A stretch of DNA of 47,305 bases from Terramyces sp. JEL0728. Lineage: Eukaryota; Chytridiomycota; Chytridiomycetes; Rhizophydiales; Terramycetaceae. Both the position numbers and the translations under genes were made by a program. Position 1 is the stretch's first letter, and every line of letters begins with the position of its first letter. The notes beneath the pieces were generated by a model. It had not been told where the DNA came from and made no database searches. It saw nothing but the letters and a program-made list of their open reading frames with translations. Positions 1-47,305 of this stretch are shown here, piece by piece. The stretch spans positions 1-47,305 of the forward strand of contig JADIIU010000099.1 of NCBI GenBank assembly GCA_027603945.1, read 5' to 3'.

Positions 1-366
1 TGGCAAAAAGTGCTCAAGGTAATCTGCCATTGAATTAGATTTCTCTTGAAGTGGTTTAGACAATATGAGTATTTTAATCCTGAACATTGGGACGAGCATT
101 CTGTAACTCTTCCACTGAAACTTTACGATAAAGATCCTTCATATGTAAATGCGTACGGCAAAGAACTCCTATCTTGGTGGCATCGCGATGTAAATCTGTT
201 GCCAATGTTTAAGCCTTACAAACCAGAGGACTGGGTAAATGTCTATGCTGTGCATTCCTTTTACCGCTCGTTCCAAGACGTTGTTGATTTTGAAACTGTG
301 AAAAAGATTCAGAATTCCTTTGGGCATTATGCTCGGTATATTCTGTATGGAGGCCCACCTATGTAG
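1..366 (+). CDS. GT32-type glycosyltransferase, copy A (3' part only)
   Basis: C-terminal part of a putative Golgi glycosyltransferase; the 5' part lies left of the window. Exons are 1-18 and 39-366, joined by the 20-nt intron GTAATCTGCCATTGAATTAG at 19-38. Splicing joins the frame of KKCSR to FLLKWFRQYEYF, and the stop is TAG at 364-366. The protein is a close paralog of the complete gene that follows (shared WDEHSV, LPMFK, VYA.HSFYR and ending in GPPM), and the intron sits at the same place with almost the same sequence. The pair is therefore a tandem duplication. The sugar-binding DxD region is not in the window, so function is transferred from copy B. Confidence 0.75.
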
Positions 367-465
367 AATAAAAGATCGCAGGTTTAGATTTGTGTTTAGC
401 ATCGAGTATTTACTGCACTTCTAACAACCCCTGTAACGCGAATAGAAAAGAACAACTTTTTTCTA

Positions 466-1541
466 ATGAAAGGTAACAGATCGTTGTGGAATATAATCGC
501 CACTACCATCATTACTACATTGATATGCAACCTAGCTATCCACTATTTCAACCACAATGCGGATCACGATATGCTGTCCCACCCGCAACATAAGCCAGAG
601 ACGATACCAGAGGATAAGGAACCTCTGAAGGAAACGAAATGCTATTTAGATCCAGTTCCAGACCAATTCCGAGCAGTTTCACTCTCTTCCAACGAGACTT
701 ACCACAGCATCAAAGAAGTGTGCTCAACTTATACCGAACAAGATTTTCAAAGTTGTACAGTCCCAAATGTAGTCCATCTGATTCCAGGAAGAGGGTTTAA
801 ATTTCATCACTACTTGAATATCAAAGCAATCAAGAAAATACTAAAGCCCGAACGTATCTATATCCATGGAGAGCTGCTTCCGTTCGACAACAAGTTTTTC
901 ATGCAATCAGTAGCCGAGTTTGACTTGGATTTAGTTGTTTCTAGAAACATTGAAACGATCTTTGACGGTGTCCCTGTTAGAAATGGCGAACACAGGGCAG
1001 ATATTTTGCGTATCGAGGCTTTGTTGAAGTACGGAGGAATATATCTTGACATGGACGCATATCCCATCAAACCATTTGAACAGTTTTTAAAAGACGAGTT
1101 TTCAATTGGTTACCAAAATCAAGAAGAAAATTACGGACTAAATAATGGAATTATGATTGCTAAAAAGTGCTCAAGGTAATCTGCTATTGAATTAGATTTC
1201 TCTTGAAGTGGTACGAACAATACAAGTCCTTCAATCCAGAGAATTGGGACGAGCATTCAGTGCAATTGCCAATGAAACTGTATGAACAAGATTCGTCGCA
1301 TGTCAAGGCTTACAAGCACAAACTCCTCTCTTGGTGGTGCTTTGATGGTAATCCTAAAACACTGCCAATGTTCAAAAAATACAAACAGTCGGAATGGAGA
1401 GATGTATACGCCATCCATTCGTTCTACCGTGTATATGAAGGAACAACACCTTTCCCAATTGATTTTGACACTGTAAAAACCCTAGACAACAGTTTTGGTA
1501 GGTTTGCACGACACGTGCTGTACGATGGGCCTCCCATGTAA
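466..1541 (+). CDS. GT32-type (OCH1-like DxD) glycosyltransferase, copy B
   Basis: Exons 466-1175 and 1196-1541, joined by the 20-nt intron GTAATCTGCTATTGAATTAG, give 351 aa. A short basic N-terminus and a hydrophobic stretch at about residues 7-28 form a type II signal anchor, as expected for a Golgi enzyme. The family core is clear: VHLIPGRGFKFHHY, then DILRIEALLKYGGIYLDMDA at about residues 187-206, which holds the R, YGG and DxD elements that bind the nucleotide sugar and metal in the GT32 (Gly_transf_sug) family. The C-terminal exon carries VYAIHSFYR, which resembles the acceptor-side HxxxxS/W region. Donor and acceptor sugars cannot be told from sequence. It is the second member of a tandem pair. 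GT32 membership is well supported; a specific OCH1-type mannosyltransferase role is not. Confidence 0.85.
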
Positions 1542-1679
1542 TCAAAACGAATATATTAGTATTGGGGGTTTCAAAGTGCGTGCCAAGTAATACGGAATAT
1601 TACTTGTCCGTCAGTCTTACCTTTGGACAGTACAACAAAAGTAGGCTGCGAGCAATTATTTCTTTTTCAACCGCGTACT

Positions 1680-2054
1680 TTATATCTCCTTTGAGCAACA
1701 CTGCTTGTACTTGAACAGTAGCCAGACGAAACTTTTTTGTTGCTTCAATCTAGTATTAACAAAGAGTACCAACACTTGTGTTGCTTTGCGACGGTATTCC
1801 TTGTCTATAATTTGGATTATATCTTGGTAGTCTCCAGACCAATTATCATATTTCAAGTCGGCGAATGCGTCTTTCATGCAGTGTATTAGTAGTACAAGGT
1901 CAGTTTTTGGTTCGATTAATGATTCCAGTGCTGATTCGATTGTCGCAGTGCTATTATTCGATGAGTCGACTGGAAAGCAAATTATTCTTTCATGGTTGAA
2001 CTCTTCCAATGGTTCGATAATAGTTTCTCGAAATGTCAAGTTTGAAATTTCCAA
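1680..2054 (-). CDS. doubtful hypothetical ORF
   Basis: This is an open frame of about 124 codons with protein-like composition (LVLLIHCMKDAFADLK, then KATQVLVLFVNTRLKQQ) but no in-frame ATG at its 5' end. An upstream ATG at 2080 could join it through a 32-nt GT-AG intron (2038 to about 2069 region), giving a start MSNDMVI then KTIIEPLEEF; this is speculative. I do not recognise the product. It may be a real short gene, an exon of one, or a relic. It lies alone between the GT32 pair and FAH. Confidence 0.28.
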   Translation of the reverse strand: MEISNLTFRETIIEPLEEFNHERIICFPVDSSNNSTATIESALESLIEPKTDLVLLIHCMKDAFADLKYDNWSGDYQDIIQIIDKEYRRKATQVLVLFVNTRLKQQKSFVWLLFKYKQCCSKEI

Positions 2055-2064
2055 TGACTGATAA

Positions 2065-2177
2065 CCATATCATTACTCATATCGACTAATGTTGAGGTTC
2101 CCAATATTATTACTTGCATCGAGTAATGATGAAAAACACCCAATGCTATTAATTGTATCGAGCAATGACGAAAATTC
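2065..2177. repeat. degenerate tandem repeat, three copies of about 37 nt
   Basis: Three diverged copies (about 2065-2100, 2101-2138 and 2139-2176) follow the pattern CCAATATTATTACTTGCATC then GAGTAATGATGAAAA. Copy 2 contains a perfect 6-bp inverted repeat, ATTACT/AGTAAT, around a 7-nt loop; copy 1 has CATTA/TAATG. They lie in the otherwise sparse 1542-2300 stretch upstream of FAH. Function is unknown. Confidence 0.6.
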
Positions 2178-2300
2178 CAGCAGCACTCTCGATATCTAAA
2201 GATTCAACATGATTGCATCATTATTCCTTGTTTTGTGTTTAATTAATGTGTCTGCTGATATGCCGCCAAAATTCTCCCCACATTTCTCCAAAAAAAAACA

Positions 2301-3631
2301 ATGTCGTTTGTAGATTACGATGCAGACACTGATTTCCCAATCACCAACATTCCATTCGGAATCATCTCCACATTCGCAGATGTAATGCAGCGCTAATCTA
2401 GCTTGCTCCGAGACCAGCTACTGCGATCGGCAATTTTGCTGTCGATTTGAAAGCACTGGCAAATATCGGTGCTTTCAAAGGACCATTATTTTCAAAGCAT
2501 GCTGTTCACGCCTTCTCTCAAGTAGCCGCTGTTAATCTAGGAAACTTTGAATGATTTCATGGCTTTAGGAAGACCAGTCTGGAGAGAAGTCCGAGCTACA
2601 ATTCAAGATCTTTTGTCTGCCAATGGATCTGGTATGCTGTCTGGAAACAGGGCTTTGCAAGATAAAGTTTTGATCCCGTTAGAGCAAGTTAGATACCACT
2701 TGCCTGCAAAGATTGGCGATTACACTGATTTCTATTCTTCAAAAGAGCATGCTACCAATGTCGGAACAATGTTTAGAGGAAAGGATAATGCGCTAATGCC
2801 TAACTGGGTCCATATCCCGGTCGCATACCACGGAAGAGCTTCTTCTGTGGTTGTATCCGGAACTCCTATTAAACGTCCATCTGGTATTACTCTTGACCCG
2901 GAAACAAAGAAGCCAGGATTCAGCGTTTGTCGCAAATTGGATATTGAATTGGAAGTTGCCTTCTTTGTTGGCGTTGGTAATAAATTGGGAGAAAACATCC
3001 CAGTTACTGCAGCGGAAGAACACATTTTTGGCATGGTGGTAATGAATGACTGGTCTGCTCGCGATATTCAGCAATTCGAATATGTTCCATTGGGACCATT
3101 CCTTGGAAAGAACTTTGGAACCACCGTTTCACCATGGATCGTTACTTTGGATGCCCTTGAAGAACACAGAGTTCCTTTACCTGTCCAAGATCCTACCCCA
3201 TCTGATTATTTGGTTGATCCAAACAGCGAAAAAGACCAATATGATGTTGAGTTGGAGGTATACTGGAAATGTAACTATAATTAACTTTAGCAAGCACCTC
3301 CGAACCTACCCTTGTTTCAAAATCAAACTTGAAATACATGTACTGGTCGTTCAAGCAGCAATTGGCTCACCACTCAATTAACGGATGCAGTATGAACACT
3401 GGTGATTTGTTGGGAAGTGGCACCATATCTGGACCAACTGAAGATTCCTACGGCTCGTTCTTGGAACTAACTTGGAATGGAACCAAACCAGTCACTCTTC
3501 AAGACGGAAGCTCAAGAACCTTCCTATTAGATGGTGATGAAATTACCCTCAAAGGCACCTGCAAAGGAAAGAATCGTATTGGATTTGGGTCGTGTTCAGG
3601 AGTCATTCTTCCTGCCAACTTGCATAAATAA
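2301..3631 (+). CDS. FAH: fumarylacetoacetase (fumarylacetoacetate hydrolase)
   Basis: Last step of tyrosine catabolism: hydrolyses fumarylacetoacetate to fumarate and acetoacetate in the cytosol. Exons are 2301-2381, 2402-2521, 2541-3270 and 3291-3631, giving 423 aa against 419 in the human enzyme. The introns are GTAATGCAGCGCTAATCTAG (20), GTAGCCGCTGTTAATCTAG (19) and GTAACTATAATTAACTTTAG (20). Removing them restores the family sequence through [23 protein letters not shown] and SNLKYMYW. Active-site blocks are present: [15 protein letters not shown] (metal Asp and catalytic His), [13 protein letters not shown] (two metal Glu), [11 protein letters not shown] and [10 protein letters not shown] (metal Asp, Arg, Lys). 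The start ATG follows an A-rich tract. Without splicing, the frame breaks at all three introns. UNG begins 75 bp downstream on the same strand. Confidence 0.96.
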
Positions 3632-3706
3632 ACATTTTATTATGAAATCTATTAATGAGCGATCCGTGGAAATCCTTTGCTCTGTTCAAATTTTCATCCG
3701 AAAACA

Positions 3707-4541
3707 ATGTCCAGCAAACCAATCACTGCATTTTTCAAGCCAACAAAGAAAAGAGAAAGGCCAGATCAAGGGGATAAAGAAAACGTAAAGAAATTCAAAT
3801 CGCTTGATTTCCCTGACGTTTGGGCCGTTGCATTGAATACCGAAGTAAAGAAACCGTACTTTGCAAAGGTAAATCTTGGTAACACAGTTGATGGAATTGG
3901 TCGACAATGATCCTGGTCCAGTTTATCCGCCAATTGAGGATCGGTATACGTTCATGCAGTGTCCAATTGACCAAATCAAGTGTGTGATCATTGGCCAAGA
4001 TCCCTACCATGGCAAAAACCAAGCCCATGGATTGTGTTTCTCTGTTAGAAAAGGTTCTTTATTGTAACGTAGGTGTAAGAATCCCGCCTTCGTTGCAAAA
4101 CATTTACACTGAATTATCAAACGACATTGAGGGATTCGTATCGCCTACTCATGGATGTTTGGAGAATTGGGTAAACGAAGGTTTGTATGATTAATGCAGG
4201 TGTGCTGTTGCTGAATGCGAGTTTGAGTGTCCATGAAGGAAAACCAAATTCCCATGCTGGATTTGGCTGGGCTGCGTTTACCGATGCAATTATTAGCCAT
4301 ATCAATCAAAAGTGTGAAGGAGTTGTATTTCTCTTGTGGGGTGGGCAAGTGTTATTAATCCAGGTTTGCTCAACGAAAGGGGGCAAAGATTGACAAGAAG
4401 CGTCATTTGGTGTTAAGCGCAACTCATCCTTCGCCTTTAGGGGCAAACAAAGGCGGTTGGTTTGGTTGCAAGCATTTCTCAAAGACCAACGAATACTTGG
4501 TAGCGAATGAGAAAGAACCAATAAACTGGGCAAATTTGTAA
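3707..4541 (+). CDS. UNG: uracil-DNA glycosylase (family 1)
   Basis: Removes uracil from DNA in base excision repair. Five exons (3707-3868, 3888-4053, 4073-4180, 4200-4344, 4364-4541) give 252 aa. All four introns are exactly 19 nt: GTAAATCTTGGTAACACAG, GTTCTTTATTGTAACGTAG, GTTTGTATGATTAATGCAG and the GC-AG intron GCAAGTGTTATTAATCCAG. Diagnostic motifs follow in order: GQDPYHG (water-activating Asp), the uracil-pocket [25 protein letters not shown] and [18 protein letters not shown] (catalytic His and DNA-intercalation loop). The N-terminus KPITAFFKP resembles a PCNA-interacting (PIP) box, as in nuclear UNG2; it has Lys where the consensus has Gln. No mitochondrial presequence is seen in this start form. 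Confidence 0.95.
4345..4363 (+). other. 19-nt GC-AG intron in UNG
   Basis: GCAAGTGTTATTAATCCAG lies between the codons for WGG and FAQRKG. Only this exact excision keeps the conserved LLWG...AQ.KG segment in frame; the overlapping GT dinucleotides do not. GCAAGT is the classical GC-AG donor, and TTAAT is the branch-like motif. Confidence 0.85.
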
Positions 4542-4579
4542 TTTAATAATTAATATTTCATTGGAAAAACTAGTATACA

Positions 4580-5674
4580 CTACTTTTGAGCTAAAGAGTG
4601 CTGTAAAGCAGCCAACGCAAAGTTAGCCAATGGTTCATCATCATCCGAATCGTCATTAGCAACCCTTCTCTTGTCCTTTTTCACGCTTTTTTGTCTATTG
4701 ACTTTGCTCCTAGATCTCGACAAATCTTCTCTCTCCGCTCCCACCCGGCTTTTGCTTCTTGATAAAGAAACATCGTCTGTCGGGGCTTTTTTACTCTTGC
4801 TACGAGAAAGAGACTCTCCGGATTTTTGTGGTTTTGTTTTTGATGAGCGTGAACGGTATAAAGTAACTTCGGCATCCTGTTTCTTGACTCCGACGTGCGT
4901 TAACAAGCCGCCATTAGCAAATTCGTCAATTGGCGCATCCTTTAATCTGCTTATCGTCCCTCTTCTCTCTACACTCACCTTGTCCAGCAATGTACCTTTA
5001 GTAAATTTAGAATCGGCAGACATGTCAACCAAGGTTTTATCGTATCTCGAAGCCTTTCTATTTAACGAACTGCTTGGGTTGGATTCTGGCGTGTCTGGTC
5101 TTTTGAGGGTCATTGACTTTTTATGCGCCAAATTAATGATCGGTTCATCTTCGTCAGATGACCTTTTCTTCATTGATTTCCTGCGTGAAAGATCTATATC
5201 ATCATCAGATTTCTTCTTGACAGATTTTTTGCGGTTGAGCGATATTTTAATATCAGGAGACAAGTATGCAGGACTGTTTGGTCTGAGAGAATCCGCAGGC
5301 TTTGGGATGCCGGGGGCAGGTTCCTCGATGTGTATAATAGATCCCATAAAGTTTGAAAAATCATTGCTTGAAGATAGAGGGACTCCAAAATCACTCCCCA
5401 AGAGTCCTTGAGCGGTAAATTCTTCTCTTCCGTCGAAACTCTTCTTTGGAAGAGTGTGCAGATAATTATCGTTGATTGAGTGAATAGACGGAGCTCTTGA
5501 TGAAGGAGCGTTAATTGAAGGTGTTGGCGATCTGGTGTGGTTTACCCTTGGACGCTGTACCTTTGGTTGGTTGTCGAGTTTCTCCTGCGCTTTAACATTC
5601 AGAGTTTCGGTAGAGGTGCTGGCTTTGTTTTTACGCCTTTTAAATAAGGTAGAGAATATCCCACAGAACTTCAT
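4580..5674 (-). CDS. basic Ser/Lys/Arg-rich repeat protein, unrecognised
   Basis: Single-exon ORF of 364 aa with ATG at 5674. Most of it looks disordered. From about residue 145 it carries repeated short modules of Leu-(S/N)-R-(R/K)-K-S-(M/V)-K-K followed by acidic clusters (LNRKKSVKKKSDDD, LSRRKSMKKRSSDED, LAHKKSMTLK), then LSRSKS and LSRSRS copies. Many R-x-x-S and R-K-S sites look like basophilic kinase targets. The N-terminus MKFCGIFSTLFKRRKNK combines Cys, hydrophobic and polybasic residues, which could give S-acylated membrane attachment (inference). The C-terminus DDDEPLANFALAALQHSLAQ is the only helix-like segment. It converges on UNG with a 38-bp gap. I recognise no family. Confidence 0.7.
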   Translation of the reverse strand: MKFCGIFSTLFKRRKNKASTSTETLNVKAQEKLDNQPKVQRPRVNHTRSPTPSINAPSSRAPSIHSINDNYLHTLPKKSFDGREEFTAQGLLGSDFGVPLSSSNDFSNFMGSIIHIEEPAPGIPKPADSLRPNSPAYLSPDIKISLNRKKSVKKKSDDDIDLSRRKSMKKRSSDEDEPIINLAHKKSMTLKRPDTPESNPSSSLNRKASRYDKTLVDMSADSKFTKGTLLDKVSVERRGTISRLKDAPIDEFANGGLLTHVGVKKQDAEVTLYRSRSSKTKPQKSGESLSRSKSKKAPTDDVSLSRSKSRVGAEREDLSRSRSKVNRQKSVKKDKRRVANDDSDDDEPLANFALAALQHSLAQK

Positions 5675-5866
5675 GTCGAGAGAAGAAAAAATAAGGTTTT
5701 AAATAAAACTCCCTGTCACAAATTGAAACATTTTCTGTGGCTTGTCCATTTGGTTGCTTGTTTTATGGGGTTGACTCTTTCAAGGGAATAGTGTTTGATG
5801 ATAACAGAGAACTGCGGCTGTACACAGCATAAGATTCCAATTCAACTGTCTGCGTCGGTGCAAGTT

Positions 5867-5895
5867 GCTTGTAAATATCTGTCTTATTTACAAGC
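5867..5895. repeat. perfect 10-bp inverted repeat (hairpin) in an intergenic gap
   Basis: GCTTGTAAAT at 5867-5876 pairs with ATTTACAAGC at 5886-5895 across a 9-nt loop. It lies in the 305-bp gap 5675-5979, upstream of the 4580-5674 gene and downstream of the deaminase gene. It could be an RNA hairpin, a terminator-like element or a dyad protein-binding site. I see nothing else in this gap. Confidence 0.6.
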
Positions 5896-5979
5896 CACGC
5901 TCAAAAATAAGGCATGATTAAGGATTTAATTTCCGGGGTACTGATCGCAGTGTAAAAGTCTGAAACTTTGGATTTAATA

Positions 5980-7337
5980 TTAAAATACCCAAATATCTTG
6001 AATTAACTTCCGGATCTTGTGATACGTCAACCCCCTCAATCTTGCGGGATCGTCTGCAGATTTAGGTATTTGAACATTCGTTACGACACGCTTAACCCCA
6101 CAGTCAAATATAACCGGCGAGCATTCATCGCAAGGCATTTTAGTGGACACAATTGTCGCGCCTTCAAGGCTTTTACTTGGTCTCATACGCCATAGCAGAC
6201 AGTTTTGTTCTGGGTCAACGAGTATTACCAGCATGTAAGATATAATCGTATTTCATTGCATCTTGGCCCACAAAATCATCGGCACCAGCTTGGGGATACG
6301 CTAGAATTTCGAGGTTAATTAATGGCTACCTGCTTTTTTAGGATATCCATTCCATCCCACAGACCCGTATGTATTATCGGGATATACCAGCAAGGAGCTG
6401 CATTAGTCAATGTTTACCCCACACCTACTTTGGGATCATCCGTTCTTTTCGCAGCAATATGGGCCAAAACTATCGCGTGTTGGTAAATCTCTATATTCTC
6501 TAATGGAATATCTTTGGCGATATGCTTTGGTATTTTCTGATATTTGCGTTTGAGGTACGCTAGTGCTTGTACAGTTTTATCGAAATTAGCTGCGAGAGCA
6601 GGATACTGCTTATATAACTGCGGTGTATTTGCGATAGTATCGTCGACCTCCCAAAGCAAGTTCTCTGACAATCCTCCTGCCACTGGCGAAGTGCATGGAG
6701 ATATAAAAGTATTGGTTTCAGACCATGTTGGGATAAACCTCGTCATTGCTATTGGGTTATTCGCAATTAAACGTCGAACTGACTCTAAATTAGAGTCTTT
6801 CTTTTCCTGTATCCTAAACTTCAAGCTCTGCTGGTCAATTTGGCAATCTGGAGTTTCAAATTGTTCTTGGGAGAGGCAATAATTATCCCAATCCATTTCC
6901 CACTCTTTGGCTGGAAAGCAATATATTTTCCTTATTCCTGCTTGAACCATCATTTTCGTACACCTATATTAACATCGTATACATGGAGCATGGGAAACGT
7001 GATACAAATCTGGTATTAGTAAGTATTACATGTCGCATCCAGCAGGGTCGACCGGGCTTGATAATATCGCTTTGACAATTGAATGACTTTCGCTCGTACA
7101 TTGCAGAGAGAGTATCCTTTCCCGCGAATCTACCAGAACGCATCCCGTCGGCCTGACTCCGTACAGTGTTTTCGGTTTGCGCTGGGGAAACAATTCCATC
7201 CATAGAGCAATTAGCATGAACATGTCTCTGGATCTAACTCTTGTTGCATTGTTTGCAACTAGCATTTCGTCGCTCATTTTTACTGCGGGGGAAAGAAGCG
7301 CTGCGGAAACCCCTGAAAAACACTCAGCTGATTTCAT
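5980..7337 (-). CDS. CDADC1: CDADC1-type double cytidine/dCMP deaminase-domain protein
   Basis: Minus-strand exons: 7030-7337, 6983-7009 (27 nt), 6418-6963, 6330-6397, 6229-6300, 5980-6209; 416 aa. Introns are 20, 19, 20, 29 and 19 nt. The order matches vertebrate CDADC1: a leader with MFMLIALWMELFPQ; an N-terminal deaminase-like domain with PCSMCTKMMVQAGIRKI but a degraded H-x-E (ESHSIVKAI); a helical linker ending in AKRTDDPKVGVG; and a C-terminal domain with intact HAEQN and STKMPCDECSPVI zinc ligands. HAEQN exists only after removal of the 19-nt intron GTAATACTCGTTGACCCAG. The family deaminates deoxycytidine nucleotides; human CDADC1 has been reported as a dCTP deaminase. The C-terminal domain is predicted active and the N-terminal one not. 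The start at 7337 is the first in-frame ATG, but an ATG 20 codons downstream is possible. The very C-terminus could use another small exon. Confidence 0.88.
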
Positions 7338-7430
7338 TTGTACTACCAAGTGCAAAAATGCGTGCAAGATATTAGTTCCATTGCTGGAGCGAGAATCAGC
7401 TCCAACTGCTGCTACCAAATAGAGTAAAGA

Positions 7431-8330
7431 TTAATTTATTTTGCGCTCTTTAGTTTCCCGTAGATTTTCTTTAGTCGATCTCCCATCAAACTTTTTAGTT
7501 TCGATCTCTTCTGTCCCAAGCCAAATCCCCTCAATATCCATCTCTAGCCGAGATTTTTCAGTAAAGCAGTGAACCATATACCTTCCTAAATCAAGCATCT
7601 TCCAATCGTCAGAGTCTATTCCGTCGATTGATAGATTAGGTGGCATGAAATGTGCATATTCGTATCGATGTTTCGCCTATGTATTAATTTTACTTACCAG
7701 GCGTCTTATGGAATCCGCCAACGAGTGGATTTGTTTCGTGGATATTCCTTCGCATATTATAATCGCATCCATATGATCGCATTTGAGACTTGTATCAATA
7801 ACTGTGATATTGAATCCTTTTTCTTTTCGCAGCGTATAAACAATTTCTTCAACAGTAATAGGCTTGGAAGTATCGAATTCCTTTTCTTGTTCAAGACCCA
7901 TACTTCTCTTTGCAGCTTTTCTTATTCCTTGTTTCCAACGTGGTTCAGCATTTACGACAGTGTCTTTAAACCAGTCGATATCTTCGGGTACTGTATTTGA
8001 AGGAGCAAACTCATGCCTGGCATCGTACAAATGATCCACAGACTGCTTCTCGATAGTTCTTTTTGGTTCTTGCTCCTTGACATTGTCCAAATGCTCTGGC
8101 TCTATTCTTTCCAATTTAAACTTTATTTCCCTGACTGATTCTGATTCTGATTCGATTGCTTCGTCAGGTCCTGTAAATTCCTTGAGAGCAGCTTGTTTCT
8201 CCAATTTCTTTTCGGTTACAAACCAGTTATCCAGCAGCTGATCGGTAATCTTTTCCAGTTCCGCTCTAGGATTTTCTCTCCTCCTTCTAGCAAGACGAAT
8301 CGCTGTGGTGCTGAATAGCCTCCTGAACAT
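7431..8330 (-). CDS. mitochondrial RsfS/Iojap-family ribosome silencing factor (MALSU1/Atp25-N type)
   Basis: Exons 7698-8330 and 7431-7676, with a 21-nt intron at 7677-7697 that contains an in-frame TAG if retained; 292 aa. The N-terminus MFRRLFSTTAIRLARRRR is a typical mitochondrial presequence. A long charged linker is followed by the RsfS fold from about residue 170: ITVEEIVYTLRKEKGFNITV, DAIIICEGISTKQIHSLADS, then after the splice RLAKHRYEYAHF and DSDDWKMLDLGRYMVHCF, ending WLGTEE. RsfS proteins bind uL14 of the large mitoribosomal subunit and act in its assembly or subunit anti-association. Fungal Atp25 carries an extra C-terminal domain, absent here, so this is closer to MALSU1. Confidence 0.88.
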
Positions 8331-8411
8331 TTTTAGTGTGGATCAAAAAAAAAAGTAAAACCAAAGTATTTTCTATGCTTTTTTTATTTACAAGGATAAC
8401 AAAAAATGAAT

Positions 8412-8588
8412 TTAAATCACTAATAGTAACTCGGCTCCTTCTCCAAACTTTTTGTGCTTTGACATTTTCACTTTCTTTGTGTTCTTTTCGCTTACATTCC
8501 TGGTGACTAGTTCCTTCTTTGGCTTTTGTAGCATAAAGGCTGAGAATCCTACTGTTCCGACGGCTGCGACTACTCTTTGGATAGACAT
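8412..8588 (-). CDS. 58-aa small protein with N-terminal hydrophobic segment
   Basis: ATG at 8588, stop TAA at 8412-8414. The N-terminus MSIQRVVAAVGTVGFSAFML is a short hydrophobic/amphipathic segment; the rest is Lys-rich (KPKKELVTRN, KKVKMSKHKKFGEG). This layout is common in small mitochondrial inner-membrane or ER proteins, but I recognise no family. A TATA-like element stands 33 nt upstream of the ATG, which supports a real transcription unit. Confidence 0.55.
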   Translation of the reverse strand: MSIQRVVAAVGTVGFSAFMLQKPKKELVTRNVSEKNTKKVKMSKHKKFGEGAELLLVI

Positions 8589-8620
8589 GAGATACTGTAT
8601 TTGACGGCCCTATTCCCCTC

Positions 8621-8628
8621 TATTTATA
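8621..8628 (-). promoter_or_regulatory. TATA-like box of the 58-aa gene
   Basis: TATAAATA on the minus strand, 33 nt upstream of the ATG at 8588; this spacing implies a very short 5' UTR. Confidence 0.5.
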
Positions 8629-8712
8629 CTGGTGGGGCGAACAAAATCACCCGATCACTTAATGAACCCCCCGACGTAATCAAAAGTCACATGACTAACG
8701 CATTGACGTTTA

Positions 8713-8916
8713 TTATGCAAATGATAAAAAAATTCCAGAATGACCTGGATAAAAATAAGGACAAGTTTTGAAAATGCAATACTCTAGGAAAAGCTGATAA
8801 TAAAAGATACTGGTGAAAGATGGAGTCGGCTGGCTAGCCCATTGGATACCACTATCAGCAAGTTTCTCAGCCACGTATCCTATATTTGGTCGAGTCCACA
8901 AACCAGACCAGGGCAT
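8713..8916 (-). CDS. doubtful small ORF in the 8589-9063 gap
   Basis: A 67-codon ORF from ATG at 8916 beginning MPWSGLWTRPNIGYVAEKLA, followed by a less convincing tail. The first 35 residues read like real protein; the C-terminal part may be wrong if a small intron was missed (a GT at about 8810 and an AG nearby are possible). Nothing is recognised. The rest of this 475-bp gap holds the promoter of the 58-aa gene and the 3' flank of HAS1. Confidence 0.25.
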   Translation of the reverse strand: MPWSGLWTRPNIGYVAEKLADSGIQWASQPTPSFTSIFYYQLFLEYCIFKTCPYFYPGHSGIFLSFA

Positions 8917-9063
8917 CTTCTGGAAAGTTGCATGAAAATTAAGACTGGCCTGTCATTTGCCTGCAATGCAAGATAAGCTTCCAGGCTCCCTCTTGCTCGA
9001 AAGAATTACACAAAACAGGGGTACTAATGACTAACAGCCACAATGCTTTATTCAAGGATCGAA

Positions 9064-10779
9064 TCATCCACTCCACTGCACATTATCTTTTTCCTTCTTT
9101 GTATTATAATAGTCTTTTCCCTTCTTACCGTGCGAGCTTCCGGTGCCCAGCTTCTTCCTATCAGTCTTACCGCTGGCACCGATAACAAGATTGACTTGGG
9201 GAGGAACAGTAAATCCATACGCCAAACCCACTTTTTGCAGGTCGAGTGAATTAATATCAAAGATCTGTTTAAGTGAATGCGATGCGTATGCTTGAAGATA
9301 CGACCTGTATCCTTCTTTTGCGGACCTGTTAAGATAGTAGTTCTTTTCCATCAATCTCTCCAATTGTTTCTGAACGTTGGCAATCTTGCTTGGAGGGAAT
9401 TGATATTCATTTAACGGCACCTTAGCCTGTTTTAAGAATCTCAGGAAGCCAAGCTCGGATGGAAGCAAAAACAATAGTGCTTTGCCTCTACCTCCAGCTC
9501 TTGCAGTTCTACCAACTCGGTGAATGTATTCTCTTGGATCATCTGGAGGATCAAACTGGATAATCCAATCTACCGCAGGAATATCAAGCCCACGAGCAGC
9601 AACATCGGTACAAATCATGATACCGCTTTCAGCGTTGACAAATTCAAAGAAAGTATTTGTGCGTTTTTGCTGTTTTTGTTTACCCTAGAATAAAATCAAA
9701 TGTACATGCAAATCCAAGACTGGAATATCGATATAATTGAGCAATTCGCCATGGAATTTAACTGCATTGCAAGACGACATAAAGACGATAACTTTCTTTT
9801 TAAGATTCTTTTTCAAGAAAGTGAACAGCAGCAAGAACCGTTGTTCAGAAGGACAGACTACATATCCCTGGTATTAGGATAAAATACTTGTTCTAGACCA
9901 TCTGCAGTTGCCATATCTTTATGTTCGTCAACATTGATATATAGTGGCCCCTTTTTCAAGGAAACTCTAGCTAAATCTTCAACTTTTGTGGTTTGCGTTG
10001 CTGAAAACAACATAGTTTGGCGTTCTGAATAAGCGCATTATTACCTTGTGGTACCAAGTTCATAATTTGATGCATTTCTTCTTCGAAACCAACTTCCAGG
10101 ATACGGTCAGCTTCGTCGATAATCAGCATTTTCAAATTCTTTGTAATGAATCCTTTTGTATTTTGCAAATGATCGAGTAAACGGCCGGGAGTAGCAACTA
10201 ATAGATTCACACCCTTGTTTAATTTATCGGCTTCAGCTTTTCTGTTTGCCCCTCCCATGATAATACCAAATGTTTGGGAGTGGTGCTCCATCAATTCCTT
10301 TGCTACGCCAAATATTTGAAGAGCCAATTCTCTTGTTGGCGAAATAATTAACACACCGGTTCCTAATATTAGAATTGCCTACCATTTCTTGGTTTGAAAG
10401 ACAATTTATGAAGCATTTCTACTGCTGGCAGCAAGAATGCCAGCGTTTTTCCAGAGCCGGTTTTAGCAGCACCCAAAATATCCCTGCCTGTCATTGCTGC
10501 AGGGATGGAACGAGCTTGCACCTGAGTCATTTGTTTAAATCCAAGAGAATCAATGGCTTTTTGTGTGTGTTCGGATAAACTCAATGATTCAAAACTAGTA
10601 TCTGCCTCTGAATTGAAAGCTTCAGAAACTATTGGCTCCATTTTACTTTTCTTCTTTGCTGGTTCCTGTTCCGGTTCGTTTTCTTCGACATCTTCCATGG
10701 TTTCAGTTACGTCGACGTCTTGCTCTTCTACTGGTTCACTATTCTCCTCCTTTGATTTGGACTTTCTCTTTCTTGCCAT
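9064..10779 (-). CDS. HAS1: DEAD-box RNA helicase HAS1/DDX18
   Basis: Nucleolar ATP-dependent RNA helicase for 40S and 60S ribosome biogenesis. Minus-strand exons: 10383-10779, 10045-10362, 9888-10024, 9706-9867, 9064-9684; 544 aa. Introns are GTAGGCAATTCTAATATTAG, GTAATAATGCGCTTATTCAG, GTATTTTATCCTAATACCAG and one of 21 nt at 9685-9705. Motifs in order: Q motif region [19 protein letters not shown]; Ia PTRELA; Ib [60 protein letters not shown] and the C-terminal [13 protein letters not shown] with VGLAYGF are HAS1-specific. The N-terminus is a charged Lys/Glu tail ([10 protein letters not shown]). ATG 10779 was chosen because the family begins there; the frame upstream is not conserved. Confidence 0.96.
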
Positions 10780-10894
10780 TAAATATAAAATTCTGTTGAA
10801 AAAAAAAAGAAAAAAAGCCCCAACCAAATTAGCTTTATTCAAGATACGCTGTTAATTTCACTTGTAATATAGAATACAGCACGCATTGATGTCG

Positions 10895-11306
10895 CTACAA
10901 TACAGAGTCCAATTGCGCAGATTCCATAGCAATTTCCTTTAGTTTCAAATCTACATTTCCGGCTAATAGGAAGCTTTTGCGATGCCCATCAGTCATAATT
11001 TCATCACCGTATATTGATTTCACCCTTTCAGCCCGTCTCTTTCTCTTTTCCAAAATTGCAGTTTGATCCATCTTTTCCTGCTGATATTCCTTCAATTGCT
11101 TTATATTTACAGAAGATTCTTGTAGTACTAGTTCCGCTAGCGATACGTCCCACGAGTTTGCAATGCTGAATCAGTAAATAGTACCTTTGGAGGCGTTCAA
11201 CAGAGGAAACGTTCTGCTCTTGTCTGGCTGAATTGTGAAAAGCTTCCTTTTTAGATATCGGTCTAGCACAATATAAGGCCAACCGCAGTTTCTGTCTGCT
11301 GCTCAT
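10895..11306 (-). CDS. 130-aa basic helical protein, unrecognised
   Basis: Exons 11185-11306 and 10895-11165, with the 19-nt intron GTACTATTTACTGATTCAG; stop TAG. The sequence begins MSSRQKLRLALYCARPISKK and continues with EAFHNSARQEQNVSSVERLQ, then a heptad-like stretch (about residues 58-90, EYQQEKMDQTAILEKRKRRA). It ends in a helix KLKEIAMESAQLDSVL. The composition suggests a small coiled-coil subunit of a complex. I do not recognise the family. It lies head-to-tail between the seven-TM gene and HAS1. Confidence 0.7.
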
Positions 11307-11332
11307 ATTTTTTATTTTAAAAAGCAAACGTT

Positions 11333-12742
11333 TCACTTCTTTCCCAACACGCCTTTGAGAGACGACATTGAACCAAATTTCGCCAAGTTTGATTTCGCTT
11401 TCAACGGGCTTTGAACGTCGCCTGGAAGAAGTTCTTCAAAAGGGTTTTGTCTGTCATCTGACAAATCCTTTAACGAATTCAATGAACCATGGGAACCAGA
11501 TTTTCTCAGGCAGTTTTCACTTTCTTTCAACTTGTTGGCCCTGCCAAGTTTTGGCGAAGAGAACAGCTCGGATCTGGATGCCTTTGGTGAATTTGAATAG
11601 CTTTCGGTGCCTTTTTGATACACCTGTTCAGTAGATTTCAATTGATCAAATTTTGAAGGCTCTTTTTCTTTTCCGTACTCGAACGCTGTCAATCTTGGTC
11701 TTGAAGCTTCATTGTTTACTGATGGTCTGAGCGAATCAATTGTGTATTCTGCCGCTAATCCTTTGGAAAGGTCTTTGGGAGAGTACGAGTTTGTTGAATA
11801 ACGAGGTGATTCCAATTTGCGCTCGTCTCTAACCATAATCAAAGTATCCCTCTTTGACTTTTCATACACAGACACTGGATCGGCATTATTGGAAGCGTTG
11901 GAGACTGTAGAATTAGTTTCTCTTTTCTTTGAGTAATTAAGATTGTTTTTTCTTATTTCTGAAGAATAATCATCCTTGCAAATCGTTTGGTTGTAGAGAT
12001 CCTTTTCAGCCTTGAATTTTGCTTGGAATGTATCCGTCAGCAAATTCATCATATGGTAGGCCAACTTGAGTTTAATTGAATAGCACAACGCCTTGACCAT
12101 AATCTGATAGTCCAGCATTTGAGCACATTCCACGCCAACCATAATCAAATCCAAGACAACAATGAATACATTTACCTTGAACGTCTGCTTTGTCAAATCT
12201 ACAGCTACGCTTTTTTCAATCTTGAATGGATTCTTGCTGACATATAGCAAATATACTGTACACAACAATGTTTCTTGGATAAAGAATATCGTGACTTGGA
12301 ATCCTTCGAATGCGCCGTATGCTTGTATCCAAACCTTGGTTCCAATCATATTTGCACCCCAAATCAGGACAGTCGTTGGCAATTGTAAAAATATGTAGGT
12401 GAATGTGATGATTTTCAAACAAATACTGACGAGGGTAGTATCGACACAGAATAGATGCAAGCGTGAGTACATCATCATTGAAAAGCCGGTTACCATGCAA
12501 TGCCATCCAACCGTGATAATTAGCAGCGATGGTGCCAAGTTTTTGAACGCACCAAAGTACAATAGGAGGTAACCAGACGCAAATGCAATCGTCCCTATAG
12601 TTGAAGCGACCATTGCTTTGAAATAAACTGAACGATACGACTTGAATCTATTGAAAACCATTGCTAGCAGCTCCAAACAATTTGACAGCGTTAGTGCCCC
12701 AAATATAATTTGAAAGACACCAACTGAATCGATACTGGCCAT
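11333..12742 (-). CDS. seven-TM membrane protein with long Ser-rich cytoplasmic tail
   Basis: Single exon, 469 aa from ATG 12742 (an upstream TTG in frame is not used). About seven hydrophobic helices span residues 5-235, with GWHCMVTGFSMMMYSRLHLF between two of them. This Gly...Ser-Arg-Leu arrangement recurs in fungal seven-TM proteins of unknown function. Residues from about 245 on are polar, Ser/Lys-rich and likely disordered, with repeated S-P and K-S motifs that suggest phosphorylation. Receptor-like topology is visible; ligand and G-protein coupling are not. A TATA-like box lies 33 nt upstream. It may be distantly related in layout to the smaller seven-TM proteins at 39565-42609. Confidence 0.75.
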   Translation of the reverse strand: MASIDSVGVFQIIFGALTLSNCLELLAMVFNRFKSYRSVYFKAMVASTIGTIAFASGYLLLYFGAFKNLAPSLLIITVGWHCMVTGFSMMMYSRLHLFCVDTTLVSICLKIITFTYIFLQLPTTVLIWGANMIGTKVWIQAYGAFEGFQVTIFFIQETLLCTVYLLYVSKNPFKIEKSVAVDLTKQTFKVNVFIVVLDLIMVGVECAQMLDYQIMVKALCYSIKLKLAYHMMNLLTDTFQAKFKAEKDLYNQTICKDDYSSEIRKNNLNYSKKRETNSTVSNASNNADPVSVYEKSKRDTLIMVRDERKLESPRYSTNSYSPKDLSKGLAAEYTIDSLRPSVNNEASRPRLTAFEYGKEKEPSKFDQLKSTEQVYQKGTESYSNSPKASRSELFSSPKLGRANKLKESENCLRKSGSHGSLNSLKDLSDDRQNPFEELLPGDVQSPLKAKSNLAKFGSMSSLKGVLGKK

Positions 12743-12774
12743 TGGTGTAGATGCCCACAATAGTCATTATTCTG

Positions 12775-12782
12775 CTTATAAA
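12775..12782 (-). promoter_or_regulatory. TATA-like box of the 11333-12742 gene
   Basis: TTTATAAG on the minus strand, 33 nt upstream of the ATG; same spacing as at 8621 and 28701. Confidence 0.5.
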
Positions 12783-12867
12783 TGCATACCAGGGTCCATC
12801 ATATATATCCGGCAAAATCCACGTATTTATTAAAAATCCACGCTCAAAGTGGATATAATGGCGATTT

Positions 12868-14032
12868 TCACAAACGCAAGTTTGCAATGCCAGAGGACAA
12901 CAAATCCCAAATAACTAGCTGGCCATCAACACCAGTGGTGGAGAATTGAGTAACGCGATCGCCAGAACCAGAATATGGTCTTACGCAAGTAATAGTATTT
13001 TGGTGAGTAGTGTTTAATTCTACATCGGCATTAGTAGCCTGAGCTCTAGAGTCCATTTGCTTGAATTTGTTAAATGCGCTGTTGCCCGATTCTTGCTTCT
13101 TCTTTCCACTGTCGATTTTTGCAGCCAATTCCCATGAAGTGCCTTTGTTCATTACAACATAGGGAGCACAGTCGTGGCCTGCGACAACAATAGTATATTC
13201 AGAGGCCCAGAATAATGAAATGAACGGAAGATTGCTGGTTTGAATTACTTGAACAGGCTGATTTGGTCCATTAGCAATGCTAATGGTAGAGTCATGAGCA
13301 GCATATGCCATCGCATTACCAGAAGGCGAAAAGGATACACCGTGTACCCAGCCTACTATCAAGTTCTATTTACCTCCAGCTCCAAATTCCCCACAAATTG
13401 TACCAAAGGGTAACTTTTCACCCCATACGGCGTTAGACGCTTTGGCATCAATACCTTTGATCCAGGCTGAAAATACTCTGGCTTTCATATCAGATGAACC
13501 GGCGGCTAAAAGAATGTTTTCAGGATGCCAGTCTACACTTAACACTGTGGATCTAATTGGCTTTTTGAGATGCTTGGATACCCACCAATTGTGTTCTTCT
13601 TCAAAGTAACAAACTGGGTAAATTTATAATTACCAGAGATTAATCGAGCACCAGACGCAACTGCAAATTTGTCTTCCCTTGGCGACCATCTCACATGAGT
13701 AGCTGCTCGGTTGATACGGAGTAATACCAAGGTTGGATTCCAGGTTTGAGCACTCGCATCCCAAGTCCAAACATAGGCGTTCCTGTCTTGAGAACAAGTA
13801 ACGATACGGTCTGCGTTAAATATACAATACTAGAGTTTGGAGCCCAATCGACACAGGTTACAAGCTTATCATGGTCAGTCAGAGTCTGGGAAAGTTGCCA
13901 GTTGCTGCCTTGTTTTTGATAAATTGAAACTTCATTGCTGTTTGGCGACAATACAAGCTCAGTGCGGGTTTTGTTAAACGAGTGGGAAGTAATCGGGGTT
14001 CCGACGAGTAACTGATGGCTTTCGATCGACAT
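12868..14032 (-). CDS. ARPC1: Arp2/3 complex subunit 1 (ARPC1/Arc40), WD40 protein
   Basis: WD40 subunit of the Arp2/3 actin-nucleating complex. Minus-strand exons: 13831-14032, 13634-13810, 13374-13613, 12868-13352; 367 aa (372 in human ARPC1B). Introns are GTATTGTATATTTAACGCAG, GTAATTATAAATTTACCCAG and one of 21 nt at 13353-13373. Family landmarks appear in order: [79 protein letters not shown] and HDSTISIA. The ARPC1-specific insert is followed by [15 protein letters not shown]. The splice at NSNRIV matches the human sequence exactly. Stop is TGA. Confidence 0.96.
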
Positions 14033-14155
14033 TAGAGGACTCTGTTCAGTCTACAACTTGAGATTTACAATCTTGAAAACTGGCTTTTGCTGGGTGTGGC
14101 TTAGATCACAAAACTCCTAAACAGAAAATAAACCCCTATTATGCAAGTGTATATA

Positions 14156-16573
14156 TTATTTCTTTGAAAAAGTATTATTCAATAACTGTATAGTCTTTCC
14201 TACATCAAATTTGACAAAGTCGAGATCGAGCATTGTAACCCCAAGTTGTTGTTTTTCCAATAGATCGTCAAGCTTGAGATCCATTTCAAGGATGGGTTGG
14301 TCTCTTCCTTTGTAGTTGAGGGAGATGACGTATACGCTAGGGAATGGCGTGCTGATGACAAAGTAGATATTATCCCGTCTGTGTTAAGAAAAAGTACCTA
14401 TTGTCTGGAACAGTAGACTCGATAATTACCCTTGCTTCCTCTAATTTCTTGTGCGTGAATTTCACTGGTGCCTGCGTTTTCACAGCTTTTTGTTGAGGTG
14501 CACTTTGAATTCGTACATTCTGCAGATATGCCTTGTACGTTTCCAATTGCGCTCGAAGATAGTCGTTGTGATCTTGAATATTTTTATACACAATAGACAA
14601 GCTGTTGATTTCGCTGGCTACCTTTTCAGCCAAGTTGCCCAAGTGAGTCAGTTCGGCTGAAACTTCCTCCTTTAGCAATGCGTATCCATCATTCTTGCTG
14701 ATTTGGCCGAGCCTTATCAATTCCTGCATCATATCGCCAAGCTTGAGCCCTTTGCGAACAAGCAATTGATCTCTAGATGTCGATGCCAATTCTACGATCC
14801 TGTCTAAATCAAGCGGTTTCATTTTAGCCATATTTGGGGAAAGACGTAATATTTGCACAAAGATGTTTTTAGCATCATAGCTATGGTTAATAAAGAATTA
14901 CTATAGAAACTCTCCGCGTGTAAGCTGGTCGGCAGCAGCAGAGGAGGTAGTGTCAATATTAGTTTGATCCCATCGTGAGAATAGCTCCAAGTTAATTTGC
15001 TTATTTTCTGCTCTTGGCAGTTGCGCCTGTGGTGTTCCAAGATCGTTCAAACAAATTCTTAGTCTGTTGTCTGGTTCGGGACACTAGGTTAATAACCACT
15101 TACCAATTTGTCCATGCAGTTGTACAATAACGAATGGGTGCTGTAAATTTCATTTAAAGTAATCTTCAACTGCATATCCGTTTTGGACAAGGCAATATAC
15201 TGTTCCATCTCAAGTGCGTCGGTAAATTCTCCCACTTCACACAAATCGTTCAAAAATCTTTGGAAACGTGCTTCGTTGTGTTCAATGAACGGATTCAACA
15301 CAGACATGAAAGGCTCCTTTGTGTGCGAAGGCTTGTTTGCCAAATTTTGCAACAGCTTTGCAACCAGAGTAAAAGTTCTTCTAGGATTCTTTTTTGGGTC
15401 CGACTCGACTGTCATATAGTGCTGTGGTGTGACAATGGCAGGATTAACAAATCTGAGCATAAAAAACCCACCAATTAAGGAACATTTTTGCGCTTCAGTG
15501 GATTCGGGATATTTCCTCTAAATATTAGAACATGTTACTTTGGCCAGTGATCTAATTTGTTTGCAAATCCACCTAATACCGTAGGGAACTTGATCGATTG
15601 AGCTCATGATGATACTCAAGAAACTGGCCCCGATTTCCATTAATGTCTTGACTCTTGGAGCAATAATGGCCTGAACATCAGGGTTTCGCGCAGCTTCTTC
15701 GGCGCTTACTATTTTTGGCAAGTTGGTAGGCTGGTTTGTTGCATTTTCAATATCCTGAATCATTTGGTCGTAGACTTTGACTGGATTAATTTCTAAATCT
15801 AAATCCTGCAATCCAATGAGCTTGTTGACACGCTCGGATAGGATACTTTTGAGATATGTTTGTCCAGGCCCTCGTCTGGTGTAGGTTGTCATCATTCTGC
15901 TGACGGGAGTATTTGCTCTCATCAAATTAGAAAAGTTAGTAGCGCTCTCAAATTCTGCAGCTAATACATTCTGAATTAAACAATCGTTACTTGGAACATG
16001 GACAATAATAAATATTCTTCTCTAGTTTCGTACTGGTTTCCAAACAACGTGAACATTACAGTTTGTAGCAGTGTATCAATTTCAGATAGAGTGACGAACC
16101 TGGTTAAACCAGCGATATATCGTGGCTCTGACTGTAATAGGTGGAACAAATTCCCGTATATCTTGCGCTTTCTGTCATCCGGTAAATGTCCTTCAGCGGT
16201 TTCTAATTCTTCTAATTGGGCTGCGACTTCTTGTTGCTATCATTAAAAAGACTTTACTTCAGATAGCGCCATTCTGTTTTGAATTAATAATGCAATTCTA
16301 GAATCCAGATATCGCTTGTCCCTCTCCAAAATAAAATTGCGTTTCGACTGGGAAGAGATTTTCAGCTTCATTTCTCTCAACCTCCTTTGGGCTAAATATT
16401 AGTTTTGGTTTACAATGAGTAAGTTCATCTTCTACCTCAGCATCATTTTCTGCAGCCATCGACCACAGAGCTGCAACTGAAAATCTTCCGGATCTTGTTT
16501 TGTTTTCCATTCCATTCTGAGTTGCAACCAATGCAGCCTTTGCAACATCTGATGGTTGATATTGTTGAGACAT
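14156..16573 (-). CDS. Ras GTPase-activating protein, Gap1/Sar1-type with RasGAP_C domain
   Basis: Minus-strand exons: 16382-16573, 16258-16347, 15991-16236, 15539-15970, 15104-15517, 14902-15083, 14398-14880, 14156-14378; 753 aa. Seven introns measure 34, 21, 20, 21, 20, 21 and 19 nt. The RasGAP domain (about residues 110-430) has [12 protein letters not shown], in which Arg-194 is at the arginine-finger position that IQGAPs replace with Thr, and [12 protein letters not shown] (the FLR.NPA signature). [10 protein letters not shown], the helical linker and [20 protein letters not shown] followed by a C-terminal KKLDDLLE-type segment match the RasGAP_C domain of IQGAP and fungal Gap1. No calponin-homology or IQ region is present, so it is Gap1-like. 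The first intron (34 nt, 16348-16381) is the least certain. The start could instead be ATG 16621 (16 codons longer). Confidence 0.88.
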
Positions 16574-16788
16574 CAATTGCTTTTGTTTAAAATGTTGAAA
16601 GCAAGGATTTGATTGCTCCATATGTGGCTTTGTTGAGGCGTAAACGGCAATGAAACGAAACAGAAAGCGGCGCGGGATCTGATGGTAGATGGACAAATAG
16701 TTAGGACCGCGAGCAAGTGTCACTTTTCAGAGAATGGCCAATCCGGAATCTTAAATCCAAAGACGAGGAATACAAGTATTGAACATAT

Positions 16789-19700
16789 TTATTTACTCTC
16801 TGGAAGGAGTAATTTAGCTAATTCCACCAGCGGCTCAATTTGAGAGTTCCTACGCGGAAAGAATGAGAGGAAATATACGAATGCATTGACCTGTAATAAG
16901 TAAAAATTACCCATGCAATGTTTGGCGTGGTCAATGTCGGCAGCATGCCTCTTGATGGCGTGAACAGAGACCTAATGTTACTTTTAGTTACTTGAATAAT
17001 AGGGAACCCAGGTGCAAATACCTATACGCAGCCTGTTCTCTTGTGCCATAGTGTATCAATTCATCCACAATATATTTGTACAGAAAGAATGTGTCTGAGC
17101 TTATATCATTCAGCAAGCTTGGGTTTGTAGCGATTTGACGCAGCAATCGAATACAGTGGCTTTCGAGGATATGGAAATGATTCAAAGAATCTGACGCAAA
17201 CTAGTTTAAATCAAACATGCCTGAAACACTTTCAGATGGCCAAAGCTTAATCTTACATACAACCTCTGTCTTTCATGCGGTTTCTTCTTGTTGTACAGCA
17301 CAAAGTGATCCATGATATATTTTTGCTAGTGTTAGTTTACTTGTACCTTCCGCAGTTGCTCTATGTGTTTGTTGATGTTGTTGAGCAATGGAATGATCTT
17401 GTATTTCTTTGTACTTTTCGGCTCCAACGTGCAAGTAATTAGCCCTTCGTGGCCATGAGAAAATGAAAGCTTTGAATGGCTACTCGTGCTTGCTGTCGGT
17501 ATATCATCGTCAGATTCAGAAGATTCGCCACTGTTTTTGCGTTTGCCTGATAGGTATTGTAAAACTTTGGAGGTGAATGTATTGTACTTTCGGGTATGGG
17601 GAACACTTGCTTTTGATGTGGGCTCTGGCGCATGCAATTCAATATCAAAATAAATTGAATCGCATATAACATGGAATTCCAAAACATTTGATGAATTATT
17701 AGTGATAGTGAGGATGTCGTTATCATATTGAATTTGCTGCGGAGTCAATTCAAACTCATTGTTTGCCTTCCGTTGAACTGCACACGAAAATACTAAATCT
17801 GTTGGGGATACAATCATCTGCAAAGGTGTACAAAGTGCTGTTAGAGGTATCACCTTTTGATAATCCTTGACTAATCTGCAGTTGACGTATATTTCAATGT
17901 TTTTGTGCTCAATGTAGTCTTCCAGCTGGGCCCCAATTTTGGAAGAGGACTGAACAAGCAATCGCAAGAATACTTGACAGCTGGAGCCGCCTTCGATCCT
18001 GATAGTAGAAAATAGCTTTGCTCCAGAACGCGACAAGGAGAATATTAGTTCACTTTCATCGTCTCTTGGAAGATTGCTCGTTACCGAAAATTCCAGGGGA
18101 GTCGGTTCATTATTAAAAATAACTATGCTTTTAGTCACATAAAATGTTCCAAATGAAAGCATACCCATGTCAATCGACGAACTTTTTGACTCAAGTGCGT
18201 GGGTATATACCTGAAATACTTTGTTGTTGTTCAAATCTGCTTTGTAAGGGGTAGAAACTTCAAATTGAAGGTTATTAGGTGAGCGTTTCAAGTTTTGTTT
18301 CGCTACCACTTCCATCGTTACCCTAATAAATTTTGTATCCATATAGTTATCCAAATTTTGAACCATCAGATAGGCATAGTATGTGCCTCTGAGAGCTACC
18401 ATCAAATTTAACGTTATAGAATGCGAGCTGGCCGAGAAGGAATTTGATCTGGACAGTTCCAATAATCCTTCGTATCGGTTGCACACTATCCAATCAGAAT
18501 CCTTTTCATTTACGGGACAAATACGATACGAAGCTTGAGCACCGGCAGTTAATTCAATAGTGATCTTTTTCGGCAATGCTGCTGGTGACAAATCCTGCTG
18601 GCCCAAGTCCAGCTCGTAAAACCCTTCAAATTTACCGTTGGTAATATCGTATAGCTTTTTACATCCTTTGATTTCAATTGACGAGTTGCTAGAGTTGTTA
18701 TATGACAGTGCCGATTCCTGCTTGATTATTCCAAAGGTCTGCAGTTCCGGCGAGACAGTCAGCTCGTCCTTTAATATTGGATCTTCCATCCCTCTCGTGT
18801 GATAGCTATCGGAAAGAACTCTGGATGTTCTGGTATCGAAAAGCTTTGATGGCACATCATCATTGAACTCTGTGGTATTCGCCAACAATCCTGTGGAATC
18901 TTCTACAAATTTGATTGAGACTGTTTGGGTTTTTTTCGACAACGAGTTTCGATCAGTGAAATGCACTTTGATGTCATCAGACACACCATAAATATTCGAG
19001 TCCTTTAGTGAAAAGACTAGTGTTAATTGACCACCAGGCTCTATCTGACAATTACCATCGTCTTTCAGCGGAGCGATTTCGAAAATATTTTCTTGTCCGG
19101 CTGCAAATTCTATTGGGTATTCGATAGTCACTTTCAGGTCCAGCGTAAACATATGAGATAGATTCGTGATTACTAGGTCTTGCTTTTGGATTGATACTGC
19201 CGGCAGCTTAGGTTGTGATTTCTTTTCATCGTCGTCGCTATCAGGAAGCACAACAGTTTTGAAAGACAGCGCCAGCTCGGACAGTGCAAAAGTAGGACCC
19301 TCAACAAAAACACCCCGAATTGCAACCGATTCAACGAGCTTTAAAGTCGTTTCTTTCTCGCCATCTGAGTTTTGCCTTACTTTTGAAGTCACCCAAAAAG
19401 TTCCCAATGTCACTCCAGCCGGATTCGTCAAATAGGACGAAGCCAGCATTCCTTGAGATAAACGAGCAGACTCTTTCGCTGTTGCCCTAATTTTCACCTC
19501 AATTGAACCTTTGGCGGGCAATGAGACGTTGTTACCGATAGCTGAATTGGTATTGCGGGAGAGTATTTCTGTGAGAATCAAACTTTCAACATCCGGTGTT
19601 AATGTGCATCCCATTTCAAATTTTACATCCTGGTCAGCGATGTTTGTTATGGTAAACCAATTGTCACATGGTAAGCTATTTGGCAGAGGAGGGAAAACCA

Positions 19701-22700
19701 ATGGTGGAAGCTGTAATTCTCCTGAATTTAACCGATCAAATTTCAATTCGAATTGCGTCATGAAATATTTAAATGTAATGTTCAATTCATTTGACGGATT
19801 GAAAATGTTTTTTACACAAATTGATCCATTCTGAGGTCCGGAAATTCTTTCCTGAATCTGTCGAGGCTTAAACTGGCACTCTATAATTTGACTACTTCCA
19901 GGCTCTATTCTTCGTTTTGAAGGTATATTTTCACTGTCTGACCCAATTGAGAGTATTCCAATGTAATCAGGCACTTCAATGTCATATAGGTAGTTAATAT
20001 CAGATGGATTAAGGATCTTGAGCTGGAATCTGACTTCCTGCCACATATTAATATGTCCAACTTTTCCTAAATCTATCGCAGAAGCTTCAACAGCCCCAAT
20101 TGATACACAATAGCACGCAGAAAGATCAAAAACCGCAACTTCTTGTTGTTTCTCTACATTTTTAAATACTAAAAGCCCTTCCTGCACATATTTTTTCCCA
20201 GAGTTTACTGCATTGTAAGAAAAGTCATCCAACTTATTTGTCAGCGACGGCAGGGAAATTACAGCAATAGCTTTCTCTTTGGGCTGCAATAACAGCACTG
20301 ATCCGAGGGGAGTCAATATTTCAATCGTTTTCAGCTTTTCTGGTTCGCTAATACTCTGAACAGCCGTATCAACAACAAACCCGGAGCCTACGTTGATCAT
20401 CCATCTCAAATTAACATTCAAATCGCTAAATGGCTGTAACTGCATTAATTCGTCAGTATTATTCCGTATTTCTATGCTGTTTTCATAAATTGGCATACTG
20501 TCTGTTCTGGATTTCTTTTGCAATTTCAAAACATACGTCCCCACTTCAGATCCTGGCGTTACCGCTGAATAGACATTTTCCCACTTTAAAATTTCGAAAG
20601 AATTGTCATCTACTCTTTTCTGGTTTAGGACTGTGCTATTTACAACATCTGGATTACAGAATGCCTTAATGGATAGAATATAAGATTGGCTTGAGTTGTA
20701 CAGATTCTTGATTACAACTGTTTCGTTATAAAACCCCAACTTTGTGCACTGCAATGAAAATTCGATACATTCCCCCTGAATTGGTGTATTTCCCCCAGAT
20801 GAAATGTCCCCTTGCGAAATTTTCCCAGAATAGCTGTTAATTATAACACCGCTGGATGGTGTCAATTGAAACTCCAACGGCATGGAAGAGGTGAGATTAT
20901 AAACCCAGAATTTTCCGGTATAAATCTCTCCTCTTGTACACTTTGCGCCAAAGTTGATGAAATTTTCAGAAACCGCAAAGAATGACTGTCCAATGGCTGC
21001 GCTGAATTTCAATGAATGGGTAAAAACATTAATCAAGTTGTCTGGGTTGGAAATTACTTTTGTGGAATGTGGATAGCTGTCAAGATCCTTTACGTTGTCC
21101 TTGACAAAAACAATAAACCGGATACCGCCAATCAAATTTCTGCAATCAATCTGAGAAGCAAGTTTTGCATCAGTCGCAATACTGAATTGCTTTTCCAGTT
21201 TTTTCAGCAATGACCCATTTCCAGTGTTTACCAATCCCGGCTGTAGAGCCACGTATACCACAGCCTTCTGATGGGGGTTTAGGCCAATAGGATTTGAAGA
21301 AAGAGAGTTTTCCAGCGAACTATCGGCAAATATATAGCACTGCTGACTCAAGTTCGATACTGCTGACAGTGTAATGGTATTGCTTGAAATATTTTCCAGT
21401 TCGATGGGAACTACTTTGGCGAATTTCTTCTGATGATCCACGTAGCAATAACCAAAATCAATTTCATAACTTCCTTGCTTAGCATCCACGACACCGAAAT
21501 TGTTGATTCTTTCGTTTGAATTGCAGTTGAGCTTTAGGTACGATGATAATGTTGAGAAATACACGAATGTAATTGGTATCTTTTGAGACTTGCGTGAATC
21601 TTGAAGCTGTATGGTGGCTTTCAACCTTCCCAAAGCTCTCGGGATTAAAGTTAACTCTATCTTTCTGCTTTCATTTGCTTTCAATATCCCTGCTTGTTTT
21701 CTGGCGTACACCACGGTGTTTAGATCTTTTGGAATATCTAAAATGTATCGCAAGTCCCTATCAGATTGATTAATTATTACAAAGTAGCAATTTTTGGACT
21801 CGGATTTTTCCAATTTACCCAAATCAATAGTCTGCATTTCAACTGTGAATTTTGGAGTGGTTATTTCTGGTATAAATGATTTCAATGGAGACTGCGGCAA
21901 GTTTTGGCTGGTAGCTGTGCTGGGAATAGAGCTAATAACAGGCGTATCGTATTGATAAGTGTTCTCAGTTTCACTTTTTCTGGTGATGTCTTGTTCGTCT
22001 TGTAGCACACGTAGAAATGTGAGCTGGTCATAGCAAACCGTTGACTTTACTAGCACCCTTTTTACAATATCAGTGTTCCTCTGTTCGTGAATGTAGATCC
22101 TCGCTGTGCATATTTCACTATCAATTGGTTTCGATTCATCAAACCCCATCACAGAAAGTGACGGGTTTGACGGAAGCGACGAGCTTTCAAACTTTGAATA
22201 GCTAGTATCGCTTTGATAATCAGCAGTGCTTTTAACGGACATTCTGTTCATTCTAGTGGGCTTGAAGTATACTTTAACTGTCTTTACACATCTTGGATTA
22301 ATTGGAAAAATTATCGAGTGATCCGTAGTTTTCACTTTTTGTGTGATTGTCGGAGAAGAGACTGACAAATCCTTGGAGCTTGTGTGAGCGGATTTTGTGC
22401 TGGGCAGAATTGCCGGGGTTGCTTCGTCAATTTTTTCGTTTTCTTGTTTCCCAACTTTTCCTGCACGCAGATTCTTCAATTCTTCCATTATCTTATCCGC
22501 TTTGTCTTGTCTGCCCTTTCTTATCGCTATTTTGTGCTTTTGTTCCAACTGCTCGATTCGTTCTTCCATTTCTTTTGAAATCATAACTTTTTGGTTGCCA
22601 TCATCGTCATCACCAGTATTGTCAATTGTAAACCAAATTTCCCCAGTACATTGTTCAAACATAAGCTCCTGAGGATCCACCTTTACCTCAAAGATCCTGG

Positions 22701-25700
22701 TGTGTTTGGTGCTGGTGTTTGAAATGACAATACTTTGAACATTTGAACATGTTTGATCGATAAGACACGGGCCAAAACTGAGCAGGGGATTTTCGATAAA
22801 GAAATTCGCTGGTTGTCGAATGTTTGCCTTTACTATCAGCGTTTGGTTGTTCTCTGGGTTTTGAATATTTTCAATTGTGAGATTTTCTTGGAACTGCCCC
22901 GCAAGAGACGGGTCGAATATGAATTCTACTTCTCGTTTTCCATAACCCCTCACAACACCATATTTTCCTTCAGAAAAGATCAAATCTCCAGATGCGATGG
23001 ATCCAGACTTTTTGATTCCATATATTAATGGGACTTCTGACTTGTTTCGGACTACTATTTTTTTGGTTCTACGTTCCGTTTTATCCATATTTCCAAAGTT
23101 GATGTGTTTCTGACCAAGTTCCATCAGAGATTTGGCAACAAGCGATCTAATCATTAATTCTCTGATTGGTATTCTATCTGCGTTTTCTTTCTTGAGCAGG
23201 TTATCAAATTGGGCATGCTTGATATCTCTATCAAATTCAACCATTTTGAAAAATACTCTTGCATCAAATTTTCTGGCTTTCCCCTGGTATTTAGGATAAA
23301 TTACCTGTACTGAAGTTAAATTATTGTTATTGCTTTTGAAAACGAGAATTATCGTCAACTGCTTTTGGGCTGCTATGGTTACTTGACTAACCGGGACAAG
23401 TTGAGAATCCTTAATACTGTCTTCCAGCTCTCGCTTTAGCATCTGCTGTGTTTTTACATACTTTTCTTCAGCCTCATAATTCGAAAAGTGAGGGCTTGCA
23501 GCTCCAGTCTCCTTTTCTAACATGGGCAACAGCATATCCATAGCAAACTTTGTGGTTTCCGCAGGTTCACTTTTTTCTTCCACTTTGCATAGCAAATTGT
23601 CAGACAGCGAAACATCTTCATACGTGCCTGAAACATCAGAAACATCGTCGTCATTTTGAACAGAATTCTTTTTCGAGAAATTGCCCCGCAGTGATTTTAG
23701 TTGCGCTGAATAAGTGTTTTTCCGTCGACTCGGCGACCTTGGAGTTTCTGATTTGTTTGAAGACGCCAAATCCAGATACTCTGGTGAAGTAACTGATTGC
23801 GTAATATCCCCCATGTTTCTTCTGGACTTTAGCGAAACGGAGCCGAGAGGGATCCCAGAAGTCGACTGTGCAACTTTGAGTGGGTTACTCTTTGATTCAG
23901 TTGAAGGCCGATTTAATTTTCTTCTGTCTTCAATAGACTCTAAAAGCTTTTCTCTTCTTTCAGAATTTCTTGGCAAAAGATTGGAATTATATTCCGCTAC
24001 CGCATAAATACTAATATCAGCTGGCATTGAATTTGAAATTTCCAGAACCAAATCTTGGCCAGAAGTGTTTTCAATGACAAAAGAACGGACAACAGGTGAA
24101 TTAATTAGAGCAGTTCCAAAATCAATAAAGTTTGCGGCTGTAGGAGTCAGAATGTTGTAAAACAGTGTATGAAACGTAACTCTTTGTTGATCAATGTTGG
24201 TGGAGTTTACCGAAACAACCTGGTCATTATCAGGGTTGAACAAATTTGCAACTGTTATTTCCTTTTTGTAATCCGGATTAACTTTGCGGGGGTAGATATC
24301 AATTTTGACTTCTACAGACTGCTTTGCTGGTATCACTATTTCACCTCTGAAGGAGCTCAACACTTTGGATACATATCTAAGCTCGATCAGCGTTGGCAGA
24401 TCCGACAAGTTACGTACAATAAGCGGAGCTGATTTTAAAGTGCTGACATTTGTATCACCAAAGTTGATAGCCGACGGAGAAACTTCGATTGCAGAAGTAC
24501 AAACTTTACTAACACACTGAATAATATTCTTTTCTGAGGAGTTTTGTTTGCCGGGTTTGCAAGTAGACAAAGTAATCCTGAAATTTCTCTTTGAAAGCCG
24601 GCAAGATCTTAAATCAGGAGTTATCGGATCCCTAGTTGGCAAATAGCAAACTTCAATATGTTTCTCGATTCCAGGCCGAAGTATCAATTCTTCGATTCTT
24701 GTAATTTCTTCACCAAGGACCCCAACATCCTTTGCGTATGGTAAATCAAAGCTTGAAAAGGAATCGTAATCTTCTGACATTGTCCTCGACACTGAATCAT
24801 GATTAGACCGCAAAGCTTCTATTATGTTCGGTATAGGAGCTAAATCAACTCACAGTTACCTTCAACAAGCTCCTCTGCAGTTGGGTGGCCTGGTGATGTT
24901 TCAACAGAGCTAGAAACACTGTGGGTGCGTGTAATAGAGAGTTCACTGTGCGTCCTAGATACGGTGGAAAGTTCAGTTATCCGGTCATGCAAAAATCTAT
25001 CTGGAGGTTCCAAAAAGCCGTCAGACACATCCAAAGATTCCCTGTGCATTGGTTCTGATAGCTGCTTTGAGTGCTGTCTCGATCTAACAGGTTCGAAAAT
25101 CGGCACCTCTTCGCTCTTCAGTTGAAATACAACTTCTGGAGAATCGCTGGAAAACCCTATTTCTAATGGCGACTCGGATACGTTACGAAGAACAATAACC
25201 TTTTTCTTCATTAATCCTGCGCAGCAATCTCCGAAATCAAGCATATTTCCAGAACTGATTGCTAGTTTTTCCTCGCGCATGACTGATCGGACAATTGCGT
25301 GGATATGAGTTTGAACCGTATTGCTTGCATCGTTCTGATTCTCAATTTGAATTTCATAGTTGAATTCGCCGACATCTGTTGGTTTAAATGAAACTCTGAT
25401 TCTCTTTGGGGTATACGCAGCTAAAGGTGAAAAATCCAGCGGTTCTCCGGTATCGTAATCTGTAAACTTTAGCCAGTTTTTTTGATTCTTATTTGATAAG
25501 TCTACCAAAGTCAAAGTCCAAAAAAGCATGATTTCTGACCGATTGCTAACAGTAAAATCCTTGAAATAAGTTCCTCCGACCACACAATCATCAAAAATCA
25601 AACCAGTTGACGAAATATCCGTAGTGAACAAGCTTTTGCATATCCTGGATTTGAATTTAGTAGTTGCCTATGTAAACCAAAGCTGTTACTTGAAAATCTG

Positions 25701-26259
25701 GCGGAATCACTACATCTCCATCTATATTCTTGGCTGGATCAGTGTTGCTTCTCCCGATAATCGGCGAAACGATTGGCTTTTCTAATATTGGTTTCGAATC
25801 CTGCTTTAGCAACCCTAGCTTGTCCTTTTTAAAGCAGAAAAAGAAGAGCAGTCCGTTTATCTCGATGAAATCGTATGTAGCATCATCCTTAAAAATCTTT
25901 TGGGTGTTGGTTTCTGAGGTTGGTAGGAATGCAATGATAATCTTTTGGATTTGAAATGGTTCCAGATCGATTTGATCGATATGTCCAACAAAATTGAAAA
26001 GTTGGTTAAAGCCGGTATTTGTACGTGCCATACAATACTCTACAGTATTCGTATTTTCCACCTGCAATTGGTCGGGTAGATTTTCATTTGATTTCTGGAA
26101 GGCGATTTTGGTTAACTAAAGTTAAACACAAATTACGTTTGAACGAAGCTTTACAGTTATTTTCAAATCCGTGGTATTTTTAATTTCAAACCTTGTAAGC
26201 GAGTGTAATCCGTTATCATATACTTGGTCCAATAAAATCTTGCCAGTCACTTCAATCAT
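16789..26259 (-). CDS. giant ASH/MSP-repeat protein, probable cilia/flagella-associated (HYDIN/CFAP47-like class)
   Basis: Eight exons (26137-26259, 25690-26115, 24860-25667, 17347-24839, 17221-17325, 16992-17200, 16911-16971, 16789-16890) give 3,108 aa; total 9,327 coding nt, in frame throughout. Introns are 21, 22, 20, 21, 20 (GC-AG), 20 and 20 nt. At least ten Ig-like beta-sandwich repeats show the ASH/MSP pattern: a F/D-F-G strand, then V..S....FVI.N.S...L.F (for example INFGDTNVSTLKSAPLIVRN, FIDFGTALINSPVVRSFVIE, INFGNMDKTERRTKKIVVRN). A coiled coil lies near residues 1200-1250, and Ser-rich low-complexity inserts near 390-440 and 770-880. The ASH class is typical of centrosome and axoneme proteins (Hydin, CFAP47, CFAP65). 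Length and layout are near CFAP47, but I see no calponin-homology domain, so orthology is open. Confidence 0.82.
17201..17220 (-). other. 20-nt GC-AG intron in the ASH/MSP gene
   Basis: On the minus strand: GCATGTTTGATTTAAACTAG between the codons for LKVFQ and FASDSLNHF. Without it the frame meets TAA inside the segment. Excision joins two exons that both continue in frame. No GT donor nearby gives the same result. Confidence 0.75.
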
Positions 26260-26444
26260 GAGTTTTGGTGTGGTGTGTTTTTGCGGTTGAAAAAAATTAG
26301 ACAGATTGCCAATTATTAATCATGAGCGGTTAGAAATAACCGTATGCTTAGCGGCTGTCAGCCCGATGGTGGAAATCACACCCATTTTGTGTATTCCATT
26401 GTTGCAGGCTTGTCGATTGTTGACACCAAGAAAATTCTTTTGTA

Positions 26445-27612
26445 ATGAAACAAGGAATGTAAGTCTAGAGCTAATATGAGATCGAAAGAAGAGAGGGAAG
26501 AGACCGAAAGGATAGAGACATTCCTGAAAGAAGAAAAGAAAAAGTATTTTGCACTCGCTGCAGAGCCAAAGTTACTAATTCTTGGCACTTCAGACTCTGG
26601 AAAATCGACATTACTGAAGCAATTGAAAATCCTTCATGGAAAGGGGTTTGCCGACGAAGAGAGATCCTTTTCTAAATTATCAATCAAGAAAGCAATTCTC
26701 AATGCATGCAACGCGTTGCTAAACGAATGCGACGATCAATTGCAGCAGGTTCTAATCTACTAACCCAGATATATTTGGATCTCAGCTTCTACTGCACCAG
26801 TTTCCTAGATCTAAACGAACCATTTTCGAATTACGCTATCCAAAATATACAGCGAATGTGGAAGGAACCACAAATTATCGAGAAATATAATTTACTAGTC
26901 GATAAACAGATCCCCAGAACTACGGAGCGGTATCCTTATTCTCATTTAGATTTATTGAAGAGGTGGACAGAATTGGGGCAAAGGATTACCAACCTACAAA
27001 TAATGACATTTTGTTATTACGCACAGTCACGCAAACAGTATCTGATACTGTTTTCGAATTATCCAAAATCAGAATACACTTTTACGATGTTAGTGGGTTG
27101 CAGCATCATCGCAAGCAATGGATAAGCTACTTTGAAGATGTGACGGCAATTTTATTTGTTGTTGCTCTTTCTTCATACGACCAAACACTCATAGAAGATC
27201 CTACAGTTAACCGCATGGCGGATTCGATCGCCCTTTTCGATCAAATTTCCAATCACCCATTGCTAGTTAAACCTGATATCATCCTGTTCTTCAACAAAAA
27301 AGATGTGTATGAAAAGAAAATACTGAAATCAAATATTGTCAATTATTTTCCAGAGTATAAAGGTGAAATCTTATTAATTCAGGGAAAGCAGGAAGCTTCT
27401 CTCAAGGATATAGCTTCTTTGTAATTATTATTAACGCAGAAAAAAACATTTATTGCCATACCTAAACAACAAAAAAAGTCGCTATATGTCCACCTTACCT
27501 GCTGCACCGATACTGAGACCATGAAGACGATCACCGCCAATTTATTGTAAGTTGAGCTGACCATAGCGAGAGTATAATTAAGAGAGACGCAAGCGAATTT
27601 GGTCTTATTTAA
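26445..27612 (+). CDS. heterotrimeric G protein alpha subunit, divergent (catalytic Gln replaced by Leu)
   Basis: Seven exons (26445-26458, 26481-26748, 26769-26929, 26950-27362, 27383-27420, 27440-27546, 27567-27612) give 348 aa, normal for G alpha. Introns are 22, 20, 20, 20, 19 and 20 nt. G boxes: P-loop LGTSDSGKST; switch I LLLRTVTQT keeps the catalytic Arg and the Mg-binding Thr; G3 is DVSGLQHHRKQW where the family has DVGGQRSERKKW, so the catalytic Gln is Leu; G4 FFNKKD; G5 TCCTDT; C-terminus IIKRDASEFGLI. The N-terminus MKQGISKEEREETER lacks Gly-2 and Cys-3, so standard myristoylation and palmitoylation are not possible from this start. An in-frame TGA just upstream fixes the ATG. The last exon, which carries the receptor-contact helix, is recovered only after a 20-nt intron is removed. 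Confidence 0.92.
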
Positions 27613-27645
27613 ATAAATTCTTTGAGTTATTAAGATTTATTAGCA

Positions 27646-28671
27646 TTAAAAGTCTTCATCCAATGAAAATTTGGTTGGCTGGGATCTGGTACTGTTCATG
27701 ACGCCTGATTTTTGGTACTCTCCAACCTTCTTTTCAAAGAAATTTGTCTTTCCTTGCAAAGAAATCATTTCCATAAAGTCGAATGGATTGGTAACTTTGT
27801 AGTGCTTTTCAGTACCTAATTCAACTAGCAAACGATCAGCAACAAACTCAATGTAGGTTTTCATCAGCTTGCTGTTCATACCAATCAAATCTACAGGGAG
27901 AGAGTCAGTCAAGAATTCTTGTTCTATGGAAACAGCCTCAGTGATAATTTCCAAGATCCTTTCGTTAGATGGCTTCTTTTGCAAAAGGTTGAACAACAGG
28001 CAAGCAAAGTCAGTATGTAATCCTTCATCTCTAGAGATCATTTCATTGGAAAAAGTCAAACCAGGCATCAAACCCCTCTTCTTCAGCCAGAAAATAGCGG
28101 CGAACGATCCAGAAAAGAAGATGCCTTCAACAGCAGCAAAGGCAATCAATCTTTCAGCAAACGATGAGCTGTCATCAGAAATCCATCTCAGTGCCCAGTC
28201 AGCCTTCTTTCTTATACACGGAACTACAGTTAATAAAATGCTACTAGTGTCAAGCGCATCAAATAAGGAATTTCTGGTTTGAGGATCTTTGATATAAGTA
28301 TCAATCAACAATGAATACATTTCACTGTGGATATTTTCAATCATGATTTGGAAACCATAAAAGCATCTTGCTTCAGGAATTTGGACTTCGTTGGAGAAAC
28401 GGGCAACAAGGTTTTCGTTGACGATACCATCAGAAGCAGCAAAGAAAGCCAATACGTTCTGAATAAAATAACGCTCGTCGTCATTGAGTTTCTCTTCCCA
28501 GTCGATGGTATCTTTGCCGAGATCAACTTCTTCCACAGTCCAGAACGAAGCCTCAGCTTTCTTGTACATTTGCCATACCTGGGTTAATATTATGGTTGCC
28601 TGGTTGTATTTAATTGGAAACAAAACTAGACGCTTCAAGTTTGGAGTCAAAATTGGTTCGGATTCAGTCAT
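27646..28671 (-). CDS. RNR2: ribonucleotide reductase small subunit (class Ia R2)
   Basis: Diferric-tyrosyl radical subunit that makes deoxyribonucleotides with R1. Exons 28600-28671 and 27646-28578; 334 aa. The 21-nt GC-AG intron at 28579-28599 is open in all respects (multiple of three, no stop); removing it turns a 7-residue insertion into the family sequence [20 protein letters not shown]. Metal and radical residues are seen in [32 protein letters not shown] (Glu, His and radical Tyr), and [20 protein letters not shown] followed by DEGLHTDFA. The C-terminus FSLDEDF is the R1-docking tail. A TATA-like box lies 30 nt upstream of the ATG. It converges on G alpha with a 33-bp gap. Confidence 0.97.
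28579..28599 (-). other. 21-nt GC-AG intron in RNR2
   Basis: Begins GCAACC, ends TTAACCCAG on the minus strand, preceded by CAG. Retention would insert ATIILTQ between two residues that are adjacent in R2 proteins (Y-x-x/W-Q-M-Y). This shows that frame-neutral introns can hide inside apparently intact ORFs in this genome. Confidence 0.8.
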
Positions 28672-28700
28672 TTGAGATCAAGTATAAAAGATTCCTTTTT

Positions 28701-28710
28701 TATATTTATA
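28701..28710 (-). promoter_or_regulatory. TATA-like box of RNR2
   Basis: TATAAATATA on the minus strand, 30 nt upstream of the RNR2 ATG, inside the 123-bp divergent promoter shared with the gene at 28795. Confidence 0.5.
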
Positions 28711-28794
28711 GTTTCGGACTCTTATCGGACTAACTGCTGTCAGTGAGTAATTGTTGTGCTGGGCAAGTGGGAAAAATTTATCTTGTAACCATCA

Positions 28795-29213
28795 ATGAAA
28801 ATGAGGAAAGGGAAGACAAATCCGAATGCTATCCAGGATATTCTCTCTGGTGTTTTCGAAATTTACCCTAAAGTCGGAAAAACAATATGCAACAGATATT
28901 GAACAGCGAAAAGATTGCGCGGGATAGTTATGTACAAGAACGCAGCGCAAAGTATCATAGAGACCTTGAAGCGGCTCTGGCTAATTCGAAACCACACACC
29001 GGAGAATTTAAATACATGTCTCCGCATATGGGATGGGAGGGCGAAATGTGGTCCTGCTGTTTTAGTGAAGACAGATCAAGCGTAAACTGCTTGCCGAAAC
29101 AAATTGATCTGCCGCCAAATACTGTCCCATGCTCAAACTGCAAGGTAAACATATCTGCAGACAAAATACGCTGCCTGAGATGTTTAAATGAGCTGGAGAA
29201 GCAATTTAAATAA
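28795..29213 (+). CDS. small Cys-rich (putative zinc-binding) protein, unrecognised
   Basis: The best model is exons 28795-28872 and 28896-29213 with a 23-nt intron, giving 131 aa that starts MKMRKGKTNPNAIQDILSGV. If that intron is wrong, the ORF from ATG 28887 gives 108 aa. The core contains SPHMGWEGEMWSCCFSE and, near the C-terminus, VPCSNCKVNI followed by IRCLRCLNELEKQF. The two C-x-x-C pairs 16 residues apart look like a small zinc ribbon or treble clef. No family is recognised. It is divergent from RNR2 and ends 14 bp from the convergent GH31 stop. Confidence 0.6.
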
Positions 29214-29227
29214 AAACAAGTTTACTT

Positions 29228-31940
29228 TTAGAAATTGAAAACAAATACCTTGTCAACTGAGGCACCCAAGAAGGACGAATACGCTGCTGCTACCAGGTTG
29301 TTGTCAATAAAAGTATAGCCGGATTGGCCATTCAAAACAAAGTTATTGCTTCCTAGTGGGATATAACCCCCGTTTACTGTGACGCTTGTGAATGTACTGG
29401 CTTGTGGCAAAACTACTTCAACCCCATATTGTCTAGAGACTGGCATTCCAGTGTAAGTTCCAGTAGTTCCTTTTATAGTAACAGTGACAGAGGTAGAAGT
29501 TTGAACTTGAGAAATTGTGGTTGTAGCTCTGCCTCCACTCAAGTAGGAAGCAGTGACACCATCGTCTTCAACATGAACAAAAGTAGATCTGGATTTAGTT
29601 GGCCACACACGGGCAATAAGGGTAGTAACAACGGTTCCATTTGCCTGCAAGCCTTGCGAGTTGTATGTATTGTCGTCAACGTAGGCTTTTGTAACAATTC
29701 CTCCTGCCATTGCCATTACAGGTGTGGTAGAAACAGCAGCCCCATTGATATTCTGGACTATTGGACGAGAAATAGTTTGAGCACCAGAGAACTTTTCATG
29801 GGTGTGATAATCATACCATGTGCCAGAGGGTAGATATACATTGATGTTTTGGGTGCCATAGTTTGTATCAATGGCAACCATCAAAGAGTTGCCCAACATA
29901 AACTGTGATCCCAGAGACCAGGTGTTGGTATCATTTTGGAATGCCAGGAACATTGGTCTAAATACTGGTTCATTGTTCATATTTGCATGATGTGCAAGAG
30001 CATAGTAATAAGGAACCAGTTGATATCTTTGCACCAAGTTGAATTTGTTGGACGCAACATCACCAATTTGCGATGGGTTAGTTTCAATGGACATGTCGGG
30101 CGGATTGTTTATGCCATTGTTATATTGACCAGCGTGAGGTCTGAGCGGGATATCCATCCATGAGGAAACCATAAACCACCTAGTGTATGTAACCGGTTGG
30201 TTGTTTGTACACCCACCTCTGTTGAAACCCCCAGCATCCGAACCATAGAAGTCGATACCAGCCATGATGACATGTTTTTGAGCTCCAATGTGATTACCCA
30301 AAACTGGAAGGTTGCAGCTGATGTCACCACTCCACATAGTAATACCATATCTTTGAATGCCGGAAGTACCAGTGCGGACCATGGTTGTTGGTCTACGGCG
30401 CAAATTATGTCTTTGATACCCTTGATACAATCTTTGCGTTGCCAGCAATTGGTAGATATTGTGAACATCACCGTGATTGGTGTGCCAGTTGCCCAGATCG
30501 TCCGAGTAGCCCCAGTATCTTGCTCCATCGTTGAATTGTTCTGGTTCGCCTGCTGTTAACAATAAATACCTAAATCAATCCAATGGGCAGTCACATCAAC
30601 CTGCGGAGTGCTGGGAACACCAGCACATTTGGCTGTGTCTACCACACAACCTTGTATGAAAGAGCATCGTTTGCAGTCCATCCAAACATCAGACCCTGGA
30701 GAAGTCCAGTCAATGTAGCCACCAATACCCCACCAAGTATTGTAGTTCAAAATTGATGGCGGTTGCTGGTAGCCAGTAGTCGCCAAAGCTTGATTATTTT
30801 GAAGTAGCTGGAAAGTAGGGTTGTTTTGGCCAATGAGTGGCTCTTCTATCATAGTAACACCAACACCATATTGATCACGCATCTTTTTAACATTGTTAGT
30901 AGGATCAGGAAAGTTATTTTGATCCCAAGTGAGCCCACCAAAGTTGGTGTGAGTGAGATCCTGTCCATTTGGGATTTCGCTGATTAAACCTCCAAACCAC
31001 TGAAGATCAAGAACCATTCCATCTACCGGCATTTTTGCTGCCTTCAACTTGTCCAAGTTATCAAAGACTTCGTTGAAGCTTCGGTAGCCAAACAAGGACT
31101 GCTGCATGCCAAACATTTCTCTGGATGGGAGTTTTGGAGCACCAACCAAAGTGAGGTACTTTTGGCGCAAAGAGAGTAAGGAGCTACCTTGGAATACAAA
31201 GAATCTGATATTTCCCCACATATTGACACTGTAAGTATTGCTTGTAAAATCCCAGTCGTGCGGATAGATATTATCAACAAACAAAGCCCAGTTGTAATTG
31301 CTTGGTCCCAAAGCATACATGATTGGGAACTGTGTGGAATCCGAAGCACCGGCATCAAATTGCTGCATAGCATTTCCAAACCTAGTGGCACTTGGATCTC
31401 TACCACGCGCTAATGGTTGAGTGTATTTCTTTCCGGCATAATTTCCATTTGGCGACCCAAAAGAGCCGTCAGCAGCAAAACCGGTAGCAATACCATAAAC
31501 TGCTTGGGTTTGCTCTTTGGTGAATTGCAAAACTTGAAGGCCAGTGTTCAAATTGGCATATGAAAATGTGGTCAAAACAAAGTTTTTTTCCAAGTCGAAT
31601 ACTGTAACCGCAAGGGAGTTTGAATCTACTGTCACTTTTAATTTTAAAGTAGAGAATTGGTTTGCCGAGACATTATACACAGATGGCCCACAATTGTAAT
31701 TGTCGATAAAATTATCAGAGTCAATCATCTTGCGTTAGACTAGATTACTTGGGTGAGATAAATGTTTCCTAGGGGAGCTTGTCTATTAGTCGCAGTTTCA
31801 ACATGAATCACATCATCTTTCAACACTTCTATAACCAGGTATTGCCCAGAACCAATAGTCTGTCTAAAGGATTTGATCCCAAGGCATTTCGCATTGATGG
31901 CACTAAACAAGAGCAGTATCCGAAATACTTGATTGAGCAT
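29228..31940 (-). CDS. secreted glycoside hydrolase family 31 (alpha-glucosidase type)
   Basis: Exons 31749-31940, 30570-31728, 29228-30549; 890 aa. Introns are GTAATCTAGTCTAACGCAAG and GTATTTATTGTTAACAGCAG. The signal peptide is MLNQVFRILLLFSAINAKC; ATG 31940 is the first in frame. The GH31 (beta/alpha)8 barrel is recognised from PSREMFGMQQSLFGYRS, MPVDGMVLDLQWFGG, HWIDLGEPEQFNDG (nucleophile Asp, formed across the second splice), MWSGDISCNLPVLG (acid/base Asp) and GSDAGGFNRGG. A C-terminal beta domain follows (FVHVEDDGVTASYLSGG). Substrate is probably an alpha-glucan or oligosaccharide; the exact linkage cannot be assigned. The CKRC and CVVDTAKCAG cysteines suggest an extracellular disulfide-bonded enzyme. 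Horizontal origin is possible, but the typical introns show it is settled in this genome. Confidence 0.9.
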
Positions 31941-32156
31941 TTTGAGGTTCTTGTTCAATCATCGCTTTAAAACCAAATCATAAGAGATCAGGTGAGTGCA
32001 AAGAGTTCTCGACCTTGTCCCAAAAAAGCAACGGTGAGACCTGCTGACTTTGCGAAAAACTCAACACTGACAAGCAATGACCAGCACCGAGAGAATATAC
32101 GAAAACATGATAGAAAAAGATATCTCGAATACTCTCAACAACCAAACAAACGCGGT

Positions 32157-33740
32157 TTATTTAGGAATCAACTTTACCGAAACTTTTTCATCTGGCTTGG
32201 CCAACCCAGCAAACAATGAAAAGAAAGAGTACTCTGACTTTTGGAACTCGAGTTCATAGTTGCAAAGGATGACTGCACAGAGAATCTTGATCTGCAGACT
32301 TGCGAATTTCATTCCAGTGCAAACATGTCTACCTATATTAAATAGTATTACCTAATCCGAATCCAATGAATTGCTCTGGCACTTTATTCCCGCCAACGCA
32401 CTTTCCATCTTTAATGAATCGGTATGGATTGAAAGTCTTTGTCTCGGGATTTACGTTTTCATCAAAGTGAACAAGGTGCTGCGAATTGAGAATGATGGCT
32501 CCTTTTGGAATAGTTACCGATTCAACTTCAATGTCGCTTGATGCAATACGTGGCACTATTCCTGTAGACCCAATACGCAGCGATTCCAACAGACAAGCAT
32601 CCAGCAGGTCCAAATCATCAATTAATTCTGGCGCAATAGAATCACAGCTTGTTCCTGGTTTGGTTAATCCATTTATTTTCAAGAAATCGGCTAATGGCTG
32701 CAAAGATTTCTGGACCTTTTCTTTGATTTCCGGGTGACTGTTCAAGTGAATCAAAATCAAGGTAGAAGCAATGTATTGATTGAGCACTGCAGCATCAATG
32801 AGACCCCCAATGGAAACAATGGCGTAATCAACATCAAGCGTTTGCGTAGTAGGATCATAGATTTCTCTAATCAGTGAGCTAACCAAATCCGGTCCTTCAC
32901 GGTGCTTCTTTGTGGTCATGCTATTCAAGTCATCACGATGAGCGTCGACGTAAGAATTGACAATTTGGTCGATGGTTGAAATCATTTTATGATAGATTCG
33001 TTCGCGTTCTCTAACCAAAGGATAGAAATTTGGAATTACAGCATGCCATGGATTTCTTCTCATCATCGATTCAATGTCGGCTTCCTTTATTCCTTCAATT
33101 AATCGTTCCTGTTGTTCCTTTGTTGCAGTTGCTTGGGAAAAGGTTCTGACTGACATTGATGATATTGTAGTATATGAAAAGTCCATCAAGTCATCAATCG
33201 TGGACTGTTCAGCTAGTTTTTCGGTGATTGTAGGCAATAAGATTCTGCCAGCCCAGTGAGACAAATTCTGTGGACGCAGTAATTTTGACAAGACCGAAAC
33301 AGTGTCTATTCTGTCAATTTTACGATGGTCACCCCTGAATATCTTTGCTCGGACTTTTCCGATCAACCACTCGTACCCTTCCGCTAGAGACAGAGATGCA
33401 TTAGTATAAAACAGTTTAACACCCTCTGGATCTTTCATCAAGTAGCATTTGAAGAGTGGAAACATCTGAGCAACAATCAGAGTTTGGTTCTTGTACTTTT
33501 CGTTATCCAATTCCTTAACAAGTGCAGTTCACAGTTAATAAAAAGTTACTTGAAACTGGGATATATTCTTAACGAGAAGAATACTTTCCACAGGTTTAGC
33601 ACTGGTAGATTTGATTTTCTAGATCTCCAATATAGTGCGAATAGGACTGCAAAAGCAACCCCGATTGCAGTTTTACTGATCTCCTTGTCAAATTGGCGTA
33701 ATTGCAAGTGTTTTCCCAACCCTAAATCCCATGAATGCAT
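32157..33740 (-). CDS. microsomal cytochrome P450 with non-canonical I-helix
   Basis: Exons 33550-33740, 32352-33529, 32157-32332; 514 aa. An N-terminal anchor helix (TAIGVAFAVLFALYW, about residues 27-41) marks an ER protein. ExxR helix: CLLESLRIG; PERF-like FNPYRF; heme loop FIGFGLGRHVCTGMKFASLQ (F-x-x-G-x-x-x-C-x-G), completed only after removing the 19-nt intron GTAATACTATTTAATATAG. The heme region and general layout resemble CYP51/CYP7/CYP8-like P450s. The I-helix position of the oxygen-activating Thr reads Asn (GLIDAAVLNQY aligned with A-G-x-H/D-T). The first intron has the unusual ends GT-TG (see 33530-33549). Substrate unknown. Confidence 0.88.
33530..33549 (-). other. 20-nt GT-TG intron in the P450 gene
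   Basis: Minus strand GTAACTTTTTATTAACTGTG. It has the normal length, donor and TTAAC branch-like motif, but ends TG. Excision joins IYPSFK to TALVKELDNEKY in frame; no AG acceptor in the next 16 nt restores the frame. Confidence 0.6.
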
Positions 33741-33864
33741 TTTTCGGAAACGATTAAATTATTTGGCGCAGCAGGTCATTGTCCTTGCAAATGGAAATAT
33801 TACAACCACACGCGTCCTATCATAAAGTTTAAAGTCTTGGACTCTACGAGGACTGTCGGCAAGT

Positions 33865-36544
33865 TTATTGTTCAAATAACTGAATCCCATGTCCAACAAC
33901 GACAACATGCTTGCCACAAACATCCATATCAGATACATCAGCAACATCTACAAACGTCCGCTTAACAAGCTCTATTCCGTTATTAATGCGATACTCGACG
34001 ATCCTCTGATCAATACCAACACTAATCATACGGTCGTTTTCTAAATGAATTCCAGTAACACTGCTTCCATGGAAATCACCTTTATAAATAGCATCGCCAA
34101 TGATTAGAGAGACTAGATTATCATCGCCTCCACTAGCAATGCAGATTTCACCGTTGATAACCTTGATTGACAGTGCTTTGATTCCACTTTGATGAACTTT
34201 ATATTCTGTAACGTATTCCAGCTTATCAGATACACGCCATTTGACAATTCTACCGTCTGTGCCTGCGCTGAACAAGTACAGACTATCATGTTCGATCAAG
34301 ACGGTTTTTTGTACACATCGGTTGTGGTAGTCAGTTTCAAATAATAGTTGGAATTTGTCGCTAAATTTGTATAACCGGATAAACGCATCAGAGTTTCCAG
34401 TAACTACAAAATCGCCAGAGACAGCCAAGTCCATTATACGTGCCTCGGTATCTGATTTGAGCGCTTGTGCAATTTGAATGCAAGTTTGGCGTTGAATATC
34501 TAGTTTCCAGCAGTACAACTCCTGCTGTGATCCACCAGTGAACAAAAGCCCGTTTTGATAATCCAAACATCTAATCGAAGCTTCGTGTTTCTTGCACGAC
34601 AATATACGCTTTAAACCATCCGTAAAGGTATGGAAAGTTAATATGGAATCTTCACCGCCGCTAACAATCAACCCATCAACAAATTTACAAGTGCGAGTCT
34701 CAAGCGAATGAAATGGCTCTACCAGGTTCATATCTGGAAAACTGCCGTGGGTTCTTTTTTCAACATAATTGATATGCTTGTGTTTAAAGTAAGCAAATTC
34801 AAGGTGGTTTAATAATTCATCGTGGATTTTTAGTTTCCATATTCTCTTTGCATTGCAATTGACTGAAAACATTTCGCAGTTCTTTGTTTGGTTATAGATG
34901 AAAAACCGTGCATTAAAGAAACCAGCTAAAAATACGGTGGAATTGATTTTGACAATTTTTTCCAGCCATCCCTTTGTTACTCTTGTCTTGTGTATAGTTT
35001 CTAGAGTGTATCCATTCTCTAATTCAAGATTTGGGTTTGCATCTGATACTTTGAAGTAGAATGAATTGAATAATCCGTCTCTGCCGACAGTTGAAATTTG
35101 ATATCTATCACCAAGGTTCTCCAATAGGATAGAAGTGACTGCATCTGACCCGTGGATATGTCTCGCAATCAAACATGGTTCAACCAAAACTGGATTTTCG
35201 AATTCCTTGATATCCAAGAGCGCTTTAATCTCTTTTTCCACAGTACCTTTCATTTCAAATTCATAACAACACATTGCACCTTTTTTTGAGCCGCAAACAA
35301 GTATCTTGCCGTCATATTGCATTTCAAATGCTTCAAAATGCGCTACCGGCTTGAATCTTGCTATTAGTTCTATCTTTTCATTGATTTTAAAGCAGATCAG
35401 CTCGTCGTGCTTTGAAATAAACACAACCAAATCATCCTGGATTTCATATGCAAATATCTGATTGATTTTTGTTCCTGTTTGTAATTTAAACTTGTTAATA
35501 ATAGAATACCTTTTTCTTTGTCTGAAATAGCACTAAGCCGCTGTTGAATGTGATAGTATTGTCTTTTAGAGTAACTATATGCGAATGACCTTTGAATTCT
35601 GAATCGGAAAATAAGTGGTTAATTCCATTATTGTAAGAATAGAAATTCCCTTGCTCGTCAATAATCTCCAGGTTGTTCGTAAACCCAAAAGATTTCGGCG
35701 CATTGGGCAATTCAATGGTTTGTACTTGGCTATCATCATCAATTCTATTTTGTTTCAATTCATTCAGATTCCAAAGCCTTATTCCTCCATCACCGCCACC
35801 AGTTGCTACAATACCGTCTATTATGTCGACGCTCCATACGTTTCTACTGCCATGTCCTTCCCACACAGTCAATACTTCTCCTTGTCTGTTCCAAACTCTA
35901 CAAGAAGCATCTTCACTAATACTAATTACGTAATCATTGTAAAATATGGCCTTCCATACTCTTCCCAAGTGCCCGTGAAATACAACACATGAGCCATCGT
36001 GTACATTCCATAATCGAACTGTCCTGTCATCACTAGTGGACAAAATGTACCCATCCTTGTATTCTACACTAAATAATACCCCCTCATGTCCAATGAATTT
36101 CTTTTCATTGTAAATAACTTGGTTGAAAATAGTTCCAGAAAAACTTGAATTGTTGTAAATACAGCCGGAATACAGCATACATCTTTCGTTGTTTTTCGCT
36201 TCATTCAGTAACTTTCCATTCAAGTCTCTCGTTTGTAGATTGTTGTGAGCAGTAAGAATTGTCAGATTGCCATCGTATTCAAAATCAATGATCCAGTCGT
36301 CAATTTCAAACGAATGTAGAATATTGAAGCCGTCAAGAATGCAAATGGATTTCTGTCCTGAACAAATAGTGAATTTGCCATGCTTGATTTTCAATATTCT
36401 TGCCATTTCAAAGATTTTCAGAGTTTGTTTTTCATGCGTGTGGATATTAATTTTAGTTAGGAATGGGCCGCTTCCTACTAGTAATTCATCGCTGTTGATG
36501 AACTTGAGAGCTGCTATTTGACTCTTGTATGCAATTTTTTTCAT
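33865..36544 (-). CDS. WDR6: WD40 protein WDR6/Trm734-like (tRNA 2'-O-methylation cofactor)
   Basis: Exons 35510-36544 and 33865-35490, with the 19-nt intron GTATTCTATTATTAACAAG; 886 aa (about 1,000-1,100 in yeast and human). Many WD40 repeats are spread over the whole length. The family-specific block is SEDASCRVWNRQGE preceded by GHLGRVWKAIFYNDYVIS. Also seen are FIGHEGVLFSVEYKDGYILS and GHGSRNVWSVDIIDGIVATG. The long gaps between repeats and the second beta-propeller set (SIRCLDYQNGLLFTGGSQQE, then ALSIKVINGEICIASGGDDN) fit WDR6. The known partner is Trm7/FTSJ1, which methylates position 34 of tRNA-Phe and tRNA-Leu/Trp. Confidence 0.85.
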
Positions 36545-36669
36545 TTTTGTTTTTTTTGTTTAGAAATCAATCTTCCAATTTAGATGATCATAAATTACCC
36601 GCCGACTGATTACACAGCTTGTTATCAACCACTGAGGCTTAATGGCTGAAACCGCAAAAAAGTTTCCCC

Positions 36670-37545
36670 ATGATTGAGAAACTCCCTAGTGACATTTTGG
36701 TAAAAGTCATTGCTTTTGTTTCTGAAAAAGAGTTATCGCAGGTTTGCAGGACCAACAAGCAAATGTACCAGGTGTTCAAAAGCAATGAAGACTATATTCG
36801 TCGGATGGTTTTGCAAAGCGAAGGGGCCAATGCATTATTCTATGTGAAAAAGTTTATGCAATATAAACCGACAAACATACATTTCTATGATTATTATGAC
36901 ATTAGAATCTTTGAAGCGCTGCTGGAAAATAATCGAAAATTGTACGACTATGTCGATCTCATCAATGATGATCGAAAGCATCTGTCTGTCTATGACGAAA
37001 GACGCATTTATCGATGCAATATTGTTTTTCAATGGTTTGACTCAGCTGATCTTATCAAGGCCTTTGTCCTAAGAAAGAGCGAACCCGCAGAAACCATTGA
37101 CGAACTCTTTGCTATGGATTTGGAGAGACGCCACCAAATATCCTATACAAGTAGCGACGAAACAGCTCACTTTATGGACTACTCTTATTTTCGGCAAAAA
37201 TATTTAAGGTGTTTAGCAATCAAATTTCCTGCAATTCTCAACATTGAAACAGTGAGTTTAGTCTTGAAAGAAAACCTTGCAATGCGGGAAATGACACTAA
37301 AGTTCTGGGATGGTCGATATGTAGATCCCGTAGCCGAGGAAGACTTTCATCACGAGATGTGCGATATGGTATTAGGCAGAATTCAGAACAGTCGAATGGA
37401 TAGATTTGGTATACGCTTCTATAATGATTCTTTGAAAATTCCAGAAGGATTTCCATTGCCAATCTTCAACTGCGAACAATTAGTTGGAAAACATTTCGAA
37501 TTCAATCATAAACCAAGAACCTATGAATTGGAACAAGGCGAATAA
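36670..37545 (+). CDS. F-box-like protein, tandem copy 1
   Basis: 291 aa from ATG 36670, no intron seen. The N-terminal 45 residues look like an F-box: MIEKLPSDILVKVIAFVSEK, ELSQVCRTNKQMYQVFKSN. The rest has no recognised repeat but is shared with the next two genes: FQWFDSADLIKAFV, an AYTSSD...H...Y..YL..L.IKFP block, and a C-terminal MVLGRIQNSRMDRFGIRFYN then FPLPIFNCEQLVG. F-box proteins link SCF ubiquitin ligases to targets; here the shared C-terminal domain would be the target-binding part (inference). It shares a 125-bp divergent promoter with WDR6. Confidence 0.7.
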   Translation: MIEKLPSDILVKVIAFVSEKELSQVCRTNKQMYQVFKSNEDYIRRMVLQSEGANALFYVKKFMQYKPTNIHFYDYYDIRIFEALLENNRKLYDYVDLINDDRKHLSVYDERRIYRCNIVFQWFDSADLIKAFVLRKSEPAETIDELFAMDLERRHQISYTSSDETAHFMDYSYFRQKYLRCLAIKFPAILNIETVSLVLKENLAMREMTLKFWDGRYVDPVAEEDFHHEMCDMVLGRIQNSRMDRFGIRFYNDSLKIPEGFPLPIFNCEQLVGKHFEFNHKPRTYELEQGE

Positions 37546-37631
37546 TATGACTGAAATAAAAGCTGGATTATGAGCTGGGCTTTGTTCCACCAGGTAGAGC
37601 CACAACTTTGAAAAATTCTTTTTTCTCAGTC

Positions 37632-38474
37632 ATGTTGGATCGGCTGCCTTTCGATATAATTTTAAAAATTTTTAGGGAACAAACTGAAAGAGACTTGCCT
37701 CACATTTGCATGGCGAATAAGAGGATGTATTCAATGTTCAAGAACAACAAGAGACACATCCTATTGCAACAATTGAAAAGAGATGAATCAAAAGTATTAC
37801 AGAAAATGAAACAGTTCTTGAAAGTCGTAAAAACAGATATTGACTGGCTTTGTTACCACAACCCGTCATACATCATTGAGTTTGCCAAAAGTTTCTGCAA
37901 ATATCCTGAAATTAGTGAAAAAGAAAGAATGGCATTTGATATTGAAGAGCAAGTTTGGGTATACATCGATAACCTCATTTTTCAATATTTTGATCCTGTA
38001 GAATTGATCAAAGCCTTTGTCTCCAAAGTAATAGATGCAGACAAAGCAGTAGAGGCACTACTGAATGTGGATTTATGGTTCAATTTCGATGAATCCTACA
38101 CGAGCAGTGATATTACAACACATTTAGTTAATACTAGTATCTTTTTAAAAACATATTTAAAATATTTGGGAATTAAATTTCCAGGAATTCTCCAAAACAA
38201 ATTGGTCTGCTCAAAATTACGATACAAAGATTACTATTGTGAAATATTATTTGAATGGGATGGCTGCGATGAGGGCGAGTTTTTTGACTATGTATGCCGT
38301 ATGGTATTAGGTAGAATTCAATCCTATCGAATGGAACCATTTGGGATTGAGTTCTACGCTACTCCCACTAAAATGCCTGAAAAGTTTCCAATGCCAAAAT
38401 TTGACTGTAATAGCTTGGTTGGGAAGTATTTTGAATTCAAAAACTACGAGTGGGGCGAGACTATTTCCGAATAA
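37632..38474 (+). CDS. F-box-like protein, tandem copy 2
   Basis: 280 aa from ATG 37632 (an upstream in-frame TTG adds 8 codons and is not used; the start aligns with copy 1). F-box-like MLDRLPFDIILKIFREQTER, then DLPHICMANKRMYSMFKNN. Shared blocks are FQYFDPVELIKAFVSKV, SYTSSDITTHLVNT, YLKYLGIKFPGIL and MVLGRIQSYRMEPFGIEFYA then FPMPKFDCNSLVGKYFEF. It starts 86 bp after copy 1. It is closer to copy 3 in the C-terminal block. Confidence 0.7.
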   Translation: MLDRLPFDIILKIFREQTERDLPHICMANKRMYSMFKNNKRHILLQQLKRDESKVLQKMKQFLKVVKTDIDWLCYHNPSYIIEFAKSFCKYPEISEKERMAFDIEEQVWVYIDNLIFQYFDPVELIKAFVSKVIDADKAVEALLNVDLWFNFDESYTSSDITTHLVNTSIFLKTYLKYLGIKFPGILQNKLVCSKLRYKDYYCEILFEWDGCDEGEFFDYVCRMVLGRIQSYRMEPFGIEFYATPTKMPEKFPMPKFDCNSLVGKYFEFKNYEWGETISE

Positions 38475-38569
38475 AGTAAAACTAGCTTCAAGATTATTCA
38501 CATTGAGGCTCCAATTTATATAAGGGTAAAAGGAAATTTTTGGAAAATGTGAAACCGGATTTTTTTACC

Positions 38570-39418
38570 ATGATTGATCAATTCCCTGCTGAAATTTTAT
38601 TAAAGGTTTTCCTTGAATTGCCAGATAACGACCTAGCTCTTTGTTGTTCAAGCAAAAAGCTCTACCGTATCTTCAATAGCAATAAGGAATTCATCCGCAA
38701 AAAGTATTTTGAAAGGAGGGCAAAAGGTGTGTTAGCGAATATGGGTTTGCTGTTAAAATTAGATAAAGAGCATCCACAGGCTCATGTTATTTATTTTTCC
38801 ACTCCAGTTGTTATTTGGATCAATCTATTTTTCCTCAAATCCAAAGGAACTGGAGCGATGGATATTCAAGATCAATTGCAATTTTACACATTCAATTTGA
38901 TTTTCCAATACTTTGACCCGCTCGACCTTATTAAAGCTTTGGTGTATAAAGTAACGGATTCTGCCAAGGTAGTTCAAGAGCTCCTTGCTTTGAATTTGCA
39001 ATTCTCGTATAGGGAAGCCTATACCAGTGCTGATTACACATTGCATACTGTGGACCTGACTTGTTTCCAATACCAGTATTTGAAGTGCTTGAATGTCAAA
39101 TTTCCTGGTTTACTGGAATCTGCCACCATTGATCATCATCCAGGAAAAAACTTTGAAGGCGAGGAAGTTGTGCTTTCTTTCTCTGATGATATTAACGATG
39201 ACGAGGCTTACCTTGTTAACGAAAAGATGATTCATTACTACTCCAAGATGGTTCTTGGCAGAATTCAATCCTATCGGATGGATATCTTTGATATTGAGTT
39301 CTGTGCTACTCCCACTGAAATGCCTGAAAGCTTTCCACTTCCATTATTCAACTGCACGAGTCTAGTAGGACGGGATTATGATTTCAGACTTGGAAAGAGA
39401 AATGGATCAAGACATTAA
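38570..39418 (+). CDS. F-box-like protein, tandem copy 3
   Basis: 282 aa from ATG 38570 (the open frame extends 10 codons upstream without an ATG). F-box-like MIDQFPAEILLKVFLELPDN, DLALCCSSKKLYRIFNSN. Shared blocks are FQYFDPLDLIKALVYKV, AYTSADYTLHTVD, YLKCLNVKFPGLLE and MVLGRIQSYRMDIFDIEFCA then FPLPLFNCTSLVG. It has an acidic insert (DDINDDEAYL) that copies 1 and 2 lack. A TATA-like TTTATATAAGG lies about 46-56 nt upstream. The C-terminus diverges after VGRDYDFRLG. Confidence 0.7.
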   Translation: MIDQFPAEILLKVFLELPDNDLALCCSSKKLYRIFNSNKEFIRKKYFERRAKGVLANMGLLLKLDKEHPQAHVIYFSTPVVIWINLFFLKSKGTGAMDIQDQLQFYTFNLIFQYFDPLDLIKALVYKVTDSAKVVQELLALNLQFSYREAYTSADYTLHTVDLTCFQYQYLKCLNVKFPGLLESATIDHHPGKNFEGEEVVLSFSDDINDDEAYLVNEKMIHYYSKMVLGRIQSYRMDIFDIEFCATPTEMPESFPLPLFNCTSLVGRDYDFRLGKRNGSRH

Positions 39419-39564
39419 AGCACTATCAATGGTTTATTACTTTTTTCGTAACATCATTTTGCTCTCATCTCTACAGGCCAGTGTCTCTTTGAGGATCTCT
39501 CAAGTTCATCTTCATTCAAACTTTGATGGCAGCGGTTATAAACGCAGGAATCAAAGCCTTTCGA

Positions 39565-40388
39565 TTAGTGTGAGGAATCCTGCTGGATGTAAAGGTATTG
39601 ATTAGATGGAGTTTTCTTTACGAGAATATTCCTTCTTGTATCTTCAACAATCAACAGCAAGATATTAGATTCTAGTAGGTTGATTAGTGAAAACAAGAGC
39701 TTCAGCCAAGGCTCCACGGCGGGTAGCTCGCCTGATATAGCCCCAACCAATTCAATCAAGATGATACTGGAGGTGAAAAGAAAGTTGTTGATACTGAGCC
39801 GAATCCAAATCTTTCTTTCGTCTGGGTGGGCAGCTTTGTCGCCGTATGAGGAAATAGCCTTTGCTATAAATGGATACGCGTACAACCCATACAGTACACA
39901 TCGATTGACCAAGCAAATGTAGTTTGCAGGAAAGTAAATTGCAACAATGATGCAGTACGGCATGTCAGCTGGAACATTAAAAGCTGTGACCCCGATACAA
40001 ATCTCACTAACCCCAGAAACCAAAATTTGCAAGCAGCAGATAAAAGTGTATATCTTTTGGTTTGTAGAGCTTAACGAGTAATGCAAGAAGCTTCGAGCCC
40101 TGAGAAGTAATACTCCATCCAAGCAGCAAATCCACAATGCTTGATTAAATTACGATTACCATAAAACAGTATCCCAATATTTCCAAGTAATATACAATTG
40201 ATTCGCGGTACAAGCAATTCGACTAATAGCGAGAGCGCTCTCGCAGCACAGAGAACTATTTGGGCAAAGATTGCAATTGGACCAATCCTGAAGCTTGTAA
40301 TATCACGGCTCAAGTACCCGGCTTCGCCTGATAATACAAGTAACGTTACTGTGAGAAATGCCGCTGTGATTTTGGTTGTGCTGTCCAT
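39565..40388 (-). CDS. seven-TM protein, array copy 1
   Basis: Exons 40160-40388 (229 nt) and 39565-40139, with the 20-nt intron GTAATCGTAATTTAATCAAG; 267 aa. About seven hydrophobic helices and little else. The most conserved segment is encoded right after the splice: YALWICCLDGVLLLRARSFL. Others are AGYLSRDITSFRIGPIAIFA, FPANYICLVNRCVLYGLYAY and PWLKLLFSLINLLESNILLL. Exon 1 length and intron position are the same in all three array members. The array is possibly receptor-like or lineage-specific; no function is known to me. ATG 40388 is the first ATG in frame. Confidence 0.72.
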
Positions 40389-40425
40389 TTGCAGGAAGTT
40401 AGTTACGAAAATTCCATCAAAACCC

Positions 40426-40431
40426 ACGTCA
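40426..40431 (-). promoter_or_regulatory. TGACGT (CRE/bZIP-like) element upstream of seven-TM copy 1
   Basis: TGACGT on the minus strand 38 nt upstream of the ATG, between a TATATAA element (40446-40453) and the coding start. Equivalent elements occur at the other seven-TM genes. Confidence 0.4.
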
Positions 40432-40635
40432 TCATTACAGCCGGCTTATATAAATTCGGTGTACAGCCCGTATAGTATTCAGCATACAGTCAGTGTTTTA
40501 AAGCGATATTTATGGATCACCTGCAATTTCCGGGTTAGCTGACTATGAGAATTCTTTTGCAAACAATGTATCAACGAATCGTTACAATTCTAGGCCACTC
40601 AAGGAGAGTCACAGTGAAAGCAACCAAGATTTATT

Positions 40636-41483
40636 TCAATCAAGCTCCGAAGCCTTCCTGGCGTGTTGACTGTTGCTAGATTTGGTTTGCTTTGCATTTG
40701 AATTTTGGTTCTTATTAATATTCTTCTTTGTGTCATCGACAATCAACAACAAGATGTTTGATTCCACAAAATTGATGAGGGAAAAGAAGAGCTTGAGCCA
40801 TGGAACCAAACCTGGGATATTACCAATAACAGCAGCTAGCAACTCGATCAAGATAATAGTGAGAGTGAAAACACCGTTGTTGATACTGAGCCGTAACCAG
40901 ATATCAGTGTCGTTGAGGTTGGAACTATTCTTGTCCTTGTACGCTGATATTGCTTTGGCAATGAACGGATAAGCATACAACGCATACAACAGACATCGAT
41001 TAGCCAAACATACATAGTTTGCCGGAAAGAAATTGGCAAGAATGATACAGTACGGCATGATGAATGGCAAGTTAAATGCAGTAGCCGCGATATAAATTTC
41101 ACTGACACCAGAAATCAAGATTTGGAAGCAGCACCAATAAGTATAGATCTTCTGCCACTTTGAACTGACAGAGAACTGCAAGAATGTGCGAGCGCGGAGC
41201 AATAATAAACCATCCAGACAACATATCCACAGAGCTACATTAACTTTCACCTACCATAAACAGCAATACCTATATTGCCAAGTAACGCACAGTTGATCCC
41301 GGGAATGAGTAATTCTACTAACAAAGTGAGAGCTCTGAGAGCACACAGAAAGATTTGGGCAAACACTGCAATCGGAGCTATTCGATAATTAGTGATATCG
41401 CGGATCAAGTACCCGGCTTCACCTGCTAAAATTAGTAAGGTTGCGGTAACTACGGCGACATTGATTTGAGTACTGTCATCCAT
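40636..41483 (-). CDS. seven-TM protein, array copy 2
   Basis: Exons 41255-41483 (229 nt) and 40636-41234, with intron GTAGGTGAAAGTTAATGTAG (20 nt); 275 aa from ATG 41483. Same fold as copy 1, with VYALWICCLDGLLLLRARTF across the splice. It is nearly identical to copy 3 from the third helix to near the C-terminus, including the intron. The N-terminal 40 residues and the C-terminal tail (KNQNSNAKQTKSSNSQ) differ. Confidence 0.72.
40715..41369. repeat. near-identical tract shared with 41841-42495
   Basis: About 655 nt of copy 2 match copy 3 (offset 1,126 nt) with roughly ten differences seen by eye, clustered near 40740-40860. The tract covers exon 2, the intron and half of exon 1, then identity stops abruptly near 41369/42495 and near the C-terminal tail. 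Confidence 0.8.
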
Positions 41484-41524
41484 CCTTTTTTTGATTATAC
41501 GAAATTTCAATTACAGTTGAGCTC

Positions 41525-41530
41525 ACGTCA
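41525..41530 (-). promoter_or_regulatory. TGACGT element upstream of seven-TM copy 2
   Basis: TGACGT on the minus strand (context GGTGACGTGAG), 42 nt upstream of the ATG at 41483. Confidence 0.4.
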
Positions 41531-41767
41531 CCACATTGCCACATGCTAAATTGCAGCATAGTATACTTATTGAGCTTGAACAATGCAGATTCAAGTAATC
41601 TCTAATAATTGGTGTTTGAACCTAGCCATCGCGTTCAACCCTGACAGTTACCTCCACAGCCGATAGAATAGAATTACATACCTTGGAGCAGTGTTGCCAC
41701 TCCACTTTTGTCGAATTACCAAGCTCAATTAAACAACACGGAATTCAGGTAAATAACAATTCTTTAT

Positions 41768-42609
41768 TCATTCGTTATCCATAGTCTTCTTATTGCTTTG
41801 GCTTTGAACAGATTTAGAATTCTTACTTTGTGCGTTCCTCTTAATATTCTTCTTTGTGTCATCGACAATTAACAACAAGATGTTTGATTCCACAAAATTG
41901 ATGAGGGAAAAGAAGAGCTTGAGCCATGGAACCAAGTCAGGGATACTACCAATAACAGCAGCCAGCAACTCGATCAAGATAATAGTGAGAGTGAAAACAC
42001 CGTTGTTGATACTGAGCCGTAACCAGATATCAGTGTCGTTGAGGTTGGAACTATTCTTGTCCTTGTACGCTGATATTGCTTTGGCAATGAACGGATAAGC
42101 ATACAACGCATACAACAGACATCGATTAGCCAAACATACATAGTTTGCCGGAAAGAAATTGGCAAGAATGATACAGTACGGCATGATGAATGGCAAGTTA
42201 AATGCAGTAGCCGCGATATAAATTTCACTGACACCAGAAATCAAGATTTGGAAGCAGCACCAATAAGTATAGATCTTCTGCCACTTTGAACTGACAGAGA
42301 ACTGCAAGAATGTGCGAGCGCGGAGCAATAATAAACCATCCAGACAACATATCCACAGAGCTACATTAACTTTCACCTACCATAAACAGCAATACCTATA
42401 TTGCCAAGTAACGCACAGTTGATCCCGGGAATGAGTAATTCTACTAACAAAGTGAGAGCTCTGAGAGCACACAGAAAGATTTGGGCAAACACTGCGATAG
42501 GAGCAGCGCGGAGGTTGGAAATATCCCGGCTTAAGTACCCTGCTTCCGCTACAAGAATGAGCAACGTGGCTGTAATTACAGTGACATTGATTTGGGTAGT
42601 GCTATTCAT
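41768..42609 (-). CDS. seven-TM protein, array copy 3
   Basis: Exons 42381-42609 (229 nt) and 41768-42360, with intron GTAGGTGAAAGTTAATGTAG, identical to copy 2; 273 aa from ATG 42609. The N-terminus MNSTTQINVTVITATLLILV diverges from copy 2, and the tail (KSVQSQSNKKTMDNE) is different again. Topology and conserved blocks are as in copies 1 and 2. The array reads head-to-tail, all on the minus strand. Confidence 0.72.
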
Positions 42610-42654
42610 TGGCAAGTATTAAATTTTTGAAACTTTCCATCGCGATCTTAGATA

Positions 42655-42660
42655 ACGTCA
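42655..42660 (-). promoter_or_regulatory. TGACGT element upstream of seven-TM copy 3
   Basis: TGACGT on the minus strand (context GAATGACGTTATC), 46 nt upstream of the ATG at 42609. Confidence 0.4.
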
Positions 42661-42793
42661 TTCATTCTTTGCCACGTCCTAACCCACTTCCAATTAAGGA
42701 TAGTAAATTCTTTGAGGAAATAGTAATAGTCGAGTGTATAAATTTGGCTGAAGGTAGGGCTGATTTCACAGTCTTCTAGCTGCCCTGCGAATC

Positions 42794-43060
42794 CTACCAA
42801 AAATATCTGGGTACTGCCATACAGCCATTCATATTCTTTCCAGTAGATAAATTGTCTTTAATATCGCGCTCTGTATCCAAATTGTGTATAATATGCCAGT
42901 GTAGATTGGGAGACTCTTGACTCTGGGAGAACGCAAACCGATCAGAGGGAAATGAGCTTCTGGTATTGTAAATTAATTGAATCAAATGTTCATTTTGTTG
43001 CCTTACGAGAAACAATTTTTCGCCACCAAATACCACGTACTTGAATCTGTGTACTTTCAT
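42794..43060 (-). CDS. small hypothetical protein, 88 aa
   Basis: ATG 43060 to stop 42794. It begins MKVHRFKYVVFGGEKLFLVR and contains LIQLIYNTRSSFPSDRFAFS, then HWHIIHNLDTERDI. The first half alternates hydrophobic and polar residues like a beta-rich fold; the tail is less convincing and the gene may continue through an unseen intron. No family is recognised. It lies 80 bp from the zeta-COP stop on the same strand. Confidence 0.45.
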   Translation of the reverse strand: MKVHRFKYVVFGGEKLFLVRQQNEHLIQLIYNTRSSFPSDRFAFSQSQESPNLHWHIIHNLDTERDIKDNLSTGKNMNGCMAVPRYFW

Positions 43061-43140
43061 TAATCACCGGTAATACGACAATCTAAACATTTTTTACAGC
43101 CAAGACAGCCTAAACATTCTTCACAGTGACATCTTTTTTA

Positions 43141-43691
43141 TTAAGAGAAAAACGAAGATCTCTTTAATTGGTCTTGAGCAGATTTCCATACAGAAGAAAG
43201 AGTTTGATCTGCAATAGGAATACTTTCTTGCAGCTTGGCAACTCTAGAACAAACAACACTGCTGTCAGTCTCCAAAATAACACTAAGTAAGGAATACTTT
43301 ACCCATCATCAATGGTTTCATCCAATACTAATAAAACTGTATCCAGGTTATCCATCAAACTCCTTTTTTCCATTTGATTCTTTAATAGATTTGAACAAGC
43401 ATCAATAAAGCAATTTAATACACCAACGAGCATAATTTCATTTTCATCCAATCCGCCGACAACGTAAATAAACAAATCAACCACTGGTTTGTAAACAACA
43501 ACTAGGTTATCGAATAGGATGATATCAGAATTAGTTTTTCTTGTTTTTTCAAACAGTGTCTTTTCCAGTTTTTGAGAATCCTTTTTTTCTATCGGGTAAT
43601 AGTATTTTGATAGTAGTTTCTTGCCTTCCGAGTCGAATATGAAGACGCTTTTGATTGATTTGAGAGTTAGATTACACCAGGTTTTTACCAT
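43141..43691 (-). CDS. COPZ: coatomer subunit zeta (COPI)
   Basis: Small longin-type subunit of the COPI coat for Golgi-to-ER retrograde transport (yeast Ret3). Exons 43303-43691 and 43141-43282, with the 20-nt intron GTAAAGTATTCCTTACTTAG; 176 aa, normal for the family. Landmarks: SIKSVFIFDSEGKKLLSKYY, VVVYKPVVDLFIYVVGG, ENEIMLVGVLNCFIDACSNL, LDTVLLVLDETIDDG joined by the splice to VILETDSSVVCSRVA. A GTATAAAA element lies 46-53 nt upstream of the ATG. Confidence 0.94.
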
Positions 43692-43869
43692 TGTGATTGC
43701 TTTTTTTGATTTTCAATTTTTGCAACGTATTTGGAGTTTTTATACTAGAAAACCTTATCACTGTTTAAACCATTATTGAGTTAATCTAAGCAAGCAACCT
43801 TAATTCTTGTCAATTCTTAAAGGTACTCTATTCAAAGCCACCAATACAAGCACAAACACTGTAATCTAA

Positions 43870-44619
43870 TTATACACACGCTTTATAAATAATGCAAACA
43901 GTGCAAATGCAAAGGTACGCCTTGTAATCCATCCCAAAAACAAAATAAATCAAGAAATGATTAAACAAAACAAAATGGTTTCGATCCTGTAGAAAAGAGT
44001 AAAACTTGATTGCAAAGACATACAATTCAAGATTGAATTCCATCAGCATCAACAGATACATTTGATTTGCAGAGTATAATAAAGGGCAGTAAGCATAGAA
44101 TTGGTATAGATTGACTGCTTGCTTTGCTAGTGCTGGGATTGTGAAATTCCTGTTTCTAATGAATAGGATAATTGATAGCACCAGTATCAGATCCATTAGC
44201 GTTAACAGTTTAGCGATACCAAATATCGGCTCTACAGATTCTCTAATAATGTAATAGTAATCTGAAATATAATCCTCTAAATAAAATTCATCAATCAATC
44301 CCATCAAATAATCCAATGAATCCATAATCAAATAAAATAAATCTACAACCAAATCATAAACGGAATAGAAATGATTGATTTTGTATGAACAGCTCGATCC
44401 GTAGAACCCCATAAAACAAGTGCAATCAAGCAAGGCAATTCCGCCTTTGCATGGGAATAACCTGTACTTGTATATCGTGAACCAGTTACCAAGAATCCCA
44501 ATTTGTAATCCAAATGTATCGTAAACGGAAAATAATATATAATTGTGTGAGTTGAATGTAATTGGATTCGTTTGGTATAATACTAGCAGGAACAAGATTA
44601 GCAAGATTTGGAATTTCAT
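43870..44619 (-). CDS. signal-peptide membrane protein with one EGF-like module, unrecognised
   Basis: Single exon, 249 aa. The signal peptide MKFQILLILFLLVLYQ is followed by about 40 lumenal residues, then a compact Cys block CKGGIALLDCTCFMGFYGSS with C-x-C-x-x-G-F-Y-G-x-x-C spacing, typical of the end of an EGF module. The rest (residues about 130-249) is strongly hydrophobic, Tyr/Leu-rich, with about three to four membrane helices. The mix of a truncated EGF and many helices recalls post-EGF TMEM8-like proteins, but I cannot assign it. Confidence 0.65.
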   Translation of the reverse strand: MKFQILLILFLLVLYQTNPITFNSHNYILFSVYDTFGLQIGILGNWFTIYKYRLFPCKGGIALLDCTCFMGFYGSSCSYKINHFYSVYDLVVDLFYLIMDSLDYLMGLIDEFYLEDYISDYYYIIRESVEPIFGIAKLLTLMDLILVLSIILFIRNRNFTIPALAKQAVNLYQFYAYCPLLYSANQMYLLMLMEFNLELYVFAIKFYSFLQDRNHFVLFNHFLIYFVFGMDYKAYLCICTVCIIYKACV

Positions 44620-44729
44620 TAGAAAATTTGGTGGGAACTATCTGGAGATAAATAGAGTGCAGACGAGATTTCATTCTGCAATGTTGAAATAGAATAATAC
44701 AAGACAAGTGCAACCTCGAATTATCTTTA

Positions 44730-45661
44730 TTACTTTTTCTTCTTGTTCTTTTTAACTGGTTCCTTCTTTTCTTCCTTTATTTCTTTAGGTTCTTCCTTCT
44801 TCTTGTCAAATGCATACGACAACAACCCAGCCAATTGCAATCCAACAAGAATATAAATCAAGTTGAACTTGTATTGAGTTGCCATCGCAGTTCTGCTAAC
44901 GAATTGCGGAGTGATTTCCAACTTTGTGCCGACTCCATTTCGCATCATGTTTTGCCAATAGTACAACATGGTGAAATAGTTCATGTTTTCGTACGCATCC
45001 AATCCAGCAACGATTAATGGAATATATTGACTGCCGTACATTTGCGCTACTGGACTGTCGTTGCCTTCATCAAAAGTAATTGAAAACAGCTGGCGCTGTA
45101 AAATAGTTACTGAAATCAAAAGCAAGTAATCAAAAACGAGGTAAATCCCATAGTATAATCTACCAGCTGGACCGTTGATTTCCATGAACTGAATCATCTC
45201 ATTGTATCCCAAATATGGTTTGAAATCAAGTGGAAAAGTAGCGAGGAAACGATCATTTTGATCTAATGGAACAGTTCCAACTTCCAAATCATGGCTTTGA
45301 TAGAAAATACCAAACTGGCTGAGTATCATTTGACTAGGATTAGCGATAAATACTAGAACAAGAACCCCATTACTCCAATACATAATACTGACCATAGAAT
45401 AGTCAAGAATACGTCTGTCCAAGTCGCTCTTCGCTTTCTTTTGCCCAAAGTAAACAAGAGAATGGCTGTAAAAGCTACTCCAAAAAAGATATCAGCATTG
45501 TCAATCAGAACCAATACTTGCTGTTGTTGCTGCGGTGGTAAGCTTGAATAAACGTGTTGTAAAGTCGTCCAGATTTGCATGGCGACTGTTTTGATCAAGT
45601 AAAGGATCAAATGGGGGATTTGGTTGTACCAGTACCAAATTTGCTGTAGAACTTCAAGCAT
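44730..45661 (-). CDS. polytopic membrane protein with Lys-rich C-terminal tail, unrecognised
   Basis: Exons 45354-45661 and 44730-45333, with intron GTATTTATCGCTAATCCTAG (20 nt); 303 aa from ATG 45661. The two halves overlap as separate open frames before splicing; excision gives GFLFYQMILSQFGIFYQSHD. About four to five hydrophobic helices: FFGVAFTAILLFTLGKRKRR, FLTILWSVLCIGVMGFLF, YYGIYLVFDYLLLISVTIL and LIYILVGLQLAGLLSY. The tail KKEEPKEIKEEKKEPVKKNK is charged and ends in KKKK, as in ER proteins with dilysine-like tails (inference). Family unknown. Confidence 0.68.
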
Positions 45662-45800
45662 AGGTAAAAAATTTGACTGCTTTTTTTGTGATACGTGGAT
45701 TCAGGAACCTTGTGATTAATGTTGCGGTTATTCTGAAAGCAGTTGCCAAAGTAATATCTGAAATTTGGATTGGTTCAATTTAAAGTGCCTTTATTACACA

Positions 45801-46630
45801 TCAATTCGTTTTCCCTGATTTCACCACTGACTCGAATTTGGAAGTTTCTTCCTTGGCGGAAACAATCTCCTTGAATTCCTTTTTAGATTCAATCACTCTC
45901 TGCAGTACAAGCGACCAAGAAAGGCACTGGAATGGCGCAATGAATGTGGGGTAAACGATGCGCTCCGCTTGGCACACTACTTGAGCGATAAAAGAAGCAG
46001 TGATGATAAACGACAAGACGAACGAGTAGATGTTGATCTTGTTAACTACCCTGGCATCCGAGGCAAATTGACTGCGAATGTAAAAAGTAACAAAAGTTTC
46101 ATAGTAGAGAATTGTGATTAGCCCAGTGACATTCATAGCCATTCTGATTACTTGTCTCGCCATTGGAAATGGATCTTGCAAAGTGTATCCCCCGATAGTT
46201 GCCGAATCTGCCATAATACTACATACAGTAGTTGCAACTCTAAAGCAAAAGTGTACGCTTGCAAGCGGATAGGTTACATAATGTGTCCATGAAATCAGCT
46301 TTACACACTTTGCCCTGATGGTAAGCAAATGAAGAATAAAAAATACCGCAGTGGTGTGCAAGATTGATTGTACAATATCCACATACGCTGCAGTAATGTT
46401 GGTATACGAATCCACAAACGAGTTCAGCACAGTAGCGATCAATTGGAAACCCAATGCGAGAGAAACAGATACAGAGTACTGTGATACACCTTCCCATTCA
46501 ATCGTGGTTTTCAAAAGAGGAAAGAACAAGTTGCCTAATTCAAACAGTATTTACCGACTACACAAGCGTTACAGAACGCATTTACCATGATTGCAGCAGA
46601 AACTGGATCTGCAGTGCCTGTCTTGACCAT
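45801..46630 (-). CDS. seven-TM protein, second family, copy 1
   Basis: Exons 46555-46630 and 45801-46534, with intron GTAAATACTGTTTGAATTAG (20 nt); 269 aa from ATG 46630. About seven hydrophobic helices with short loops; TRAKCVKLISWTHYVTYPLA follows the third or fourth helix. The cytoplasmic C-terminus begins LVLQRVIESKKEFKEIVSAK. It differs in sequence from the 39565-42609 array but has the same size and topology. A TATATAA at 46665-46671 and a palindromic GACGTC at 46685-46690 lie upstream. A tandem paralog follows at the right edge. Confidence 0.72.
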
Positions 46631-47168
46631 TTTGAGTTTTGATTGCACAATTGAAGAGTGCGAGTTATATAGGCGCTAATGGGTGACGTCGATATCTTGT
46701 TCACTGAATGAGGTAGCATATGGTAATTGAACAGTAGATTGACGCTGTATTCTATACGTTTGAAAAGAGAGGAGCGAATCGAGCAAGTATCATTGAGGTT
46801 GCTTGCGTCGGATATCCAAGTTTGTCCAGTATTGACAGACGGACGCGCGGATTCGTGAATGTACACCAGAATTGCATCTGAAACTGGGTCACTAATACTT
46901 ATCTTTGCTATATCGATGGATTCAACCTGTCTATCACTTTAGTTGGTGACGTAAATGAAATATCCCTTTCAAGATATGAATGACAAAAATGATCAAGTGT
47001 TCAGTAGATAAGAACGTCATCCAGTGGTGATTCACCAGCGCTTTATAATTACCGCTCCTGCAAATAAAATAGTGGAATATAGATTAAATCATAAGGAGCA
47101 GTTTTGAGTTCTCATTTAAAGCACTCCTGCCATATTATTCCTCTACAGTAAACTAATATAAATCTTTA
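46631..47168. promoter_or_regulatory. 538-bp intergenic region with three TGACGT sites and a TATA element
   Basis: Upstream region of the 45801-46630 gene and 3' flank of the next paralog. TATATAA is at 46665-46671 (35 nt before the ATG). TGACGT is at 46684-46689 (in a GACGTC palindrome), near 46948 (GGTGACGTAAA), and in reverse near 47012 (AACGTCATCC). No ORF here is convincing. Confidence 0.4.
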
Positions 47169-47305
47169 TTATCCGATTGTTTTTGCGGTTTTCACCATCG
47201 TAGTCAGATGTCCACTTATCGAATTTGACCTATTCTTTGAAGATACCAATTCCTTGAATTCCTTTTTAGATTCAATCACTCTCTGCAGTACAAGCGACCA
47301 AGAAA
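47169..47305 (-). CDS. seven-TM protein, second family, copy 2 (C-terminal part only)
   Basis: Only the last 45 codons are inside the window; stop TAA at 47169-47171. The segment SWSLVLQRVIESKKEFKE is identical in protein to copy 1, and 47251-47305 is identical in DNA to 45868-45922 (55 nt up to the edge). The tail then diverges (LVSSKNRSNSISGHLTTMVK). The tandem period is 1,383 nt. Confidence 0.75.
   Translation of the reverse strand, partial: SWSLVLQRVIESKKEFKELVSSKNRSNSISGHLTTMVKTAKTIG

Follow-up and report, generated by a model that had tools for sequence, protein, structure and literature searches.

Reports of ultrashort-intron genomes concern ciliates, rhizarian parasites and the relic nucleus of an alga. 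The heterotrich Stentor coeruleus has introns of 15–16 nt, in which the branch A lies 5 nt from the end, at position 10 of 15 or 11 of 16 (PMC9505925, sections consulted). Introns of 18–21 nt are found in chlorarachniophyte nucleomorphs. Those of mikrocytids, represented by Mikrocytos mackini, measure 16–17 nt (PMC10245619, sections consulted), and those of the ciliates Paramecium and Nyctotherus ~25 bp (PMC5014332, sections consulted). A survey of over 3000 genomes, as described in the part consulted, excluded all introns <30 bp (PMC10639083), and therefore such cases can be systematically missed.

The window analysed here, a stretch of 47,305 nt, is an entire contig of a 15.0-Mb genome. A sequence-only reading had proposed that ultrashort spliceosomal introns occur genome-wide in a nuclear genome carrying flagellar-type genes, and genome-wide samples, decoy tests and the RasGAP gene support this proposal at the sequence level; the ultrashort-intron observation is confirmed from sequence. 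Very probably, the segments are genuine spliceosomal introns of the major (U2-dependent) type in a chytrid belonging to or adjoining Boothiomyces (Rhizophydiales, Terramycetaceae), which have contracted to ~20 nt almost throughout the genome and are among the shortest known; this assessment covers the mechanism and the Isy1 candidate proposed below.

The gene models place 49 introns in the window (11 of 19, 27 of 20, 9 of 21 and 2 of 22 nt). One further GC-AG intron of 21 nt at 28579–28599 is in frame, and hence invisible to frame evidence, which brings the total to 50. The earlier tally of 12, 30, 9 and 2 introns of these lengths is close to this count but not identical. Of the earlier 53 of 55 introns at 19–22 nt, the short class stands, but the two introns outside that range were not found in the final models; an early run had modelled two window introns at 73 and 86 nt, and the final run shortened them to 19 and 20 nt. 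The five example coordinates given earlier each hold an exact GT/GC...AG segment. The introns are listed below with strand and basis, where "model" denotes the final gene model and any other basis is added.

1176–1195, plus, 20-nt intron, glycosyltransferase-like gene 466–1541 (model; join not spanned by homology)
1750–1769, minus, 20-nt candidate intron, very weak gene (model, score 3)
2382–2401, plus, 20-nt intron, FAH gene 2301–3631 (model; continuous with solved FAH)
2522–2540, plus, 19-nt intron, FAH gene 2301–3631 (model; solved FAH)
3271–3290, plus, 20-nt intron, FAH gene 2301–3631 (model; solved FAH, one-residue alignment gap at join)
3869–3887, plus, 19-nt intron, UNG gene 3707–4541 (model; solved protein)
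4054–4072, plus, 19-nt intron, UNG gene 3707–4541 (model; solved protein)
4181–4199, plus, 19-nt intron, UNG gene 3707–4541 (model; solved protein)
4345–4363, plus, 19-nt GC-AG intron, UNG gene 3707–4541 (model; solved protein)
6398–6417, minus, 20-nt intron, CDADC1-like gene (model, weak gene score; join not spanned by homology)
6964–6982, minus, 19-nt intron, CDADC1-like gene (model; within Pfam deaminase match)
7010–7029, minus, 20-nt intron, CDADC1-like gene (model; within Pfam deaminase match)
7677–7697, minus, 21-nt intron, gene 7431–8330 (model)
9685–9705, minus, 21-nt intron, HAS1 helicase gene 9064–10779 (model; solved protein)
9868–9887, minus, 20-nt intron, HAS1 gene 9064–10779 (model; solved protein)
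10025–10044, minus, 20-nt intron, HAS1 gene 9064–10779 (model; solved protein, one-residue alignment gap at join)
10363–10382, minus, 20-nt intron, HAS1 gene 9064–10779 (model; solved protein)
11166–11184, minus, 19-nt intron, weakly scored gene (model, score 7)
13353–13373, minus, 21-nt intron, ARPC1 gene 12868–14032 (model; solved protein, three-residue gap adjoining join)
13614–13633, minus, 20-nt intron, ARPC1 gene 12868–14032 (model; solved protein)
13811–13830, minus, 20-nt intron, ARPC1 gene 12868–14032 (model; solved protein)
14379–14397, minus, 19-nt intron, RasGAP gene 14156–16621 (continuous with other chytrids' orthologues)
14881–14901, minus, 21-nt intron, RasGAP gene 14156–16621 (continuous with chytrid orthologues)
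15084–15103, minus, 20-nt intron, RasGAP gene 14156–16621 (continuous with chytrid orthologues)
15518–15538, minus, 21-nt intron, RasGAP gene 14156–16621 (continuous with chytrid orthologues)
15971–15990, minus, 20-nt intron, RasGAP gene 14156–16621 (continuous with chytrid orthologues)
16237–16257, minus, 21-nt intron, RasGAP gene 14156–16621 (continuous with chytrid orthologues)
16392–16413, minus, 22-nt intron, RasGAP gene 14156–16621 (chytrid orthologues; deposited JEL0838 protein wrong at this point)
16891–16910, minus, 20-nt intron, HYDIN-like gene 16789–26259 (model)
16972–16991, minus, 20-nt intron, HYDIN-like gene 16789–26259 (model)
17201–17220, minus, 20-nt GC-AG intron, HYDIN-like gene 16789–26259 (model)
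17326–17346, minus, 21-nt intron, HYDIN-like gene 16789–26259 (model)
24840–24859, minus, 20-nt intron, HYDIN-like gene 16789–26259 (model)
25668–25689, minus, 22-nt intron, HYDIN-like gene 16789–26259 (model)
26116–26136, minus, 21-nt intron, HYDIN-like gene 16789–26259 (model)
26749–26768, plus, 20-nt intron, G-alpha gene 26476–27524 (model; within Pfam G-alpha match 9–317)
26930–26949, plus, 20-nt intron, G-alpha gene 26476–27524 (model; Pfam G-alpha match)
27421–27439, plus, 19-nt intron, G-alpha gene 26476–27524 (model; Pfam G-alpha match)
28224–28244, minus, 21-nt intron, ribonucleotide reductase small subunit gene 27646–28671 (model; solved protein)
28579–28599, minus, 21-nt GC-AG intron, ribonucleotide reductase small subunit gene (no stop or frameshift; 7-residue in-frame insert versus solved protein)
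30550–30569, minus, 20-nt intron, GH31 gene 29228–31940 (model; joining completes Pfam TIM-barrel domain)
31729–31748, minus, 20-nt intron, GH31 gene 29228–31940 (model)
32333–32351, minus, 19-nt intron, P450 gene (model)
35491–35509, minus, 19-nt intron, WD40 gene 33865–36544 (model)
39864–39883, minus, 20-nt candidate intron, very weak gene (model, score 2)
41235–41254, minus, 20-nt intron, gene 40636–41483, letters identical to 42361–42380 (model, score 9)
42361–42380, minus, 20-nt intron, gene 41768–42609, letters identical to 41235–41254 (model, score 5)
43283–43302, minus, 20-nt intron, zeta-COP-like gene (model; within Pfam match 13–149)
45334–45353, minus, 20-nt intron, gene 44730–45661 (model)
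46535–46554, minus, 20-nt intron, gene 45801–46630 (model)

Homology carries the protein across the join in ~30 of the 50 introns, and no homology across the join was found for the other 20. Five of the 49 modelled introns sit in genes scored <10 (1750–1769, 11166–11184, 39864–39883, 41235–41254 and 42361–42380). The CDADC1-like gene has score 6 and three introns, and the Pfam domain spans two of its three joins. The joined FAH, UNG, ARPC1, HAS1 and ribonucleotide reductase proteins match solved proteins, and all seven RasGAP joins are continuous with orthologues from five other chytrid genera. In Prp8, six joins are continuous, five by alignment and the sixth as read by eye.

In protein comparisons (Prp8, RasGAP and Isy1), the closest relative was Boothiomyces: the Prp8 proteins of this genome and of the chytrid Boothiomyces sp. 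JEL0866 share 98% identity, and RasGAP and Isy1 are 91% and 95% identical to those of JEL0838. Precisely where the present genome has its first Prp8 intron, the deposited Prp8 of JEL0866 has seven additional residues, and these can be back-translated to a 21-nt version of that intron. When 11 Prp8 proteins from other fungi were searched for introns retained in frame, nothing convincing emerged; the search demanded GTA/GTG or GCA/GCG starts and thus missed the JEL0866 case. The RasGAP of Globomyces sp. JEL0801 ends after RYAIFYLR, so that reading it as a retained 21-nt intron at the seventh join was too strong; it likely reflects an unspliced intron there, from which no length can be read. Some public gene models of the group hold hidden errors, with a 21-nt Prp8 intron read as codons and a garbled RasGAP stretch. 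Prp8 substitutions at conserved columns numbered 64 here, 85 in Gorgonomyces and, in comparisons with the present Prp8, 13–51 in eight other fungi, 24 being common to the present genome and Gorgonomyces. This excess was set aside, as common descent explains it equally well.

The length peak was recovered by a gene finder that had no motif or length preference and allowed introns of 12–120 nt: 40 of its 81 GT-AG introns measured 19–21 nt. Nine decoy dinucleotide pairs run through the same finder gave only 1–5 of 59–81 at these lengths. The coding scores behind both results had been derived from gene models with GT/GC-AG introns, but when long open frames were the sole source of the scores, 32 of 78 were already obtained. 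Codon usage alone placed 10 of 32 window introns at 19–21 nt and was too weak for gene finding, which succeeded once the scores took two bases of context into account. In the window, simple motif scanning gave no more than a modest excess (17 versus 6.2 expected at 20 nt). It is the frame evidence that counts. Intron-like decoys in coding sequence numbered 49 versus 57 ± 6 after synonymous shuffling, with 4 of 60 shuffles equally low (6 and 12 of 60 at stricter thresholds), and their avoidance is a weak signal only.

The motif model was seeded with the 19–21-nt introns of the motif-free run; it had no length term, yet its counts are not independent of that length. The wider set combined four spliceosome loci with the window and 20 other samples of 10 kb, together 266.6 kb or 1.8% of the genome; it contained 273 introns, about one per kb, of which 262 measured 18–23 nt. 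The peak recurs across the 20 other samples. Included among the 273 are model faults, namely two 14-nt introns, five zero-length exons (all in the two arrays described below) and introns of 111 and 84 nt that apparently span two genes. The 273 also contain modelled introns of 32, 71 and 75 nt.

The 262 introns show U2-type traits: GT/GC...AG ends (GC-AG in five), a branch motif near the 3' end and near-constant spacing from the 5' site to the branch. In 244 of them, the distance between 5' site and branch A is 14–16 nt; the A is at 14 or beyond in 251 and at 13 in none. Among introns of the motif-free run, 27 had a branch motif that could be recognised, with the A at ≥14 in 26 and at 10 in one. 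By best branch-like pentamer, the A is 4–7 nt from the intron end in 249 of 262, the AG following mostly 4–6 nt on, and YTRAY pentamers account for at least 190 of 262 among the 25 commonest pentamers listed. A typical intron is made up of a 5' site resembling GTAATT, a handful of spare bases, a branch motif of YTRAY type and the AG, with little else.

All seven spliceosome proteins sought (Prp8, SF1, Slu7, Prp18, Cwc25, Yju2 and Isy1) were found, in a genome of 15.0 Mb, so that neither genome nor spliceosome appears reduced. A U2 snRNA was found with 140 bits and a normal branch-pairing sequence. For U6, the assembly gave no Rfam match over the cut-off and no pattern match; two weak Rfam matches (27 bits, against a cut-off of 44) are similar to one another and unlikely to be U6. 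The start of Cwc25 is the same as in human (MGGGDLNLKKSWHP), and the Yju2 N-terminus can be aligned with human. The idea that Slu7 and Prp18 became dispensable and were lost owing to the ~5-nt distance from branch to 3' end was rejected, as both are encoded. Isy1 has a diverged N-terminus, the remainder being conserved. Its modelled micro-exons of 1 and 3 nt are doubtful, as the JEL0838 protein fits a single 70-nt piece.

An ordinary spliceosome working by intron definition would account for these features, in which U1 and U6 pair with the 5' site and the branch motif pairs with U2. The lariat loop would be ~14 nt, and the AG would be taken ≥4 nt past the branch A, so that a polypyrimidine tract would not fit. 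Deletions would have eroded introns to the smallest accepted 5'-site-to-branch spacing, 14 nt here, except for introns with cargo such as a snoRNA. Isy1 is a branching factor whose N-terminus, in other spliceosomes, reaches into the active site. Its divergence here is a candidate for the change that helps the tight loop fit; from the few taxa compared, the link of this divergence with ultrashort introns is only a correlation.

There is an even chance that the introns, equally real, simply shrank to the minimum any spliceosome tolerates, the machine being unchanged and the Isy1 N-terminus having drifted for other reasons. The remaining spliceosome proteins checked look ordinary, longer introns persist and the Isy1 start of Globomyces can still be recognised (MANNQKEKQKSVVHRFREQ), all of which fit plain shrinkage. 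A collapse to 20 nt is not usual for fungal introns, which counts against it, as does the report, in the sections consulted, of a non-conserved Isy1 N-terminus in Stentor with its own ultrashort introns (PMC9505925). A bolder form of the Isy1 proposal is rather unlikely, namely that a Rhizophydiales sublineage (Boothiomyces, perhaps Gorgonomyces, Kappamyces and Globomyces) independently evolved ultrashort introns via heterotrich-like Isy1 N-terminal divergence at the branching active site. This would allow a 14-nt loop to be spliced by an otherwise complete spliceosome, and longer introns would be only snoRNA hosts, a few special genes or tandem duplications of 20-nt units. The shared Isy1 change was given lower weight because Globomyces keeps its Isy1 start, its intron length being unreadable from protein.

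It is improbable that the longer pieces are tandem arrays in a machine unable to remove much above 22 nt. Two cases suggest it: 81 nt in a proteasome-like gene equal 21 nt plus three identical 20-nt copies, and 65 nt in a trehalase-like gene equal 22+21+22. Among GT..AG stretches in the samples such decompositions are rare, with 1 of 1334 at 81 nt and 2 of 1466 at 65 nt, both arrays included. Against it, introns of 44, 45, 48 and 102 nt, which interrupt genes reading as RPL7, RPS3 and an importin, have no array look by eye; the 102-nt intron contains a snR39-like match. Since introns of 44–102 nt exist, an absolute length ceiling is ruled out. The earlier suggestion that the spliceosome measures intron length is therefore supported for a sharp floor, the branch A never lying at 13 in the 262 introns, and fails for an absolute ceiling.

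That the frameshifts are sequencing or assembly indels and the removed segments a reading artefact is very improbable: a pattern search of the assembly for 18S was, like that for U6, without match, but the pieces share GT, branch motif and AG at near-fixed spacing, decoy pairs give no length peak, removal restores conserved proteins, and the deposited Prp8 of sister strain JEL0866 apparently holds a 21-nt form of the same intron. Non-spliceosomal removal (DNA elimination, tRNA-type or Ire1-type RNA cutting, or translational bypass) would suit short, uniform pieces and is just as improbable, given GT/GC-AG ends with a branch motif at near-fixed distance and an ordinary U2 snRNA with a set of spliceosome proteins in the same genome.

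Spliceosomal introns of ~20 nt in this chytrid thus apparently make a fungal case of an ultrashort-intron genome, new and undescribed within the literature searched, which bears out the earlier view of a new or poorly described case; the precedents listed then left out the mikrocytids (PMC10245619). With 20-nt introns probably numbering thousands and none of the checked proteins lost, this fungus brings the minimum-intron question nearer to the yeast and human spliceosome structures, and what in the active site sets the minimum could be asked of structurally known machines.

Judged by the sections consulted (PMC9505925), the present introns resemble those of Stentor in being ultrashort and GT-AG with a normal U2 branch-pairing sequence, the commonest Stentor intron starting GUAAUU, and in both the Isy1 N-terminus is not conserved. 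Unlike in Stentor, the introns here are mostly 19–22 nt, with the branch A at 14–16 and a clear branch motif; the Cwc25 plug, lost in Stentor, is kept, and Slu7 and Prp18, listed there as not found, are present. The length range is nearly that of the nucleomorph, but the nucleomorph is a relic nucleus with a reduced genome, whereas this is a 15-Mb fungal genome with HYDIN/CFAP-type genes. Uniform ultrashort introns are shared with the mikrocytids, but M. mackini has 224 introns and a highly reduced spliceosome (PMC10245619, sections consulted for both comparisons), whereas the present genome has about one intron per kb and encodes each of the seven proteins sought. Paramecium and Nyctotherus likewise have short, uniform introns, though longer ones, and are ciliates.

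The window makes up all of contig C99 in a genome of 15,016,339 bases and 231 contigs. Together with 20 further 10-kb stretches, one from each of 20 contigs, it gave a sample of 247 kb. Genes were modelled in this sample with a finder that relies on a coding-sequence score and allows all introns of 12–120 nt, with neither motif nor length preference. In the last round, 35 of 81 introns were 19–21 nt long, as were 32 of 78 in the first round, trained only on long open frames, and 40 of 81 when the finder was restricted to GT-AG. Nine decoy dinucleotide pairs, each yielding 59–81 introns in total, gave few of 19–21 nt (TG-GA, 1; CT-AC, 4; GA-TG, 4; TG-AG, 2; GT-GA, 1; AG-GT, 2; AC-CT, 5; CA-TC, 5; TC-CA, 3).

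When splice motifs were derived from the data, with the 19–21 nt introns as seed but without any length term, 108 of the 128 introns fell at 18–22 nt. Adding a length prior and four spliceosome loci gave 273 introns, counting only genes with a score above 20; 262 of these were 18–23 nt (19 nt, 66; 20 nt, 121; 21 nt, 50; 22 nt, 21). This set covers 266.6 kb, or 1.8% of the genome, at a density of ~1 intron per kb, and if that part is typical the whole genome would hold some 15,000 introns. An in-frame stop is present in 42 of the 46 21-nt introns with a readable frame; this length is undercounted, because 21-nt introns lacking an in-frame stop leave no trace. The sequence-only reading had proposed ultrashort spliceosomal introns throughout the genome. 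At all five of its example coordinates the segment is precisely of this GT/GC...AG form, and the proposal is borne out in the samples. By every sequence test made, the ultrashort introns are real and, in the samples, genome-wide.

The gene models of the window contain 49 introns (11 of 19, 27 of 20, 9 of 21 and 2 of 22 nt); for eight of these the gene score is below 10. The ribonucleotide reductase carries a seven-residue insert relative to its best relative of known structure ("solved"), which revealed a hidden intron. Across about 30 of these 50 introns the protein is continuous by homology, as follows; several gene names were assigned earlier, from sequence alone.

Joins in window genes spanned by homology
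28579–28599, ribonucleotide reductase gene: hidden intron of 21 bases, reads as GC-AG with branch motif
Ribonucleotide reductase: 2 joins, best solved protein
FAH: 3 joins, best solved protein; small gap beside one join
UNG: 4 joins, best solved protein
ARPC1: 3 joins, best solved protein; small gap beside one join
HAS1: 4 joins, best solved protein; small gap beside one join
RasGAP: 7 of 7 joins, orthologues of other chytrids
G-alpha: 3 joins inside spanning Pfam domain
CDADC1: 2 joins inside spanning Pfam domain
Zeta-COP: 1 join inside spanning Pfam domain
GH31: 1 join inside spanning Pfam domain

The GH31 TIM-barrel Pfam match was in two pieces before joining. Two neighbouring genes share a 20-nt intron, letter for letter, at 41235–41254 and 42361–42380.

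Errors in public gene models of relatives also betray introns. Prp8 shares 98% identity with its counterpart in Boothiomyces sp. JEL0866, and RasGAP and Isy1 share 91% and 95% with theirs in Boothiomyces sp. JEL0838 (chytrids of the Rhizophydiales, Terramycetaceae); ribosomal DNA was not found in the assembly by a search with one pattern. The JEL0866 Prp8 contains seven additional residues, RLSFTNC, at the exact site of the first Prp8 intron, after which the frame continues, and is correct at the remaining four modelled joins. With codons chosen by us, RLSFTNC can be back-translated to GTTAAGTTTTACTAACTGTAG, which would be a 21-nt form of the 20-nt GTTGATTTTACTAACTGTAG found here. In the JEL0838 RasGAP, the stretch separating the first two introns is garbled, and three residues are missing at the sixth. 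The RasGAP of Globomyces sp. JEL0801 lacks 30 residues across the fourth join and 35 up to the fifth, and ends with RYAIFYLR exactly at the seventh. These gaps and the early end suggest introns beyond the reach of the gene finder used for that genome, of a length unreadable from the protein.

Some introns are longer (gene names in this paragraph are our own reading of the proteins). In an RPL7-like gene (locus L005, 2891–3852) two introns measure 44 and 102 nt, and RPS3-like and importin-like genes have one each, of 45 and 48 nt; since these exist, longer introns are evidently spliceable. The 102-nt intron overlaps a match to an snR39-like C/D snoRNA (28.7 bits, E 0.0044), below the Rfam cut-off of 40. 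In budding yeast, snR39 likewise lies within an RPL7 intron. A proteasome-alpha-like gene (L013, + strand, 4462–5338) carries at GRSQ|VQRAQ an 81-nt array of one 21-nt unit and, directly after it, three identical 20-nt units, which reads as a tandem duplication of a whole intron. In a trehalase-like gene (L014, − strand, 6072–8555), a 65-nt non-coding piece consists of three GT..AG units (22+21+22 nt). Including these cases, such decomposition occurs in 1 of 1334 81-nt and 2 of 1466 65-nt GT..AG stretches in the samples.

In the 262 introns, the branch A, assigned from the best-scoring pentamer, lies at position 14 (114), 15 (100), 16 (30), 17 (6) or 19 (1), never at 13, and at 10–12 in 11 that may be misassigned. 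Its distance to the last G is 4 (19), 5 (123), 6 (96), 7 (11) or other (13) bases. Among the 40 motif-free introns of 17–24 nt, 27 have a recognisable branch motif, with the A at position 14 (18), 15 (7), 17 (1) or 10 (1). GTAATT is the commonest 5' hexamer, and G at position 5 is weak.

The genome encodes an ordinary U2 snRNA, which scores 140 bits and carries the GUAGUA stretch for pairing with the branch site, and all seven proteins sought are present (Prp8, Slu7, Prp18, SF1, Cwc25, Isy1 and Yju2). No convincing U6 candidate was found in the assembly over the Rfam cut-off or by pattern; the gene could be absent, strongly diverged or interrupted. Two similar stretches (L022 and L023) have a weak U6 score (27 bits). 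The part of PMC9505925 used here singles out three branching factors in Stentor, Cwc25, Yju2 and Isy1, and reports the Isy1 N-terminus as non-conserved. In this chytrid, Cwc25 retains its plug and the Yju2 N-terminus is alignable. The same Cwc25 gene occurs twice in similar surroundings (contigs C30 and C33; L034 and L035), perhaps as uncollapsed haplotypes or a duplication.

Alignments of Isy1 with eight solved relatives start only at residue 32–41 of ours. Models from Spizellomyces, Chytriomyces, Fimicolochytrium and Powellomyces carry MARNEEKAQSMLYRFREAQ, which is replaced by MAPKTLAQKQE...ANILKKYDG in our Isy1 and that of JEL0838. Kappamyces and Gorgonomyces are likewise far from MARNEEKAQSMLYRFREAQ, Globomyces has a recognisable version, MANNQKEKQKSVVHRFREQ, and models of Batrachochytrium salamandrivorans and Geranomyces michiganensis begin with MLYRFREAQ. 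Among 120 Isy1 matches, 62 fit a MARNxEK-start pattern and 40, including JEL0838, fit a loose core pattern alone. The other 18 fit neither pattern; P0310 and P0325 among them are conserved forms that the pattern missed, and roughly half of the 18 begin at an internal residue. The metagenome protein P0304 is an Isy1 with an unusual N-terminal part, possibly from a further organism of interest for ultrashort introns. At the Isy1 gene start (L037), three adjacent ultrashort-intron-like units lie within 70 nt; they either are separated by micro-exons (1 nt and 3 nt) or form one composite intron. The association of Isy1 divergence with ultrashort introns is a correlation, not proof, and the link is testable.

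Comparison with published work drew on PMC10245619, PMC9505925, PMC10639083, PMC13391722, PMC9698843, PMC3569864 and PMC12075339. In the titles and abstract starts of papers listed in one open-access collection, no fungus with such introns is reported; the Globomyces genome paper (Amses et al. 2022, as cited in PMC13391722) could mention them. Ultrashort introns are apparently new for Fungi, and on the predicted introns this chytrid joins a small class of ultrashort-intron genomes. In Stentor the branch A is at position 10 of 15, according to PMC9505925; its 3' side equals that of this chytrid (5 nt), whereas its 5' side is four nt shorter.
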